NCBI RefSeq assembly: GCF_036346105.1
Contig: NZ_CP107811.1
Location: forward strand, 3,044,501 to 3,108,500
From: Streptomyces sp. NBC_00539
GTDB taxonomy: Bacteria; Actinomycetota; Actinomycetes; Streptomycetales; Streptomycetaceae
Direction: 5' to 3'
Length of the DNA: 64,000 bases
Position numbers and translations under genes: made by a program. Numbering within the stretch: position 1 is the stretch's first letter; the number at the start of each line of letters is the position of its first letter. Under the pieces are notes generated by a model. It was not told the DNA's origin and did not search any database. It saw only the letters and a list, made by a program, of their open reading frames with translations. Below, piece after piece: positions 1 through 64,000 of the stretch.

Positions 1-299
1 AGGATGATGAACGGCATCAGCAGGGCGGTGAGCGCGATCAGCGCCACCCCGATGCCGTCGACGCCCAGCTCGTAGCGGACCCCGAAGTCGGAGATCCAGG
101 CGTGCGATTCGGTGAGCTGGTAACGGGCGCCACCGGGCTCGAAGCGGACCGCGATCAGCACGGCCAGCGCCAGTGTCGCCAGGGAGACGAGCAGCGCGAG
201 CCACTTGGCGGCGCCCCTGCGTGCGGCCGGGACGGCCGCCGTCAGGATCGCGCCGGCCGCGGGTACGGCCGCCGTCACCGTCAGAAGCGGGAAACTCAT
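1..299 (-). CDS. nuoM: NADH-quinone oxidoreductase subunit M (partial, N-terminal part)
   Basis: This is a membrane antiporter-like subunit of respiratory complex I; its 3' end lies beyond the window start. The visible 99 or so residues begin MSFPLLTVTAAVP and contain a first hydrophobic segment, an Arg/Lys-rich turn, a second hydrophobic segment and the start of a third near the edge, as expected for NuoM. The ATG starts one base after the nuoL stop, so the two are translationally coupled in the nuo operon. The family call rests mainly on position after nuoL and on the hydrophobic pattern with the GVDGIGVALIALTALLMP stretch typical of NuoM. Confidence 0.9.
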   Translation of the reverse strand, partial: MSFPLLTVTAAVPAAGAILTAAVPAARRGAAKWLALLVSLATLALAVLIAVRFEPGGARYQLTESHAWISDFGVRYELGVDGIGVALIALTALLMPFII

Positions 300-300
300 C

Positions 301-2241
301 TCACACCGCCCTCATCAGCAGGGTCGCGGCGATGAGGATCGCCGTGCCCCCGAACATCGAGACCGCGTAACTGCGGGCGTAGCCGTTCTGCAGCTTGCGC
401 AGCCGGCCCGACAGTCCGCCGACCGAGGCCGCCGTCCCGTTGACCACCCCGTCGACCAGGCTGTGGTCGACGTACACCAGGGAGCGGGTCAGGTGCTCCC
501 CGCCGCGCACCAGCACGACGTGGTTGAAGTCGTCCTGGAGCAGGTCGCGCCGGGCGGCCCTGGTGAGCCAGCTCCCCCGGGGGGCGACCACGGGGACGGG
601 CCCCCGCCCGTACTGCACGTACGCGAGGCCCACGCCGATCAGCAGGACCACGATCGTGGCGGCGGTGATGGCGCCGGCGCCCAGCGGCGGGTTCCCGTGC
701 TCGAAGGAGGTCACGGGCTCCAGCCACTTCACGAACGCCTCGTTGATGCTGAACAGGCCGCCGGCGAAGACCGAGCCGATGGCGAGCACGATCATCGGCA
801 GGGTCATGGTCTTCGGGGACTCGTGGGGGTGCGGCAGCTTCCCGGCCTGGTGTTCGGCGGCGGGTTCGGCGCTGGGCACGGCGTCGGCGTCGGGCGCCGG
901 CTGCCAGCGCTTCTCGCCGAAGAAGGTCAGCAGCATCACGCGGGTCATGTAGAAGGCGGTGATGGCGGCGCCCAGCAGGGCCACTCCGCCGAGGATCCAG
1001 CCCTCGGTGCCGCCCTTGGCGAAGGCCGCTTCGATGATCTTGTCCTTGGACCAGAAGCCCGAGAGGCCCGGGAAGCCGATGATGGCGAGGTAGCCGAGGC
1101 CGAAGGTGACGAAGGTGACCGGCATGTACTTCCGCAGGCCGCCGTACTTGCGCATGTCCACCTCGTCGTTCATCCCGTGCATCACGGAACCGGCGCCGAG
1201 GAAGAGTCCGGCCTTGAAGAAGCCGTGCGTCACCAGGTGCATGATCGCGAAGGCGTAGCCGATGGGCCCGAGGCCGGCCGCGAGGACCATGTAGCCGATC
1301 TGCGACATCGTGGAGCCGGCCAGGGCCTTCTTGATGTCGTCCTTCGCGCAACCGACGATCGCACCGAAGAGCAGCGTCACCGCGCCGACCACGACGACCG
1401 CGGTCTGCGCGTCCGGCGCGGCGTTGAAGACCGCACCGGAGCGGGTGATCAGGTACACGCCGGCGGTGACCATGGTCGCCGCGTGGATCAGGGCCGAGAC
1501 CGGGGTCGGGCCCTCCATCGCGTCACCGAGCCAGGACTGGAGCGGCACCTGCGCGGACTTGCCGCACGCGGCCAGCAGCAGCATCAGGGCGATCGCCGTC
1601 AGCTTGCCCTCGGACGTGCCGTCCACCGCCCCGAACACCGGCCCGAAGGCGAACGTCCCGAAGGTGGCGAACATGATCATGATCGCGATCGAAAGGCCCA
1701 TGTCGCCGACCCGGTTGACCAGGAAGGCCTTCTTCGCGGCCGTGGCCGCGCTGGGCTTGTGCTGCCAGAAGCCGATGAGCAGGTACGAGGCCAGGCCCAC
1801 GCCCTCCCAGCCGACGTACAGCAGCAGGTAGTTGTCGGCGAGGACGAGGAGCAGCATCGCCGCGAGGAACAGGTTCAGGTAGCCGAAGAAGCGGCGGCGC
1901 CGCTCGTCGTGCTCCATGTACCCGATGGAGTAGATGTGGATGAGGGTGCCGACACCGGTGATCAGCAGGACGAAGGTCATCGACAGCTGGTCGAGCTGGA
2001 AGGCGACGTCCGCCTGGAAGCCCCCCACCGGGATCCAGCTGAACAGCTGCTGGTGGACGGTGCGGTCATCGGCGCCGCGCCCCAGCATGTCGGTGAACAG
2101 GGCCACGCCGATGCCGAAGGAGGCGGCGGCGAAGAGGGTGCCGAGCCAGTGGCCGGCCTTGTCGAGGCGGCGGCCGCCGCACAGCAGCACCGCCGCTCCG
2201 AGCAGGGGCGCCGCCACCAGCAGCGCAATCAGATTCTCCAC
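301..2241 (-). CDS. nuoL: NADH-quinone oxidoreductase subunit L
   Basis: The protein is a 646-aa proton-pumping antiporter-like subunit at the distal end of the complex I membrane arm. It is hydrophobic throughout, with more than a dozen membrane segments, the early [18 protein letters not shown] motif and the [21 protein letters not shown] motif that are signatures of NuoL/ND5. A charged loop lies at about residues 440-480. The start is GTG with an AAGGGG ribosome site about seven bases upstream. It lies 12 bp after nuoK and one base before nuoM in the same operon. Length and motifs fit the family, and there is no sign of damage. Confidence 0.96.
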
Positions 2242-2253
2242 TGTGAAGGCCCC

Positions 2254-2553
2254 TTACAGCTTCATCAGGCTGGCGTCGTCGACCGAGGCCGAGTGGCGGG
2301 TACGGAACAGCGACACGATGATCGCGAGGCCCACCACGACCTCCGCGGCGGCGACGACCATCGTGAAGAACGCGATGATCTGACCGTCGAGGTTGCCGTG
2401 CATCCGGGAGAAGGTGACGAAGGCGAGGTTGCAGGCGTTGAGCATCAGCTCCACGCACATGAACAGCACGATCGCGTTCTTGCGGATGAGTACGCCGGCC
2501 GCACCGATGGTGAACAGCAGGGCGGCCAGGTACAGGTAGTTGACCGGGTTCAC
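2254..2553 (-). CDS. nuoK: NADH-quinone oxidoreductase subunit K
   Basis: This 99-aa subunit of the complex I membrane arm has three predicted transmembrane helices: about residues 4-22, 28-48 and 60-82. Helix two carries the conserved Glu in the stretch [12 protein letters not shown], which takes part in proton transfer in this family. The start is GTG overlapping the nuoJ stop as GTGA, implying coupled translation. Length is the family standard of about 100 residues. Confidence 0.96.
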
Positions 2554-3362
2554 TTCGAGGCCTCCTCTCGGCCGAGGCGCTCCGCCGACTTCTGCTCCAG
2601 CGCCTTGAGGTCCTCCAGTGCCTCGCTCGACACGTCACGGATCTGACCGCGGGCCCGCAGCGTCTTGTTGACGGTGAGCTCGGACGGGGTGCCGTCCGGC
2701 AGCAGACCGGCGATGTCCACCGCGTTGTGCCGGGCGTAGACGCCGGGTGCGGGCAGCGGCGGGAGCTGGACGCCCTCGCGCACGCGCCGCTCGGCGAGTT
2801 CGCGCTGGGTGGCGGCCCGCTCGGTGCGCTCGCGGTGGGTGAGCACCATCGCGCCGACGGCCGCCGTGATCAGCAGGGCGCCGGTGATCTCGAAGGCGAA
2901 GATGTACCGGGTGAAGATCAGCTCGGCGAGGCCTTCGACGTGCCCGGCGGAGTTGACCCGGCCCAGGCCGTTGAAGTGGGTGAGCTTGGCGTTGGCGATG
3001 CCGGCGATCAGCAGGATGCCGAAGCCGAGCCCGCACAGGGCGGCCAGCCAGCGCTGCCCCTTGATGGTTTCGGTGAGCGAGTCCGCGGCGGTGACGCCGA
3101 CGAGCATCACCACGAAGAGGAACAGCATCATGATGGCGCCGGTGTAGACGACGACCTGGACGACGCCCAGGAAGTACGCCCCGTTGGCGAGGTAGAAGAC
3201 CGCCAGGATGATCATCGTCCCGGCCAGGCACAGCGCGCTGTGCACGGCCTTCTTCATCAGGATCGTGCACAGCGCGCCGATCACGGCGACCGTGCCGAGG
3301 ACCCAGAACTGCACGGCCTCACCCGTGGAGGTGGCCGAAGCCGCGGCGGCGAGGGCGCTCAT
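2550..3362 (-). CDS. nuoJ: NADH-quinone oxidoreductase subunit J
   Basis: This 270-aa membrane subunit of complex I has five hydrophobic segments in the first 170 residues, including [22 protein letters not shown], the region of the conserved pi-bulge helix. The remaining 100 residues form a charged cytoplasmic tail (about 175-270, rich in Arg and Glu), longer than in E. coli NuoJ but common in Streptomyces. The ATG overlaps the nuoI stop as ATGA, and its own stop overlaps the nuoK start as GTGA, so the three genes are translationally linked. Confidence 0.95.
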
Positions 3363-3976
3363 GCGTCCACCCCCTCGGGTTCGGCCGCGTCCTGCCCGGC
3401 GCCTTCGGCGACCTCGCCCTTGGACCGCGCGACCTGCCGGGCGGTCCCCGGAGCCGCGCCCGTCACCAGACCGCGGTAGTAGTCCTGGTCGTCGGTGCCC
3501 GGGTACATCTCGTGCGGTGCCTCGACCATGCCCTCAGTCAGGCCGACCAGCAGCTGTTCCTTGGTGTAGATCAGCGATTCGCGGCTGGAGTCGGCCAGCT
3601 CGAACTCGTTCGTCATCGTCAGCGCCCGGGTGGGGCACGCCTCGACGCACAGCCCGCACAGGATGCAGCGGGCGTAGTTGATCTGGTAGACCGCGCCGTA
3701 CCGCTCACCCGGGGAGTAGCGCTCCTCCTCGGCGTTGTCCGCGCCCTCCACGTAGATCGCGTCGGCCGGACAGGCCCAGGCACACAGCTCGCACCCGATG
3801 CACTTCTCCAGACCGTCGGGATGGCGGTTGAGCTGGTGCCGCCCGTGGAAGCGGGGTGCGGTGGTCTTGCGCTGCTCCGGGTACTGCTCGGTGAGGCGCT
3901 TCTTGAACATGGCCTTGAAGGTCACGCCGAAGCCGGCCACCGGGTTCTGCCACTTCTCGTTCTCGGCGTCAGACAT
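3359..3976 (-). CDS. nuoI: NADH-quinone oxidoreductase subunit I (2x[4Fe-4S])
   Basis: This 205-aa electron-transfer subunit carries the N6a and N6b iron-sulfur clusters in the peripheral arm of complex I. Two ferredoxin motifs are visible: Cys59, 62, 65, 69 ([12 protein letters not shown]) and Cys104, 107, 110, 114 ([12 protein letters not shown]). The start chosen is the ATG giving MSDAENEKW because a strong GAGGAGGG site lies 7-8 bases upstream; an upstream in-frame start at 4027 has no comparable site and would lie deeper in nuoH. The gene overlaps the 3' end of nuoH by 8 bp. The tail after residue 175 is acidic and poorly conserved. Confidence 0.95.
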
Positions 3977-5333
3977 TCTCACCACCCTCCTCTCGGTCAC
4001 TGTCAGTATTCGCCCCGCCACTGACAATCAGCTCCCGCTGCCCGCGAGGCCGCCTGCGCGGCACGGGCGCCGGCTGCTGACCGGGCTTGGGGGGTACGGG
4101 GAATCCGCCCGCCATCGGGTCGAAGGGCTCGTCCGCCGCGCCGGCGGCGCCCTTCGCCCGGTCGTCCCGCTTGTGGCGGAACAGGTCGGCGACGAAGGAC
4201 AGGAGCAGTACGGCGATCACCGCGCCGCCGACGTACAGCACGATCTGCTGGAAGTCGTAGTTCTCGTTCCGCAGCGCCCGCACGGTCGCCACCAGCATCA
4301 GCCAGACCACGGAGACGGGGATGAGGACCTTCCAGCCGAGCTTCATCAGCTGGTCGTAGCGCACCCGGGGCAGCGTGCCGCGCAGCCAGATGAAGAAGAA
4401 CAGCAGCAGCTGCACCTTGATGACGAACCAGAGCATCGGCCACCAGCCGTGGTTCGCGCCCTCCCAGTACGTCGAGATCGGCGCGGGGGCCCGCCAGCCG
4501 CCGAGGAAGAGGGTGACCGAGACCGCCGAGACGGTGACCATGTTGACGTACTCGGCCAGCATGAACAGTGCGAACTTGATGGAGGAGTACTCGGTGTTGA
4601 AGCCGCCGACCAGGTCGCCCTCGGACTCCGGCATGTCGAAGGGGGCGCGGTTCGTCTCCCCGACCATGGTGATGACGTAGATGATGAAGGAGACCGGCAG
4701 CAGGACGATGTACCAGCGGTCCGCCTGCGCCTCCACGATCTTCGAGGTCGACATCGACCCGGAGTAGAGGAACACCGACGCGAACGCCGCGCCCATCGCG
4801 ATCTCGTACGAGATCATCTGCGCGCAGGAGCGCAAGCCCCCGAGCAGCGGGTACGTGGAGCCCGAGGACCAGCCGGCGAGGACGATGCCGTAGATGCCGA
4901 CCGACGCCACCGCGAGGACGTACAGCATCGCGATGGGCAGGTCCGTCAGCTGCATCGTGGTGCGCTGGCCGAAGATCGAGACCTCGTTGCCGGAGGGCCC
5001 GAAGGGGATCACCGCGATGGCCATGAACGCCGGGATCGCCGCGATGATGGGGGCCAGGACGTACACGACCTTGTCGGCCCGCTTGACGATGACGTCTTCC
5101 TTGAGCATCAGCTTCACGCCGTCGGCGAGCGACTGGAGCATGCCCCAGGGGCCGTGCCGGTTGGGGCCGATGCGCAGCTGCATCCAGGCGACGACCTTGC
5201 GCTCCCAGACGATGGAGAAGAGCACGGTCACCATCAGGAAGGCGAAGCAGAACACCGCCTTGACGACGACGAGCCACCAGACGTCCTTGCCGAAGAGGGA
5301 CAGGTCCTCCGCGGCGAGCTGTACCGGATTCAC
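3969..5333 (-). CDS. nuoH: NADH-quinone oxidoreductase subunit H
   Basis: This 454-aa subunit anchors the membrane arm of complex I to the peripheral arm and forms much of the quinone-binding chamber. About eight or nine membrane helices are visible, with the family motifs [21 protein letters not shown] near residue 45 and [20 protein letters not shown] near residue 230. The start is GTG, overlapping the nuoG stop as GTGA. The C-terminal 60 residues are charged and proline-rich, an actinobacterial extension. An alternative start far upstream would run through nuoG and is rejected. Confidence 0.95.
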
Positions 5334-7837
5334 GCGTCCACCTCCGCAGTGCTGTCGCCCGCGCCGGACGGGACCGCCGGGCCGATGCGTACGAGGGCGC
5401 CCGGGCGGGCGCCGGTGTCGGCGAGGACGCCGGAGCCGGTGGAGTTCAGCGGCAGCCAGACCACCCGGTCGGGCATCCGCGTGATCCGCAGCGGCAGTTC
5501 CACGGACCCGGCCGGGCCGGTGACCGCGAGGACGTCCCCGTCCTTCACGCCCGTCTCGGCGGCCGTGGCCGCCGACAACCGGGCGCTCGCCTCGTGCCGG
5601 GTACCGGCCAGGGCGGCGTCGCCGTCCTGGAGCCGGCCCTGGTCCAGCAGCAGCCGGTGGCCCGCGAGGACCGCCTCGCCCGCGCCGGGCCGGGGCAGCG
5701 GCGCGGTGTCCGCACCCTGCTCGGCGGCGCGCTCCCCGGCCCACGGGCCGAGCCGGCCCAGTTCCCGCCGGACGGCCTGTACGTCGGGCAGCCCGATCGA
5801 CCGGTCGGCCGCGTCGGCCAGCATGTGCAGCACGCGGTGGTCGGCGGGGGCGAGCCGGCGGGTCATCTGGTCCGGCTTGAGCGCCGCCTCGAACGGCCGC
5901 ACCCGGCCCTCCCAGTTGATGAAGGCTCCCGCCTTCTCGGCCACCGCGGCGACCGGGAACACCACGTCGGCGTGGTCGGTGACCTCGCTGGGCCGCAGCT
6001 CCAGCGAGACCACGAACGCCTCCTGGAGCGCGAGACGGGCACGCACCGGGTCGGGCAGGTCGGCCACCTCGACACCCGCGACGAGCAGCGCGGACAGCTC
6101 CCGCCCGGCGGCCGCCTCGACGATCTGGCCCGTGTCACGGCCGTAGCGGTGCGGGAGTTCGTCCAGCCCCCAGGCGGCCGCGACCTCCTCCCGGGCCCGC
6201 GGGTCGGTGGCCGGGCGGGCACCGGGCAGCAGCGACGGCAGCGCGCCCGCCTCCACGGCGGCCCGCTCCCCGGCCCGGCGCGGGATCCACACCAGCTGCG
6301 CGCCGGTCGCGGCCGCCGCCCGTACCGCGGCGGTCAGCGCGCCCGGCACCCCGGCCAGGCGCTCCCCGACGACGATGACGGCGCCGGGCTCGCGCAGCGC
6401 TTCCGCGGCGGCGTGGCCGCCCTGCTCCAGGCCGGTCCGCGAGGCGAGCGCGTCCAGCCAGTCGGGTTCGGTGCCGGGGGCGGCGGCCAGCAGGGTGCCG
6501 CCCGTCTTCTCCAGGCCCCTGGTGGCGAACGGGGCGAGGCCGAAGGTCCGCTGCTTGTGCTTGCGGTGGGCCTTGCGCAGCCGCAGGAAGACCCCGGGAG
6601 CCTCCTCCTCGGACTCGATGCCGGCCAGCAGCACGGCGGGCGCGGCCTCCAGGGAGGAATACGTCACCCCGCCGCCCGCCAGGTCCTTGCCGGTGCCGGC
6701 CACGGTGGCGGCCAGGAACTCCGCCTCCTCCGCGCTGTGCACCCGCGCCCGGAAGTCGATGTCGTTGGTGTCCAGCACCACGCGGGCGAACTTGGCGTAC
6801 GCGTAGGCGTCCTCGGCGGTGAGCCGGCCGCCCGTCAGCACCCCCGCCCGGCCGCGCGCGGAGGCCAGCCCCTTCGCGGCGGCCTCCAGCGCCTCGGGCC
6901 AGCTCGCCGGGGCGAGCACCCCGTCGGAGCCGCGCACCAGCGGGGTGGTGAGGCGGTCGGGGCGCTGCGCGTAGCGGAACGCGAAGCGGCCCTTGTCGCA
7001 GATCCACTCCTCGTTGACCTCGGGGTCCTCGGCGGCCAGCCGGCGCAGCACCTTCCCGCGCCGGTGGTCGGTGCGCGTCGCGCAGCCGCCCGCGCAGTGC
7101 TCGCACACGCTCGGGGAGGAGACGAGGTCGAAGGGGCGGGCGCGGAAGCGGTACTCGGCCGAGGTGAGGGCGCCGACCGGGCAGATCTGGATGGTGTTGC
7201 CGGAGAAGTACGACTCGAACGGGTCGCCCTCACCGGTGCCGACCTGCTGGAGGGCGCCGCGCTCCAGCAGCTCGATCATCGGGTCGCCCGCCACCTGCGT
7301 GGAGAAGCGGGTGCAGCGCGCGCACAGCACGCACCGCTCGCGGTCCAGCAGTACCTGCGTGGAGATCGCGACCGGCTTCTCGTACGTCCGCTTCTTGCCC
7401 TCGAAACGCGATTCGGCGTTGCCGTGCGAGAGGGCCTGGTTCTGCAGCGGGCACTCGCCGCCCTTGTCGCAGACCGGGCAGTCCAGCGGGTGGTTGATGA
7501 GCAGCAGCTCCATCACCCCGCGCTGCGCCTTGTCGGCGGCCTGCGACGTCAGCTGCGTCTTGACGACCATGCCGTCGGTGCAGGTGATCGTGCAGGAGGC
7601 CATCGGCTTGCGCTGGCCCTCCACCTCGACGATGCACTGGCGGCAGGCGCCGACCGGGTCGAGGAGCGGGTGGTCGCAGAACCGGGGGATCTCGATGCCG
7701 AGCTGTTCGGCGGCCCGGATGACCAGCGTCCCCTTGGGGACGGACAGTTCGATGCCGTCGATGGTCAGCGAGACCAGGTCCTCGGGCGGAACCGCCGCCC
7801 CGCCGCCGCCCGCCGGGGCGTTAGTGGTGACGGTCAT
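5330..7837 (-). CDS. nuoG: NADH-quinone oxidoreductase subunit G
   Basis: This 835-aa iron-sulfur subunit belongs to the NADH-oxidising arm of complex I. The N-terminal [2Fe-2S] ferredoxin domain has Cys54, 65, 68 and 82. A His116-Cys120-Cys123-Cys129 segment follows ([14 protein letters not shown]), then a further CxxCxxC group in [11 protein letters not shown] molybdopterin-oxidoreductase-like domain spans about 230-800, with the extra 4Fe-4S motif [10 protein letters not shown] near residue 245. That domain is known to have lost cofactor binding in complex I. The gene overlaps nuoF and nuoH by four bases each. Confidence 0.95.
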
Positions 7838-9210
7838 GCGTTCACCTCCGTGTCAGCCCAGAGGGTCGACTTCTTGGGGTCGAAGGGGCAGCCCTTGCCC
7901 GTGATGTGCTGCTCGTACTCCTCGCGGAAGTACTTGAGCGAGGAGAAGATCGGGCTGGCGGCGCCGTCGCCGAGGGCGCAGAACGACTTGCCGTTGATGT
8001 TGTCGGCGATGTCGTTCAGCTTGTCGAGGTCGCTCATCACGCCCTTGCCGGCCTCGATGTCCCGCAGCAGCTGCACGAGCCAGTACGTGCCTTCCCGGCA
8101 CGGCGTGCACTTGCCGCAGGACTCGTGGGCGTAGAACTCGGTCCACCGGGTCACCGCACGGACCACGCAGGTGGTCTCGTCGAAGCACTGGAGCGCCTTG
8201 GTGCCGAGCATGGAACCGGCCGCGCCGACGCCCTCGTAGTCGAGCGGGACGTCGAGGTGCTCGTCGGTGAACATGGGGGTCGAGGAGCCGCCGGGGGTCC
8301 AGAACTTGAGCCGGTGCCCGGGGCGCATCCCGCCGCTCATGTCGAGCAGCTGGCGCAGGGTGATGCCGAGCGGGGCCTCGTACTGGCCGGGACCGGCGAC
8401 GTGCCCGGAGAGCGAGTACAGCGTGAAGCCGGGGGACTTCTCGGTCCCCATCGCCTTGAACCAGTCCTTGCCCTTGTTCAGGATCGCGGGAACCGAGGCG
8501 ATGGACTCGACGTTGTTGACGACAGTGGGGCACGCGTAGAGGCCCTCCACGGCGGGGAAGGGGGGGCGCAGCCGGGGCTGACCGCGCCGGCCTTCGAGGG
8601 AGTCGAGGAGCGCCGTCTCCTCACCGCAGATGTACGCGCCCGCCCCCGCGTGGACGGTGATGTCCAGCTTGAGTCCGCTCCCGAGGATGTTCTCCCCGAG
8701 GTAGCCCGCCTCGTACGCCTCGCGCACCGCCTCGTGCAGGCGCCGCAGGACCGGCACGACCTCGCCGCGCAGGTAGATGAAGGCGTGCTCCGAGCGGATC
8801 GCGTAGCAGGCGATGACCATTCCCTCGATGAGGGAGTGCGGATTGGCGAACAGGAGGGGGATGTCCTTGCAGGTTCCCGGTTCCGACTCGTCCGCGTTCA
8901 CCACGAGGTAGTGCGGCTTCCCGTCGCCCTGCGGGATGAACTGCCACTTCATTCCGGTGGGGAAGCCCGCGCCGCCGCGCCCGCGCAGACCCGAGTCCTT
9001 GACGTACGCGATGAGGTCGTCCGGGGTCATCGCGAGGGCCTTGCGCAGGCCCTCGTAGCCCTCGTGGCGCTGGTAGGTCTCCAGCGTCCACGACTCGGGC
9101 TCGTCCCAGAACGCCGACAGGACGGGCGCCAGGAGCTTCTCCGGGCTCCCTCCCCCGGCCTGCGGTCGGGGGGCGCCCTCGTTGCTCAGTTCGGAAGACA
9201 CCGACATCAC
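7834..9210 (-). CDS. nuoF: NADH-quinone oxidoreductase subunit F (NADH and FMN binding)
   Basis: This 458-aa subunit binds NADH and FMN and holds cluster N3, so it is the electron entry point of complex I. The NADH/FMN motif [10 protein letters not shown] is at residues 77-86. The [4Fe-4S] ligands are Cys365, 368, 371 and 411 ([12 protein letters not shown]). GTG at 9210 gives GTGA overlap with nuoE, but the ATG one codon later (9207) has better spacing to the GGAGGGGA site and may be the real start; the difference is one residue. Confidence 0.95.
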
Positions 9211-9956
9211 TCCCCTCCCTCGGTGCCGGCCCCGCCACGCGCCTCACCGCGCGGGTGCACGATCGGGGTGTGCGGGGACTCGCCGCGGGCGATGCGCAGG
9301 CCGATCAGCGAGGCGGGACCCGCGCCGCCGCCCGCCTCCACCGCGCCCTCGCGCTCGTCCGGGAACCCGGCGAGGATCCGGGCCGTCTCCTTGTACGTGC
9401 ACAGCGGCGCGCCCCGCGTGGGCACGACCTGCCGGCCGGCCAGCAGGTCGTCCACCATCGCCTTCGCGGACTCGGGGGTCTGGTTGTCGAAGAACTCCCA
9501 GTTGACCATCACCACGGGCGCGTAGTCGCAGGCCGCGTTGCACTCGATGTGTTCGAGGGTGATCTTGCCGTCGGGGGTGGTCTCGTTGTTCCCGACGCCC
9601 AGGTGCTCCTTGAGCTCGTCGAAGATGGCGTCACCGCCCATCACCGCGCACAGGGTGTTGGTGCAGACGCCCACCTGGTACTCGCCGGACGGCTTGCGCC
9701 GGTACATCGTGTAGAAGGTGGCGACGGCCGTCACCTCGGCGGTGGTCAGGCCCAGCGTCTCGGCGCAGAACCGCATGCCGGTGCGCGTGACGTGGCCCTC
9801 CTCCGCCTGCACGAGGTGCAGCAGCGGCAGCAGCGCGGAGCGGCTGTCGGGGTAGCGGGCGATGACCTGGGCGGCGTCGGCCGCCAGCCTCTCGCGGACC
9901 TCTGCCGGGTAATCGGGGGCCGGGAGCTGGGGCATGCCCAACGACACGTCTGTCAT
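9207..9956 (-). CDS. nuoE: NADH-quinone oxidoreductase subunit E
   Basis: This 249-aa thioredoxin-fold subunit carries [2Fe-2S] cluster N1a next to NuoF. Ligands are Cys98 and Cys103 (VCTNTLC) and Cys139 and Cys143 (CNAACDY). The ATG overlaps the nuoD stop as ATGA, and the product begins [14 protein letters not shown]. The C-terminal 50 residues (Gly, Ala and Arg rich) extend beyond the usual fold and are typical of actinobacterial NuoE. Confidence 0.95.
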
Positions 9957-11287
9957 CGGTCGACGCCTCCCATCACGGGGTCGATGGAGGCGACGGCGAC
10001 GATGACGTCGGCGACCTGGCCGCCCTCGCACATCGCCGCCATGGCCTGGAGGTTGGTGAAGGACGGGTCGCGGAAGTGGACCCTGTAGGGGCGGGTGCCG
10101 CCGTCGGAGACGACGTGGACGCCGAGCTCGCCCTTGGGGGACTCGACGGCCGCGTACGCCTGCCCGGCCGGGACCCGGAAGCCCTCGGTCACCAGCTTGA
10201 AGTGGTGGATGAGGGCCTCCATCGAGGTGCCCATGATGGTGCGGATGTGGTCGAGGGAGTTGCCGAGTCCGTCGGGGCCCATCGCGAGCTGCGCCGGCCA
10301 GGCGATCTTCTTGTCCGCGACCATCACCGGGCCCGGCTCCAGCCGCTCCAGGCACTGTTCGACGATCCGCAGCGACTGGCGCATCTCCTCCAGGCGGATC
10401 AGGAACCGCCCGTAGGAGTCGCAGCTCTCGGCGGTCGGCACGTCGAACTCGTAGTCCTCGTAACCGCAGTACGGGTCCGACTTGCGCAGGTCGTGCGGCA
10501 GGCCGGCGGAGCGCAGGATGGGGCCGGTGGCACCCAGGGCCATGCAGCCGGTCAGGTCGAGGTAGCCGACGTCCTGCATGCGGGCCTTGAAGATGGGGTT
10601 GCCGGTGGCGAGCTTGTCGTACTCCGGCAGGTTCTTCTTCATGGTCTTCACGAAGTCGCGCAGCTGGTCGACGGCGCCCGGGGGCAGGTCCTGGGCCAGG
10701 CCGCCGGGGCGGATGAACGCGTGGTTCATGCGCAGGCCGGTGATCAGCTCGAAGACGTCCAGGATCAGCTCGCGGTCGCGGAACCCGTAGATCATGATCG
10801 TCGTCGCGCCCAGCTCCATGCCGCCGGTGGCGATGCACACCAGGTGGGAGGAGAGCCGGTTGAGCTCCATCAGCAGGACGCGGATGACGGTGGCGCGGTC
10901 CGGGACCTGCTCGGTGATGCCGAGCAGCTTCTCGACGCCCAGGCAGTACGCCGTCTCGTTGAAGAACGGCGTCAGGTAGTCCATGCGCGTCACGAAGGTG
11001 GTGCCCTGCGTCCAGTTCCGGAATTCGAGGTTCTTCTCGATGCCGGTGTGCAGGTACCCGATGCCGCAGCGGGCCTCGGTGACCGTCTCGCCGTCGATCT
11101 CCAGGATCAGGCGGAGCACGCCGTGGGTCGACGGGTGCTGCGGACCCATGTTGACGACGATCCGCTCGTCGTCCGCGCGGGCCGCCGACTGCACGACCTC
11201 GTCCCAGTCTCCGCCGGTGACGGTGTAGACGGTGCCCTCGGTCGTCTCGCGGGCGGACGCGTGCTGCGATGTGTTCGGCGTGTTCAT
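9953..11287 (-). CDS. nuoD: NADH-quinone oxidoreductase subunit D (49 kDa)
   Basis: This 444-aa peripheral-arm subunit helps form the quinone site, opposite NuoB. It has the family opening [15 protein letters not shown] near residue 45 and the C-terminal DPVMGGVDR ending that is nearly invariant in this protein. The first 40 residues (Ser/Thr rich) are a Streptomyces-type extension. The ATG shares one base with the nuoC stop (TGATG), and the stop overlaps nuoE as ATGA. Confidence 0.96.
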
Positions 11288-12009
11288 CAGCTGTACGACC
11301 TCCGCTGGTCGGGAGCCGGGATCTGGGCGCCCTTGTACTCGACGGGAATGCCGCCGAGCGGGTAGTCCTTGCGCTGCGGGAAGCCCTGCCAGTCGTCCGG
11401 CATCATGATCCGCGTGAGGGCGGGGTGCCCGTCGAAGACCAGGCCGAAGAAGTCGTACGTCTCGCGCTCGTGCCAGTCGTTGGTCGGGTAGACGGAGACG
11501 AGCGAGGGGACGTGCGGGTCGCTGTCGGGGACGCAGACCTCCAGGCGCAGGACCCGGCCGTGGGTGATCGAGCGCAGGTGGTAGACCGCGTGCAGCTCGC
11601 GTCCCTTGTCCTGCGGGAAGTGCACGCCGGATACGCCGGTGCACAGCTCGAAGCGCAGCGCCGGGTCGTCGCGCAGGGTGGAGGCGACCCGGACGAGGTG
11701 CTCGCGGGCGATGTGGAAGGTGAGCTCGCCCCGGTCGACCACCGTCTTCTCGATGGCGTTCTCGGGAACCAGGTCCTGTTCCTCCAGGGCTCCTTCGAGT
11801 TCGTCGGCGACCTCGTCGAAGTACGAACCGTAGGGGCGGCTCGTCGCCCCGGGCAGCGCCACGGTGCGCACCAGACCGCCGTAGCCGGTGGTGTCGCCGC
11901 CGTTGTTCGCGCCGAACATGCCCTTGCGGACCCCGATCACCTCGGGGCCGGCCGAGCCCCGGGGGGCGGGCACGTTGTTGCCGTTGTCCACGGCGGGGTC
12001 GTCGCTCAC
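11287..12009 (-). CDS. nuoC: NADH-quinone oxidoreductase subunit C (30 kDa)
   Basis: This 240-aa peripheral-arm subunit pairs with NuoD. The signature [20 protein letters not shown] and the end motif DYPLGG are visible near residues 180-225. The start is GTG (giving VSDDPAVDN), overlapping the nuoB stop as GTGA. A longer reading frame upstream would overlap nuoB for over 260 bases and is not supported. The first 70 residues are a low-complexity extension before the conserved domain. Confidence 0.95.
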
Positions 12010-12560
12010 CGCAGGAGCCCCTTCATCTCGATGGTGGGGAGGGCCTTGAGGGCCGCCTCCTCCGCCTCGCGCGCCGCCTCTTCCCGGTTCACGCCGAGCT
12101 TGGAGCCCTGGATCTTCTGGTGGAGCTTGAGGATCGCGTCCATCAGCATCTCGGGCCGGGGCGGGCAGCCGGGCAGGTAGATGTCCACGGGCACGATGTG
12201 GTCGACGCCCTGGACGATCGCGTAGTTGTTGAACATGCCGCCCGAGGAGGCGCAGACGCCCATGGAGATCACCCACTTCGGGGCGGGCATCTGGTCGTAC
12301 ACCTGCCGCAGCACCGGCGCCATCTTCTGGCTGACCCGGCCGGCCACGATCATCAGGTCGGCCTGGCGCGGGGAGCCGCGGAAGACCTCCATGCCGAAGC
12401 GGGCGAGGTCGTAGCGGCCCGCTCCGGTGGTCATCATCTCGATGGCGCAGCAGGCGAGGCCGAAGGTGGCCGGGAAGACGGATGACTTGCGCACCCAGCC
12501 CGCGGCCTGTTCGACGGTGGTCAGCAGGAAGCCGCTCGGCAGCTTCTCTTCCAGTCCCAT
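12006..12560 (-). CDS. nuoB: NADH-quinone oxidoreductase subunit B (cluster N2)
   Basis: This 184-aa subunit carries the terminal [4Fe-4S] cluster N2, which passes electrons to menaquinone. The four expected ligands are present: the tandem Cys37-Cys38 in [11 protein letters not shown], Cys103 in MGVCASSGG and Cys132 in LPGCPPRPE. It lies 15 bp after nuoA. Length matches the family; the C-terminal helix is rich in Glu and Ala. Confidence 0.97.
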
Positions 12561-12575
12561 GGAAAATTCAGCCCC

Positions 12576-12935
12576 TCAGTCCCATTCCAGGCCGCCGCGG
12601 CGCCAGACGTAGGCGTAGGCGACGAAGACGGTGAGCACGAAGAGCAGCATCTCGACGAGCCCGAAGATCCCCAGGGAGTCGAAGGTGACGGCCCAGGGGT
12701 AGAGGAAGACGATCTCGATGTCGAAGACGATGAAGAGCATCGCCGTCAGGTAGTACTTGATCGGGAAGCGGCCGCCGCCGGCCGGCATCGGAGTGGGCTC
12801 GATGCCGCACTCGTACGCTTCGAGCTTCGCCCGGTTGTACCGTTTTGGGCCGATCAGCGTGGCCATGACCACGGAGAAGATCGCAAACCCTGCGCCGAGG
12901 GCGCCGAGCACGAGGATGGGCGCGTACGCATTCAC
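12576..12935 (-). CDS. nuoA: NADH-quinone oxidoreductase subunit A
   Basis: This 119-aa membrane subunit is the first gene of the nuo operon. It has three hydrophobic segments and the family stretch KLEAYECGIEPT, which lies in the loop near the quinone chamber, followed by FDIEIVFLYPWAV. The start is GTG at 12935 (VNAYAPILV), chosen for the GGAAGGAGCGAGGAGC purine run just upstream; an in-frame start at 13016 would add 27 residues with no family similarity. Upstream lies a Rex-type operator (13018-13033). Confidence 0.95.
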   Translation of the reverse strand: MNAYAPILVLGALGAGFAIFSVVMATLIGPKRYNRAKLEAYECGIEPTPMPAGGGRFPIKYYLTAMLFIVFDIEIVFLYPWAVTFDSLGIFGLVEMLLFVLTVFVAYAYVWRRGGLEWD

Positions 12936-13710
12936 GCTCCTCGCTCCTTCCAGTCGTCCTTGACCGTTGGACCGCTGTGCCGGCGCCGAGCGCCCCGCCC
13001 CGCGAAGATCTTGCACATGTGAGGCAGTTCACAAGCCGGACTGCTGCGCATCTTATGCCTGCCGATCTGTGATCTGCGACACGGGTTACAACAACGAGTT
13101 TGTGATCTCCACCACCCGACGAACGATCATGAAGTCCGATGAGCGGTGATCTTCATACGCAAGGCATCCACATGGTCACCAAAGGTGACATCCGCAGTCG
13201 TCACCCCAGGTCGGAGCGGGGTTCCACTATCAAATGATGGCCATTGCAGGCAAATTGGCAACCAGGCGGACCCGGTGGTAAGGGAATCGGCGTCGCCCGC
13301 CCGGGGGAGCGGCCGGGGACGGAAGTGGACGCGGGGGCGGCCGCGGGGAACCCGCAAGATCACGGGCTTCGGAAGCTGTGCATCCGTTCACGAACCCCAC
13401 GGGAAGGCCACAGCGTGATCACGGACCGGCCACAGCGCCCGCACAGCGGTGGGTAACTGTGACCTGCGCCACATGGAATCGAGGCCGCCGAAAGGGGGCT
13501 TGGCCAACTGTCGGGCGGAATGGTAGGCGCGGTTCAATTCGGACTTATTAGAGAAACCCCTTGATCACAGGCTTATGAGGGCCCGGTCCGTTTCGCCCGT
13601 TACGGCGTCAATATCCCGCGCGACGCGCCCGGTTAGCGCCCTTCGCGCGCAACTGTGGCGCACACCACGTTTCTTGAAGCCAACGGCTGCGCCCTGATAG
13701 CGGTTGTCCC
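12936..13710. other. intergenic region between nuoA and the NlpC/P60 gene
   Basis: About 775 bp hold no credible gene; reading frames here are short and lack typical coding bias or ribosome sites. The nuoA end carries the Rex-like operator. The middle (13070-13270) is less GC-rich than its surroundings and probably contains divergent promoter elements. At the right end a TTGAAG (13674-13679) and a TGATAG (13695-13700), 15 bases apart, sit just before the ATG of the hydrolase, which has no clear ribosome site. A leaderless or very short-leader transcript is possible. I looked for a ydaO/c-di-AMP riboswitch, common before such hydrolases, and could not recognise one. Confidence 0.5.
13018..13033. 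promoter_or_regulatory. candidate Rex operator upstream of nuoA
   Basis: The 16-bp inverted repeat TGTGAGGCAGTTCACA keeps both outer half-sites of the actinomycete Rex operator consensus TGTGAACGCGTTCACA (12 of 16 bases agree, all mismatches in or next to the centre). It lies about 83 bp upstream of the nuoA GTG. A TAAGAT -10-like hexamer on the minus strand at 13055-13050 would place transcription start just upstream of the site, so bound Rex could block elongation or initiation. Rex is the NADH/NAD+ sensor of Streptomyces respiratory genes, so the location makes sense. The promoter placement is my inference. Confidence 0.6.
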
Positions 13711-14559
13711 ATGTCCCACACCGCTCACATACCCAGCCACCGGAAGCCCCGCCGCAGCACCTCGAAGCTCGCGGTCCGCGCCGGAGTTGCCGGTGGCGTC
13801 CTCAGCACCCTCGCCATGGCCGGCACCGCGAGCGCGTCCCCGTCCGCCGAGCCCGTGGCCGAGACGACGCTCGAAATGCCGGTCCTGAGCCTGGACCTGA
13901 CCGCCGACGTCGCCTCCGCGGTCACCACCGCAGCAGAGAACACCCGTGTCGCAGCCGTCGAGGCGGCCGTCACCGGCGAGCTGAACGCCCAGGAGGAGAG
14001 CGCCCGCAGCGGCGCCGCCGCCGAGGCCAAGCAGGCCAAGGAAGAGGCCCAGCAGAAGGCCGAGAAGAAGGCGAAGGAGGAGGCGGACCGCAAGGCCGAG
14101 GCCCAGCGCGCCACCCGCAGCGCCGGTCGCACCACCCTCCAGACCGCCTCCGCGTCCGCCGGCACCTCCGACGACGGCGAGGGCACCGTCACCGCCCCGG
14201 CCACCGGCTCGGCCTCCGCGATCATCAACTTCGCCCGCAACCAGGTCGGCAAGGCGTACGTCATGGGCGGCACCGGCCCGTCCTCGTACGACTGCTCCGG
14301 CCTCGTTCAGGCCGCGTACCGCCAGGCGGGCATCTCCCTGCCGCGCATGTCCCAGGACCAGTCCTCGGAGGGCACCTCGGTGTCGCTGAGCAACCTGCAG
14401 CCCGGCGACGTCCTGTACTGGGGCTCCCGCGGCAACGCGTACCACGTCGCCCTGTACGTCGGCGGCGGCAAGTTCATCGGCGCGCAGAACCCCAGCACGG
14501 GCATCGTCGAGCGCAGCCTGAGCTACGACATGCCGACGGGCGCCGTCCGCATCCTCTGA
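13711..14559 (+). CDS. secreted NlpC/P60 family peptidoglycan endopeptidase
   Basis: The 282-aa protein begins with a basic stretch and a hydrophobic signal peptide ending near residue 42 (AGTASAS). Residues 90-135 form an Ala/Glu/Lys-rich coiled coil, followed by a linker and a C-terminal NlpC/P60 domain (about 165-282). Catalytic residues are visible: Cys195 in YDCSGLV and His245 in YHVALYVG, with Gln259 or Asn260 as the likely third residue. Enzymes of this kind cut D-Glu to diamino acid bonds in wall stem peptides. The gene stands alone between the nuo promoter region and a pair of strong hairpins. No clear ribosome site precedes the ATG. Confidence 0.9.
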   Translation: MSHTAHIPSHRKPRRSTSKLAVRAGVAGGVLSTLAMAGTASASPSAEPVAETTLEMPVLSLDLTADVASAVTTAAENTRVAAVEAAVTGELNAQEESARSGAAAEAKQAKEEAQQKAEKKAKEEADRKAEAQRATRSAGRTTLQTASASAGTSDDGEGTVTAPATGSASAIINFARNQVGKAYVMGGTGPSSYDCSGLVQAAYRQAGISLPRMSQDQSSEGTSVSLSNLQPGDVLYWGSRGNAYHVALYVGGGKFIGAQNPSTGIVERSLSYDMPTGAVRIL

Positions 14560-14587
14560 CGCCGCTGAGGCCCTCCAGGCCTCCCCA

Positions 14588-14636
14588 AGGGCCCCACAGG
14601 CCTCCTGAGCCGCTCTCAGGAGCCTTGAGGGGCCCT
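14588..14636. terminator. hairpin terminator after the NlpC/P60 gene
   Basis: An inner stem CTCCTGAG/CTCAGGAG with a 5-nt loop (14602-14622) sits inside an outer AGGGCCCC/GGGGCCCT stem. It starts 29 bp after the stop codon. There is no T tract, as is usual in Streptomyces. Confidence 0.6.
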
Positions 14637-14651
14637 CCCGGCCGCCCCGCG

Positions 14652-14709
14652 CACGACGCAAGGGCCGGTACTCCCCCGCTCGGGGGTGGAGTACCGGCCC
14701 TTCGTCGTG
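14652..14709. terminator. long hairpin, probable bidirectional terminator
   Basis: A stem of about 22 bp pairs CACGACG and AGGGCCGGTACTCC with GGAGTACCGGCCCT and CGTCGTG, with one bulged position. It lies between convergent genes (the hydrolase on plus and the lipoprotein gene on minus, whose stop is at 14717), so it likely stops transcription from both sides. Confidence 0.75.
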
Positions 14710-14716
14710 CCCCGGT

Positions 14717-15709
14717 TCAGCCGACCGAGGCCGCCAGCTTGAAGCGGGCGTCGCGCTGCTGCTCGTAGAGGGCGAGCGTCTCCGCGTTCTCCTCGACGAG
14801 CCGCTGCTGATAGGCCTTCTCGACGGCGTACCAGATCCCCACGAGGTTCACCTCTCGCTTGCAGGTGACGTCGGCCTTGGCCGCGGAAACGGCCTTGGCG
14901 CCTCCCAAGTCGCTCTGGAGACCCAGCTTCTCGACCACCTCGTACGGGGTTTTGATCCCGGTGTAGCCGGACTTGTCCATGCAGGCGGACCACCTGCGCA
15001 GGACGTCGACGACCCGCGAGTCCCCCTTGGAGCGGTCGTGCGCCTCGCCCGCCAGGCCGAAGGCGAAGAGGAGGTCCACGCTGTCCTTCGCCGGCGCGTA
15101 CAGCCTGCGGTACCCCTCCCGCCCGCAGCCCCCGGCGGGCACCTTGCGGCCACCGACCTCGATGCCGCTGTCCACGCGGGCGGCGTCCTCCTCGTTGAGC
15201 GCGTCGGGGGCGGGCGGTGCGCCCTGCCCGCCGCCGCCCGGCGTTTCACCGTGCAGGACGGTGTACGCGCTGTCGCTCAGCTTCGGGGAGGGCGGCTTGG
15301 CCGGCTTCCCCTCGCCCGCGGTCTTGTCGTACCCGTGGGCCGCCGCCTTCGCCGGATCGGCCAGGCCGAACAGATAGGCGTGCCGGTCCTCCGCCGCCGC
15401 GGCCGGGGCGTGCTCGACCGCCGTCACCCCCTCGTACGTGAACCCGTACCGGGCCATGCACCGGGCGACGAGGCCCTCCTGCACCCGGCCCATCCGCAGG
15501 GCGTCCGCCTCGGTGTCCATGTAGGCGTCCATGGGCAGGGAGAGGGAGGCGGTGGCCGGGTTCACGGCGATGGCGCCCAGCTCCGGCTCCCCGCCCCCGC
15601 TCCCGGCCCCGGCGTCCGAACAGCCCGCCAGGAGGACCGCCGCCAGGAGCGCCCCCGGGACGGGAACCCGGCGCCGGCGGGCGGTACGCGATGCGGACAA
15701 CTCCCCCAC
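14717..15709 (-). CDS. secreted lipoprotein of unknown function
   Basis: The protein has about 330 residues. A basic stretch (TARRRRVPVP) and hydrophobic segment end in the lipobox LLAGC, so it should be lipid-anchored outside the membrane. The mature part is soluble, with four or more Cys residues (CMARYGF, CGREGYRR, CMDKSGY, CKREVN) that could form disulfides, and a helical C-terminus with LYEQQRDARFKL. The start chosen is GTG at 15709, 7 bp after the upstream gene; a longer frame to 15808 would overlap that gene. It is the second gene of a two-gene minus-strand unit facing the ABC exporter operon. I do not recognise a named family. Confidence 0.75.
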   Translation of the reverse strand: MGELSASRTARRRRVPVPGALLAAVLLAGCSDAGAGSGGGEPELGAIAVNPATASLSLPMDAYMDTEADALRMGRVQEGLVARCMARYGFTYEGVTAVEHAPAAAAEDRHAYLFGLADPAKAAAHGYDKTAGEGKPAKPPSPKLSDSAYTVLHGETPGGGGQGAPPAPDALNEEDAARVDSGIEVGGRKVPAGGCGREGYRRLYAPAKDSVDLLFAFGLAGEAHDRSKGDSRVVDVLRRWSACMDKSGYTGIKTPYEVVEKLGLQSDLGGAKAVSAAKADVTCKREVNLVGIWYAVEKAYQQRLVEENAETLALYEQQRDARFKLAASVG

Positions 15710-15716
15710 GCCCGGC

Positions 15717-16130
15717 TCAGGCGTGGAGGGTGTAGGTGGACGAGCTGATCGTGTTCTTGAAGGTGGACGAGGCGTTGCCCTGGTAGTTCGACGGGATTTC
15801 GCCGACATTGCCGTCCATGTTGGCGTCGGTCGCCACCTTCCACGCGTAGACGTCCCGGTTCTTGTAGGACTCGGTGTTGTCGTTCACCAGCGAGGTGCCG
15901 CCCGTGCAACCGCTCTTGAAGTAGTTGTCGTTGAAGTTGAGGTCCTCGCCGTATAGGTCGAAGACACAACCGGACTGGTACTGGTTGTAGAAAAGGCCGA
16001 ACTCGTCGACTTCGAGAATTCCGTCCTTGCCGTACGCCGCCGACGGGCCCGCCGCGGCCAGCAGGATCGCAGCGGTCGAAACAGCGGCGATGCAGCCCGT
16101 CGCCAGATTCCGGAATGCCTTGTCCATCAT
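15717..16130 (-). CDS. small secreted protein, beta-gamma-crystallin / I36 inhibitor-like
   Basis: The product is 137 aa (136 if the second ATG, better spaced from GAGGAG, is used). It has a signal peptide ending near PSAAYG. The mature 100 residues include LFYNQYQSGCVFDLYGED, a Cys pair and VNDNTESYKNRDVYAW. The pattern 'LFYN....G..F......NF....F...........NDNTESYKNRD' resembles the small secreted crystallin-like or peptidase-inhibitor I36 proteins common in Streptomyces; this is similarity by eye only. It heads a unit with the lipoprotein gene 7 bp downstream and is divergent from the exporter operon. Confidence 0.7.
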   Translation of the reverse strand: MMDKAFRNLATGCIAAVSTAAILLAAAGPSAAYGKDGILEVDEFGLFYNQYQSGCVFDLYGEDLNFNDNYFKSGCTGGTSLVNDNTESYKNRDVYAWKVATDANMDGNVGEIPSNYQGNASSTFKNTISSSTYTLHA

Positions 16131-16239
16131 GTGCTCCTCGTCCTCGGGATGGAACCGTTCCGTTCCGGCGGGGAGTCAACAGGCCGATCGCCCCCCGGCA
16201 AAGCCCCTTCTCACCTGATGGACAATCACTTTCGGTTTC

Positions 16240-16256
16240 CCACAAGTAACTTGTGG
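16240..16256. promoter_or_regulatory. perfect 17-bp palindrome in a divergent promoter region, candidate operator
   Basis: CCACAAGT-A-ACTTGTGG is a perfect inverted repeat midway between the divergent genes at 16130 (minus) and 16357 (plus). It is bracketed by two imperfect direct repeats, TGATGGACAATCAC (16216-16229) and TGGTGGACGATCAC (16254-16267; 12 of 14 bases match). The arrangement suggests binding of a dimeric regulator controlling both units. I cannot name the regulator. Confidence 0.5.
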
Positions 16257-16356
16257 TGGACGATCACCTCTCCTTACTATCTGCCGACGCGCTCCCCGCC
16301 GCCCTTTTCGCACCGGGAGCGCGGCCCCACTTCTACGGCCTCGAGGAATCGCCGTC

Positions 16357-16809
16357 GTGCACGCACGCCATTTCGCCCCACTGCTCGCTCTGTGCATATC
16401 CCTCACGGCTTGCGGAGGTGAAAAGGAGCCCGAGGCAAGCGACAGCCCGCCGCCCACACAGCAGGAAATCGCCTACCACGACTGTCTGAAAAAGCACGGC
16501 GTGAACATCGTCTACCGGGGCAACGGAATGCCTTACGTGGACAAGACGAAACCCTGGAACGAAGAAGCGCACACCGCGTGCGCTTCCCTGTATCCGCCAC
16601 CGCGCACTCCCGCCCCGGCCGACCCCGATCAGCTCGCGGCCGCGCAGGAGGAAGCCGCGTGCCTGCGGGCCTCGGGCGTCTCCTGGTATCCGGACCCGGA
16701 CCCGGTCACGGCCGAGACCGACCAGCGCAAGGGCGGTACCCCGGAGCAGTGGTCCACGCTCAAGACCGACCACGCCGACGCCCTGCGCAAGTGCCGGCCG
16801 GCGAGATGA
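16357..16809 (+). CDS. small lipoprotein, first gene of the exporter operon
   Basis: The product is 150 aa, starting at GTG with GAGGAA eight bases upstream. The leader MHARHFAPLLALCISLTAC ends in the lipobox LTAC, predicting a lipid-anchored protein. The mature part has Cys residues in the repeated context DCLKKHGV, TACASLYPPP, ACLRASGVSW and KCRPAR, with alternating helices and proline-rich loops. The C...GV...YP pattern occurs twice, suggesting an internal duplication. Its stop overlaps the next gene as ATGA, so it is coupled to the peptidoglycan-binding adaptor. The function is unknown; I infer a part in the same envelope transport system. Confidence 0.8.
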   Translation: MHARHFAPLLALCISLTACGGEKEPEASDSPPPTQQEIAYHDCLKKHGVNIVYRGNGMPYVDKTKPWNEEAHTACASLYPPPRTPAPADPDQLAAAQEEAACLRASGVSWYPDPDPVTAETDQRKGGTPEQWSTLKTDHADALRKCRPAR

Positions 16810-18356
16810 GCGAACCGGACCACCCCGTGGAGACGGTGCGGGGCCCGGTGACCGCGGCCGGGGGCCCCGGCGGGCTCGCCCGGGGCCGGAGGGTCGTCCT
16901 CGGGGTCGTCGGCGGCGCCGCGCTGATGGCGGTCGGCGGTCTGCTGGCCGCGGCACTGGTGAAGTCGCCGGCCCAGGTCGCGGCGGAGACCGGACCGCCG
17001 GCACAGGGAGCACTGACCGCGGAGGTCGAGCGGCGGGTCCTCGCCGAGACCGTGGTGATGCGCGGAACCGTGGTCGCCGGGCAGAGCGTCACCGTGTCCC
17101 CCCAGGGAGTGCGGACCGGTGAGGGCGCGGGGGCCGCGGTGGTGACCAAGCTGCCGCTCGGGCCCGGGGATCCGGTGCGGGCCGGGCAGCTGCTCGCCGA
17201 AGTGTCGGGCAGGCCGGTGTTCGCGCTGCACGGCGGCCTGCCGATGTACCGGGACCTCAAGCCGGGTGCCACCGGCGACGACGTGGCCCAGCTCCAGCGG
17301 GCGCTGCGCGAGCTCGGGCACGGTACCGGCGGGGACGCCGAGGGGGTGTTCGGACCCGGTACGAAAGTGGCCCTCGCCGCGCGGTACCGGGCCGTCGGGT
17401 ACGACCCGCTGCCCGCCGTCGCGGACGGCGGCTCGGCGCTCAAGGCCGCCCGGGACGCGGTGCGGTCGGCGCAGTGGGCCGTGGAGGACGCGGGCGCCGC
17501 CGGCGGGACCGTGCGGAGCACCGGGAAACCGGCGCCGGGCGCAGCGCCGGGCGCGACGGCGACCCCCGGCTCGGGCTCCGGCCCGGGCTCCGGGCGGGAG
17601 CTCGCCCGCGCCCGGGAGGCCCTCGCCGAGGCACGGACCGTGCTGGCCGCCGCCGAGGCCGCGGACGGGCCGATGCTGCCGGCCGCCGAGGCCGTGTTCC
17701 TCGGCGCCTTCCCCGCCCGGGTGAGCGCGGTCGGCGGATCGGTCGGCGCGGCCGTGTCCGGGTCGGTACTGACCCTCTCCGCGGGGGAACTCGTCGTCGA
17801 GGCCTACCTCAAGGAGGACAAGAAGCAGCTGCTGCGCGCCGGCATGACCGTGGTGATCTCCTCCGAGCTCGCGGGCAGCGACGCCCGGGGCACGGTGGCC
17901 TCGGTCGCCGCCGAGCGCTCCGGTGCGCAGGCGGCCGGACGGCCGCAGCAGGACCGGGCACAGGGGCAACGCCAGGGGGAGGGCGAGGGCCAGGGCCCCA
18001 AAGGCGCCCCGGGCAGCGGCGGTGGCGGCGGCGTCGGTGATCCCGGCTACCGCATGGTCGTGCGCGCCGACCAGCCGCTGCCGGCGGCCTTCGCCGGGCA
18101 GGACGTACGGCTGACCGTCGAGTCCGCCGCCACCGACGGCGCCGCCCTCGTGGTCCCGGTCACGGCGGTCTCCGCCGGTGCGGACGGGCGTACGGTGGTC
18201 ACCGCCCAGGGTGCCGACGGCGCGCAGCACCGCATCGAGGTCCGCATCGGCACCACCGGGGACGGCTACGTGGCCGTGGCCCCCGTCCGGCCGGGCGCCC
18301 TGACGGCCGGGACCCGCGTCATCGTCGGCGCCGCTCCCGGGGCGGCGCCCCGATGA
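16806..18356 (+). CDS. membrane-fusion-like adaptor with peptidoglycan-binding domain
   Basis: The product is 516 aa. A membrane anchor spans about residues 29-52, followed by an extracytoplasmic part with HlyD-like features (TVVMRGTVVAGQSVTVSP, then a late KED-rich beta region with VVVPVTAVSAGADGRTVV). Residues about 150-198 form a PG_binding_1-type domain (DLKPGATGDDVAQLQRALRELG). Gly/Pro/Gln-rich linkers lie near residues 235-260 and 378-415. Such adaptors pair with MacB-type ABC transporters in Gram-positives, where the wall domain replaces an outer-membrane channel. The gene overlaps both neighbours by four bases, so it is co-translated with the lipoprotein and ATPase. Confidence 0.85.
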   Translation: MSEPDHPVETVRGPVTAAGGPGGLARGRRVVLGVVGGAALMAVGGLLAAALVKSPAQVAAETGPPAQGALTAEVERRVLAETVVMRGTVVAGQSVTVSPQGVRTGEGAGAAVVTKLPLGPGDPVRAGQLLAEVSGRPVFALHGGLPMYRDLKPGATGDDVAQLQRALRELGHGTGGDAEGVFGPGTKVALAARYRAVGYDPLPAVADGGSALKAARDAVRSAQWAVEDAGAAGGTVRSTGKPAPGAAPGATATPGSGSGPGSGRELARAREALAEARTVLAAAEAADGPMLPAAEAVFLGAFPARVSAVGGSVGAAVSGSVLTLSAGELVVEAYLKEDKKQLLRAGMTVVISSELAGSDARGTVASVAAERSGAQAAGRPQQDRAQGQRQGEGEGQGPKGAPGSGGGGGVGDPGYRMVVRADQPLPAAFAGQDVRLTVESAATDGAALVVPVTAVSAGADGRTVVTAQGADGAQHRIEVRIGTTGDGYVAVAPVRPGALTAGTRVIVGAAPGAAPR

Positions 18357-19180
18357 GACTGCGCCTGCCCCCCGGCATCACCGCCCGCACCCGCACCCGG
18401 CCCGTCCCCGGCACCCCCGTCCCGGCCGGCACGCCGGCTCACACCCCGGCCGACACCCGGTTCCCCGCCCCGGCCTCCGGCGGCGCGGCGGAGCGGGTGG
18501 CCCCGCAGGCGGCCGCGCCCGTCATCGAGTTCCGCGGTGTGGGGCTCACCTATCCCGGCCCGCCTCCCGTCAAGGCACTGCACCCCTTCGACCTGGCCAT
18601 GGGACGCGGTGAGTTCATCACCGTCGTCGGGCCCTCCGGTTCGGGGAAGTCCACCTTCCTCAACGTCGCCGGGCTGCTCGACTCCCCGACCTGCGGCCGG
18701 CACCTCCTCGACGGGATCGACACCGCCGCGCTGCCCGACCGGGAGCGCACCGCCCTGCGCGGGCGCCGCATCGGCTTCGTCTTCCAGTCCTTCCACCTCC
18801 TGCCCCACCGCTCGGCCCTGGAGAACGTCACCCTCGCCATGCTCTACACCGAAGTCCCGCGCGCGCAGCGTCTCGTACGGGCCCGCGAGGCCCTGGAACA
18901 GGTCGGGCTCGGCCATCGGGCGGACGCCGTTCCCGGCCGGCTCTCCGGCGGTGAGCGCCAGCGCGTCGCCATCGCCCGTGCGCTCGTCGGACGCCCGTCC
19001 CTGCTGCTGTGCGACGAACCGACCGGCAACCTGGACTCCGCCAACGCCGCCTCCGTCCTCGCCCTGCTGGACGAACTGCACGGCCGCGGCATGACCGTTC
19101 TCCTGATCACCCACGACCCCGCGGTCGCCGCCCGCGGCCGCCGGACCGTCACCATCCGCGACGGGCGGCTCCGCGGGTGA
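18353..19180 (+). CDS. ABC transporter ATP-binding protein (MacB/LolD type)
   Basis: The product is 275 aa. After a Pro/Thr-rich N-terminal stretch of about 55 residues comes a complete ATPase: Walker A GPSGSGKS (residues 93-100), Q-loop FVFQSFHLLPH, signature LSGGERQRVAIARAL, Walker B LLLCDEPTGNLD and an H-loop ITHD. The TGNLD sequence after Walker B is typical of the LolD/MacB/FtsE class, which powers mechanotransmission exporters. It overlaps the adaptor (ATGA) and the permease (GTGA). Confidence 0.92.
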   Translation: MRLRLPPGITARTRTRPVPGTPVPAGTPAHTPADTRFPAPASGGAAERVAPQAAAPVIEFRGVGLTYPGPPPVKALHPFDLAMGRGEFITVVGPSGSGKSTFLNVAGLLDSPTCGRHLLDGIDTAALPDRERTALRGRRIGFVFQSFHLLPHRSALENVTLAMLYTEVPRAQRLVRAREALEQVGLGHRADAVPGRLSGGERQRVAIARALVGRPSLLLCDEPTGNLDSANAASVLALLDELHGRGMTVLLITHDPAVAARGRRTVTIRDGRLRG

Positions 19181-20409
19181 GCGCCGTCCGCCCCACCCGG
19201 CTGTCCCCGCGCGACACCGTCTCCGAGGCGGTCGCGGGGATGCTGCGCCGCCCCGGCCGCGCCGTGCTCACCGCGCTCGGCACCGTCCTCGGCGTCGGCA
19301 GCTTCGTCGCCGTACTGGGCCTGACCGCCACCCTCTCCTCGCAGATCGACGGCCGGTTCAACGTCCTGACCGCCACCGAGGTGACCCTCGAGGACGTCGC
19401 CGCCCAGCACGACCCGTTCGCCGGCCCGGCCTTCCCCGCCGACGCCGAACAGCGGCTGCGCCAGGTCGCCGGCATCGCCCACGCCGGGGTGCTCTGGCCG
19501 GTACGGCTCGACCCCGGCACCCCGGTCTCCGCGCTCCCGCCGACCGCCGGCGCCGGCGCGGCGGGCACCGCGGGCGCCACCTCCGTCGTCGCCGCCTCCC
19601 CCGGGGCCGTCGCCGCCCTGGCCCCGACGCTGCGCCAGGGCCGGCTCTACGACGAGTACGCCGAACGCGGCCACCTGCGCGTCGCGCTCATCGGCGGCGG
19701 CGTGGCCGACCGCCTCGGCATCACCACCCTGGCGACCCGGCCCGTGGTCCACGTCGGGGAGGAACCGTTCGTGGTCGCCGGCATCATCGGCGACGTCGAA
19801 CGCCGGCCCGAGTACCTGCTGTCGGTACTGGTCCCCCGGTCCACCGCCGAGGAACTGTGGGGGCCGCCGGGGCCGTCCGGCGCGCGGGCGCTGATCGCCA
19901 CCGAGCTCGGCGCCGCCCGGCAGGTCGCCGGCCTCGCCCCGCTCGCGCTGCGCCCCGACCACCCCGAGTACCTGAAAGCCCTGCCGCCTCCCGACCCCCG
20001 GCTGCTGCGCTCGGGGGTGACGTCCGACCTCAGCGCCCTGTTCCTGCTGCTGGCCGGGATCTGCCTGGTCATCGGCGCGGTGGGGATCGCCAACACGACG
20101 CTCGTCGCCGTCCTGGAACGGACCGGGGAGATCGGGCTGCGGCGTGCGCTGGGGGCCCGCGGGCGGCACGTGGCGGCCCAGTTCCTGGCCGAATCCGCCG
20201 CTTTGGGGGCACTCGGCGGCCTGGTGGGGACCTCCGTCGGCGAGCTGACGGTGGTCGCGGTGTCCCTCGTACGGGACTGGACGCCGGTGATCCACCCGTT
20301 GACGGTGGCCGCGGCTCCGCTCGCCGGGCTCGTCACCGGATTGCTGGCCGGGGTCCATCCCGCCTGGCGGGCTGCCCGTGTGGAACCGGCCGAAGCCCTG
20401 CGAAGATAG
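19177..20409 (+). CDS. ABC transporter permease (MacB/FtsX type)
   Basis: The product is 410 aa, starting at GTG within the ATPase stop (GTGA). It has one N-terminal membrane helix (about 25-50, with LTALGTVLGVGSFVAVLGL), a large external domain of 200 or so residues, and three C-terminal helices with the family stretch ERTGEIGLRRALGARGRHV. This topology is that of MacB permeases. With the ATPase and wall-binding adaptor it should form a tripartite-like system that moves a substrate out of, or acts mechanically on, the envelope. The substrate is not evident; the divergently encoded secreted protein is one candidate. Confidence 0.9.
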   Translation: MSAVRPTRLSPRDTVSEAVAGMLRRPGRAVLTALGTVLGVGSFVAVLGLTATLSSQIDGRFNVLTATEVTLEDVAAQHDPFAGPAFPADAEQRLRQVAGIAHAGVLWPVRLDPGTPVSALPPTAGAGAAGTAGATSVVAASPGAVAALAPTLRQGRLYDEYAERGHLRVALIGGGVADRLGITTLATRPVVHVGEEPFVVAGIIGDVERRPEYLLSVLVPRSTAEELWGPPGPSGARALIATELGAARQVAGLAPLALRPDHPEYLKALPPPDPRLLRSGVTSDLSALFLLLAGICLVIGAVGIANTTLVAVLERTGEIGLRRALGARGRHVAAQFLAESAALGALGGLVGTSVGELTVVAVSLVRDWTPVIHPLTVAAAPLAGLVTGLLAGVHPAWRAARVEPAEALRR

Positions 20410-20459
20410 CGGAGGCGCAGTGCCCGCCCGCCCCGATTTCACCTGAGGAGGTGGTGGCC

Positions 20460-20753
20460 GTGTGGAGCAAGAACGCCTCCGAAGACGCCGGTTCCGACGC
20501 GCACACAGCGGACTCCGCGAACGCCACCGGTAACCCCACCAGTGACCCCACCGCCGTGCCGGCCGCCGTCGGCCTCTTCCTGCTCGCCGTCGGCGGCTGG
20601 CTCCTCAACACCGCCCGCCCCTGGCACAAACCGGGACATCCCCTCACCCTGGGCCTCGGTTGGGCAGCCAGCCTGACGATGCTCCTGTACGGCCTGCTCC
20701 TGCTGGTCCGCTCCGTACGCACCGTCCACGGCCACGGCGCCGAAGACGCGTAG
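20460..20753 (+). CDS. small membrane protein, last gene of the exporter operon
   Basis: The product is 97 aa, starting at GTG with a strong GAGGAG nine bases upstream. After a polar, Asp/Ser/Thr-rich N-terminus of 35 residues come two hydrophobic segments (AVGLFLLAVGGWLLN and LGWAASLTMLLYGLLLLV) and a short basic tail. No family recognised. It lies 50 bp after the permease in the same direction, so it is probably co-transcribed and may be an accessory subunit. Confidence 0.7.
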   Translation: MWSKNASEDAGSDAHTADSANATGNPTSDPTAVPAAVGLFLLAVGGWLLNTARPWHKPGHPLTLGLGWAASLTMLLYGLLLLVRSVRTVHGHGAEDA

Positions 20754-20908
20754 GCCCGAGCCCGCCCGAGCCGACCCGCGCGCCCCGACCCGCGCACCCC
20801 GACCCGCGGGCGCCGGGGCCGCCCCGGTCAGACCTTCGGGGCCGCCTTGGTTCCGCCGAGCCAACCATCGGACGGGAAATTTCCTACCGCCGGTGGTGCG
20901 TTTTGGGT

Positions 20909-21262
20909 ATGAGCCGTGCGCGCATCGAGGTCGCCCAGCAGCGGCCAACGCGTGGCGCTGTCCGCACTGACACCTCTGGAGGTGCGCCGAACAGGGGAAG
21001 CCGCCAAGCGACTCCGGTTCCTGCGTCCCGGTTCGACGTGAAGCCGGTCAACGACGCGGTGGCGGACGCCGCAGCGAAGCTGCTGGACACCTCGGGCCTT
21101 GACGGACACGAATGCCTCGTGGACGCCCTCGTGGTCGCCACGGCCGCACTCTGCACTCCCCCGGTACTGCTCGCCACTTCTGACAAGTCGCACATCCCAG
21201 CGCTGTGCAAGGCCGCCGAGGAGCTTCCCGGCTCGCCGAAGGTGAAGATCGTCAACCTGTGA
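20909..21262 (+). pseudogene. remnant of a PIN-domain protein (C-terminal half)
   Basis: The frame encodes 117 aa from an ATG with no good ribosome site. The last 75 residues resemble the C-terminal half of VapC-like PIN domains: VKPVNDAVADAAAKLLDTSG, then DALVVATA carrying one acidic residue, then LLATSD carrying another, and a final VKIVNL strand. The N-terminal half that should supply the first catalytic Asp and Glu is missing and replaced by Arg/Thr/Ser-rich sequence. No antitoxin-like gene lies next to it. I read it as a decayed or recombined PIN gene; a small functional protein of new architecture is possible. Confidence 0.5.
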
Positions 21263-21278
21263 CGGCCGAACACCACGA

Positions 21279-21313
21279 GCCGGGCCGCTCGACCGTTCAA
21301 GGAGCGGCCCGGC
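21279..21313. terminator. bidirectional hairpin terminator
   Basis: A perfect 12-bp stem, GCCGGGCCGCTC with GAGCGGCCCGGC, and an 11-nt loop lie between the PIN remnant (plus) and the convergent reductase gene (minus, stop at 21323). Confidence 0.8.
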
Positions 21314-21322
21314 ATTGAACCA

Positions 21323-22618
21323 TCAGGCTCGGGGTGCCACCTTGGAGAGACCGTTGATGATGCGGTCCATCGCGTCGCCGCCCGTCGGGTCGGTGAGGTT
21401 GGCCAGCATCTTGAGGGTGAACCGCATCAGGACCGGGTGGCTCAGGCCGCGCTGGGTGGCGACCTTCATCACCTTCGGGTTGCCGATCAGCTTCACGAAC
21501 GCGCGGCCCAGCGTGTAGTAGCCGCCGTACGTCTCCTTGAGCACCTTCGGGTAGCCGTGCAGGGCGAGTTCGCGCTGCGCGGGGGTGGCGCGGGCGTGGG
21601 CCTGGACGATGACGTCCGCCGCGATCTGCCCCGACTCCATCGCATAGGCGATGCCCTCGCCGTTGAACGGGTTGACGAGCCCGCCGGCGTCACCGACCAG
21701 CAGCAGGCCCTTGGTGTAGTGCGGCTGCCGGTTGAAGGCCATCGGCAGGGCCGCGCCGCGGATCGGCTGCGTCATGTTCTCGGGGGTGTAGCCCCAGTCC
21801 TCGGGCATGGACGCGCACCAGGCCTTGAGGACCTCGCGCCAGTCCAGCTCCTTGAACGCGGAGGAGGAGTTGAGGATGCCGAGGCCGACGTTCGACGTAC
21901 CGTCGCCCATGCCGAAGATCCAGCCGTAGCCGGGCAGCAGCCGGTCCTGCGGGCCGCGCCGGTCCCACAGCTCCAGCCAGGACTCCAGGTAGTCGTCGTC
22001 GTGCCGCGGCGAGGTGAAGTACGTACGCACCGCCACGCCCATCGGGCGGTCCTCGCGCCGGTGCAGGCCCATCGCCAGGGAGAGGCGGGAGCTGTTGCCG
22101 TCGGCGGCGACGACCAGCGGCGCCTTGAAGGTGACCGGGGTCTTCTCCTCGCCCAGCTTCGCCTGCACGCCCGTGATGTGTCCCGTGCGGGGGTCCCGGA
22201 CGGGCTCGCCGACGTTGCAGCGCTCGTACAGCCGCGCCCCGGCCTTCTGCGCCTGACGGGCCAGGGTCTCGTCGAAGTCGTCGCGCTTGCGGACGAGTCC
22301 GTAGTCCGGGTAGGAGGCGAGTTCCGGCCAGTCCAGCTGGAGCCGCTGCCCGCCGCCGATGATCCGCAGGCCCTTGTTGCGCAGCCAGCCGGCCTCTTCG
22401 GAGATGTCGATGCCCATGGAGACCAGCTGCTTGGTGGCGCGCGGGGTCAGCCCGTCGCCGCACACCTTCTCGCGCGGGAAGGCCGTCTTCTCCAGCAGCA
22501 GGACGTCCAGTCCCGCCTTGGCGAGGTAGTAGGCGGTGGTGGAGCCGGCGGGTCCGGCCCCGACGACGATCACATCAGCGGAGTGTTCGGAGAGGGGCTC
22601 GGTCACTGCCTCGGTCAC
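21323..22618 (-). CDS. geranylgeranyl reductase family FAD-dependent oxidoreductase
   Basis: The product is 431 aa. The N-terminal FAD-binding motif is VIVVGAGPAGSTTAYYL, followed by EKTAFPREKVCGDGLTPRA, which is characteristic of geranylgeranyl reductases, and later LLVGDAGGLVNPFNGEGI, the second FAD contact. Enzymes of this family reduce double bonds of isoprenoid chains. Close to menG and the futalosine genes, a role in partial saturation of the menaquinone side chain (as MenJ in mycobacteria) is likely but inferred. The start is GTG with GGGAGA eight bases upstream; a second GTG four codons in is an alternative. Confidence 0.9.
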   Translation of the reverse strand: MTEAVTEPLSEHSADVIVVGAGPAGSTTAYYLAKAGLDVLLLEKTAFPREKVCGDGLTPRATKQLVSMGIDISEEAGWLRNKGLRIIGGGQRLQLDWPELASYPDYGLVRKRDDFDETLARQAQKAGARLYERCNVGEPVRDPRTGHITGVQAKLGEEKTPVTFKAPLVVAADGNSSRLSLAMGLHRREDRPMGVAVRTYFTSPRHDDDYLESWLELWDRRGPQDRLLPGYGWIFGMGDGTSNVGLGILNSSSAFKELDWREVLKAWCASMPEDWGYTPENMTQPIRGAALPMAFNRQPHYTKGLLLVGDAGGLVNPFNGEGIAYAMESGQIAADVIVQAHARATPAQRELALHGYPKVLKETYGGYYTLGRAFVKLIGNPKVMKVATQRGLSHPVLMRFTLKMLANLTDPTGGDAMDRIINGLSKVAPRA

Positions 22619-22716
22619 TGCGGGCTCTCCCGAAGGCTCGATAAAGGGTGCCCAACGGCACGGGACATGTCGCAGTCTATGCAGCGGAAGAGATCGCGAT
22701 CCGAAGGGCTGCCCCT

Positions 22717-23238
22717 GTGACCACCTCGCCGACCCGGCCGCCGCTCCCGGCCGTACAGCTCCGCGTGCCCACCGACGAGGACGCGCACGCCTGGCACACC
22801 GTCTTCGACGACACCGACGTCATGGAGTTCCTGGGCGGCCCCGCCGAACTGTCGCTGTACGAGGAGTTCACCGCGCGGCAGCGCATGCACGACGCCCGGC
22901 TCGGCTACTGCCTGTGGACCCTGCTGGACGCGCAGGGGGCGGTGATCGGTTTCACCGGCGCCCAGCCCTGGCCCCGGGAGGACTGGGGGCCCGTCGGGGA
23001 GGTCGAGATCGGTTGGCGGCTGGGGCGCTCCGCCTGGGGGAAGGGGTACGCGTACGCCGCCGCGCTGGCCACCCTCGACCGGCTCCGGGAGGCGGGGGTC
23101 CCGCACGTGGTCGCGATGATCCACGCCCACAACACCCGCTCGGTGGCCGTGGCGGAACGGCTCGGCATGGACCTGGCCGAGGAGTTCACCACCCCGGGCG
23201 GCAACCCGTGCCGCCGCTACGCGCTGACGCTCGCCTGA
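22717..23238 (+). CDS. GNAT family N-acetyltransferase
   Basis: The product is 173 aa from a GTG preceded by GAAGGG. The order of elements is that of RimJ/RimL-like GNAT enzymes that acetylate amino groups using acetyl-CoA. An N-terminal LRVPTDEDAHAW is followed by the acceptor-side strand VEIGWRLGRSAWGKGYAYAAA, where R/QxxGxG/A-type residues bind the CoA pyrophosphate. HAHNTRSVAVAERLGM completes it. The substrate is unknown. It is divergent from the reductase gene with only 98 bp between starts. A longer in-frame start at 22648 exists but lacks a ribosome site. Confidence 0.85.
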   Translation: MTTSPTRPPLPAVQLRVPTDEDAHAWHTVFDDTDVMEFLGGPAELSLYEEFTARQRMHDARLGYCLWTLLDAQGAVIGFTGAQPWPREDWGPVGEVEIGWRLGRSAWGKGYAYAAALATLDRLREAGVPHVVAMIHAHNTRSVAVAERLGMDLAEEFTTPGGNPCRRYALTLA

Positions 23239-23264
23239 GCCGTCGGGCGCCGCGGCGTGAACCG

Positions 23265-23310
23265 GCCCCGGACCCGGACGCCCGACGGCTCGCCGGGCGG
23301 GGTCCGGGGC
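23265..23310. terminator. bidirectional hairpin terminator
   Basis: GCCCCGGACCC pairs with GGGTCCGGGGC (11 bp), and inside it CGCCCG pairs with CGGGCG. It lies between the convergent GNAT and glutaminase genes. Confidence 0.7.
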
Positions 23311-23362
23311 AGCGGCCCGAAGCCCGGGAGGCGCCCCGGCGCCGACCGGTGCGAGGGGCGCG

Positions 23363-24322
23363 TCAGAAAACGGACATGCCGGTCAGGGTCGTGAAGCGGT
23401 CCAGCGCCGCCACGCCCGCCACCGAGTTGCCGTGCGCGTCCAGCCCCGGGCTCCACACCGCCAGCGCACACCGGCCCGGCACGACGGCGACGATGCCGCC
23501 GCCGACACCGCTCTTGCCGGGCAGGCCGACGCGGTAGGCGAACTCGCCCGCCGCGTCGTACGTCCCGCAGGTCAGCATCACCGCGTTGATCTGCTTCGCC
23601 CCGCTGCGCGTCAGCAGCCGCGTACCGTCCGCGCGCAGCCCGTGCCGGGCCAGGACCCTGGCGGCGCGCGCCAGGTCGGCGCAGCTCATCTCGATGGAGC
23701 ACTGCCAGAAGTAGTGGTCCAGCAGGGCCGGTACGGGGTTGTCGATGTTCCCGTAAGAGGCCATGAAGTGGGCCAGCGCCGCGTTGCGGTCGCCGTGCTC
23801 GTGCTCGGAGGCCGCCACCTCGGCGTCGAAGGCGACGTCCGGGTTGCCGCTCTCCTCCCGCAGGAACTTGAGCAGTTCGCTGCTCGCGTCGCCCGTCAGC
23901 GTCTGGAGCCGGTCGGTGACGACGAGCGCGCCCGCGTTGATGAACGGGTTGCGCGGGATGCCGTTCTCGTACTCCAGCTGCACGAGCGAGTTGAACGGGT
24001 TGCCGGACGGCTCCCGCCCCACCCGCTCCCACAGGCTGTCGCCGCCCTCGGCCGCCAGCGCCAGGGCGAGCGTGAACACCTTGGTGATCGACTGGACGGA
24101 GAAGGGGACCTGCCAGTCCCCGACCCCGAACACCTTGCCGCCCATCGTGACGAGCGCCATCCCGAACTGCGCCGGATCCACCGAGGCGAGCGCCGGGATG
24201 TACTCGGCGGGCGTGCCGGTCCCGACCAGCGGGGCGACGTCCCGCGCGATCTGGTCCAGCACCGCCTGGTAATCGAAGGGGGCGGTGTCGTAACGGGAGG
24301 TCTGCGAAGGCGCGGCGTCCAC
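23363..24322 (-). CDS. glsA: glutaminase
   Basis: The product is 319 aa, the usual length of serine-dependent beta-lactamase-fold glutaminases, which hydrolyse glutamine to glutamate and ammonia in the cytoplasm. Visible motifs are the nucleophile region PFSVQSITKVF (Ser-x-x-Lys), NPFINAGALVV, YGNIDNPVPALLDHYFWQCS and the C-terminal PGKSGVGGGIVAVVP. The start is taken as GTG at 24322 (VDAAPSQTS), about 15 residues before the conserved FDYQAVLDQIARDV; the frame is open further upstream into menG but without a better start. It follows menG by 23 bp and may be co-transcribed. Confidence 0.92.
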   Translation of the reverse strand: MDAAPSQTSRYDTAPFDYQAVLDQIARDVAPLVGTGTPAEYIPALASVDPAQFGMALVTMGGKVFGVGDWQVPFSVQSITKVFTLALALAAEGGDSLWERVGREPSGNPFNSLVQLEYENGIPRNPFINAGALVVTDRLQTLTGDASSELLKFLREESGNPDVAFDAEVAASEHEHGDRNAALAHFMASYGNIDNPVPALLDHYFWQCSIEMSCADLARAARVLARHGLRADGTRLLTRSGAKQINAVMLTCGTYDAAGEFAYRVGLPGKSGVGGGIVAVVPGRCALAVWSPGLDAHGNSVAGVAALDRFTTLTGMSVF

Positions 24323-24345
24323 GGGCTCGTCCGCTCCGTACGCCG

Positions 24346-25038
24346 TTACGCCTTGACCCCGCGGTGCAGCGCGACGATGCCACCGCTGAGGTTGCGCCAG
24401 GCGGCCTTCGACCAGCCGGCCTTCTGCAGCAGCGCCGCGAGCGCGGGCTGGTCCGGCCACTCCCGGATCGACTCGGCGAGGTACACGTACGCGTCGGGGT
24501 TGGACGACACCGCGCGGGCCACCGGGGGCAGGGCGCGCATCAGGTACTCGGTGTAGAGCGTGCGCAGCGGCGCCCACGTCGGCTGGGAGAACTCGCAGAT
24601 GACCACCTGGCCCCCCGGCTTCGTCACCCGGTACAGCTCGTGCAGCGCCGCGTCCGTGTCCTGGACGTTGCGCAGGCCGAAGGAGATCGTCACGGTGTCG
24701 AAGACGTCGTCCTTGAACGGCAGCCTCGTCGCGTCACCGGCGGTCAGCGGAAGCCAGGCGTGGCGCTTCTTGCCCTCCCGCAGCATCCCGAGGGAGAAGT
24801 CGCAGGGGACGACGTACGCGCCGGTCGCGGCGAAGGGCAGCGAGGACGTCGCCGTGCCGGCGGCCAGGTCCAGGACCTTGTGCCCGGGGCGCGCGCCGAC
24901 CGCCTTGGCGACCTCCTTGCGCCACAGCCGGGCCTGGCCGAGGGAGAGGACGTCGTTGGTGAGGTCGTAGTTCGCCGCGACACCGTCGAACATGGAGGCG
25001 ACTTCGTGCGGCTGCTTGTCCAGGGAAGCGCGGGTCAC
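24346..25038 (-). CDS. menG: demethylmenaquinone methyltransferase
   Basis: The product is 230 aa, a SAM-dependent UbiE/MenG-type methyltransferase catalysing the last step of menaquinone synthesis. Motifs: [19 protein letters not shown] near the start (ubiE signature 1), the SAM site [12 protein letters not shown], and [10 protein letters not shown]-type sequence ([12 protein letters not shown], ubiE signature 2). The start is GTG with GAGGGG some ten bases upstream. The location among mqnC and mqnA, with no menA-F genes here, fits the futalosine route of Streptomyces. The C-terminus matches family length. Confidence 0.93.
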
Positions 25039-25124
25039 TGGCGTAGGCCCCTCGGTGCGGTGTGGCTCGGGTCGGTCGATACCGGGCCATTCTCGCAGGC
25101 GGCCCGACCGCCGCCACGAGCGGC

Positions 25125-25763
25125 TCAGCGCCGGCGGTGCAGCAGCCGGCCGCCGATGACGGTGGCCACACAGCTCGTCGCGCCCTGCTCCAGCAGGTCC
25201 CGGGCGTCCGCCGCCGCGAACACCGCGAAACGGGCGGGGGCGCCGGCCTCCAGAACCCCGTGGAACGCCTCCTCGGCCGCGGTCAGCCCGGCCAGCGGGT
25301 CCAGGGACGGCGGAGCCCCGTAGGGGAGCGGCGCGAGGAGCGTCAGCCCCGACCGCACCACCGCCGTCCGCACCGCCGGCACCGTCAGCCGCCCGGCCAC
25401 CGCCACCACCCCGCGCGAGAGCAGCTTCTGCGTGGCCCGGCGGGCGCTGTGGCCCCAGCGGGACTCGGTCGGCTCCGGGGCGGTGGGCGCGGTGGCCGCG
25501 TACGGGCCGTCCCCGTCGTCGGCGCCCTCGGCGTCCTCGGGGTAGTACGTCCGCTCCAGCAGCTCGTCCGCCCCGCGCACCAGCAGACCCGGGGTCAGTA
25601 CCCCGGGCCAGCGCCGCACTCGCGCGTGCGCGAAGGCCGCGCCGAGCTCCTCGTACGGTCCCACCCGGGCGATCCGGTCGCCCTCGACGAGGACCGCCCC
25701 ACCGGGCAGCGCGGCGCGGCCCGGCCCGGGGACGAGGAGTTCGGCGGCGTGGAGCGTCAGCAC
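25125..25763 (-). CDS. imidazolonepropionase-like protein (degenerate amidohydrolase)
   Basis: The product is 212 aa. It resembles the N-terminal beta-sandwich and early barrel of amidohydrolases ([46 protein letters not shown]), and its end resembles the final strand ([13 protein letters not shown]). The HxH metal ligands expected right after the LTPGLL strand are absent, and the barrel is mostly missing, so hydrolase activity is unlikely. It is transcribed with mqnC (48 bp upstream) and menG. Its persistence next to mqnC suggests some role in the pathway, but this is speculation. Confidence 0.7.
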
Positions 25764-25777
25764 GGGCGTGTCAGTCA

Positions 25778-25809
25778 GTCTGTCCGGGTGTCGGTCTGTC
25801 CGGGCGTCG
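25778..25809. repeat. short tandem repeat, 2 x 16 bp
   Basis: GTCTGTCCGGGTGTCG is followed directly by GTCTGTCCGGGCGTCG, between the mqnC stop and the start of the amidohydrolase-like gene. One base differs. No function is apparent. Confidence 0.6.
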
Positions 25810-25810
25810 G

Positions 25811-27010
25811 TCAGTTCGAGGAGATGAGCTTCAGCTCGGGGTGCGCGGTGCCGCCCTCGATGGCGGTGGAGGAGATGTGCGAGACCACGCGGTCGTCGAC
25901 CGGGTCGTTCGCCGGGTCCTCGTGCACGAGGAGGTGCTCGTACGTCGTCGCGCGCTGCGCCGGGACCCGGTCCGCCTTGCGGATCAGGTCGATGATCTCC
26001 TGGCGGTTCGAGCGGTGCTTGGCACCGGCCGAGGACACGACGTTCTCCTCCAGCATGATCGAGCCGAGGTCGTCCGCACCGTAGTGCAGGGACAGCTGGC
26101 CCGCCTCCTTGCCGACGGTCAGCCAGGAGCCCTGGATGTGCGCGATGTTGTCGAGGAACAGACGGGCGATCGCGATCATCCGCAGGTACTCGAAGACCGT
26201 CGCCTGCGTGCGGCCCTTGAGGTGGTTGTTCTCGGGCTGGTACGTGTACGGGATGAACGCGCGGAAGCCGCCCGTCCGGTCCTGCGTGTCACGGATCATC
26301 GCGATGTGCTCGATGCGCTCGGCGTTCGTCTCGCCGGTGCCCATCAGCATGGTGGAGGTGGACTCCACACCCAGCTTGTGGGCGATCTCCATGATCTCCA
26401 GCCAGCGCTCGCCGGACTCCTTGAGCGGGGCGATCGCCTTGCGCGGCCGCTCCGGCAGCAGCTCGGCGCCGGCGCCGGCGAAGGAGTCGAGACCGGCGGC
26501 GTGGATGCGGCGGATGGCCTCTTCGGCGCTCACGCCGGAGATCCGCGCCATGTGGTCGACCTCGGACGCGCCGAGGGAGTGGATGACCAGCTGCGGGAAC
26601 GCCTTCTTGATGGCGGAGAAGTGGTGCTCGTAGTACTCGACGCCGTAGTCCGGGTGGTGGCCGCCCTGGAACATGATCTGGGTGCCGCCCAGCTCCACGG
26701 TCTCCGCGCAGCGGCGCAGGATGTCGTCGAGGTCCCGGGACCAGCCCTTCTTCGTGTCCTTGGGCGCGGCGTAGAAGGCGCAGAACTTGCAGGCCGTCAC
26801 GCACACGTTGGTGTAGTTGATGTTGCGCTCGATGATGTACGTCGCGATGTGCTCGGTACCCGCGTAGCGCCGCCGGCGGGCCGCGTCGGCGGCCTGGCCG
26901 AGCGCGTGCAGCGGGGCGTGCCGGTAGAGGTCGAGCGCCTCTTCCTTGGTGATCCGGCCCCCTGCGGCGGCACGGTCGAGGACAGACTGGAGAGCGGCCT
27001 GGTCGGTCAC
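25811..27010 (-). CDS. mqnC: cyclic dehypoxanthinyl futalosine synthase
   Basis: The product is 399 aa, a radical SAM enzyme that cyclises dehypoxanthine futalosine in the futalosine menaquinone pathway. The [4Fe-4S] motif is Cys70-x3-Cys74-x2-Cys77 (CVTACKFC), preceded by ERNINYTN, a sequence shared with MqnE and CofH. Further family stretches are QGGHHPDYGVEYYE and GAGAELLPERPR. The start is GTG. Upstream lies the convergent-free end of a kinase gene on the same strand, 154 bp away, so mqnC probably has its own promoter and leads the unit mqnC, amidohydrolase-like, menG, glsA. Confidence 0.95.
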   Translation of the reverse strand: MTDQAALQSVLDRAAAGGRITKEEALDLYRHAPLHALGQAADAARRRRYAGTEHIATYIIERNINYTNVCVTACKFCAFYAAPKDTKKGWSRDLDDILRRCAETVELGGTQIMFQGGHHPDYGVEYYEHHFSAIKKAFPQLVIHSLGASEVDHMARISGVSAEEAIRRIHAAGLDSFAGAGAELLPERPRKAIAPLKESGERWLEIMEIAHKLGVESTSTMLMGTGETNAERIEHIAMIRDTQDRTGGFRAFIPYTYQPENNHLKGRTQATVFEYLRMIAIARLFLDNIAHIQGSWLTVGKEAGQLSLHYGADDLGSIMLEENVVSSAGAKHRSNRQEIIDLIRKADRVPAQRATTYEHLLVHEDPANDPVDDRVVSHISSTAIEGGTAHPELKLISSN

Positions 27011-27164
27011 CGGTGCTTCACCTTTCGGCGGTGTGTCAAGGTCCGGACCGATCCAGCCTACGCCAGGAGGCTCGGACGGCCGTTCCAGGGTCCGCAGCGC
27101 CCGCGCTCCGGTTCGGGGTTCACGGCCGCGCGCTCACCGGCCGCGCGCTCGCCGTCCGCCGCGC

Positions 27165-28784
27165 TCACGGGCTGCGGGTGAGGTCGCCCTCGGGGTTTCC
27201 GGCCGCCCGGTCGCCGGACTTGTAGTGGAGGGTTCCGTTCGGGTTGAGCGTGAAGCGTTCGTCGGCCGAGCCGTCGGAGCAGATGCCGGGGGCCGGGTTG
27301 GGGCCGCCGGCCGTGTCGAGGACGAGGGAGCGGTCGGTGGCGGAGGCGAGCTTCCAGTCTCCGCTGCAGTCGGTGTCGAAGAGCGGGATGATCGACTTGT
27401 CCCGCGCCACCACCTCGCCGGTCCTGCCGCCCTTGATGGTGATCTCGAACTGCCCGGGCGCCCCGAGGTTGCTGGTGGTCGTCCCCTTCCACGTCCCCAT
27501 CAGCGCCTTCGGCACGGTGTCCCTGGTGCCCCCGGGGGTGGCCGAAGGGGTGGGGGCGGGACTGCCGGTGGAGGGGCCGGCCGAGGCCGACGGCCGGCTG
27601 CCGACCGGCGGCCGCTGCCCCTCCTCGCGCTGCCCGGGCAGCAGGTCCAGCCCGTAGAGGCCGCCCGACAGCGCCGCCAGCACGGCGACCACCGTGACGA
27701 CCACCGTGCAGCTGACGCGGCGCCGGCTGCGGCGGCCGCTTCCGGGTTCCTCCGGGGTTCGCGGCGCGCCCGCGCCGCCCGTCCGGGTGTCGGCGTGGCT
27801 CAGCGAGGAGTCCGGGGACCCGGGGGAACCCGGTGAACCGCCGCTGTCGGGCGGCCCGTAGGGGCCGTACGGAGCCGGGCCCCCGCTCACCCCGGAGTCG
27901 AGGTGCAGCAGCGCCACCGCCGCGCGGCTCGCCTCCTCCACCAGGGGCGCGGGCAGCCACCCCGGCGTGCGCAGGGCGCCGTCGAGCGCCGCCGCGATCG
28001 CCGCCGGAGCCGGGCGGTCGGCGGGCGCCTTGGCCAGGCAGGCTCCGATGAGTTCGCGCAACTCCCCGGGCGGTACCCCGTCGAGCTCCGGCGGCTCGTG
28101 CACCACCTTGTAGAGCAGCGCGGCCGAGTGGTCCCCGGTGAAGGGCGGCCGACCGCCCGCCGCGAAGGCGAGGACCGCCCCGAGCGAGAACACGTCCGCC
28201 GCGCCCGTGACGCCGCCCCCGATGATCTGCTCCGGTGCCATGTAGCCCGGCGAACCGACGGAGACCCCGGTGGAGGTGAGGGAGGCGGTGCCCGCGGTCG
28301 CCCGGGCGATCCCGAAGTCGATCAGCCGGGGCCCGGGGCCCTCCAGCGTCAGCATCACGTTCGACGGCTTGACGTCCCGGTGTACGAGGCCCAGCGCGTG
28401 CACCGCCACCAGGGCGCGGGCCAGCCCCTCGCCGACGGCCCGTACCGAGGCTTCGGGCAGCGCGCCGTAAGCGGCGACCGCCCGGTCCAGGGAGGGGCCG
28501 GCCACGTACCCGGCCGCCACCCACGGCACCGCCGCCTCCGGGTCGGCGTCCAGCACGGGCGCGGTCCACTGCCCGCCGACCCGCCGGGCGGCCGTGATCT
28601 CCCGGCGGAACCTGGCGCGGAACTCCGGGTCGGCGGCGAACTGCGGGTGCACGATCTTGACGGCGACGGTCCGGCCCCCCGCGTTCCGCCCGAGGTACAC
28701 CCGCCCCATGCCGCCCGCGCCGAGCCGGCCGAGCAGCCGGTACCCGCCGATGGTCCGCGGGTCGTCGGCTTCGAGCGGCTGCAT
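27165..28784 (-). CDS. Ser/Thr protein kinase with extracytoplasmic C-terminal domain
   Basis: The product is 539 aa. The kinase domain spans about residues 14-275: G-loop LGAGGMGRVYLG (21-32), Lys43, catalytic HRDVKPSN with Asp137, DFG Asp156 and MAPEQ. A Pro/Ser/Gly-rich linker is followed by one membrane helix (about 355-380) and a second Ser/Pro/Thr linker. The external domain of about 110 residues has two Cys (CSG, CSDG) and beta-rich sequence (LMGTWKGTTTSN, FEITIKGG, LHYKSGD), suggesting a lipocalin-like sensor. The start is the ATG with GGGAGGGA six bases upstream; an in-frame start 39 codons earlier is not supported. The ligand is unknown. Confidence 0.92.
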   Translation of the reverse strand: MQPLEADDPRTIGGYRLLGRLGAGGMGRVYLGRNAGGRTVAVKIVHPQFAADPEFRARFRREITAARRVGGQWTAPVLDADPEAAVPWVAAGYVAGPSLDRAVAAYGALPEASVRAVGEGLARALVAVHALGLVHRDVKPSNVMLTLEGPGPRLIDFGIARATAGTASLTSTGVSVGSPGYMAPEQIIGGGVTGAADVFSLGAVLAFAAGGRPPFTGDHSAALLYKVVHEPPELDGVPPGELRELIGACLAKAPADRPAPAAIAAALDGALRTPGWLPAPLVEEASRAAVALLHLDSGVSGGPAPYGPYGPPDSGGSPGSPGSPDSSLSHADTRTGGAGAPRTPEEPGSGRRSRRRVSCTVVVTVVAVLAALSGGLYGLDLLPGQREEGQRPPVGSRPSASAGPSTGSPAPTPSATPGGTRDTVPKALMGTWKGTTTSNLGAPGQFEITIKGGRTGEVVARDKSIIPLFDTDCSGDWKLASATDRSLVLDTAGGPNPAPGICSDGSADERFTLNPNGTLHYKSGDRAAGNPEGDLTRSP

Positions 28785-29129
28785 CGCGTCCCTCCCCCGT
28801 CCGGCCACGTGATCCCCTGTGGCGTGGCCAAGGAGCACCTTAGGGCGGGGCGGGCGGGCGCGGCGACGGTATCCGCCATCCGGTGTCCCGCGGGAGGGCA
28901 ACGGCGTGGGGCGTCACGGCCGCTGCCGGTCGGGACGGGGGTGACGGCACCGCCCCTCCCCGCAGCCCCCGCGAGCCGGCGCCGATTCCGTGCGCGCCCT
29001 TGGCGGGAGCACCGGAAAGCGAAAGGGGAACGAATTCCCGGGAAACGGGCCATTCCCCGTTCCGCGATACGGAAAGGGATCGCTCACGTGTTCCCCTTCC
29101 CCCCGTTCGGGCCGCTGATATAAGTCCCG
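28785..29129. other. intergenic region, no gene seen
   Basis: The 345 bp between the kinase start and the mqnA stop hold the kinase promoter region. A stretch at 29010-29115 is rich in GGGGAA/TTCCCC elements (partly inverted repeats) and could fold into the mqnA terminator. I could not define a clean stem and see no gene. Confidence 0.4.
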
Positions 29130-30002
<873 letters not shown>

Positions 30003-30230
30003 CTAGCCCCCGGAGTCCCGTCAGCCTTCGGCCGGGTCTCAAACGTCCGAGTGACGTGATCTTTCCCTCTGGTCTCGGCCGCAGGGTGCGTGCTAGGCTC
30101 GACGCAAGTTGCAGTTTGGTTTCCCTTGCAGTACGAGGCCTGCGGAGAATGTGACCCGCAGGCTTTTGTAGTTTTCAGACTTCTTAGCAGGTTCTGGAGC
30201 AGGGCGACCCTTTGGCCCATAGGAGGGCTC

Positions 30231-30434
30231 ATGGCTACCGGAACCGTGAAGTGGTTCAACGCTGAAAAGGGCTTCGGCTTCATCGCCCAGGACGGCGGCG
30301 GCCCGGATGTCTTCGTCCACTACTCCGCGATCAACGCCTCTGGCTTCCGCTCCCTGGAGGAGAACCAGCAGGTCAACTTCGACGTCACGCAGGGTCCGAA
30401 GGGCCCGCAGGCGGAGAACGTCACCCCGGCCTAG
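30231..30434 (+). CDS. cold shock protein (CspA family)
   Basis: The product is 67 aa, a single CSD fold that binds single-stranded nucleic acid as an RNA chaperone. RNP1 (KGFGFI) and RNP2 (VFVHY) are intact. A near-ideal AGGAGGG lies six to eight bases before the ATG. The region between the divergent mqnA start and this gene is 237 bp. A plausible -10 (TAGGCT, near 30094) would give a leader of about 130 nt, long like those of temperature-responsive csp mRNAs. Two hairpins follow the stop. Confidence 0.96.
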
Positions 30435-30475
30435 TCGCCTGGCCGACCGGATCGCGGTTGGATTAGCAGTACCCA

Positions 30476-30519
30476 AGGAGCCCTGCCTCCTCCGTGCGAG
30501 CGGAGGTGGCGGGGCTCCT
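30476..30519. terminator. hairpin terminator after the cold shock gene
   Basis: A stem of about 19 bp with one mismatch (AGGAGCCC...GGGCTCCT outside, CTCCG/CGGAG inside) and a 6-nt loop, 42 bp after the stop. Confidence 0.8.
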
Positions 30520-30546
30520 GCCTTTCGTGCGGGTCCTGCCACATGG

Positions 30547-30583
30547 AGCGCCCCCGGCACCTTCGTACGGTGCCGGGGGCGCT
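30547..30583. terminator. second hairpin, likely terminator for the convergent gene
   Basis: A perfect 15-bp stem, AGCGCCCCCGGCACC with GGTGCCGGGGGCGCT, and a 7-nt loop. It lies 17 bp after the stop of the minus-strand transglycosylase gene. Confidence 0.8.
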
Positions 30584-30599
30584 GCGGGTTCCGGTTCCC

Positions 30600-32309
30600 C
30601 TACGGCTTGGTGGCCGGGGCGGTGGGAGTCGGGGCGGAGGGAGTCGGGGTGTTGGGGGCGGTGGGAGCCGGCGTCGGGCCGGGCGTCGCCGGAGCGGTGA
30701 TGCTGAGCTCCAGGACCAACTCGACCTTCTCCGGCGTGACGACCCGGAGGAAGTACGTGCCCGGTGCCACGTCCGTGGTGTACAGCTCCGGCAGGGTGAT
30801 CTTGCCGTCCGCGCCGCTCGGGGCGAGGTCCACGGTGAACAGCTTCTTGCCGTCCGGGCCCTTGAAGTACGGGCCGGTCGCCTTCGCCGGGTCCACCGGG
30901 ACCCACGCGCCGCCGGCGCCCTGCACCCCCAGGCCCGCGCTGGTCTTCGTGCCGGCGACCGGCTGGCCCTGGGACGTGGCGACCAGTTGGAAGCCGTTGA
31001 CGCTGGTGCCGGCGACGGCCTCCAGCGGCTTCGTGCCGTGGTCGGCCCGCACCAGCAGGTTCGCGACCGGCTTCGCGGTGACGGTGCCCTTGAGCACCAC
31101 CGTGAAGTTGTCGGCGTCGTAGGCCGAGGCGCGGAAGGAGAAGGTGCCGTCCTTCGGGCCCGCGGTGAGCCCGGGCACGCCGGCGAAACCCTGGGCGTCG
31201 GTGAGGACGACCGCGCTGTTCTTCTTGTCCGCCTGGAAGACCGTGCCGCCGGTGGTGTCGGACTCGACGGCGAACACGACCTTCTGCCCGGCGGCCGGCT
31301 TGCCGTCCGAAAGCACGGCCTTGAACTTGGCGCCCGGGGTCAACGCGGCCCCGGCCTCGGCCTGGAGCTCCGGATCGCCGACCAGCTCGAACTTGGCCAG
31401 CCGGGGGGCCGTCGGCTTCGGCTTCTCGGGCTGGGCCGGCGGCTTGGACGCCTCGGGCTTGGGGGCGGACGGCTGGGGCGCGGGGGGCCGCGGGGTGGGC
31501 AGGGGAGCCGTGACCGGGGGCGTCGGGAAGTTGCCCGCGGGCGGGTTCGGCACCTCGGCGACGCCGCCGTCCTTGTACTGGCGCATGTACCCGAGTACGG
31601 AGTTCACGTACTCGCGGGAGTTGTTGTAGCTGAGGATCGCCTGGTCGAGCTTGGCGGGGTCGGACAGGTCCCGGTCGCCCGCGCAGAGGTAGAGGCCGGC
31701 GCCCAGCGCGGCGTCGTAGATGTTGTTCGGGTCGCGGCTGCCGTCGCCGTTGCCGTCGGCGCCCCACGTCTTCCAGGTGGAGGGGATGAACTGGAGCGGA
31801 CCGACGGCGCGGTCGTACTCGGTGTCCGCGTCCCACTCGCCCTTGTCGGTGTCCTTGATCTGCGCGTAGCCGTTGCCGTCGAGGCGGGGGCCGCGGATCG
31901 GCTTCTCGGTGGAGCCGTCGGACTTGAGCCCGTAGCCGGAGGCGTGCACGGACTCGACCCTGCCGATGCCCGCGACCAACTCCCAGGGCAAATTGCAGTG
32001 CGGCAGCGCGGCGGCGACCGACACCGCGGCCCGCTTGTAGGCGTCGAGGGCGGTCCCGGGTATGCCGCTGGCCCCCTCGGGGGCGACGGCTCCCGGCGGC
32101 ACGGGCGGGTCGGCTACCAGGCCGGGCAGGTCCAGCCGGGCGTCACCGCGGTCGGTGGCCTGCGGACTGTCGGGCGTGGGCTCGGACTCCCCCGCTCCGG
32201 CGGTGGGCGTGTTGGTCACCACCGCGGCGGTGGTCAGGCTGGCCGCGAGTGCGGCGGTGCACAGGACTTTGCGCGAGGTGTTGACTACGTGGCGGTGAAG
32301 CGGCTTCAC
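30600..32309 (-). CDS. secreted lytic murein transglycosylase with C-terminal Ig-like and Pro-rich regions
   Basis: The product is 569 aa. A signal peptide ends near residue 40 (TAGAGES). Residues 85-250 match MltB/SLT-type transglycosylases: the probable catalytic Glu is in GIGRVESVH, followed by GPLQFIPSTWKTWGADGNGDG and AALGAGLYLC. A long Pro/Ala/Lys-rich linker (about 255-305) leads to beta-sandwich-like repeats (about 310-540, with sequences such as GTKTSAGLGVQG) and a Thr/Pro tail. The enzyme should cleave wall glycan strands outside the cell. The start is GTG at 32309, with a G-rich ribosome site rather far upstream. Confidence 0.9.
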   Translation of the reverse strand: MKPLHRHVVNTSRKVLCTAALAASLTTAAVVTNTPTAGAGESEPTPDSPQATDRGDARLDLPGLVADPPVPPGAVAPEGASGIPGTALDAYKRAAVSVAAALPHCNLPWELVAGIGRVESVHASGYGLKSDGSTEKPIRGPRLDGNGYAQIKDTDKGEWDADTEYDRAVGPLQFIPSTWKTWGADGNGDGSRDPNNIYDAALGAGLYLCAGDRDLSDPAKLDQAILSYNNSREYVNSVLGYMRQYKDGGVAEVPNPPAGNFPTPPVTAPLPTPRPPAPQPSAPKPEASKPPAQPEKPKPTAPRLAKFELVGDPELQAEAGAALTPGAKFKAVLSDGKPAAGQKVVFAVESDTTGGTVFQADKKNSAVVLTDAQGFAGVPGLTAGPKDGTFSFRASAYDADNFTVVLKGTVTAKPVANLLVRADHGTKPLEAVAGTSVNGFQLVATSQGQPVAGTKTSAGLGVQGAGGAWVPVDPAKATGPYFKGPDGKKLFTVDLAPSGADGKITLPELYTTDVAPGTYFLRVVTPEKVELVLELSITAPATPGPTPAPTAPNTPTPSAPTPTAPATKP

Positions 32310-32514
32310 AGTGCGGCGATCCCCCCAAGGCGGCCGGCAGGACGTGTGGCTGGTCGAGCCGTGAATATTCTGTCTATCAGGTATTCGCTCACGACTCGCC
32401 GTCGCCCTGGCAGATATGACACGCCATTCGTCTCACCTTCGCCAGAAGTTCCACGGGGTCGCGAGCTTGATGCGTTTTGGGCGGATTGCCCACCGACTGG
32501 AGGAGGATGGCGCG

Positions 32515-32898
32515 GTGGGCGACGTCGACGAGGTGGGGGCGGCGATCGCGGCCGAGTTGCGGTTGATGGACCCCCGCGTGCGCACGTCCCGGTCGCTCGT
32601 ACGTCAGCTCCTCGACCCGGACTTCACGGAGGTCGGCGCGTCGGGGCGGCGCTGGACGCACGAAGAGATGCTGGCGGCCCTGCCCGGGATGGAAGGGGCG
32701 GCCGACGACGGGCCGCGCTACGAGCCGTCGGAGATGACCGGTGTCGTGCTGGCCCCCGGGCTGGTGCACCTCACGTACACGACCGTGATCGACGGGCGGC
32801 GGGCACGGCGGAGTTCGCTGTGGCGCAGGCGCGACGGGGACGGCACCTGGCGCATGTACTACCACCAGGCGACCCCCGCACCACCTGCCGACAGGTAG
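32515..32898 (+). CDS. NTF2-like / DUF4440-type small protein
   Basis: The product is 127 aa from a GTG with GGAGGAGG about eight bases upstream. The sequence VGAAIAAELRLMDPRVRTSRSLVRQLLDPDFTEVGASGRRWT followed by SSLWRRRDGDGTWRMYYHQATP has the helix-then-sheet layout of the SnoaL/NTF2-like fold, often used by small enzymes or binding proteins. The substrate is unknown. A longer in-frame start at 32416 exists without a ribosome site. It is divergent from the transglycosylase gene. Confidence 0.75.
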   Translation: MGDVDEVGAAIAAELRLMDPRVRTSRSLVRQLLDPDFTEVGASGRRWTHEEMLAALPGMEGAADDGPRYEPSEMTGVVLAPGLVHLTYTTVIDGRRARRSSLWRRRDGDGTWRMYYHQATPAPPADR

Positions 32899-32972
32899 CG
32901 GCCCCAAGGGCCGTGCGGCTCCGCCACGAAGGCCCCGCCCCCGCCTTCCCATCCGGGCCCGGCACCCCTACT

Positions 32973-32987
32973 CTGACGAGCCGTCAG
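32973..32987. promoter_or_regulatory. 15-bp inverted repeat, operator copy 1 (CTGACG-N3-CGTCAG)
   Basis: CTGACGAGCCGTCAG lies 26 bp upstream of the SDR start at 33014. It is one of five copies in the window sharing the same half-sites and the same 3-bp spacer, all in front of catabolic-type genes. Confidence 0.7.
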
Positions 32988-33013
32988 GAACGGGTACAGC
33001 CACAGGAGGGGTC

Positions 33014-33796
33014 ATGCTGCTTCGCGGGAAGACCGTCGTCGTCTCCGGGGTCGGGGCCGGGCTCGGGCACCAGGTGGCCGCCGCCGTCGTGCGGGACGGG
33101 GGGAACGCCGTGCTCGGGGCGCGGACCGAGGCGAACCTGGTCAAGGCCGCCGCCGAGATCGACCCCGACGGCGCGCACACCGCCCACCGTCCGACCGACA
33201 TCACCGACGAGGCGCAGTGCGAGGCCCTCGCCGCCCTCGCCGTGGAGCGGTTCGGCGGCATCGACGCCGTCGTGCACGTCGCCGCCTGGGACTCGTACTT
33301 CGGAGGCCTCGAAGACGCCGACTTCGGCACCTGGCAGCAGATCATCGACGTCAACCTCCTCGGGACCCTGCGCATGACCCGGGCCTGCCTGCCCGCGCTC
33401 AAGCGGGCCGGCGGTTCCGTCGTCATCATCGGCACGCAGTCCGCCGTGGCCTCCCCCTCCCAGGTGCAGCAGGCCGCGTACGCCGCGTCCAAGGGGGCGC
33501 TGACCTCCGCCATGTACTCCATGGCGCGGGAGCTCGGCCCCCACCGGATCCGCGTCAACACGGTGCTGCCGGGGTGGATGTGGGGACCGCCCGTGCAGGC
33601 CTTCGTGACCTTCACCGCGCATTCCGAGGGCGTACCGGAAGCCGACGTACGGGCCCGGCTCACCGAGCGGATGGCGCTGCCGGACCTCGCCACCGACGGC
33701 GACGTCGCGGACGCCGCCGTCTTCTTCGCCTCCGACCGCGCGCGGGCCATAACCGGCCAGTCGCTGCTGGTCAACGCCGGTGAGCTGATGCGATGA
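33014..33796 (+). CDS. SDR family oxidoreductase
   Basis: The product is 260 aa. It has a Rossmann nucleotide site [12 protein letters not shown] (residues 9-20), the NNAG-equivalent VVHVAAWDS, catalytic Ser143, Tyr156 and Lys160 (YAASK) and the C-terminal [12 protein letters not shown]. The NNAG motif is altered to HVAA, but the catalytic triad is complete. The ribosome site AGGAGGGG is strong. The upstream operator copy links it to the gene set at 46644-52937 and to the amidohydrolase at 59168. The substrate is unknown, perhaps an alcohol or a 3-hydroxyacyl compound. Confidence 0.9.
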
Positions 33797-33836
33797 CCCT
33801 CCCCCGGCCCGGTCGACCGGATCGTATGCTCGGCGC

Positions 33837-36413
33837 ATGACCACTCCGAGTGACGCCCCGACCGACAACGCGATGCGCCGCGCGCTCCGGCGGGCCCGGG
33901 ACGGCGTCGCGCTCGACGCGACCGAGGCGGCCGTACTCCTCCAGGCACGCGGTGAGTCCCTGACGGACCTCGCCGCCTCCGCCGCCCGGGTCCGCGACGC
34001 AGGTCTCGCCGCGGCCGGCCGGCCGGGCGTGATCACGTACTCGAAGAGCGTGTTCATCCCCCTCACCCGCCTGTGCCGCGACAAGTGCCACTACTGCACC
34101 TTCGCGACGGTCCCCGGGAAGCTCCGCCGGGCCGGTCACGGGATGTTCATGTCGCCCGACGAGGTCCTCGACATCGCCCGCCGCGGCGCCGCGCTCGGCT
34201 GCAAGGAAGCGCTCATCACCCTCGGCGACAAGCCCGAGGACCGCTGGCCCGAGGCGCGCGAGTGGCTGGAGGCGCACGGCTACGACGACACGATCTCCTA
34301 CGTACGGGCCGTCTCGATCCGCATCCTGGAGGAGACGGGCCTCCTCCCCCACCTCAACCCGGGCGTCATGTCCTGGGCGGACTTCCAGCGCCTCAAGCCG
34401 GTCGCCCCGTCGATGGGCATGATGCTGGAGACCACCGCCACCCGCCTGTGGTCCGAGCCGGGCGGGCCGCACCACGGTTCCCCCGACAAGGAGCCGGCGG
34501 TCCGGCTGCGCGTGCTGGAGGACGCCGGGCGTTCCTCGGTGCCCTTCACCTCCGGCCTGCTCATCGGCATCGGGGAGACGTACGAGGAGCGCGCGCAGTC
34601 GCTGTTCGCGCTGCGCCGCGTCTCGCGCGCCTACCACGGCATCCAGGAGCTGATCATCCAGAACTTCCGCGCCAAGCCGGACACGGCGATGCGCGGCATG
34701 CCGGACGCGGAACTGGACGACCTCGTGGCGACGATCGCCGTCGCCCGGCACATCATGGGCCCCTCGGCGTGCCTCCAGGCGCCGCCCAACCTGGTCGACG
34801 GCGAGTACGCCCGGCTGATCGGCGCCGGAATCGACGACTGGGGCGGTGTCTCACCGCTGACGCCCGACCACGTCAACCCCGAGCGGCCCTGGCCCCAGAT
34901 CGACCTGCTGGCCGAGCAGTCGGCGGCCGCCGGCTTCGAGCTCCGCGAACGGCTGTGCGTGTACCCCGAGTTCGTTCAGCGCGGCGAGCCGTGGCTGGAC
35001 CCGCGCCTGCTGCCGCACGTACGGGCGCTCGCCGATCCGGACACCGGGCTGGCGGACGAGGCCGCCGAGGTGACGGGCCACCCGTGGCAGGAACCGGACG
35101 AGAGCTTCGCCTCCTACGGGCGCACCGACCTGCACGCCACCATCGACACCGAGGGGCGTACGGGCGACCGGCGCGAGGACTTCGACCTCGTCTACGGCGA
35201 CTGGGAGGCCCTGCGCGAGGCCGCCGCGCCCGGCATGGTGCCCGAGCGGATCGACACGGACGTACGGGCCGCGCTCGCGCAGGCGGCCGACGACCCGACG
35301 AAACTGACCGACGAGCAGGCGCTGGCGCTGCTGCACGCCGACGGGCCGGCGCTGGACGCGCTGTGCCGGATCGCGGACGACCTGCGCAGGTCGGTGGTGG
35401 GCGACGACGTCACGTACGTCGTCACGCGGAACATCAACTTCACCAACGTCTGCTACACCGGCTGCCGGTTCTGCGCCTTCGCGCAGCGCCGCACCGACGC
35501 GGACGCGTACACGCTCTCCCTGGAGCAGGTCGCGGACCGGGCCGCGCAGGCGTGGGACGTCGGCGCGGTCGAGGTGTGCATGCAGGGCGGCATCCACCCG
35601 GACCTGCCCGGGACGGCGTACTTCGACATCGCGCGGGCGGTGAAGCAGCGGGTGCCGGGCATGCACGTCCACGCGTTCTCGCCGATGGAGGTGGTCAACG
35701 GCGCCACGCGGACGGGCATGTCGGTACGGGAGTGGCTGACGGCCGCCAAGGAGGCCGGGCTGGACTCGATACCGGGTACGGCGGCGGAGATCCTCGACGA
35801 CGAGGTCCGCTGGGTGCTGACCAAGGGGAAGCTTCCGACGGCCGACTGGATCGACGTGATCACGACGGCGCACGAGCTGGGCATCCGCTCGTCGTCCACG
35901 ATGATGTACGGGCACGTGGACCAGCCCCGCCACTGGCTCGGGCACCTGCGCACACTGGCCCGGATCCAGCAGCGGACCGGCGGTTTCACGGAGTTCGTGA
36001 CGCTGCCGTTCATCCACACCAACGCCCCCGTGTACCTGGCGGGCATCGCACGGCCCGGGCCGACGGTGCGCGACAACCGGGCGGTGACGGCGATGGCCCG
36101 GATCCTGTTGCACCCGCACATCACCAACATCCAGACGAGCTGGGTGAAGCTGGGCGCGGAGGGCGCGGCGGAGATGCTCCGCTCGGGCGCCAACGACCTG
36201 GGCGGGACGCTGATGGAGGAGACCATCTCGCGGATGGCGGGCTCCTCTTACGGCTCTTACAAGTCCGTCCGGGACCTGGTCGCGGTCGCGGCAGCCGCCG
36301 GGCGGCCGGCGAGGCCCCGTACGACCCTGTACGGGGAGGTGCCGCAGGAACGCCGGCTCGCGGCGGCGGCCTCGGACGGGCACCTGCCGGAGCTGCTGCC
36401 GCTGGTGGACTGA
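33837..36413 (+). CDS. fbiC: bifunctional FO synthase (CofG-CofH fusion)
   Basis: The product is 858 aa, containing both radical SAM halves that make the deazaflavin FO of coenzyme F420 from tyrosine and 5-amino-6-ribitylaminouracil. The CofG half has Cys80, 84, 87 (CRDKCHYC), and the CofH half, from about residue 505, has CYTGCRFC near residue 538 after TRNINFTN. Fusion of both halves is the normal actinobacterial form. No strong ribosome site precedes the ATG; a TATGCT at about 33826 could be a -10 of a leaderless transcript. It lies 40 bp after the SDR stop. The window also holds two enzymes likely to use F420. Confidence 0.95.
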
Positions 36414-36436
36414 GTCCGGGCCGCCGCGGCGCCCGC

Positions 36437-37546
36437 TCAGGCGGGCGTCGCGGGGCGGCCGATGGGCGTGTGGTGGGCGAGGGCGGCGTGCGGGTCGTCG
36501 TGGTCGTGGTCGGCGGTGTGGTCGGTGTGGACGGTGGCGGCCGTCAGCCGGGGCACGGCGTGGATGAGGGCGTGTTCGGCGGCGACGGCCAGGGCGTGGG
36601 CCTGCACGACGGTGAGGTGGGGGTCGACGACGATGTCGGCCTCCGCCCGCAGGGTGTGGCCGATCCACCGCAGCCGGACCTGCCCGAGGTCGCGTACGCC
36701 GGCCACGGCGCGCAGCGCGTGTTCGGCGGTGTCGACGAGGGCCGGGTCGACGGAGTCCATGAGCCGGCGGAAGACCTCGCGGGCCGCGTCGCGCAGCACC
36801 ATCAGGATCGCCGCGGTGACGAGCAGACCCACGAGCGGGTCGGCGGCCCGCCACCCGAGCGCGGCGCCGCCCGCGCCGACGAGGACGGCGAGCGAGGTGA
36901 ACCCGTCGGTGCGGGCGTGCAGTCCGTCCGCGACGAGGGCGGCCGAGCCGATCCGGCGGCCGGTGCGGATGCGGAACCGGGCCACCCACTCGTTGCCGGC
37001 GAACCCGACCACCGCCGCGACGGCCACCGTCCCCAGGTGGCTGATCGGGCGCGGGTGCAGCAGCCGGTCCACGGCCGTGTGCGCGGCGAGCGCGGAGGAG
37101 GCGGCGATGGTCAGCACGACGGCGATCCCGGCCAGGTCCTCGGCGCGGCCGTACCCGTAGGTGTAGCGGCGGTTGGGCGCCCGGCGGCCCAGGACGAACG
37201 CGAGGCCCAGCGGCACGGCCGTGAGCGCGTCGGCCCCGTTGTGGAGGGCGTCGCCCAGCAGCGCCACCGAACCGGAGAGGGCGGCGACCACGGCCTGGAC
37301 CCCGGTGGTCAGTCCCAGGACGGCCAGGGAGAGCCACAGGGTGCGCACGCCCTCGCGGGAGGTCTCCATCGCGGGGTCGACCTTGTCCCGGGCGTCGTGG
37401 CTGTGCGGGGTGAGGAGATGCCGCAGCCGGTGGCGCGGCCTCCGCGACCGGCGGGTGCCGTGCGTGTGGCCGTGGCCGTCGTCGTGGCCGTGGTGATGCC
37501 CGTGGCCGTGGTGATGCCCGTGGTCGTGATCGTGGCCTTCCAGCAC
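36437..37546 (-). CDS. cation diffusion facilitator (zinc or related metal exporter)
   Basis: The product is 369 aa if GTG at 37546 is the start. The first 30 residues are His/Asp/Gly-rich (metal binding). Six membrane helices follow, with metal sites D99-x2-H102-x3-D106 (GDALHNGAD) and D206-x2-H209-x3-D213 (ADGLHARTD), which match the CDF transport site of two Asp and a His pair. The soluble C-terminal domain (about 270-345) binds regulatory metal in relatives. A second His/Asp-rich run closes the protein (DHTADHDHDDPH). The gene converges with fbiC, 23 bp between stops. The start is uncertain: no strong ribosome site. Confidence 0.9.
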   Translation of the reverse strand: MLEGHDHDHGHHHGHGHHHGHDDGHGHTHGTRRSRRPRHRLRHLLTPHSHDARDKVDPAMETSREGVRTLWLSLAVLGLTTGVQAVVAALSGSVALLGDALHNGADALTAVPLGLAFVLGRRAPNRRYTYGYGRAEDLAGIAVVLTIAASSALAAHTAVDRLLHPRPISHLGTVAVAAVVGFAGNEWVARFRIRTGRRIGSAALVADGLHARTDGFTSLAVLVGAGGAALGWRAADPLVGLLVTAAILMVLRDAAREVFRRLMDSVDPALVDTAEHALRAVAGVRDLGQVRLRWIGHTLRAEADIVVDPHLTVVQAHALAVAAEHALIHAVPRLTAATVHTDHTADHDHDDPHAALAHHTPIGRPATPA

Positions 37547-37730
37547 GCGACCACCATACAAACGGCTCCCCCGTCGCAGCCGTTTCCCACGTCGGGCACC
37601 GCGCCGGGTTGCCGATGTCTTAAGGCCGGACGGCGCCCCGGTTCCCACCGCCGCCCGCTCGGTGAACAGGTGTGGAACACAAGGGAGTTGATATTCCTGG
37701 GGTCGCTCTACGCGCGTCATCCTGGCCGGC

Positions 37731-38135
37731 ATGAGGATCTCCCCACGCATCGCAGCCCTCGGCGCGGCGACCGCCTTCGCCGCCGCCCTCCTCGCGGGCC
37801 CGGCCGCCTCCGCCGCGCCCGTCGCCCCCGTGTCCGCCTCCGTCGCCTCGGTCGGCCGGATCTGCTACTCCGCCCTCCCCTCCCAGGCGCACGACACCCT
37901 CGACCTCATCGACCAGGGCGGCCCGTTCCCGTACTCCCAGGACGGCGTCGTCTTCCAGAACCGCGAGGGCCTGCTGCCCGCCCACACCAGCGGGTACTAC
38001 CACGAGTACACGGTCATCACCCCGGGCTCCCCGACCCGCGGCGCCCGACGCATCATCACGGGACGGCAGACCGACGAGGACTACTACACGTCGGACCACT
38101 ACGCCTCGTTCCGCCGCGTCGACTCCGCCTGCTGA
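37731..38135 (+). CDS. secreted guanyl-specific ribonuclease, RNase Sa type
   Basis: The product is 134 aa with a signal peptide and a mature part of about 96 aa, the same length as RNase Sa of S. aureofaciens. By alignment to RNase Sa, all key residues are present with a constant offset of 38: Glu92 (Glu54), Arg103 and Arg107 (Arg65, Arg69), His123 (His85) and the disulfide Cys45-Cys134. The stretch FPYSQDGVVFQNREG is nearly identical to that enzyme. It cleaves RNA after guanosine. No barstar-like inhibitor gene lies next to it. A short TTGATA (37688-37693) may be part of the promoter. Confidence 0.95.
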   Translation: MRISPRIAALGAATAFAAALLAGPAASAAPVAPVSASVASVGRICYSALPSQAHDTLDLIDQGGPFPYSQDGVVFQNREGLLPAHTSGYYHEYTVITPGSPTRGARRIITGRQTDEDYYTSDHYASFRRVDSAC

Positions 38136-38172
38136 CACCGCTCGCCCACGCCGCCCGTCGCGCGGCACACGT

Positions 38173-38206
38173 ACGCCCCCGACGGTCGCCGACCGGTCGG
38201 GGGCGT
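38173..38206. terminator. hairpin terminator after the RNase gene
   Basis: ACGCCCCCGAC pairs with GTCGGGGGCGT (11 bp, 12-nt loop), 37 bp after the stop codon. Confidence 0.75.
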
Positions 38207-38396
38207 CGTCACGTCCGCATCAGCCGACGAGTGCCGGTGACGACACCTGCCACGAAAGTCCGACCGGTAGGAGGGAAGCCTGATGTGTTCGGATTCCGGC
38301 CGTTCTCCGACCACTTCTGCGCGACCTGACGCATACCGTCCGGGTTCGACCGAACCTGTCCACTACAGTGCGCGCCAAAGCCTGGGGGGAAACAGC

Positions 38397-39596
38397 ATGG
38401 ACACGAGTACGGCGACGCCTACGGCCCTTCCGGAGGCGGCGGCCCCTGCGGGCACCGGCGCACCCGCCGCCACATCGAGCGCCACCTCCACCGCGCTCTG
38501 GGGCCGGGCCGAGCAGCAGGACTTCCGCAGCCGGGTCCGCGGCACCCTGCTCGGCTCCGCGATCGGGGACGCCCTCGGCGCACCCGTCGCCGGCCTCTCC
38601 CTCGACGGCATCCGCGAGACCCACGGCCTGGCCGGCCTGACCGAACCGGCCCCCGCCTACGGCCGCCGGGGCAGCGTCACCGCCTCCACGCAGCTCGCCC
38701 TCTTCACCGTCGACGGGCTGATCCGGGCCCACGTGCGCCGGGACACCGGCGGCTGGCACCCGCCGACCGACGTCCACCGGGCCTACCTGCGCTGGGCCGC
38801 GACCCAGCACGACTGGGGCCCCGACGAGCGCCGCAAGGACAACGGCTGGCTCGCGCAGCAGGAGTGGCTCTACGCCCGCCGCGGCCCCGACCGCGCCTGC
38901 ATGACCGGCTTCGCCGACGACATGCTCGGCACCCCGGACAAGCCGAAGAACCCCACCGCCCGGGACGCGGCCGCGACCGTCCGCTCGGCACCCTTCGGTC
39001 TGCTGGTCGGCTGGGAACCGACCCTCGTACTGCAACTCGCCGTCGAGTGCGCCACGCAGAGCCACGGACACCCCACCGCCTTCCTTTCCGCCGGGGCCTT
39101 CGCCGTCATCGTCCACGGCCTGATCCGGGGCGACACCCTGGACGGCGCCGTCCGGCGCGCCCTCGGCCTGCTCGGCGCGCGCGCCTCCCACCAGCCGGTC
39201 ACCGACGCCCTCCAGCGCGCGGTATCGGCCGCCACGCAAGGGGAACCGAGCCCGAAGATGGTCGAATCGCTGTCCCCGGGGGACGGCCGCGACGCCGAGG
39301 ACGCGCTGGCCATCGCCGTGTACTGCGCCCTGGTCGCCGAGGACGTTCCGCACGGGCTGCGGCTCGCCGTCAACCACGGCGGCGACTCCACCGTCACCGG
39401 CGCCATGTGCGGGGCGCTGCTCGGGGCCCTGCACGGGGAGACGGCCCTGCCGGCCGCCTGGCTGGCCGACGTGGAGGGCCGCGCCACGATCCTGGAGCTG
39501 GCCGACGACTTCGCGCTGGAGATGACGCAGGGTCCCGCCCTGCACGGCCCCTCCGCCTCCGCGCCGGGCTGGCTCTCGCGCTATCCGCGCGGCTGA
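38397..39596 (+). CDS. ADP-ribosylglycohydrolase-like protein with altered metal site
   Basis: The product is 399 aa from an ATG with GGGGGGA six bases upstream. The fold is recognisable: RGTLLGSAIGDALGAPV (50-64), TQLALFTVDGLIRA (98-111), HGLIRGDTLDGAVRRAL and NHGGDSTVTGAMCGALLGA (326-344). However, the usual T-D-D-T motif before TQ is V-T-A-S-T (94-98), and the D-x-D of the second metal motif is D330-S-T332. At least three of the Asp residues that hold the magnesium ions are therefore replaced, so ADP-ribose hydrolysis is doubtful. It may be a binding protein. The first 40 residues are Ala/Thr/Pro-rich. Confidence 0.85.
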   Translation: MDTSTATPTALPEAAAPAGTGAPAATSSATSTALWGRAEQQDFRSRVRGTLLGSAIGDALGAPVAGLSLDGIRETHGLAGLTEPAPAYGRRGSVTASTQLALFTVDGLIRAHVRRDTGGWHPPTDVHRAYLRWAATQHDWGPDERRKDNGWLAQQEWLYARRGPDRACMTGFADDMLGTPDKPKNPTARDAAATVRSAPFGLLVGWEPTLVLQLAVECATQSHGHPTAFLSAGAFAVIVHGLIRGDTLDGAVRRALGLLGARASHQPVTDALQRAVSAATQGEPSPKMVESLSPGDGRDAEDALAIAVYCALVAEDVPHGLRLAVNHGGDSTVTGAMCGALLGALHGETALPAAWLADVEGRATILELADDFALEMTQGPALHGPSASAPGWLSRYPRG

Positions 39597-39630
39597 CGGG
39601 GTGTCCGTGGGGTGAAGTAGCGTTCCGATC

Positions 39631-40491
39631 ATGAGCATGCCGCCTCCGCCCCCGCACTCCCCGGGTCCGTACGGACCCCCGCAGTACCCGAACCCGCCCG
39701 GCGGCCGGCCCTACGCGCAACAGCAGGGGTACCCGGGCCCGCCCCACCCGCCGCAGCCGTACCCCGGCCAGGCGCCCTGGGGGCCGCTGCCGGTGGGACC
39801 GGCGCCGATGGGCGCGCCGCCGATGGGACCGCCGCCGCGCAAGAGCCGGGCCGGGATCGTGATCGCCGTCGTCGCGATCGCCCTGGGCGGGCTGTTCGTC
39901 GCGGGGTTCGTGGTGAACCGGATCGCCCGGGCCGGAGCCGTCGTGAGCGGGGCCGGGTTCCCCGCCGCCGAGTACCGGCTGACGGTGCCGAAGACGGTGC
40001 TGAGCGGCACGTACCGGCTGTCGCAGGACGCGTCCGGGACCAAGGGCAAGGAGATCATCGACGGCGGCTACGACCCCAAGGTCCGCGACCCGAAGCCGGT
40101 GGTCGCCCAGTACGCCACCGCCGACTCCGCCACCGAACCCGGCGTCCTCGTCATCTCCGGCATGTACGGCCAGTTCAAGGACCATGCGGACTCCCGGCGC
40201 AAGATGATCGCGGGCGCCCAGGAGGGCGATGGCGCCGGTCAGGCGGTCCCCCCGAGGGACATCACCCCGACCGGCTCGGACATCACCCTGACCTGCCAGG
40301 TGCTGACCTCCCTGCAGAACGGCACCAAGGTCCCCTTCCCCATGTGCGCCTGGGCGGACGCCAACACGGCCGCCACGGTCGCCGTGGTCACCGCCGCAAC
40401 CGCCCTTCAAGACCCCGCCTCCATCGACCTCGACCGGATGGCCGAAACCACCCTCAAGGTCCGCGCGGAATCGCGTCAGCCGCTGCACTGA
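39631..40491 (+). CDS. Pro-rich single-pass membrane protein of unknown function
   Basis: The product is 286 aa. Residues 1-70 are Pro/Gly/Tyr-rich (cytoplasmic, low complexity), followed by one membrane helix (AGIVIAVVAIALGGLFVAGFVV, about 74-95) and an external domain of 190 residues with two Cys (LTCQVL, PMCAWAD). The external part (AEYRLTVPKTVLSGTYRL ... MCAWADANTAATVAVV) matches a family of Streptomyces exported proteins of unknown role that I know only by appearance. No ribosome site is obvious; a TAGCGT seven bases before the ATG suggests a leaderless mRNA. Confidence 0.8.
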   Translation: MSMPPPPPHSPGPYGPPQYPNPPGGRPYAQQQGYPGPPHPPQPYPGQAPWGPLPVGPAPMGAPPMGPPPRKSRAGIVIAVVAIALGGLFVAGFVVNRIARAGAVVSGAGFPAAEYRLTVPKTVLSGTYRLSQDASGTKGKEIIDGGYDPKVRDPKPVVAQYATADSATEPGVLVISGMYGQFKDHADSRRKMIAGAQEGDGAGQAVPPRDITPTGSDITLTCQVLTSLQNGTKVPFPMCAWADANTAATVAVVTAATALQDPASIDLDRMAETTLKVRAESRQPLH

Positions 40492-40638
40492 CGCGGACGG
40501 GCCGCAGGCCGCGCCCTGGCGGCGACCTGCCCGCCGGGGCGGTGCGGCGCCGGGCGGTGCGGCTCGTGCTCCGGGGTGTCGCGCGGGGGCGCGGGGGCCG
40601 TACGTTGGACCTTCGACGTCTCGGAGGTGCCCTCACCC

Positions 40639-41499
40639 ATGCGGATCGCCACGACCATCTTCCTCACCGACCGCACCATCACCCCCACCCGCCTCGCCCG
40701 CACCCTGGAAGAGCGCGGCTTCTGCGGTCTCTACCTCCCCGAGCACACGCACATCCCCGTCACCCGCGACACGGCCGCGCCCATGGGCGGCGAACTCCCC
40801 GAGGAGTACGGCCGCACCCTCGACCCGTTCGTCGCGCTCGGCCAGGCCGCCGCCGTCACCGAGCGGCTCACCCTCGGCACCGGCATCACCCTGGTCGCCC
40901 AGCACGACCCGATCGTCCTCGCGAAGCAGGCCGCCACGCTGGACCACCTCTGCGGCGGCCGCTTCACCCTCGGCGTCGGCTACGGCTGGAACGTGGAGGA
41001 GGCCGCCGACCACGGCGTCGAGTGGCGCACCCGGCGCGAACTGGTCCGCGACCGCCTGGCCCTGATGCGCGCCCTGTGGGCCCCCGAACCCACCCCCTAC
41101 GAGGGCGCCTTCGGCTCCGTCCGGGCCAGCCAGGCCCACCCCAAACCGGCCCGCCCCTCCCGTGAACTGCGCCCCGGCGTCCCGCTGCACGGCCCCCGCA
41201 CCCTCATCGGGGGCGCCGCCGGCCCGAAGCTCTTCGCGGCCGTCGCCGACCACGCCGACGGCTGGCTGCCCATCGGCGGTGGCGGTCTCACCGAGTCCCT
41301 GCCGGTGCTGCGCCGCGCCTGGGAGGACGCGGGCCGCGATCCGAAGGCCCTCCAGGTGGTCCCGTACGCCGTCCGCCCCACCCCGGGCAAGCTGTCCCAC
41401 TACGAGGATCTCGGCATCGAGGAGGTCGTCCTGCAACTGCCGCCCGCGGCGGAGCCGGACGTGCTGCGCGTACTGGACGACTTCGCCCAGTACCTCTGA
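40639..41499 (+). CDS. luciferase-like oxidoreductase, F420-dependent type
   Basis: The product is 286 aa. It is a TIM-barrel of the LLM class: MRIATTIFLTDRTITP at the start, HTHIPV, LGTGITLVAQHDPIVLAKQAATLD and GGRFTLGVGYGWNVEE, motifs of the F420-dependent subgroup (MSMEG_2906-like). The ATG follows GGAGG at eleven bases; an earlier in-frame start at 40576 lacks a site. An 18-bp direct repeat (41491-41508 and 41517-41534) overlaps its stop. Cofactor choice (F420 rather than FMN) is inferred from family resemblance and the nearby fbiC. Confidence 0.88.
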   Translation: MRIATTIFLTDRTITPTRLARTLEERGFCGLYLPEHTHIPVTRDTAAPMGGELPEEYGRTLDPFVALGQAAAVTERLTLGTGITLVAQHDPIVLAKQAATLDHLCGGRFTLGVGYGWNVEEAADHGVEWRTRRELVRDRLALMRALWAPEPTPYEGAFGSVRASQAHPKPARPSRELRPGVPLHGPRTLIGGAAGPKLFAAVADHADGWLPIGGGGLTESLPVLRRAWEDAGRDPKALQVVPYAVRPTPGKLSHYEDLGIEEVVLQLPPAAEPDVLRVLDDFAQYL

Positions 41500-41534
41500 C
41501 CGACACCCCTGACCGCTACCTCTGACCGACACCC
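41491..41534. repeat. 18-bp direct repeat across a stop codon
   Basis: TACCTCTGACCGACACCC occurs at 41491-41508 and again at 41517-41534, period 26 bp. The first copy contains the stop codon of the luciferase-like gene, so it looks like a local duplication of the gene end. Confidence 0.7.
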
Positions 41535-41660
41535 GGGCCCGAACCGGGGCGGCCGTCCGGGGCGATCGCTACAGTGCGGTAGACCGTCCACGGGATGGCA
41601 GTCGACCGGATGTCCCCCCACGGCCGGCTCCGCCGGCTGCGCGCACCGAGAGGTCCCCCC

Positions 41661-42332
41661 ATGACCGTCCCCCTCGCGAGCGACCTCGCGGTCAACCTGC
41701 TCGACGCGCATTCACTCCTCGCCGCCTTCGGCGTCGTCGGCATCGCGGTGGTGATGTTCGCGGAGACCGGGCTGCTGGTCGGGTTCTTCCTGCCCGGCGA
41801 CTCCCTGCTGTTCACCGCCGGCCTGCTGTGCGTCGCCGGAACCCCGGACGGGGACGCGAGACTCTCGCTCCCGCTGGTACTGGCCGCCTCCGCGGCCGGT
41901 GCGCTGGCCGGCGCCCAGACCGGCTACCTCATCGGGCGGCGCGCGGGCGGCGCCGTCCTGGAGCGCAGCCGGTCCAGGAAGCTGCACGAAGGCGCCGAGC
42001 GCGCCGGGGAGTTCCTCGCGAAGTACGGGCACGCCAAGGCGATCGTGCTGGCCCGCTTCGTCCCCATCGTCCGTACGGTCCTCAACCCGCTGGCCGGGGC
42101 CCTGAACGTCCCGGCCCGCGTCTTCACGGTGTGGCAGGTCGTCGGCGGCCTCGTCTGGACGGTCGGTCTGGTCCTCGCGGGGTACGCGCTCGGCTCCTCC
42201 ATCCCGAACGTCGACCGGTACCTGCTGCCGATCGTCGCCCTGGTCGTCGCGGTGTCCCTGCTGCCCCTCGCCGTCGAAGTGCTCCGCTCCCGGCGGGCCC
42301 GCAAGCAGCGGAACGGCACCGCTACTCCGTGA
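41661..42332 (+). CDS. DedA family membrane protein
   Basis: The product is 223 aa with four to five hydrophobic segments. Family features are FAETGLLVGFFLPGDSLLFTAGLL, the AGAQTGYLIGRRAGG segment and ARFVPIVRTVLNPLAGALNVPARVF, where the Arg in FVPIVRT is part of the DedA core motif. DedA/UPF0043 proteins act in membrane lipid transport such as undecaprenyl-phosphate recycling; the exact role here is unknown. The start ATG has GAGAGG eight bases upstream. Its end overlaps the convergent hydrolase gene by 11 bp. Confidence 0.92.
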   Translation: MTVPLASDLAVNLLDAHSLLAAFGVVGIAVVMFAETGLLVGFFLPGDSLLFTAGLLCVAGTPDGDARLSLPLVLAASAAGALAGAQTGYLIGRRAGGAVLERSRSRKLHEGAERAGEFLAKYGHAKAIVLARFVPIVRTVLNPLAGALNVPARVFTVWQVVGGLVWTVGLVLAGYALGSSIPNVDRYLLPIVALVVAVSLLPLAVEVLRSRRARKQRNGTATP

Positions 42333-42924
42333 GGTCCCCGACCGTGGGGGCGACGAGGCCGAACAGGTCCGTGATCGTGGTCAGCGCGGCCTTGTGCAGC
42401 GCGGCGGCCGGCACGACGGTGCCGTCGGGGGCGGTCAGCGGGCGCGCGGCGGTGGCCTCGGCGACGACCGAGGGACGGAAGCCGCGGTAGAAGGCGCCCT
42501 CGGCGGTGAAGGTGACGCACATGTGGGTCATGAACCCGGCCAGCACCAGCTCCTTGCCCGCGCCGACCTCGTGCAGGACCTTCTCCAGCTCGGTCCCGTG
42601 GAAGGCGTTGGGGAACTGCTTGACCACCACCGGCTCACCGGCGACCGGGGCGACTTCCTCACTGATCGCACCGATCTCGGCACGGATGTCGTACGGGGTG
42701 CCCTCGCCGCCGTCGTTGACGACGTGCACGACGGGGATCCCCGCCCCGCGCGCCGCCGACAGCAGCCGGGCCCCGGCCGCCAGCGCCTCCTCGGCGCCTT
42801 CGAGGGCCATGACGCCGGTGCGGTAGGTGTTCTGGTAGTCGATCATCACCAGGGTGGTGTCGGCGAGGCGCGGCAGCTCGTCGTCGAGGCCGATCACGTC
42901 GCGCAGGCGCGTGGAAGAAGGCAT
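42322..42924 (-). CDS. cysteine hydrolase, isochorismatase-like
   Basis: The product is 200 aa with the catalytic triad of the isochorismatase superfamily: Asp29 (VMIDYQNTY), Lys102 (VVKQFPNAFHG) and Cys136 (FMTHMCVTFTAEGAF). Cys as the third residue indicates amidase or nicotinamidase-like hydrolysis rather than isochorismatase. The substrate is unknown. ATG with GAGGAGC six bases upstream. It is 32 bp downstream of a GlxA-type regulator on the same strand, which probably controls it. Confidence 0.9.
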   Translation of the reverse strand: MPSSTRLRDVIGLDDELPRLADTTLVMIDYQNTYRTGVMALEGAEEALAAGARLLSAARGAGIPVVHVVNDGGEGTPYDIRAEIGAISEEVAPVAGEPVVVKQFPNAFHGTELEKVLHEVGAGKELVLAGFMTHMCVTFTAEGAFYRGFRPSVVAEATAARPLTAPDGTVVPAAALHKAALTTITDLFGLVAPTVGDLTE

Positions 42925-42956
42925 GGCAAAGCTCCTCGAACGGTCAAGGGGAAGGA

Positions 42957-43949
42957 TCAGGAAGTCGTACGGAAACGACGGCGGTAGGCCGCCGGGGTGG
43001 TGCCGGTCTGCTTGCGCAGCGCCCGGTGGAGCGTCTCCACCGAACCCAGCCCGCAGGCAGCGGCGATCTGCTCCAGCGGCCGGTCGGTGCCCTCCAGCAG
43101 ACGCCGCGCCGCCTCCACCCGGGAGGCCTCGACGTACGCGGCGGCGGTCATACCGGTCTCCTGGCGGAACACCCGCGCGAAGTGGCGCTCGCTCAGGCAC
43201 ATCCGCGCCGCGAGCGCTGCGGCGGACAGATCACCGTCCACGTGGTCGGCGATGTACATCCGCAGCTCGTCGATGTCCCGGCGGGACGCGGGCGGCCGGG
43301 ACAACGGGACGGAGAACTGGCTCTGGCCGCTCTGCCGCTTGAGGTACATGACCAGCTGCCGCGCCACCGCCAGCGCCACCTCCTCCCCCAGGTCGTCGGT
43401 CACCAGGGCCAGCGCGAGATCCATGCAGGCACTGATCCCGGCGCCGGTCCACACGTTCCCGGACCGCACGAAGATGGGGTCCGGGTCGACCGTCACCGCC
43501 GGGTGGTCGGCGGCGAGCCGGGCCGCGGTCGACCAGTGGGTGGTGGCCGTCCTGCCGTCCAGCAGCCCGGCCGCGGCCAGGAGGTGCGCGCCCACGCACA
43601 CCGAAGCCACCCGCCGGGCCAGTGGCGCGACCCTCTCCAGCCACGCCACCACGTCCCGGTCGATCCGGGCGACCGGCCCGTCCGGGTGCGGATCCACGGC
43701 GCCGGGCACCAGCAGCATGTCCAGCACCCCGTCCACGTCGCCGAACGCGAGGTCCGCCACCAGGCGCACCCCCGCCGACGTGGTCACCACACCCGCCGAC
43801 GGCCCGGCGAGCTCCACCCGGTACCCGGCCCGGCCCCCGGTCTCCCGGTTGGCGAGCGCGAACACCTCGGCCGGGCCGGTGACGTCGAGGAGGTCGACGT
43901 CGGGGAAGACCGCGATGACGACGCGGCGGGTCGTGGACATGCCCTCCAT
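42957..43949 (-). CDS. GlxA-type transcriptional regulator (DJ-1/PfpI plus AraC HTH)
   Basis: The product is 330 aa. The N-terminal DJ-1/PfpI-like domain (about 8-195) contains the elbow region VASVCVGAHLLAAAGLLDGRTATTHW with a Cys at the usual position. The C-terminal AraC domain (about 225-325) has two helix-turn-helix parts (LAARMCLSERHFARVFRQETG and IAAACGLGSVETLHRALRKQTG). Such regulators often activate an adjacent amidohydrolase or cysteine hydrolase gene, as seen here. The start is ATG at 43949 or the ATG three codons later. Confidence 0.93.
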   Translation of the reverse strand: MEGMSTTRRVVIAVFPDVDLLDVTGPAEVFALANRETGGRAGYRVELAGPSAGVVTTSAGVRLVADLAFGDVDGVLDMLLVPGAVDPHPDGPVARIDRDVVAWLERVAPLARRVASVCVGAHLLAAAGLLDGRTATTHWSTAARLAADHPAVTVDPDPIFVRSGNVWTGAGISACMDLALALVTDDLGEEVALAVARQLVMYLKRQSGQSQFSVPLSRPPASRRDIDELRMYIADHVDGDLSAAALAARMCLSERHFARVFRQETGMTAAAYVEASRVEAARRLLEGTDRPLEQIAAACGLGSVETLHRALRKQTGTTPAAYRRRFRTTS

Positions 43950-44010
43950 CGTGGTGCCCGCTGCCGGACGGCCGCAATGACGCGGTTCTGTCGCATCCGG
44001 CCACCGCTCG

Positions 44011-44346
44011 CTAGGGCGGCGGGATCGGTCCCGGGGCGGTCACACCCACCGCCGGACGCCAAAAACGCCCGTCAGGCAGGGCCTGACGGGCGCCGAGGTA
44101 GTAGTCCGCATCACGCTGGAAGCCGAGCCCCGGGACGGCCTGACGCAGGTGCCCCCAGATGCCCGGCACGACACGGTACTCACCGGCCACCATCCAAGGA
44201 TCGTCCCCCAGCACGAACAGGTGCCGTATCGCCAGGAACTGGTCCCGGGTGAGGGTGACGGACTCGACCATCTCCTCGTCGGCGCCGAAACCGGTCAGGT
44301 CCCAGACGAGGTTGTGCCCATCGGCGAATGGATAGTCGCTGCTCAC
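44011..44346 (-). CDS. conserved-looking hypothetical protein, 111 aa
   Basis: This small soluble protein starts from GTG (MSSDYPFADGHNLVWDL). It is acidic in the first half (GADEEMVESVTLTRDQFLAIRHLFVLGDD) and has aromatic residues in the second (GLGFQRDADYYLGARQAL). No signal peptide or membrane segment. I do not recognise a family. The codon usage looks coding, and it is separate from the GlxA-type gene by 61 bp. Confidence 0.6.
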   Translation of the reverse strand: MSSDYPFADGHNLVWDLTGFGADEEMVESVTLTRDQFLAIRHLFVLGDDPWMVAGEYRVVPGIWGHLRQAVPGLGFQRDADYYLGARQALPDGRFWRPAVGVTAPGPIPPP

Positions 44347-44457
44347 CGCCTCAAGCTAGGCGTCCTCCATACGGCCCGCACCTGCTTTTCCCTCCCCTTC
44401 GGCGGATCGGCGCCGAACGCCGGGAGCCCCGCTCCCACCGCCCGGGCCCACCTGGCG

Positions 44458-44748
44458 TCAGCCGACCTTGGGCGGCTTCGGCAGGCCGGACGTCAGGGCC
44501 GTGCCGGTGCTCTTGACGGATCCGTCGGCCGCCTTGGCCGCGCTGCCGGCCGCCGAGGCGGTGATGCCCACCGCCGTCTTCGTGTCCTGCACGGCGTGCC
44601 CGGGGTGGTCCACGATGTCGCCGACGCGCTCGGTGATCGGGGGCCCCTGGACGGCGGGTTCGTCGGCGTGGGCGAGGGCGGGGGTGAGGGCGAGGGCCGC
44701 ACCGCCGGTCAGGATCAGGGTGGCGAGGCTGCGCTTGATGGGATTCAT
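44458..44748 (-). CDS. small secreted protein of unknown function, 96 aa
   Basis: A clear signal peptide (MNPIKRSLATLILTGGAALALTPALAHAD) is followed by about 67 residues rich in Ala, Lys, Thr and Val without Cys (GDIVDHPGHAVQDTKTAVG, AAGSAAKAADGSVKSTGTALTSGLPKPPKVG). The sequence could form an amphipathic helix. No family recognised. It follows the permease gene by 62 bp on the same strand. Confidence 0.75.
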   Translation of the reverse strand: MNPIKRSLATLILTGGAALALTPALAHADEPAVQGPPITERVGDIVDHPGHAVQDTKTAVGITASAAGSAAKAADGSVKSTGTALTSGLPKPPKVG

Positions 44749-44810
44749 GCCCGGCCCAACGACCCCACCGCGCCCGGGGTCACCCCCGGACGGACCCCAC
44801 CACGCTCCCC

Positions 44811-46391
44811 TCAGTCCTCGACCACCAGCGCCGGCGTGGACTTCGTCAGGACCTCGCCCCGGAAGAAGGCGGGGCTGCGGCGTTCGGTGACCAGCATGAT
44901 GACCAGGCCGAGGGCGAGCAGGCCGACGCCGATGACGAAGACGCTGCCGACGCCGAAGACGGTGGAACCGGATCCGTAGGACGGGTCCCACATGTCGGCC
45001 AGGGTCTTGCAGAAGACGGAGGCCAGCAGCAGTCCGCCCAGGACCGGGAAGACGCCCTTGAAGAACAGGTCGCGGACGGAGTCGCGCAGCTCGCGCCGGA
45101 AGTACCAGGCGCAGGCGAAGGCGGTCAGCGAGTAGTAGAAGCAGATCATCAGGCCGAGGGCGAAGATCGTGTCGGTCAGGACGTTCTCGCTGACCAGCGA
45201 CATCACGGTGTAGAAGACGCCGGTCGCGACGCCCGCCGTGACGGTGGCGCGGCCCGGGGTCTTGAAGCGCGGGTGGACCTTGGCGTAGGAGGCGGGCAGC
45301 GCCTCGTACGCCGCCATGGCCAGGACCGTGCGGGCCACCGGGATGAAGGTGGTCTGGAGGGAGGCGGCGGCGGAGGCGAGGACGGCGACGAAGAGCAGGA
45401 TGCCCAGCAGCGGCCCCATCACGGGCCCGGCGAGGGCGGCGAAGACGTTGCCGGAGGTCTGCGGGTTGCCGAGGCCGAGGCCGGAGGTGCCGGAGCCGAC
45501 GGCCATCTGGGCGGCGATGCCGGTGGCCAGGTAGGAGCCGACCAGGACGATCATGGCGATCAGCGAGGCGCGGCCGGGTGTCTTGGCCGAGCCGATGGTC
45601 TCCTCGTTGGCGGTGAGGCAGGTGTCCCAGCCCCAGTACATGAAGATCGAGAGGGAGAGCCCGGCGGTGAAGGCGCCCATGGACTCCACCGCGAAGGGGT
45701 TCATCCACTCCCACGAGAAGTGCACGCCGGTGTCGAAGGCGCCGGTGTCGAAGGCGCCGGCGGAGGCCTTCTGGAAGGCCATCGCGACGAAGATCGCGAG
45801 GACGGCCAGTTGCAGGCCGACCAGCGTGTACTGGACGCCCTTGGTGGCGGTCATGCCGCGGTAGCTGACGGCGGTCGCGGCGGCGATCAGGGTGAGGCAG
45901 GTGGTGATGTGGACGAGCTTGTCGTCGTCCAGGGCGGCGATCGCGTCGTTGCCCGTGATCTGCCCGGCCAGGAGCCAGAAGTAGGAGGTGGCGACGCCGG
46001 CCAGGTTGGACAGCACGATGATCGTGGCGATCACCAGGCCCCAGCCGCACATCCAGCCGACGCGCGGGCCGAAGGCCTTCACGGTCCAGGTGAAGGAGGT
46101 GCCGCAGTCGGGGACGGCCTTGTTCAGCTCGCGGTACGCGAAGGCGACCAGCAGCATCGGGAGGAAGCCGGCGAGGAACACCGCGGGCATCTGGACGCCG
46201 ACCTCGCCGGCCGTGGAGCCGAGGGTGGAGGTCAGGCAGTAGACGGGAGCGACGGTGGAGATGCCGATGACGGCGCTCCCGACGAGGCCGACGGAGCCCT
46301 TGCCGAGCCCTTTGCCGCGGACGTCGCCGTCGCTCTCCGCCGTCCCTGCCCCTGCGGCCGCCTGGGGCCGCCGAACGTCCAGCTGTGTCAT
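44811..46391 (-). CDS. APC family amino acid permease
   Basis: The product is 526 aa with about 12 to 14 membrane helices. The early motif GLVGSAVIGISTVAPVYCLTSTLG and the later PDCGTSFTWTVKAFGPRVGWMCGW are typical of APC transporters, which import amino acids or amines with protons. An in-frame tandem duplication GAFDTGAFDTG (about 45720-45765) sits in an external loop. A 30-residue polar N-terminal tail and a C-terminal cytoplasmic tail close it. Two inverted repeats upstream may be operators. The substrate is not evident. Confidence 0.9.
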   Translation of the reverse strand: MTQLDVRRPQAAAGAGTAESDGDVRGKGLGKGSVGLVGSAVIGISTVAPVYCLTSTLGSTAGEVGVQMPAVFLAGFLPMLLVAFAYRELNKAVPDCGTSFTWTVKAFGPRVGWMCGWGLVIATIIVLSNLAGVATSYFWLLAGQITGNDAIAALDDDKLVHITTCLTLIAAATAVSYRGMTATKGVQYTLVGLQLAVLAIFVAMAFQKASAGAFDTGAFDTGVHFSWEWMNPFAVESMGAFTAGLSLSIFMYWGWDTCLTANEETIGSAKTPGRASLIAMIVLVGSYLATGIAAQMAVGSGTSGLGLGNPQTSGNVFAALAGPVMGPLLGILLFVAVLASAAASLQTTFIPVARTVLAMAAYEALPASYAKVHPRFKTPGRATVTAGVATGVFYTVMSLVSENVLTDTIFALGLMICFYYSLTAFACAWYFRRELRDSVRDLFFKGVFPVLGGLLLASVFCKTLADMWDPSYGSGSTVFGVGSVFVIGVGLLALGLVIMLVTERRSPAFFRGEVLTKSTPALVVED

Positions 46392-46416
46392 GGGTCAGGA
46401 CGTTAGAGGGTGCGGT

Positions 46417-46430
46417 TTCCACATCTGGAA
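46417..46430. promoter_or_regulatory. inverted repeat TTCCA-N4-TGGAA upstream of the permease
   Basis: TTCCACATCTGGAA is 26 bp upstream of the permease ATG (minus strand) in an AT-richer stretch. A short operator is possible; no regulator is identified. Confidence 0.4.
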
Positions 46431-46555
46431 GGTTTAAGTCCGGATGACTGACAGCCAAATGACCTTTGATTCGATCAGAAAACAGCTCCCACCCCAACGA
46501 AACACAAGGTTCGCTCAGACATCCATCCCCACTTCGCGAGGACCCGAACAACCAC

Positions 46556-46570
46556 TTCCGTTATACGGAA
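46556..46570. promoter_or_regulatory. inverted repeat TTCCGT-TAT-ACGGAA
   Basis: A perfect 15-bp inverted repeat lies in the 250-bp region between the permease and the aldehyde dehydrogenase 3' end. It resembles the TTCCG-containing half-sites of site 46417-46430, so the same regulator may bind both. It could also belong to the permease promoter only. Confidence 0.4.
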
Positions 46571-46643
46571 ACCGCAGATGTGTCCGTTTTGCCCGGCTGC
46601 AAAGTTTCCGGTGTGACCCCCGCCTCATACGCCCCTCACGCCC

Positions 46644-48125
46644 TCACCCCGCCCACACGATCGACTGCATCTCGCTGTAGGCGTGCAGCGCGTACGAGCC
46701 GACGTCCCGGCCCACCCCCGACCGCTTGAAGCCCCCGAACGGCGCCTCCATGTTCCGCCCGATCGTGTTCACGCCCACCCCGCCCGCCCGCAGCCGCCGC
46801 GCGACCCGGAACGCGCGCGCCGGGTCCCCGGACCACACGTAGCTCAGCAGGCCGAAGTCGCTGTCGTTGGCCAGCGCCACCGCCGCGTCCTCACCCGCCT
46901 CCCCGGCGCCGTCGAACGGTACGACCACCACCACCGGGCCGAAGATCTCCTCCCGCACCACCCGCATGTCGTTCGTGCAGTCCACGAGCAGCGTCGGGGC
47001 CACGTAGAAGCCGCTGCCGTCCCCGACCACCGGGCGCTCGCCGCCGTACGCGATCCGCGCGCCCTCCTTGCGGCCGAGCTCGACGTACGACTCCACCCGG
47101 TCCCGGTGGGCCGCCGAGATCACCGGGCCGACGACCGTGCCCCGCTCCCCCGGATCGCCCACCTTCATGAAGGCCAGGTAGCCGGTGAGCTTCTCCACGA
47201 GCGCCCCGTACACCGACCGGTGCACGATCACCCGGGTCGGGGCGGTGCAGATCTGGCCGCTGTAGAAGGAGAAGGTGGTGCCGATCCCCGCCACCGCCGC
47301 GTCGAGGTCCGCGTCCTCCAGCACCACCGCCGCGCCCTTGCCGCCCAGCTCCATCAGCTGCCGCTTCATGGAACGGCCGCACGCCTCGGCGATGCGCTGC
47401 CCGACCGCCGTGGAGCCGGTGAACGACACCATGTCCACGTACGGGGAGTCCACCGCCGCCTCGCCCACCTCCACCGAGGCACCCGAGACGACGTTGACGA
47501 CGCCCGCCGGGACCCCCGCCTCCTGGAGCGCCTGCGCCATCTTGAACACCGACAGCGGGTCCTGCGGGGCCGGCTTCACCACCACCGTGTTCCCCATGGC
47601 CAGCGCCGGGGCCACCTTGCCCGCCGGATTGGCCCACGGGTTGTTGTACGAGGTGATGCAGGTGACCACGCCGACCGGCTGGCGCACCTCCAGCGCGCCG
47701 AGCACGGTCGCCTTCCCCATCGGGCCGGCCTCGGTGACCTGCGGCGGAAGCCCCCGCTCCACCGGCTCCAGGGCGCCCTTCGCGTACCGCCGGAAGCGGG
47801 ACACCCCGACGCCCACCTGCATGCCCCGCGCGATGCCCGTGGGGGCGCCCGTCTCGGCCTGCGCGAGCGCCGCCCACGGCTCGTACTCCCGCTGGATGAT
47901 GTCCGCGGCCCGGTCCAGGATCGCCGCCCGCTCCTGCGGCCGGGTACGGGACCAGCCCTCGAAGGCCCCGGCCGCGGCGCGGGCCGCCTCCTCCACCTGG
48001 GCGCGCGAGGCCTCCGGGGCGAGGCCGACCACCGACTCGTCGGCCGGGTTCACCACCTCGTAGTGCCCGCCGTCGGGATCCACCCACTCCCCTGCGATGA
48101 AGAGCCTCTGGGGCGCGTCCGTCAT
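46644..48125 (-). CDS. aldehyde dehydrogenase family protein
   Basis: The product is 493 aa. NAD(P)+-dependent aldehyde dehydrogenase features: FIAGEWVDP at the start, SYNNPWANPAGKVAPALAMGNTVVVKPA, the general base Glu in MELGGKGAAVVLEDADLD, the catalytic Cys in GQICTAPTRV and EEIFGPVVVVVPFDG. The ATG overlaps the upstream hydrolase stop as ATGA, so the two are co-translated. It is the last gene of the unit starting at 51072. The substrate is unknown, probably an aldehyde from the same catabolic route. Confidence 0.93.
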   Translation of the reverse strand: MTDAPQRLFIAGEWVDPDGGHYEVVNPADESVVGLAPEASRAQVEEAARAAAGAFEGWSRTRPQERAAILDRAADIIQREYEPWAALAQAETGAPTGIARGMQVGVGVSRFRRYAKGALEPVERGLPPQVTEAGPMGKATVLGALEVRQPVGVVTCITSYNNPWANPAGKVAPALAMGNTVVVKPAPQDPLSVFKMAQALQEAGVPAGVVNVVSGASVEVGEAAVDSPYVDMVSFTGSTAVGQRIAEACGRSMKRQLMELGGKGAAVVLEDADLDAAVAGIGTTFSFYSGQICTAPTRVIVHRSVYGALVEKLTGYLAFMKVGDPGERGTVVGPVISAAHRDRVESYVELGRKEGARIAYGGERPVVGDGSGFYVAPTLLVDCTNDMRVVREEIFGPVVVVVPFDGAGEAGEDAAVALANDSDFGLLSYVWSGDPARAFRVARRLRAGGVGVNTIGRNMEAPFGGFKRSGVGRDVGSYALHAYSEMQSIVWAG

Positions 48126-49861
48126 CGGGTGCTCACCGTCCTCGTGTCGCGGCCCGAGCGCAACACGGTGCCGGGGACCGCGCCCGTCACCCGGTCGTCG
48201 CGGACGGTCTCCACGCCGTTGACGCGTACCGACACGATCCCGACGGCCCGCGCGTCCAGCCGCGGGCTGTTGCCCGGCAGGTCGTGGACGAGCGTCGCGG
48301 GGCCCGCTTCGATGCGCTCCGGATCGAAGAGCACCAGGTCCGCGTGGAACCCCTCGGCGATCCGCCCGCGCTCGCGCAGCCCGAACAGCCGGGCGGGGTC
48401 GTCCGTGAGCATCCGCACCGCCTGCTCCAGCGGCACCAGCTTGCGGCCGCGCAGGCAGTCGCCGAGGAACCGGGTCGTGTACGGGGCTCCGCACATCCGG
48501 TCCAGGTGGGCGCCCGCGTCGGAGCCGCCGAGCATCACGTCCTCGTGCTGCCAGGTCTCGGCGCGCAGCGCCCAGCTCGCCGGGTCGTTGTCGGTGGGCA
48601 TGGGCCACAGGATCGTGCGCAGGTCGTCGTTGGCGCAGATCTCCACCAGGCAGTGGAAGGCGTCCTGGCCGCGCTCGGCCGCGATGTCGTTCACGACCCG
48701 GCCGGAGAGGCCCTCGTTCTCCTTGCTGTACGTGTCCCCTATGACGTAGCGGCCGAAGTCGGCGAGGCGGCGGAACACCCCGGCCTCCTTGCTGTCGGCG
48801 CGGCGCAGCATCTCGGCGCGCACGTCCGGGTCGCGGAGTGCGGCTATCCGCTCGGGGACGGGCAGTGCGAGGACCTCGCCCCAGCCGGGGATGAGGTTGA
48901 GCGCGCAGAAGGTACGGAGCGACATGTTCATGGGGGTGAGGATCGGCATGGTCAGTGCGACGATCCGGCCGCCGGCCTTGCGGGCCCGCTCGCTCGGTAC
49001 CAGCTGGCGCGGCACCCGTTCCGGGACGGAGGCGTCGATGGTGAGGACGTTCCAGTTCAGGGGGCGTCCGGCGGCGGCGCTCATCTCCACGAAGAGGTCG
49101 ATCTCCTCGTCGGAGAACTGGTCCAGGCAGCCCGCGACGATCGCCTCCAGCTGGGTGCCCTCGTGCTCGCCGACCGCCCGGGACAGGGCGAGGAGCTCGG
49201 CGGGACCGGCGTGCCGGGAGGCGACGGGGGCGCCGTCGCCGTCGGAGTGGGTGGAGGACTGGGTGGTGGACAGGCCCCAGGCGCCGGCGTCCATGGCTTC
49301 GTGGAAGAGGTCGAGCATCTGCCGCATCTGCCGGTCGGTGGGCTGCCCCCCGATGGCGTCCTCGCCCATGACGTGCTGGCGCAGCGCGCAGTGGCCGACC
49401 ATGAAGCCGGCGTTGACGGCGATCCGCCCCTCCAGGGCGTCGAGGTACTCGCCGAAGGTGGACCAGGTCCAGTCGACGCCTTCCTCCAGGGCGGCCAGGG
49501 CCATCCCCTCGACCTTGCTCATCATGCGGCGCGTGTAGTCGGCGTCGTCGGGACGGTCCGGGTTGAGGGGGGCGAGGGTGAAGCCGCAGTTGCCGCCGGC
49601 GACGGTGGTGACGCCGTGGTTCATGGAGGGGGTGGCGTACGGGTCCCAGAACAGCTGGGCGTCGTAGTGGGTGTGCGGGTCGATGAACCCGGGGGTGAGG
49701 ACCAGCCCGGTGGCGTCCTCGTCGGTGCGGGCCGTCCCGGTGACGGTGCCGGGTTCGCCGATGACGACGATCCGCCCGTCCCGGAGGCCGACGTCGGCGA
49801 CGTACGCGGGCGCGCCCGTGCCGTCGACGACGGTGGCTCCCTTGATCAGGTGGTCGAGCAT
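48122..49861 (-). CDS. N-acyl-D-amino-acid deacylase-like amidohydrolase
   Basis: The product is 579 aa. It has the amidohydrolase entry motif TPGFIDPHTHYDAQ (metal-binding HxH), VTTVAGGNCGFTLAP, the mid-domain ANDDLRTILWPMPT and the late Asp in MLGGSDAGAHLDRMCGAPYTTRFLG. Relatives hydrolyse N-acyl-D-amino acids or related cyclic amides. The ATG has AAGGAGCC nine bases upstream. It is 80 bp after the luciferase-like gene and overlaps the aldehyde dehydrogenase by four bases. Confidence 0.9.
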   Translation of the reverse strand: MLDHLIKGATVVDGTGAPAYVADVGLRDGRIVVIGEPGTVTGTARTDEDATGLVLTPGFIDPHTHYDAQLFWDPYATPSMNHGVTTVAGGNCGFTLAPLNPDRPDDADYTRRMMSKVEGMALAALEEGVDWTWSTFGEYLDALEGRIAVNAGFMVGHCALRQHVMGEDAIGGQPTDRQMRQMLDLFHEAMDAGAWGLSTTQSSTHSDGDGAPVASRHAGPAELLALSRAVGEHEGTQLEAIVAGCLDQFSDEEIDLFVEMSAAAGRPLNWNVLTIDASVPERVPRQLVPSERARKAGGRIVALTMPILTPMNMSLRTFCALNLIPGWGEVLALPVPERIAALRDPDVRAEMLRRADSKEAGVFRRLADFGRYVIGDTYSKENEGLSGRVVNDIAAERGQDAFHCLVEICANDDLRTILWPMPTDNDPASWALRAETWQHEDVMLGGSDAGAHLDRMCGAPYTTRFLGDCLRGRKLVPLEQAVRMLTDDPARLFGLRERGRIAEGFHADLVLFDPERIEAGPATLVHDLPGNSPRLDARAVGIVSVRVNGVETVRDDRVTGAVPGTVLRSGRDTRTVSTR

Positions 49862-49941
49862 GACGCTGAGGCTCCTTCTTCCCTGACGTGGCGTTCCGGC
49901 CCCGCCGGGGCGGGGCCGGGGGCGGCCGGCGGGCGGGCCGT

Positions 49942-51072
49942 TCAGACGGCTTGGCGGAAGCGGGTCGTGCGGTGGACCGGGTCGGTGTCGATGTGCGGGA
50001 TCACGTGTTCGCCGATGAGCTTGATGGTCGTCATCGTGTCCTCGTAGGACACCCCGGTCGGCAGGCCGAAGGACAGCTGGTCGGCGCCGGCCTGCTCCCA
50101 CCGCTTGCACTGGGCGCGGACCTCGGACGGGTCGCCGCAGATCAGCAGTTCCTCGGCGATCAGCAGCTCGATGATCTCCGCGTTGTACTCGGGCAGCGTC
50201 TCGGGCCACTGCGGGATGGCCTCGGGGCGCGGGAAGGTGTCGTGGTAGCGGAAGACCAGCGACTGGAAGCGGTTCATGTTCGCGTTGACGGCGATCTCGA
50301 CGGCCTTGTCGTGGGTCTCGGCGCAGATCGCGGTGGAGGTGACCATCACGTTGTCGTTGACGAACGCGCCGATGGCCTTCGCCTCCTGGATGGCCGTCTT
50401 GTACTGCTCCAGCACCCACTCCATGTCGGAGACCTTCTGCACGCTGAACCCGAGGACGCCCAGGCCCTTCTTGGCGGCCATCGCGTACGACGAAGGGGAC
50501 CCGGCGGCGTACCACATGGCGGGGTGCGCCTTGCCGTACGGCTTGGGGAAGATCTTGCGCGGGGGCAGCGACCAGTGCTTGCCCTGGAACCCCTCGTATT
50601 CCTCCTGGAGGAACATCTTGGGGAACTCCGCGATGGTCTCCTCCCAGATCTCCTTGGTGTGGTTCATGTCGGTGATGCCCGGCAGGAACCCGAGGATCTC
50701 GTGGCTGCCCGCGCCGCGGCCGGTGCCGAACTCGAAGCGGCCCTTGGAGAGGTGGTCGAGCATGGCGACCTTCTCGGCCACCTTGACGGGGTGGTTCACC
50801 GGGGCGAGGGGGTTGAAGATGCCGGAGCCGAGGTGGATGCGTTCCGTGGCGTGGGCGAGGTAGGCGAGGAACACCTCGTTGGCGGAGAGGTGCGAGTACT
50901 CCTCCAGGAAGTGGTGCTCGGAGGCCCAGGCGTACTTGAAGCCGGACTTGTCGGCCTGGATGACGTACTCGGTCTCCTCGATCAGAGACTTGTGCTCCGC
51001 CTCGGGGTCGACCTTGGACCGCGCCTCAGGCACGTATCCCTGCACGAAGAGCCCGAATTCCAAGGGGTTCAC
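49942..51072 (-). CDS. luciferase-like (LLM) flavin monooxygenase
   Basis: The product is 376 aa, a TIM-barrel LLM enzyme. Family stretches are EFGLFVQGYVPEA, WASEHHFLEEYSHLSANEVFLAYLAHAT, LGSGIFNPLAPVNHPVKVAEKVAMLDHLSKGRFEFGTGRGAGSHE. This is the flavin-dependent alkanal monooxygenase-like subgroup. It starts at GTG, with AAGGA just upstream and operator copy 2 only 13 bp upstream. It is first in the unit LLM, amidohydrolase, aldehyde dehydrogenase. A flavin reductase gene is not adjacent. Confidence 0.9.
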   Translation of the reverse strand: MNPLEFGLFVQGYVPEARSKVDPEAEHKSLIEETEYVIQADKSGFKYAWASEHHFLEEYSHLSANEVFLAYLAHATERIHLGSGIFNPLAPVNHPVKVAEKVAMLDHLSKGRFEFGTGRGAGSHEILGFLPGITDMNHTKEIWEETIAEFPKMFLQEEYEGFQGKHWSLPPRKIFPKPYGKAHPAMWYAAGSPSSYAMAAKKGLGVLGFSVQKVSDMEWVLEQYKTAIQEAKAIGAFVNDNVMVTSTAICAETHDKAVEIAVNANMNRFQSLVFRYHDTFPRPEAIPQWPETLPEYNAEIIELLIAEELLICGDPSEVRAQCKRWEQAGADQLSFGLPTGVSYEDTMTTIKLIGEHVIPHIDTDPVHRTTRFRQAV

Positions 51073-51085
51073 CGTCCTTAGTTTT

Positions 51086-51100
51086 CTGACGTTGCGTCAG
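51086..51100. promoter_or_regulatory. operator copy 2 (CTGACG-N3-CGTCAG)
   Basis: The perfect inverted repeat CTGACGTTGCGTCAG lies 13 bp before the GTG of the LLM gene, overlapping the place where the promoter or leader must be. A repressor bound here would block expression. Confidence 0.75.
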
Positions 51101-51146
51101 ATTCGATGAGGCCGACTGTTCCACCGTGCGGCGGGAGCGTCAATAC

Positions 51147-51161
51147 CTGACGCACCATCAG
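51147..51161. promoter_or_regulatory. operator copy 3 (one mismatch)
   Basis: CTGACG-CAC-CATCAG is the same element with one changed base, 46 bp upstream of copy 2 in the same intergenic region (centre to centre 61 bp, about six helix turns). Confidence 0.6.
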
Positions 51162-51193
51162 AAAGACCTCGTGGGAGCGTGCCGCCGCCCGCG

Positions 51194-51979
51194 CTAGAGG
51201 ATGCTCACCCCGGCCATCCAGCCGCCGTCGATGACGAACGGCTGACCGGTGATGTAGGAGGAGTCCTCGCTGGTCAGGAAGAGCGCGAGCCTCGCGACCT
51301 CCTCCGGCCGGCCGACCCGGCCCAGCGGGACCACCCGCTTGTACAGGTCTGCCATCGCGTCCCGGGCCTCGTCCGTCATCCCCGCCGGGTCCAGCAGCCC
51401 CGGGTTGGCCATCGGGGTGTCCACGGCGCCCGGGCACATCGCGTTGACCCGGATGTTCTTCGCCGCCAGCTCCAGCGCGGCGACGCGCGTCAGCCCCAGG
51501 ACGGCCGCCTTGGTGGCGGCGTACGCGCCCACGTACGCCATGCCCGTCAAACCGGTGTAGGAGGAGGTGTTGACGATCGTCCCGCCGCCCGCCGCCCCGA
51601 TCTCCGGGGCCAGCGCCTTGATGCCGAGGAAGGCGCCGATCTGGTTGACCCGCACCACCTGCTCGAACTCCTCCAGCGGGGTCGCGGTCAGCTCGTTGAA
51701 GCGCAGGATGCCGGCGTTGTTGACCAGGCCGTCGATCCGGCCGAAGGCCTCCTTGGCGGCGGTGACGGCGGACGCCCAGTCCTCCTCCCGGGTCACGTCC
51801 ATCCGTACGTAGCGGGCCCGGTCCTCGCCGATCTCCTTGGCGACCGCCGCGCCCTGCTCGTCCAGTACGTCCCCGAGCAGCACCTTCGCCCCCTCGGCGG
51901 CGAAGAGGCGGGCCTCCTGCTCTCCCTGGCCGCGTGCGGCGCCGGTGATGAGGACGACGCGGCCCTCCAGCTTGCCCAT
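51194..51979 (-). CDS. SDR family oxidoreductase
   Basis: The product is 261 aa. Nucleotide site TGAARGQGEQ (12-21), NNAG (87-90), catalytic Ser139 or 140, Tyr153 and Lys157 (YAATK), and C-terminal ITGQPFVIDGGW. It is a classical SDR with an acidic residue after strand two (GDVLDEQG), suggesting NAD+ rather than NADP+. Ten bases separate it from the upstream F420-type gene, so they form one unit. Confidence 0.92.
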   Translation of the reverse strand: MGKLEGRVVLITGAARGQGEQEARLFAAEGAKVLLGDVLDEQGAAVAKEIGEDRARYVRMDVTREEDWASAVTAAKEAFGRIDGLVNNAGILRFNELTATPLEEFEQVVRVNQIGAFLGIKALAPEIGAAGGGTIVNTSSYTGLTGMAYVGAYAATKAAVLGLTRVAALELAAKNIRVNAMCPGAVDTPMANPGLLDPAGMTDEARDAMADLYKRVVPLGRVGRPEEVARLALFLTSEDSSYITGQPFVIDGGWMAGVSIL

Positions 51980-51989
51980 GCCGATGCTC

Positions 51990-52937
51990 CTAGTCGTTGA
52001 GGAGGGGGGCCACCTCGGCCCCGAAAACGGCTATCTGGTCGATCAGTTCGGCGCGGTCGCGGCTGCGGAAGCGCACCTGGATCTGGTCCACGCCGAGCTC
52101 CCGGTACGCGCGCAGCGACTCCGCGAGCGCCTCCGCCTTGCCCGTGAGGGTGCGGCGGCCGGTGTCCCAGGCCGGCTCGCCGACGTAGAGCGCCTCGGTG
52201 ATCGCGCCGATCTCCAGCGGGCCGTCCACCCCCGCCGCCTCGCGCAGTTCCCTGATGCGGTTGATCTGCGCGGGGAGCTCGTGGCGGGGGTCGCCCTGCG
52301 GGAGCCAGCCGTCGCCGCGCACGGCGGCCCGGCGCACGGCGGCGGGCGAGGAACCGCCGACCCACACGGGGATCCGCGCCTGGGTGGGCCGGGGCAGCTG
52401 GCCGAGGTCCTTGAAGGAGAACCGCCCGCCCTCGAACTCCGGGTACTCCTCGGGCCCCAGGGCCGCGCGCAGGGCGTCCAGGGTCTCGTCGAGCACGGCC
52501 CCGCGGCGCCCGAAGTCCACGCCGAGCACCTCGAACTCCTCCGCCACGTGCCCGGCGCCGACCCCGAGGATCAGGCGGCCGCCCGAGAGGTGGTCGAGGG
52601 TGGCGTACTGCTTGGCGGTGACCAGGGGGTGGCGCAGGCCGACGATCGCGACGTGGCTCAGCAGCCGCACGTGCTCGGTGATCCCGGCGAGGTAGGCCAG
52701 GGTGGCGACCGGGTCGTACCAGACGGTGCCCATGGGCCCGGCGAGGCGGCGCGGGACGGCCACGTGGTCGCAGGTGGCGAGGTAACCGAACCCGGCCCGG
52801 TCGGCGGCCCGGGCGACCTCGGCGAGGTCGGCGGCGCCGGCCGCGGCCTCCCAGGGCTCGGCGTACAGGGTGCTCTGCGACTGGACCGGGAGCTGCATCC
52901 CGTATGCCAGCCGGCCTTCCGTAAACACGCGCGCCAT
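51990..52937 (-). CDS. luciferase-like oxidoreductase, probably F420-dependent
   Basis: The product is 315 aa with LLM motifs: GFGYLATCDHVAVP, HVRLLSHVAIVGLRHPLVTAKQYATLDHLSGGRLILGVGAGHVAEEFEVLG. This pattern is typical of the F420-dependent subgroup found in actinobacterial catabolic clusters. It is the first gene of a two-gene unit with the SDR. Operator copy 4 lies 72 bp upstream of the ATG. The substrate is unknown. Confidence 0.9.
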   Translation of the reverse strand: MARVFTEGRLAYGMQLPVQSQSTLYAEPWEAAAGAADLAEVARAADRAGFGYLATCDHVAVPRRLAGPMGTVWYDPVATLAYLAGITEHVRLLSHVAIVGLRHPLVTAKQYATLDHLSGGRLILGVGAGHVAEEFEVLGVDFGRRGAVLDETLDALRAALGPEEYPEFEGGRFSFKDLGQLPRPTQARIPVWVGGSSPAAVRRAAVRGDGWLPQGDPRHELPAQINRIRELREAAGVDGPLEIGAITEALYVGEPAWDTGRRTLTGKAEALAESLRAYRELGVDQIQVRFRSRDRAELIDQIAVFGAEVAPLLND

Positions 52938-53009
52938 GCCGTGACCGCCTCGCCTTCGTGGGCCGTGCGTCCGCCGGTTCGTCGTACCGGCTCGGGGGCA
53001 TCGTCGTAG

Positions 53010-53024
53010 CTGACGCTCCGTCAG
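53010..53024. promoter_or_regulatory. operator copy 4 (CTGACG-N3-CGTCAG)
   Basis: The perfect inverted repeat CTGACGCTCCGTCAG lies between the divergent F420-type gene (start 52937, minus) and the membrane protein gene (start 53132, plus). It could control either or both. Confidence 0.7.
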
Positions 53025-53131
53025 GCAATAGCGCGGCGGAACGGGATCCCGTTCCCGTGCGCTCTGGCGCGGGCCCGCGGCCCGGGCCTAAGGTGCGGCG
53101 CGCGGGATGGCGCGAGCACGGGAGACGTGGC

Positions 53132-53751
53132 GTGGAACTGTTTCTGACCCTGCTCAGCGGGGTCGCGTGGACCGGCGTGTACGCGGAGGCGATCCGGGTC
53201 GGGCTCCGGGACCGCACGTACGCGGTGCCGGCGGCCGCGCTCGCGCTGAACTTCGCGTGGGAGGCCACGTACGCGGTCGCCGAACTGCGCACCGGCCTCT
53301 CGGCCCAGGGCGTGGTGAACGTGGTGTGGGCGGCGGCCGACATCGCCATCATCGCCACCTACCTGCGCTTCGGGCGGGCCGAGCTGCCCCCGTTCGTGAC
53401 CCGGCCGCTGTTCGCGGCGTGGGGCGCCCTGCTCTTCGGCGCCGCCTTCGCCGTGCAGTGGCTGTTCCTGGCCCACTTCGGGATGCACGACGCGGTGCGC
53501 TACTCGGCGTTCCTGCAGAACCTGCTGATGTCCGTCCTGTTCGTCGCGCTGTACGCCGCCCGCCGGGGCGGGCGCGGCCAGTCCCTGGTCATCGCCGTCG
53601 CGAAGTGGCTGGGGACTTGGCGCCGACCGTGCTGTTCGGGGTGATCGAGGACGCCCCGTTCATCCTCGGGCTGGGAGTGATGTGCTCCGTGTTCGACCTG
53701 GCGTACCTCGCGCTGCTGGCCAGGGACCCGGCTGCGGCTACCGGGCACTGA
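53132..53751 (+). pseudogene. frameshifted membrane protein resembling transmembrane terpene cyclases
   Basis: The first frame (53132-53644) gives 170 aa of hydrophobic sequence from a GTG with GGGAGA upstream. Near 53611-53617 (CTGGGGACTTGG) the reading switches: after AVAKWLGT the other frame continues LAPTVLFGVIEDAPFILGLGVMCSVFDLAYLALLA and ends at 53751. Restoring one base would give 206 aa with about seven helices. The motif LNFAWEATYA (Glu44) and the late CSVFDLAYL Asp recall the catalytic Glu and Asp of Pyr4-type membrane terpene cyclases. I cannot tell a true mutation from a sequencing error at the GGGG run. Confidence 0.6.
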
Positions 53752-53803
53752 CCTCGCCCCGCGCCACCCCGTCGGAGCGGACGCGGACGGCGGGGCGTTT
53801 CCC

Positions 53804-53935
53804 GTTGGGCGGTATCGGGGAAGTGCGGGCCGGCTGCCGGTGGCGGGTGCCGTTGGGCGGTATCGGGGAAGTGCGGGCCGACTGCCGCTGGCAGGGTCCC
53901 CTTGGGCGGTATCAGGGGAGTGCTGGGGGCTTCCC
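53804..53935. repeat. tandem repeat, about 2.7 x 48 bp
   Basis: TTGGGCGGTATCGGGGAAGT recurs with period 48 then 49 bp (unit starts 53804, 53852 and about 53901). The third copy is partly degenerate and runs into the long inverted repeat. It starts 53 bp after the frameshifted gene and encodes nothing convincing. Confidence 0.8.
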
Positions 53936-54117
53936 GTCAGTCCACTGTCCTTTCGCGTCGGTCCGGTCCGTCAAGGGCGCTCGCTGCGCTCGCGTCGCTC
54001 CGCGATGGCCTGCGGCCACCCTTGACTGCCCGTCCCGCCCCAAAACGCCAAAGACTGCCGGGAAGCCCCCAAGGAAACGGCCGGGAGGTCATGTTCCGAT
54101 GACCCGGTCTCAACGAC
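53933..54117 (+). repeat. left arm A1 of a long inverted repeat
   Basis: These 185 bp return in reverse complement at 56042-56225 with only three differences (two substitutions and a one-base deletion), about 98% identity. The arm has an internal long hairpin bounded by GTCAAGGG and CCCTTGAC. Weaker similarity extends outwards into the last 48-bp repeat copy (from about 53907) and beyond 56225. No gene is seen in it. Confidence 0.9.
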
Positions 54118-54160
54118 GCCCGCCCGAAGCCCCGGTCCAGGCCCGTCTCTTGCACCCCGG

Positions 54161-54355
54161 CAAATCCAGCCTCGCCGGCGTTTGAGGCGCGGGGCCTGGG
54201 GCGGAGCCCCAGAAAGCCCCGAGCGCAGCGAGGGGGACCACCCACCCGCGCGACAGATCGCTACGCGCTCCCCCCGGCATGGCGTCCGCAGCCCGGCATG
54301 GGCTGGGCCGCCAACGACCGCTACACAGCTGACCTCGTCTGGCGTCGTACCGGCC
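54161..54355 (+). repeat. repeat B1 (Streptomyces intergenic repeat family)
   Basis: This block begins near CCAGCCTCGCCGGCGTTTGA and contains the GGGGCCTGGGGCGGAGCCCC hairpin and GACAGATCGCTACGCGCTCC. It returns inverted at 55804-56010 (B3, full length) and 55561-55716 (B2, partial). Similar short sequences are widespread between Streptomyces genes. The whole 53752-54434 stretch holds only repeats and no supported gene. Confidence 0.8.
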
Positions 54356-54434
54356 CGCCGGATCCGGCCGACCCGACTGGGAACCGACCGGGCGCAGCGC
54401 ACATGTCCGCGCTCCCGAGGGCTAGATTGCCCGT

Positions 54435-54785
54435 ATGCCTTCTGCACTCATTATTGGTTACGACCCGCAGGCGATACCCGGCGTCGATGCGAAGGCTCTT
54501 CGCGCGGATCTCGATGGGGAGCTGGCCCGGTTCGGCGCGCACGGTATCGACGCGGCCATGACGCTGGTCGTATTCGGCGAGGCGGGCGAGTCCGCCCTCG
54601 TCGCGTCGCTGACGGAGCGCCCGTGGGATGTCGTGATCGTCGGCGGCGGGATCCGCAAGACCGAGCAGTTGCTCCCGCTCTTCGAGCAGATCGTAAACCT
54701 GATTCGCCGCCATGCGCCTCAGGCGGCCATCGCGTTCAACACCAGTGGCGGGGACAGCGTGGAGGCGGCGAAACGGTGGGTATGA
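54435..54785 (+). CDS. hypothetical protein, 116 aa, Rossmann-like
   Basis: This small soluble protein starts MPSALIIGYDPQAIPGVDAKALRADL, with later strands TLVVFGEAG and WDVVIVGGGIRKTEQLLPLFEQIVNLIRRHAP, then AIAFNTSGGDS. Alternating strands and helices suggest a small alpha/beta (flavodoxin-like) fold. No named family. There is no ribosome site; TAGATT at 54424-54429 followed by ATG at 54435 suggests a leaderless transcript. It lies inside the loop of the long inverted repeat. Confidence 0.7.
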   Translation: MPSALIIGYDPQAIPGVDAKALRADLDGELARFGAHGIDAAMTLVVFGEAGESALVASLTERPWDVVIVGGGIRKTEQLLPLFEQIVNLIRRHAPQAAIAFNTSGGDSVEAAKRWV

Positions 54786-54794
54786 AGCCCCTGC

Positions 54795-55310
54795 TCAGGC
54801 GCGGCGCTTCGCCAGGACCGATCCGAGGAGCATGACGCCGGGGGCGATTCCCGCGATCAACGCGATGACGGCGGTGGAGAAGCCGTAGGCACCCAGCACC
54901 AGACCCACCGCGCCACACACCGACAGCCCCGCCGCCAGCCAACGCATGGACGTCAGCCGCCAGACGGCCGCCAGACCGAAGAAGTGCAGACCGACCACCA
55001 GCGCGATCCAACCCACCGTCGCCTGTGGGGCGTGCAGTACGGGATTGATCACGACGAGGCCCGCCGCTCCGACGACGACTTCGGCGGCGACGACGTACCG
55101 GTAGTTCCGGCCGAAGTCCGTCCTGGCACCGTCGGCGGCCGGCTGCTCCCCGCGCGCACGACGCAGTGTGAGTACCAGGGCGAGGAATGCGGTGACCGCC
55201 AGCACGCGCAAGGCAATGGCGACGGCCTCCGGCAGGGCGCCGGCGTTCGCCATGATGAAGAGGAACCCGAATATTCCACCGATGAGTCGGCCTGTCTGCG
55301 TCCGTATCAT
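54795..55310 (-). CDS. small integral membrane protein, 171 aa
   Basis: Five or six hydrophobic segments are visible: LIGGIFGFLFIMANAGAL, IALRVLAVTAFLALVLTL, VVAAEVVVGAAGLVVI, TVGWIALVVGLHFFGLAAVW, WLAAGLSVCGAVGLVLGAYG and AVIALIAGIAPGVMLLG. A polar loop (ARGEQPAADGARTDFGRNY) follows helix two. No family recognised. The start at 55310 (MIRTQTGRL) is preferred over 55337 because the extra residues are polar and unlike a membrane N-terminus; no strong ribosome site decides it. It is convergent with the preceding gene (9 bp between stops). Confidence 0.7.
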   Translation of the reverse strand: MIRTQTGRLIGGIFGFLFIMANAGALPEAVAIALRVLAVTAFLALVLTLRRARGEQPAADGARTDFGRNYRYVVAAEVVVGAAGLVVINPVLHAPQATVGWIALVVGLHFFGLAAVWRLTSMRWLAAGLSVCGAVGLVLGAYGFSTAVIALIAGIAPGVMLLGSVLAKRRA

Positions 55311-55560
55311 GGCGCCAGTGTCACCGATGTGGATCACCGGACCAATTCCGTTTTCGCGGCTCTGACCAGGCCTCTTGCCTCCCGGCAGGGGGCCGAGCCG
55401 GTGGCCTCCGGCCAGCGCGCAGCCCCTGCCGGGAGGCGCCCCCTCGCGGCCGACGGACGCCCTCGGGGCGGTGGTTGGTGCCGGTTCGGGCGGCTTCTAC
55501 CCCGCCGATGGTGCCGTGTTCGACGCCAGAGCGCGTCAGCCGGGCATCGAGCGTCGGCAT

Positions 55561-55716
55561 GCCCAGCCCACTGCCGGGCGGCAGACGCCGTGCGGGAGGA
55601 GCGCGTAGCGATCTGTCGCGCCGGTGGGCGGTCCCCCTCGCTGCGCTCGGGGCTTCTTGGGGCTCCGCCCCAGGCCCCGCGCCTCAATCGCCGCCGGGGC
55701 TGAATTTCCCGACCGG
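55561..55716 (-). repeat. repeat B2, inverted partial copy of B1
   Basis: This copy shares the CCCCCTCGCTGCGCTCGGGG, GGCTCCGCCCCAGGCCCCGC and TGTCGCG parts with B1 in opposite orientation, with more differences than B3. The stretch 55311-56360 holds B2, B3 and A2 and no gene that I can support. Confidence 0.75.
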
Positions 55717-55803
55717 CGCCACATGCTGGGAGGTGCCCTCACGAGGCTGGATTCTGCGGATCGGCGCCGAACCCCGGCAGGCGCCCCACGGGCCGAAAAC
55801 GGT

Positions 55804-56010
55804 GGCCGGTACGACGTCAGAGCACGTCAGCCGTGTAGCGATCGTTGGCGGCCTGTGCCCAGCCCATGCCGGGCTGCGGACGCCGTGCCGGGGGGAGCGC
55901 GTAGCGATCTGTCGCGCGGCCGGTGGGTGGGCCCCCTCGCTGCGCTCGGGGCTTCCTGGCGCTCCGCCCCAGGCCCCGCGCCTCAAACGCCGGCGAGGCT
56001 GAATTTTGCC
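55804..56010 (-). repeat. repeat B3, inverted full copy of B1
   Basis: It matches B1 from the GTACCGGCC end to the CAGCCTCGCCGGCGTTTGA end, with small insertions (for example the added CACAG next to GCTGGG and GGCC near GACAGATCG). With A2 just downstream, the order A1-B1 is mirrored as B3-A2. Confidence 0.8.
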
Positions 56011-56041
56011 GACCGGCGTCGAGCGCTTGAAGGGGCTTCGC

Positions 56042-56225
56042 GTCGCTGAGACCGGGTCATCGGAACATGACCCCCGGCCGTTTCCTTGGGGGCTTCCCGG
56101 CAGTCTTTGGCGTTTTGGGGCGGGACGGGCAGTCAAGGGTGGCCGCAGGCCATCGCGGAGCGACGCGAGCGCAGCGAGCGCCCTTGACGGACCGGACCGA
56201 CACGAAAGGACAGTGGACTGACGGG
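56042..56225 (-). repeat. right arm A2 of the long inverted repeat
   Basis: Reverse complement of A1 with three differences. It ends 136 bp before the Nudix gene. It keeps the GTCAAGGG/CCCTTGAC hairpin. Confidence 0.9.
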
Positions 56226-56360
56226 ACGCCCCCAACACCCCCCGACACCGCCTGAGGACACTCCGCCACCGCAGCCCCCGCACCCCGCCACCCACACCCC
56301 GCACAAGAAGCCGCCTCCTACCCCGAGACCACCCCGCCCCCTCCCCCGTACGCTGGGTCG

Positions 56361-56804
56361 ATGAAGAGAACTCCACGTCAGGCAGCGCGAATTGTCGTAC
56401 TTTCCCCGACTGGATCCGTGTTCCTCTTCCGGGAGAACAACGTCGAAGTCGGCATCCACTGGCTCCCGCCCGGCGGGGGGATCGATCCCGGGGAGAGTCC
56501 CGAGGAGTGTGTGCGGCGCGAGTTGCGGGAGGAGACCGGGTGGACCGACCTGGAGCCGCAGCGGCTGCTCTGCACCTGGGAGCACGACTTCACCCATATG
56601 GGCATACCGGTCCGCCAGTACGAGCACATCTACGTCACCAGCGGCCCCCGCCGCGACCCCGTCCCGGAGTATCCCGAGGCGCACTGGCGCTGGCTCTCGC
56701 AGGATGCGCTGGCCGCGCTCGGGGAGCCCCTGTGGCCGCCGCGGCTGGACGAGTTGCTGGCCCGCGTCTCCGCCGGCCCCGTCCACCTCGGCCTGATCGC
56801 CTGA
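56361..56804 (+). CDS. Nudix hydrolase
   Basis: The product is 147 aa with a complete Nudix box: GGIDPGE, seven residues, then RELREETGW (G-x5-E-x7-RE-x2-EE-x-G-U), so magnesium-dependent pyrophosphate cleavage of a nucleoside diphosphate compound is likely. The N-terminal MKRTPRQAARIVVLSPTGSVFLFREN is the usual strand pair. The substrate is not evident. No neighbouring gene suggests a pathway. Confidence 0.92.
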   Translation: MKRTPRQAARIVVLSPTGSVFLFRENNVEVGIHWLPPGGGIDPGESPEECVRRELREETGWTDLEPQRLLCTWEHDFTHMGIPVRQYEHIYVTSGPRRDPVPEYPEAHWRWLSQDALAALGEPLWPPRLDELLARVSAGPVHLGLIA

Positions 56805-56908
56805 CCGCCGCAGCGCCGCAACGCCGCAGCGCCGCAGCGCCTAGCCGCCTGACCGCCTCAGCCCCTGATCACCTCAGCGACGCCGCCGCCCCCCCCCCCC
56901 CCCCCCCG
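56805..56908. repeat. GCCGCAGC microsatellite and 19-base C tract
   Basis: After the Nudix stop come several copies of GCCGCAACGCCGCAGC-like units (56808-56842), the repeated phrase CCCCTGATCACC, and an uninterrupted run of 19 C (56889-56907). It ends 9 bp before the stop codon of the convergent protease. Long C tracts are prone to slippage and to assembly error. Confidence 0.85.
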
Positions 56909-56916
56909 GCCCCTGA

Positions 56917-57765
56917 TCACCGTGCCGCCGTGGCGCGGGCGTACAGGGACGCCGCGTACTCCCCCAGGACCGTGCTCGTGGAGACGTCGTCCGTGTCGCC
57001 GCCGGTCAGAATGCCGACGATCTTCCCGTCCCGGGCGATCCACGCGCTGCCGCTCGTGCCGCCCGGGAAGTCGGCGCAGTCGAAGCGCTGCTCCGTCGCC
57101 TTCTCGCGGATCGACACGGCCGTGCACGTGCGCGGCACCTTGCGGTCGGCCGGGTAGCCCGTCACCGTGACCTCCTCGCCGGTGCGGCCCGAGGTGTCGA
57201 GGACGGCGGCGCCGGTGAGGTCCTCGATGTTGCGGCCCGAGGCGTCGGGGGCGAGGCGGGCGAAGGCCAGGTCGTAGTCGTCGTTCCCGTCGTCCGTCCA
57301 GCGTGCGTCCTCGTAGACCTCTTCGAGCTTCCACGCGCCGTACGGGGCGGATCCGTTCGCGTACGCGGGTGCGAAGACCGCACTGCCCGCGCCGTCCTTG
57401 CCCGCCACCAGACAGTGCCCGGCGGTGACGATCAGGTTGCGGCCGGGGCTGTGCACGACGGTTGCGGTGCAGAAGTGGTCGCCGTCCACACCGCCCTCGA
57501 ACAGCGGCCCCGTGAAGGCGGACGGGCCGCCCGGGCGCGGGGTCACGGGTGACGAGCTCGGGCGCGGCGTCTTGGACAACTGGGGCTGCTTCGACGATTG
57601 CGAACGTGACGGCGGGCTGGAGGAAGCGCCTGCCGGAGGGGCCGACTTCGGGTGCGCCGCCACCGTACCGCCCGTTTCCGGCACCACCGTCGTCATGGCC
57701 GCGGACGCGCCCAGCGCCGCCACCCCGCACAGCACCGCGGTCACCACGGTCCGCTTGTCCACCAC
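56917..57765 (-). CDS. secreted trypsin-like serine protease
   Basis: The product is 282 aa if GTG at 57765 is used, because GGGGAGGG lies six bases before it; up to five more residues are possible from 57780. A signal peptide (TVVTAVLCGVAALGASAAM) is followed by a Ser/Pro-rich region and a chymotrypsin-fold domain. The triad is His in VTAGHCL, Asp in DYDLAFARL and Ser in FPGGTSGSAWI. Four Cys could form two disulfides (HFCTATV with AGHC, TCTAV with FDCADF). It cleaves peptides outside the cell; specificity unknown. Confidence 0.92.
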   Translation of the reverse strand: MVDKRTVVTAVLCGVAALGASAAMTTVVPETGGTVAAHPKSAPPAGASSSPPSRSQSSKQPQLSKTPRPSSSPVTPRPGGPSAFTGPLFEGGVDGDHFCTATVVHSPGRNLIVTAGHCLVAGKDGAGSAVFAPAYANGSAPYGAWKLEEVYEDARWTDDGNDDYDLAFARLAPDASGRNIEDLTGAAVLDTSGRTGEEVTVTGYPADRKVPRTCTAVSIREKATEQRFDCADFPGGTSGSAWIARDGKIVGILTGGDTDDVSTSTVLGEYAASLYARATAAR

Positions 57766-57944
57766 CGCCACCCTCCCCACTCAGCTCTGGCGGAGCATGC
57801 CTTGGCGCCCCTGCCGCCGCAAGGGCCGGAGCCCGCCAGGATCCCGGGCTCCACCATCGCACTTCCGGGCCACGGGTGTTGACACGACCTCGGGAACACC
57901 CCACACTCCTCTGCATACGCCGGAAACAGTTTACGGAGGACACA

Positions 57945-59123
57945 ATGATTGCCGAAGTCGTCACCGCCACCGCCCTCGCCGCCCCTCCCGCCGCCCTCTT
58001 CGGCCACCGCGCCGTGCGCCGCCTCCAAGGCGCCCGGGCGCTGCGGATCGACTCCCCCCGCGGGATCGACGAGCAGGGCTTCGTCCGCATCGGCGGCATC
58101 GAGCAGTGGGTCTCGGTGCGCGGCGAGGACCGCGCCAACCCCGTCATCGTCGAGGTCCACGGCGGCCCGGGCGCCCCCAACTCCATCTACGCAGTGCGCA
58201 CGCGCGCCTGGGAGCAGCACTTCACGATCGTCCGCTGGGACATGCGCGGCGCCGGCAAGACCTTCGGCCGCGGCGGCCCGGAAGGCCAGGGGGACGCCAC
58301 CTTCGCGCGGCTGTACGAGGACGCCCTGGAGGTGGTCGGCCACGCACGCCGGAGGCTCGGCGTACGCCGGGTCGTACTCGTCGCCAACTCCTTCGGCAGC
58401 GTCTTCGGCCTGCGCCTGGTGCGCAACCACCCGGAGCTGTTCTCGGCGTACGTCGGCACCGACCAGAACGTCCCCGACGCCGACCGCGACGCCTGCGCGT
58501 ACCGGGACCTCCTGGAGCGGCTGCGCGCCGCCGGGAAGACCAAGCAGCTGGCGCGGGCCGAGGCCCTCGGCGCCGACCAGCGCGCCTGGAGCGCCGGGCA
58601 GCGCGCCACGTACGACCGACTCCGCACCCAGAGCGACCCGCTGACCCTGGACACCCTCAAGAAGGTGGTGCTCGGCTCGATGTGGCTGTCGCCGCTGCAC
58701 ACCCTGCGCGACCTGCGGGACTACTTCAAGGGGCAGCACTTCTCGGAGCGGGTCGCCGAAGGCACGACAGGGCTCACCGACGACCACAGGGGCGACCAGG
58801 CCGACGACCACGCCGACGACCACACCGACGACCAGGCCGACGACCAGGCAGACGACCCCGCCGACGAGACCGCCGACGAGACCGGCACGCGCTTCGAGGT
58901 GCCGTTCTTCGTCTTCCAGGGCGAGCTCGACGTCCTCACCCCGCCGGAGCGGGCCAAGGCCTTCTTCGACGCGGTCGAGGCACCCCTCAAGCACTTCGCC
59001 CTGATCGGGGGCGCGAGCCACTTCGCCTCGTTCCGGCGCCCCGAGGCCTTCCTGGAGCTCCTGCTGACCCACGTCCGGCCGGCGGTCACGGCCGAACGCG
59101 TCCAGGAGGCGCCCCAGAGGTGA
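57945..59123 (+). CDS. alpha/beta hydrolase, proline iminopeptidase-like, with Asp-rich insert
   Basis: The product is 392 aa. HGGPGAPN gives the oxyanion motif of the peptidase S33 family, RWDMRGAGKT follows, the nucleophile Ser is in VANSFGSVFG, and the Asp (GELDVLTPP) and His (GASHFASF) complete the triad. The cap domain carries an unusual run of (Gln/His-Ala-Asp-Asp) repeats (about residues 279-313). The start ATG has GGAGGA five bases upstream. It may remove N-terminal proline from peptides, but the repeat insert makes the substrate uncertain. Confidence 0.9.
   Translation: MIAEVVTATALAAPPAALFGHRAVRRLQGARALRIDSPRGIDEQGFVRIGGIEQWVSVRGEDRANPVIVEVHGGPGAPNSIYAVRTRAWEQHFTIVRWDMRGAGKTFGRGGPEGQGDATFARLYEDALEVVGHARRRLGVRRVVLVANSFGSVFGLRLVRNHPELFSAYVGTDQNVPDADRDACAYRDLLERLRAAGKTKQLARAEALGADQRAWSAGQRATYDRLRTQSDPLTLDTLKKVVLGSMWLSPLHTLRDLRDYFKGQHFSERVAEGTTGLTDDHRGDQADDHADDHTDDQADDQADDPADETADETGTRFEVPFFVFQGELDVLTPPERAKAFFDAVEAPLKHFALIGGASHFASFRRPEAFLELLLTHVRPAVTAERVQEAPQR
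58780..58890 (+). repeat. 12-bp in-frame tandem repeats within the hydrolase gene
   Basis: Units such as GACGACCACGCC and GACGACCAGGCC repeat about eight times, giving Asp-Asp-(His/Gln)-(Ala/Thr) and then Asp-Glu-Thr-Ala units. All changes keep the frame. Confidence 0.8.
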
Positions 59124-59167
59124 ACCAGAGGTGAGCCAGAGGGACGGCCCCCGAGCCCCCTACCCCC

Positions 59168-60385
59168 TCACCCCGCCCACAGCCCCTCCGCCGTCAGCCC
59201 CAGCAGGTCGATGGCGTTGCCCCGGACGATGCGCTCCACGACGTCCGGAGCGAGGTGCCCCATCTGGGCCTCCCCCACCTCCCGCGACTTCGGCCAGGTG
59301 GAGTCGGAGTGCGGGTAGTCCGTCTCGTAGAGGACGTTGCCCACGCCGATCGCGTCGAGGTTCCGCAGCCCGAACGCGTCGTCGAAGAAGCACCCGAAGA
59401 CGTGGTCCGCGAACAGTTCGGACGGCGGCCGGTGGACCTTGTCCGCGACCCCGCCCCAGCCGCGGTTCTCCTCCCACACCACGTCCGCGCGTTCCAGGAT
59501 GTACGGGATCCACCCGATCTGGCCCTCCGCGTACATGATCCGCAGGTTCGGGAAGCGCTCGAACTTGCCGCTCATCAGCCAGTCCACCATCGAGAAGCAG
59601 CAGTTGGCGAAGGTGATGGTGGAGCCGACGGCCGGCGGGGCGTCCGCCGAGGTGGACGGCATGCGGGAGGACGAGCCGATGTGCATGGCGATGACCGTGC
59701 CGGTCTCGTCGCAGGCCCGCAGGAAGGGGTCCCAGTCGTCGGTGTGGACGGAGGGGAGCCCGAGGTGCGGGGGTATCTCGGAGAAGGCGACGGCCCGCAC
59801 CCCGCGGGCGGCGTTGCGGCGGACCTCGGCGGCGGCGAGGCGGGCGTCCCAGAGGGGGACGAGGGTGAGCGGGATGAGGCGGCCCTGCGCCTCGGGGCCG
59901 CACCATTCCTCGACCATCCAGTCGTTGTAGGCCCTGACCCCCAGCAGCCCGAGTTCGCGGTCGGCGGCCTCGGTGAAGGTCTGTCCGCAAAAGCGCGGGA
60001 AGGTCGGGAAGCAGAGTGCGGACTGGACGTGGTTGACGTCCATGTCGGCGAGCCGGTCGGGAACCGAGAAGGAGCCCGGGCGCATCTGCTCGTAGGTGAT
60101 GACTTCCAGTTTGATCTCGTCGCGGTCGTATCCGACGGACGTGTCCAGGCGCGTGAGGGGCCGGTGCAGGTCTTCGTACACCCACCAGTCGCCGATGGGC
60201 CCGTCGTCGCCCCGGGCTCCCATGACGGGGGCGAACTTTCCGCCGAGGAAGGTCATTTCCTTCAACGGGGCGCGGACGACACGCGGCCCGATGTCGCGGT
60301 ACTTGGACGGGAGCCGGTCCCGCCAGACGTGCGGGGGCTCCACCGTGTGGTCGTCCACCGAGATGATCTTCGGGAAGGTCTCCAT
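59168..60385 (-). CDS. amidohydrolase family protein (ACMSD-like)
   Basis: The product is 405 aa, a metal-dependent barrel. It begins METFPKIISVDDHTVEPPHVW, where the early D-D-H replaces the usual HxH, as in many amidohydrolase-2 members. Further conserved parts are CFPTFPRFCGQTF, AYNDWMVEEWCG, IAMHIGSSSRMPSTS (metal His) and YETDYPHSDSTWP (late Asp and His). Relatives decarboxylate or hydrolyse ring-cleavage products. Operator copy 5 is 21 bp upstream of the ATG, linking it to the set at 46644-52937. Confidence 0.9.
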   Translation of the reverse strand: METFPKIISVDDHTVEPPHVWRDRLPSKYRDIGPRVVRAPLKEMTFLGGKFAPVMGARGDDGPIGDWWVYEDLHRPLTRLDTSVGYDRDEIKLEVITYEQMRPGSFSVPDRLADMDVNHVQSALCFPTFPRFCGQTFTEAADRELGLLGVRAYNDWMVEEWCGPEAQGRLIPLTLVPLWDARLAAAEVRRNAARGVRAVAFSEIPPHLGLPSVHTDDWDPFLRACDETGTVIAMHIGSSSRMPSTSADAPPAVGSTITFANCCFSMVDWLMSGKFERFPNLRIMYAEGQIGWIPYILERADVVWEENRGWGGVADKVHRPPSELFADHVFGCFFDDAFGLRNLDAIGVGNVLYETDYPHSDSTWPKSREVGEAQMGHLAPDVVERIVRGNAIDLLGLTAEGLWAG

Positions 60386-60406
60386 GCGTATTACGGTAGC
60401 GCTGAT

Positions 60407-60421
60407 CTGACGGATCGTCAG
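60407..60421. promoter_or_regulatory. operator copy 5 (CTGACG-N3-CGTCAG)
   Basis: The perfect inverted repeat CTGACGGATCGTCAG lies 21 bp before the amidohydrolase start and 173 bp before the divergent regulator gene, so it most likely controls the amidohydrolase. Confidence 0.75.
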
Positions 60422-60594
60422 CTAGTAGTGCAGCACCGGGGCGCCCGCAGTGGTCCGGTAGTGCGCCGGCAGTACGCCGGTAGTCAGCCAGTTGTACGTC
60501 GATCAGGAGGGGATCCCTCCGCCGCGGGCTGACGGGTACGTGCGAGACAGGGCAGACTGGCCCTTACACCGACGGAAGGCAGGGGGGACGACAG

Positions 60595-63500
60595 ATGGAC
60601 GGCATACCGGCCATCCCGCACCAGCGGAACCACCCCGAGGCAGCCCGGAGAAACCCCGCCGCGGCCCAAGCCCCCGTCCCGTCCGCCGTCGGCCCCGCCG
60701 GCCCCTGCCACGCCGGCCGCTACCCCTCCGACACGACGACCTGCGACACGGCGCCCACCGACACCGCGCGCACCGACACCGCACCCACCGACACGGCGTC
60801 CACCGACACCGCGCCCACCGACACGGCGCCCGCCGGCCCCACCACCCGCTTCGCCGTCCTCGGCACCGTCCGCGCCTGGCGCGGCGCCGAGTCGCTGCCC
60901 TCCGGCAGCCCCCAGCAGCGCGCCCTGCTCGCCGTGCTGCTCCTGCGCGACGGCCGCACCGCCACCGCGCCCGAGCTCATCGACGCCATCTGGGGCGAGG
61001 AGCCGCCGCAGCAGGCCCTCGCCACCATCCGTACGTACGCCTCCCGGCTGCGCAAGGTCCTCGACCCGGGGCTGCTGGTGTCCGACGCGGGCGGCTACGC
61101 CATCCGCCTGCACCACGCGGCCGCCCTGGACCTCGGCGTCGCCCGCGCCCTCGCGGCCGACGCCGACAAGGCCCGCGCCGCCGGGGACCGCGCCCTCGCG
61201 CGTGCGCTGCTGGCACGCGCCCTGGACCTGTGGGACGGCGAACCCCTCGCCGGAGTCCCCGGACCGCACGCCGACACCGAGCGCACCCGCCTCGCCGAGT
61301 GGCGCCTCCAGCTGCTGGAGACCCGCCTCGACCTGGACCTGGAGGTCGGCCACCACGCCGAGGCCGTCTCCGAGCTCACCGCCCTCACCGCGGCGCACCC
61401 CCTGCGCGAGCGGCTGCGCGAGCTGCTGATGCTCGCCCTGTACCGCAGCGGCCGCCAGGCCGAGGCCCTCGCCGTCTACGCCGACACCCGCCGCCTCCTC
61501 GCGGACGAACTCGGTGTCGACCCGCGCCCCGAGCTCTCCGCGCTCCAGCAGCGCATCCTGCGCGCCGACGCCGAACTCGCCCGCGCCGAGGACCCGGCCC
61601 AGACGGCCGCCCCCGTGGTGGTCCGCCCCGCCCAACTGCCCGCGACCGTGCCCGACTTCACCGGGCGGGCGCCCTTCGTCAGCGAGCTCGGCGAGATCCT
61701 CTCGGGTGCGGAGGGCCAGGTCATGGCCGTCTCCGCGCTCGCCGGGATCGGCGGGGTCGGCAAGACCACCCTCGCCGTGCACGTCGCGCACGCCGCCCGG
61801 CCCCACTTCCCCGACGGCCAGCTCTACGTGGACCTCCAGGGCACCGAAACCCGCCCGGCCGAGCCCGTCGCCGTCCTCGGCTCCTTCCTGCGGGCGCTCG
61901 GCACCCCGGACACCGCCATCCCCGACACCGCCGCCGAACGGGCCGCGCTGTACCGCTCCACGCTCGACGGCCGGCGCGTCCTGGTCCTGCTCGACAACGC
62001 CCGCGACGCGGCCCAGGTGCGCCCGCTGCTGCCGGGCACCGCGGGCTGCGCCGCCCTCGTCACCAGCCGGGTCCGCATGTCGGGCCTCGCCGGAGCCCAC
62101 CTCGTCGACCTGGACGTGATGAGCCCCGACGAGGCCCTGCAGCTGTTCACCCGCATCGTGGGGGCCGAGCGCGTCGGAGCCGAGCGCCAGGCCGCCCTCG
62201 ACGTCGTCGGCGCCTGCGGGTTCCTGCCGCTCGCCATCCGCATCGCCGCCTCCCGGCTCGCCGCCCGCCGCACCTGGACCGTGTCCGTCCTCGCCGCGAA
62301 GCTCGCCGACGAACGCCGCCGCCTGGACGAGCTCCAGGCGGGCGACCTGGCCGTCAAAGCCACCTTCGAGCTGGGCTACGGGCAGCTGGAGCCCGCCCAG
62401 CAGCGCGCGTTCCGCCTCCTCGGGCTCGCCGACGGCCCCGACGTCTCCCTGCCCGCGGCCGCGGCCGTACTGGACCTGCCCGAGCACGACACCGAGGACC
62501 TCCTCGAAGCCCTGGTCGACTGCTCCCTGCTCGAATCCGCCGCGCCCGGCCGCTACCGCTTCCACGACCTCGTACGCCTCTACGCGCGCGCCTGCGCCGA
62601 ACGCGACGAGCAGCCGCCGGACGAGCGCACGGCCGCCCTCGACCGGCTCCTCGACTTCTACCTGGCGACCGCCGCCGGGGTGTACGCGCTGGAGCGCCCC
62701 GGCGACCGGCTGCCCGCGCACATGTCCGCGACCCGCCACCCGGGCCTCGCCTTCACCGAGGCCCGCCCCGCGCTGGACTGGCTGTTCGCCGAGGCGGACC
62801 CGCTGCTGGCGTGCGTGCGGCAGTCCTCCGTACGCGGCGCCGAGCGGCCCGACGTGCTGCGCCGGGCGGTGGACCTGCTGTGGGCGGCGAAGGACCTCAC
62901 CGAGTCCGGGGCCAACTCCAAGCAGTACGAGTCCGCCGCCCGCGCCGTGTGCGAGACGGCGCGCGCCGTGAAGGACCCCTACGCCGAGGGCCGGGCCCGC
63001 ACCACGCTGACGATGGTCCACCTGGTGGCGGGCCGCTTCGCGGAGGCCGACGACGAGGCCCGCCGGGCGATGGCCCTGGCGCGGGAGGCCGACGACCCGC
63101 TGCCCAGCTGCTGGGCGCCCAACGACCGCGGGATCATCGCCCTCTACCAGGGCCGGCACGCCGACGGCGAGCGGTTCCTGCTGGAGGCGATCGCGAACTT
63201 CCGGGCCGACGCCAACTTCGTCGGCGAGGCCAGCGCCCTGTGCAACCTCTCCCGGATCCACGTCGAACTCGGCCGCCTCTCCAGCGCCATAGACCTCGCG
63301 CAGCAGGGCATCGCGATCTACGACCGGATGGGCCTGACGCTGCGCCTGGCCAACGGCCGCTACGCGCTGGGCATCGCGCTGACCCAGGCGGGCCGGCTCG
63401 GGGAGGCGCTGGAGCAGCTGGGCGAGGCGCTGTCGCTGTTCCACGAGAACCGGCAGCCGCTGTGGGAGGGCGTGACGCACTTCCGGCTCGCGGAGGCCCA

Positions 63501-63744
63501 TCTGGCGGCCGGGCGCCCGACGCTGGCCGCCTCGCACGCCGAGCAGGCCATCGCGCTGCGCGGGATCGGCGGCGAGTGGCGGCGGGCGACGGTGCTGACG
63601 GTGCTGGGGAAGGCCCTGGTGCGGCTGGGGCAGCGGGACCGGGCGCGGGTGTGCTGGCGGGACGCGGAGAGCGTGTTCGCGCAACTTGGTTCCGCGGAGC
63701 TGGCCGAAGTCCGTACCTTGCTGGCTTCGCAGTTGGCCGCCTGA
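60595..63744 (+). CDS. afsR: AfsR-like SARP family regulator with NB-ARC and TPR domains
   Basis: The product is 1049 aa. Residues 50-80 are TDTAP-type repeats. A winged-helix DNA-binding domain (about 84-175, with VLGTVRAWRG and RTYASRLRKVLDP) and a bacterial transcriptional activation domain (about 180-330, ending VYADTRRLLADELGVDPRPELS) form the SARP part. An NB-ARC ATPase follows (P-loop GIGGVGKTT near 384, VLVLLDNARD near 465), then TPR-like repeats (about 790-1040). The opening MDGIPAIPHQR recalls AfsR of S. coelicolor as I remember it, and fbiC occurs near afsR there too. AfsR activates antibiotic production genes through afsS. The identity is likely but not proven. G-rich ribosome site upstream. 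Confidence 0.75.
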   Translation: MDGIPAIPHQRNHPEAARRNPAAAQAPVPSAVGPAGPCHAGRYPSDTTTCDTAPTDTARTDTAPTDTASTDTAPTDTAPAGPTTRFAVLGTVRAWRGAESLPSGSPQQRALLAVLLLRDGRTATAPELIDAIWGEEPPQQALATIRTYASRLRKVLDPGLLVSDAGGYAIRLHHAAALDLGVARALAADADKARAAGDRALARALLARALDLWDGEPLAGVPGPHADTERTRLAEWRLQLLETRLDLDLEVGHHAEAVSELTALTAAHPLRERLRELLMLALYRSGRQAEALAVYADTRRLLADELGVDPRPELSALQQRILRADAELARAEDPAQTAAPVVVRPAQLPATVPDFTGRAPFVSELGEILSGAEGQVMAVSALAGIGGVGKTTLAVHVAHAARPHFPDGQLYVDLQGTETRPAEPVAVLGSFLRALGTPDTAIPDTAAERAALYRSTLDGRRVLVLLDNARDAAQVRPLLPGTAGCAALVTSRVRMSGLAGAHLVDLDVMSPDEALQLFTRIVGAERVGAERQAALDVVGACGFLPLAIRIAASRLAARRTWTVSVLAAKLADERRRLDELQAGDLAVKATFELGYGQLEPAQQRAFRLLGLADGPDVSLPAAAAVLDLPEHDTEDLLEALVDCSLLESAAPGRYRFHDLVRLYARACAERDEQPPDERTAALDRLLDFYLATAAGVYALERPGDRLPAHMSATRHPGLAFTEARPALDWLFAEADPLLACVRQSSVRGAERPDVLRRAVDLLWAAKDLTESGANSKQYESAARAVCETARAVKDPYAEGRARTTLTMVHLVAGRFAEADDEARRAMALAREADDPLPSCWAPNDRGIIALYQGRHADGERFLLEAIANFRADANFVGEASALCNLSRIHVELGRLSSAIDLAQQGIAIYDRMGLTLRLANGRYALGIALTQAGRLGEALEQLGEALSLFHENRQPLWEGVTHFRLAEAHLAAGRPTLAASHAEQAIALRGIGGEWRRATVLTVLGKALVRLGQRDRARVCWRDAESVFAQLGSAELAEVRTLLASQLAA
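60727..60835 (+). repeat. 12-bp in-frame tandem repeats in the regulator N-terminus
   Basis: GACACGGCGCCCACC-type units repeat about eight times and encode (Thr-Asp-Thr-Ala-Pro/Ser/Arg)n before the winged-helix domain. Copy number probably varies between strains. Confidence 0.75.
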
Positions 63745-63771
63745 CCTGCGCGGCAGCGTGATGAACGGGCC

Positions 63772-63789
63772 GTTCATCGTTCGTTTATC
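63772..63789 (+). promoter_or_regulatory. candidate SARP/PhoP-type direct-repeat box
   Basis: GTTCATC (63772) and GTTTATC (63783) are direct repeats 11 bp apart, the geometry recognised by AfsR and by PhoP. Nine bases after the second repeat comes CATGAT (63799-63804), a possible -10, which matches the usual SARP arrangement of repeats close to the -10. GTTCATC also pairs with GATGAAC (63760-63766) as a 7-bp inverted repeat. It lies between the regulator stop and the next start at 63922. Confidence 0.55.
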
Positions 63790-63921
63790 GCCGCCCGACA
63801 TGATGAATGCATCGGCTCGGCGCGTCGGGGGGGGCTCGCGGGTCGACTGGAGGACTACCCGTTCGGCGGTCCACGGGGGAATCGCCGAACGGGCCCGACT
63901 CATCCATCAGGAGATCCGACG

Positions 63922-64000
63922 ATGACGACGAACGAGAACACCCTGCCGAACAACACCGCTTCGAACACCGCTCCGCCGAACGAAGGCGACATCAAGCCGC
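63922..64000 (+). CDS. start of a small gene downstream of the AfsR-like regulator (partial)
   Basis: Only 26 residues are visible (MTTNENTLPNNT then ASNTAPPNEGDIKP), cut by the window end. The ATG has CAGGAG nine bases upstream. The peptide is Asn/Thr/Pro-rich and polar. In S. coelicolor the small activator gene afsS follows afsR directly, so this could be its equivalent or an unrelated gene; the sequence alone does not decide. Confidence 0.6.
   Translation, partial: MTTNENTLPNNTASNTAPPNEGDIKP

Follow-up and report, generated by a model that had tools for sequence, protein, structure and literature searches.

A CTGACG-N3-CGTCAG palindrome as the probable operator of a TetR-controlled catabolic regulon in Streptomyces

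In Streptomyces sp. NBC_00539, the 15-bp palindrome CTGACG-N3-CGTCAG is probably the operator of a TetR_C_38 repressor (gene at genome positions 3121386-3122033) that would control units for the catabolism of a polycyclic isoprenoid or steroid-like lipid. The sites stand ahead of genes and are conserved in other Streptomyces, the TetR gene lies in their midst, and the motif occurs at the start of this TetR gene in several families. A KstR-like repressor of polycyclic-isoprenoid catabolism is the most likely reading of these observations, and from it we infer binding, repression, an inducer and a substrate. The window, i.e. the whole stretch of DNA that was analysed, spans 64,000 nt (positions 3044501-3108500 of a 7.5 Mb genome). 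A first-pass annotation of the window had proposed one type of operator and a regulon of scattered catabolic genes, both of which are upheld by the data given below.

The four perfect copies and the one-mismatch copy listed in that annotation were all found again at the same positions (Table 1), the whole window holds no further copy with one mismatch or fewer, as had been noted, and the distances to called starts agree with the 13-75 bp first given. SDR, luciferase-like monooxygenase (LLM), F420-LLM and amidohydrolase units do stand behind the sites, but the assignment of one SDR (51194-51979) and of site 51147 to a unit was corrected; sites 51086 and 51147 both lie upstream of a single gene, that of the LLM, and the SDR gene is the second of the unit behind site 53010. 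Against the four perfect sites, 100 dinucleotide shuffles of the window gave a mean of 0.00, with none reaching four, and against the five sites at one mismatch or fewer they gave a mean of 0.49, with none reaching five. Allowing two mismatches removes the signal: 11 sites were found versus 7.7 expected, a number reached in 16 of 100 shuffles. When spacers of 0 to 11 were tried, the palindrome was present with a spacer of 3 only. Among 180 half-site permutations scanned over 156.5 kb of the same genome, CTGACG formed seven palindromes, the next best two, and the mean of the others was 0.028.

Table 1. Operator sites and the genes beside them, in window coordinates
Feature	Position	Strand	Remarks
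Operator, perfect (CTGACG-AGC-CGTCAG)	32973..32987	.	26 bp upstream of SDR start
SDR, subfamily PRK07890	33014..33796	+	Perfect site also ahead of the orthologue in G013 and in G093
CofGH/FbiC, F420 precursor synthase	33837..36413	+	Adjoins SDR; 1530 bits, bifunctional
Aldehyde dehydrogenase	46644..48125	-	Gene 3 of LLM unit
Amidohydro_3 protein	48122..49861	-	Gene 2 of LLM unit
LLM (luciferase-like) monooxygenase	49942..51072	-	Gene 1 of its unit
Operator, perfect	51086..51100	.	13 bp upstream of LLM start
Operator, one mismatch (CTGACG-CAC-CATCAG)	51147..51161	.	74 bp upstream of LLM start
SDR	51194..51979	-	Gene 2 of F420-LLM unit
F420-dependent LLM oxidoreductase, TIGR03619 above cut-off	51990..52937	-	Gene 1 of its unit
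Operator, perfect	53010..53024	.	72 bp upstream of F420-LLM start; 107 bp upstream of divergent Pyr4-like frame (called start)
PF04909 'amidohydrolase', putative dinuclear-iron monooxygenase	59168..60385	-	Nearest solved structures DitZ, PtmU3
Operator, perfect	60407..60421	.	21 bp upstream of amidohydrolase start; 173 bp upstream of divergent SARP gene
AfsR/SARP-type regulator (BTAD, NB-ARC, TPR)	60595..63744	+	Divergent from amidohydrolase

The catabolic genes are scattered, as first described, though over more than the almost 28 kb then given, since the window contains the left part of a site cluster of ~67 kb (3077473 to 3144043) and there are unlinked operons besides. The cluster, whose limits were chosen by us and exclude a site with one mismatch that lies 20 kb farther on, at 3164105 within a called gene, contains 15 sites, seven perfect and eight with one mismatch. 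All 15 lie outside called genes, in a stretch that is 85 % called coding, and all are 13-74 bp upstream of at least one called start. Genes were called with our own codon-usage caller, with the result that some starts may be misplaced and some genes overlooked. Genome-wide, there are 13 perfect sites and 91 at one mismatch or fewer (78 with exactly one), whereas a control pattern, the motif read backwards, gave 0 and 21, respectively. Six of the perfect sites are outside the cluster; one is inside a gene, and five stand 13-50 bp upstream of a start, two of the latter also overlapping the end of the preceding gene. Behind those five stand genes for two LLMs, an AMP-ligase, a thiolase paired with a DUF35 protein, and a product that matched nothing in Pfam. 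Beyond the cluster there are 70 sites with one mismatch, of which five were examined; three are within called genes, one is intergenic and one stands ~35 bp ahead of a beta-oxidation operon with an acyl-CoA dehydrogenase gene, a dehydratase-DUF35 fusion and further genes.

By the reasoning of the first-pass annotation, a regulon would be doubtful if other Streptomyces lacked the sites ahead of the orthologous genes; five others (G013, G036, G093, G106 and G115) do have sites ahead of orthologous operons, although gene order and orientation have changed, the stretch fetched from G115 keeping only part of the cluster. The LLM promoter has paired sites in G013, G036 and G106 and a single site in G093. 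Promoters of orthologues of the PF04909 'amidohydrolase' gene at 59168-60385, 40 of which were taken by hand down a list of 100 other genomes with a full-length orthologue, had a perfect site in 40 of 40 cases. The spacers of these sites took 15 different three-base forms, GCTAC lay exactly 6 bp downstream of the site in 39, and GCTACCGT was present in 34. This combination of a perfect palindrome, a varying spacer and a fixed GCTAC has the look of a protein-bound operator adjoining a -10 box. Across 150 Streptomyces, the median number of perfect copies is 13, with 14 in the 105 genomes that have an amidohydrolase match versus 6 in the 45 that do not (Mann-Whitney 1.9e-13, a nominal P since the genomes are related; in four of the 105 the sole match is partial or at paralogue level, by E-value). 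Seven motif-poor species (G116, G118, G136, G132, G010, G027 and G131) have all kept the TetR gene, and six of the seven FMO and SARP genes; within ~10 kb around their TetR gene, or to the contig end, there was neither a site nor a gene for FadD3, Ltp, DUF35, ECH, ACAD or thiolase, and nowhere in these genomes did a match to the amidohydrolase reach E 1e-100.

Some further features of the window deserve mention in their own right. A frame on the forward strand at 52958-53644, whose called start is the one listed beside operator 53010, matches Pyr4-like transmembrane terpene cyclases (PF25129, 1.5e-22) and no orthologue of it was called in any of the five Streptomyces regions compared. It is followed by nearly 3 kb (53650-56400) in which gene calls are few and weak, the three reading frames in or overlapping it giving no Pfam match. 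The CofGH gene adjoins a regulon SDR gene, and the regulon also has F420-type LLM and F420H2-quinone reductase genes; membership of CofGH in the SDR unit is doubtful because it is on the opposite strand from the SDR gene in G013 and G093.

The annotation had read the genes as a pathway oxidising and hydrolysing an unknown substrate, of which the catabolic pathway stands, while its nature is now recognisable as steroid-type degradation of CoA thioesters. A FadD3-family ligase scored 802 bits with NF005801 (cut-off 657), and an Ltp-type thiolase (L018:4521-5672) scored 578 bits with PRK07855 (cut-off 469) and matched 6ok1 at 1.3e-98. The latter adjoins a DUF35/ChsH2 protein (L018:5681-6127) with zf-ChsH2 and OB_ChsH2_C domains, as in an Ltp2-ChsH2 retro-aldolase. 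Paired acyl-CoA dehydrogenases match 4x28_A (2e-55) and 6wy9 (2e-54), and an HsaB-like flavin reductase scored below its cut-off. The other site-linked enzymes are enoyl-CoA hydratases, an ADP-forming acyl-CoA ligase, LLM and flavin monooxygenases, and SDRs. Because the canonical steroid pathway is missing from 55 of 57 Streptomyces genomes according to PMC4810484, the most economical guess as to the substrate is a polycyclic isoprenoid acid or a steroid-like lipid.

The product of 59168-60385, first labelled an ACMSD-like amidohydrolase, proved much closer to the diiron monooxygenases DitZ (2.4e-54) and PtmU3 (1.7e-34) than to the ACMSD entry 8yt2 (only 2.3e-7), and the ACMSD label was rejected. 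The PDB name DitZ we take to denote a protein of the diterpenoid dit cluster. Residues D11, H13, H235, E287, D356 and H359 align with metal ligands of PtmU3 and DitZ and provide the three histidines and three carboxylates of the dinuclear oxygenases, a six-ligand set given in PMC10127204 and PMC7782822. A second PF04909 protein, encoded outside the window at 3142744-3143940, likewise keeps all six residues. The 59168-60385 product is thus a putative dinuclear-iron monooxygenase, like PtmU3, DitZ and AibH2 in its PF04909 family and in the conservation of every metal-ligand position and unlike them in belonging to a putative TetR-controlled regulon with steroid-type beta-oxidation. PtmU3 itself hydroxylates a diterpenoid-CoA, according to PMC10127204.

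As to the regulator, the type of site had suggested a TetR-family protein, a guess that is supported here; the accompanying remark that no TetR gene is present needs amending, as one lies inside the site cluster, 12.9 kb past the right edge of the window. Its product has the TetR-family architecture of an N-terminal HTH and a helical C-terminal domain (TetR_N 6.7e-6, TetR_C_38 2e-72), and the predicted structure is mostly helical (pLDDT 90.9) and EthR-like, identity to EthR of M. tuberculosis being 20 %. The gene is present in 149 of 150 Streptomyces, and its orthologue in S. coelicolor is presumably SCO4640, which two papers call simply a TetR regulator. The recognition-helix sequence GTS-x-ATFYQYF is invariant in 18 aligned TetR sequences; the G179 relative, which was omitted from the alignments, reads QTS instead of GTS. 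In Streptomyces, the TetR gene's own site has two mismatches and overlaps conserved codons, and the start-region site in the lineage of G037, G120 and G121 has a different spacing. Three genomes (G116, G118 and G136) have 0 perfect sites yet keep the TetR gene with the same start-region sequence, and so the protein may have another main job. Conversely, G139 (98 % complete, 1010 contigs) has nine sites and no TetR hit.

Beyond Streptomyces, 197 genomes of the class were scanned, and TetR_C_38 exceeded the cut-off in 41 of them. In family f14, whose closest named relatives are Frankiales MAGs, TetR presence agrees with the presence of at least six sites in 11 of 12 genomes; G291, where the two disagree, is 68 % complete. 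Outside Streptomyces and family f13, nine class genomes have at least six copies, and eight of these have the TetR gene. For 15 of the 30 sites in f14 and f12 the neighbourhood was examined; 11 adjoin homologues of regulon enzymes and four do not, the homologues being 28-67 % identical (amidohydrolase 67 %, ALDH 63 %, ACAD 63 %). In f12, the TetR gene itself adjoins an ACAD pair that bears a site. The motif in the TetR gene's own promoter, which the annotation had thought worth seeking, is perfect in some lineages but imperfect in Streptomyces and absent from some loci. Among 19 distant TetR loci, the start region holds a perfect motif in G216 and G271, one with a single mismatch in G162, G281, G252, G184 and G160, and one with two mismatches in G262; at three f18 TetR genes, one-mismatch copies precede the called start by 37-168 bp, and the start-region copies of five f13 TetR genes are weak. 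G170 and G179 have TetR relatives but no start-region copy and no sites, and G203 has one site. Among 80 named TetR loci, a two-mismatch copy lies over the start in 72 (Streptomyces, Yinghuangia and Actinomadura), three Frankiales MAGs have copies with one or two mismatches, and the stretch examined holds none at the other five loci (Pseudofrankia, Frankia, Parafrankia, one Streptomyces and one MAG).

The raw count of perfect motifs was ruled out as a proxy for the regulon by one Streptomyces, G044, and by family f13. G044 has 31 perfect copies, of which 15 were examined (loci L251-L265); none adjoins a regulon homologue, and many are found within genes or where genes converge at their 3' ends. 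The f13 genomes have 109-218 perfect copies each, together with a divergent TetR relative. Of 15 copies examined among the 113 in G200 (loci L156-L170), five are inside or overlap a called gene, four precede a start by 15-43 bp (in one case that of a FadD-like gene), and the remaining copies are intergenic and often at 3' ends; no T-run was present. Since something else can evidently multiply the palindrome, f13 was not used as support, though some of its copies may still be operators. A gene for an MlaE/YrbE-type permease was seen near an f13 site (L166:289-1131, by Pfam) and another near an f14 site (L148:2810-3013, by sequence inspection only), hinting that Mce-type lipid uptake is linked to the motif.

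The operator and regulon could be real and yet answer to another, unlinked protein, the TetR_C_38 gene being only a core-genome neighbour. Such an arrangement would fit the retention of the TetR gene where sites and enzymes are missing, the imperfect start-region site of Streptomyces, and the 11 class genomes that have 3-10 copies but no TetR_C_38 match (G291 with 10, G293 with five and nine with 3-4); it is nonetheless unlikely, given that TetR genes of f14, f12, f18, Streptomyces, Yinghuangia and Actinomadura have the motif at their start, that TetR and site number go together in f14, and that the f12 TetR gene is next to site-bearing genes. A regulator much closer at hand would be the SARP/AfsR-like protein, as a perfect site precedes its gene and that placement is conserved in G013, G036 and G093. 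SARPs, by contrast, bind direct repeats rather than a 15-bp palindrome, and the homologue persists in motif-free neighbourhoods of several Streptomyces, on which ground the candidate was rejected; it is probably not the cognate regulator, and the odds that it is are very small.

The palindrome might instead act in RNA, as a hairpin or terminator-like repeat, as the many f13 and G044 copies at convergent 3' ends or inside genes could suggest. In the cluster, in contrast, 15 of 15 sites come before starts, with no T-run after them by eye; sites are located upstream of a -10-like box and often between divergent genes, and in the 40 amidohydrolase promoters the would-be loop varies while the palindrome stays perfect. 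A terminator was therefore rejected for the window's cluster, and an RNA element is, of all the readings, the hardest to credit.

The TetR-operator reading has its nearest model in KstR (Rv3574) of mycobacteria, a TetR repressor with a palindrome in its own promoter and many scattered lipid operons, as described in PMC1995591. Common to both are a TetR-type repressor (proposed here), an own-promoter site, a short palindrome that overlaps or adjoins the -10, paired sites within one promoter, and many scattered operons for steroid-type beta-oxidation. The KstR motif, TnnAACnnGTTnnA in PMC1995591, differs from CTGACGnnnCGTCAG here, which is not a KstR operator. Among the 23 PDB sequences matched by the cluster TetR, several with generic names, no entry is called KstR, and neither KstR nor KstR2 is among the fold matches shown for it, an absence that proves nothing. 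The operator motif of KstR2 also differs from that described here. According to PMC5380842, KstR2 is a TetR repressor of the genes for rings C/D (HIP) with a CoA thioester, HIP-CoA, as its effector, to which the candidate TetR and its inducer would be analogous. The two regulons have in common a FadD3-family ligase, IpdE2-like acyl-CoA dehydrogenases, SDRs and enoyl-CoA hydratase; unlike that of KstR2, the regulon here has dehydrogenases too low in score for true IpdE2 (204.2 and 152.8 bits versus a curated cut-off of 450) and gave no match to an ipdAB-type CoA-transferase among the proteins scanned. A description of the operator or regulon was absent from the literature matches listed (full text, few subscription journals), and the motif string, in six spellings, had no match in the full-text literature searched, in keeping with the earlier view of an undescribed regulon.

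In the mechanism that we favour, a TetR dimer would sit on the site, adjoining or just upstream of the -10 box, and would shut off ~15-20 transcription units until released, probably by a CoA thioester formed by the first enzymes of the pathway, by analogy with KstR2. The substrate, a polycyclic isoprenoid carboxylate or steroid-like lipid, would be activated to its CoA thioester by the FadD3-like and other ligases, its rings hydroxylated by diiron monooxygenases of the PtmU3/DitZ type together with flavin monooxygenases, and the product then passed to the paired acyl-CoA dehydrogenases and to retro-aldol cleavage of the Ltp/ChsH2 type. A bolder and more tentative idea, which we hold to be possible rather than probable, is that a regulon conserved widely across Streptomyces and Frankiales-type bacteria, under one conserved TetR, mineralises a polycyclic isoprenoid (a diterpenoid, hopanoid or steroid-like acid), joining diiron hydroxylation of a terpenoid-CoA, as in platensimycin biosynthesis, to subsequent removal of the side chain by steroid-type retro-aldol cleavage.

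The many steroid-like beta-oxidation genes in the Streptomyces cluster stand against the near-general lack of the canonical pathway in the genomes covered by PMC4810484. Through a single operator and a conserved repressor candidate, dozens of such genes are joined in one testable regulon, and a named candidate regulator offers a route to the inducer and hence to the substrate. Searches with the operator could likewise bring to light missing pathway genes in other genomes of these groups, provided that a position before a start, not copy number alone, is required. If the bolder idea is true, a capacity to degrade terpenoids would be hidden in a genus thought to be mostly without steroid catabolism.
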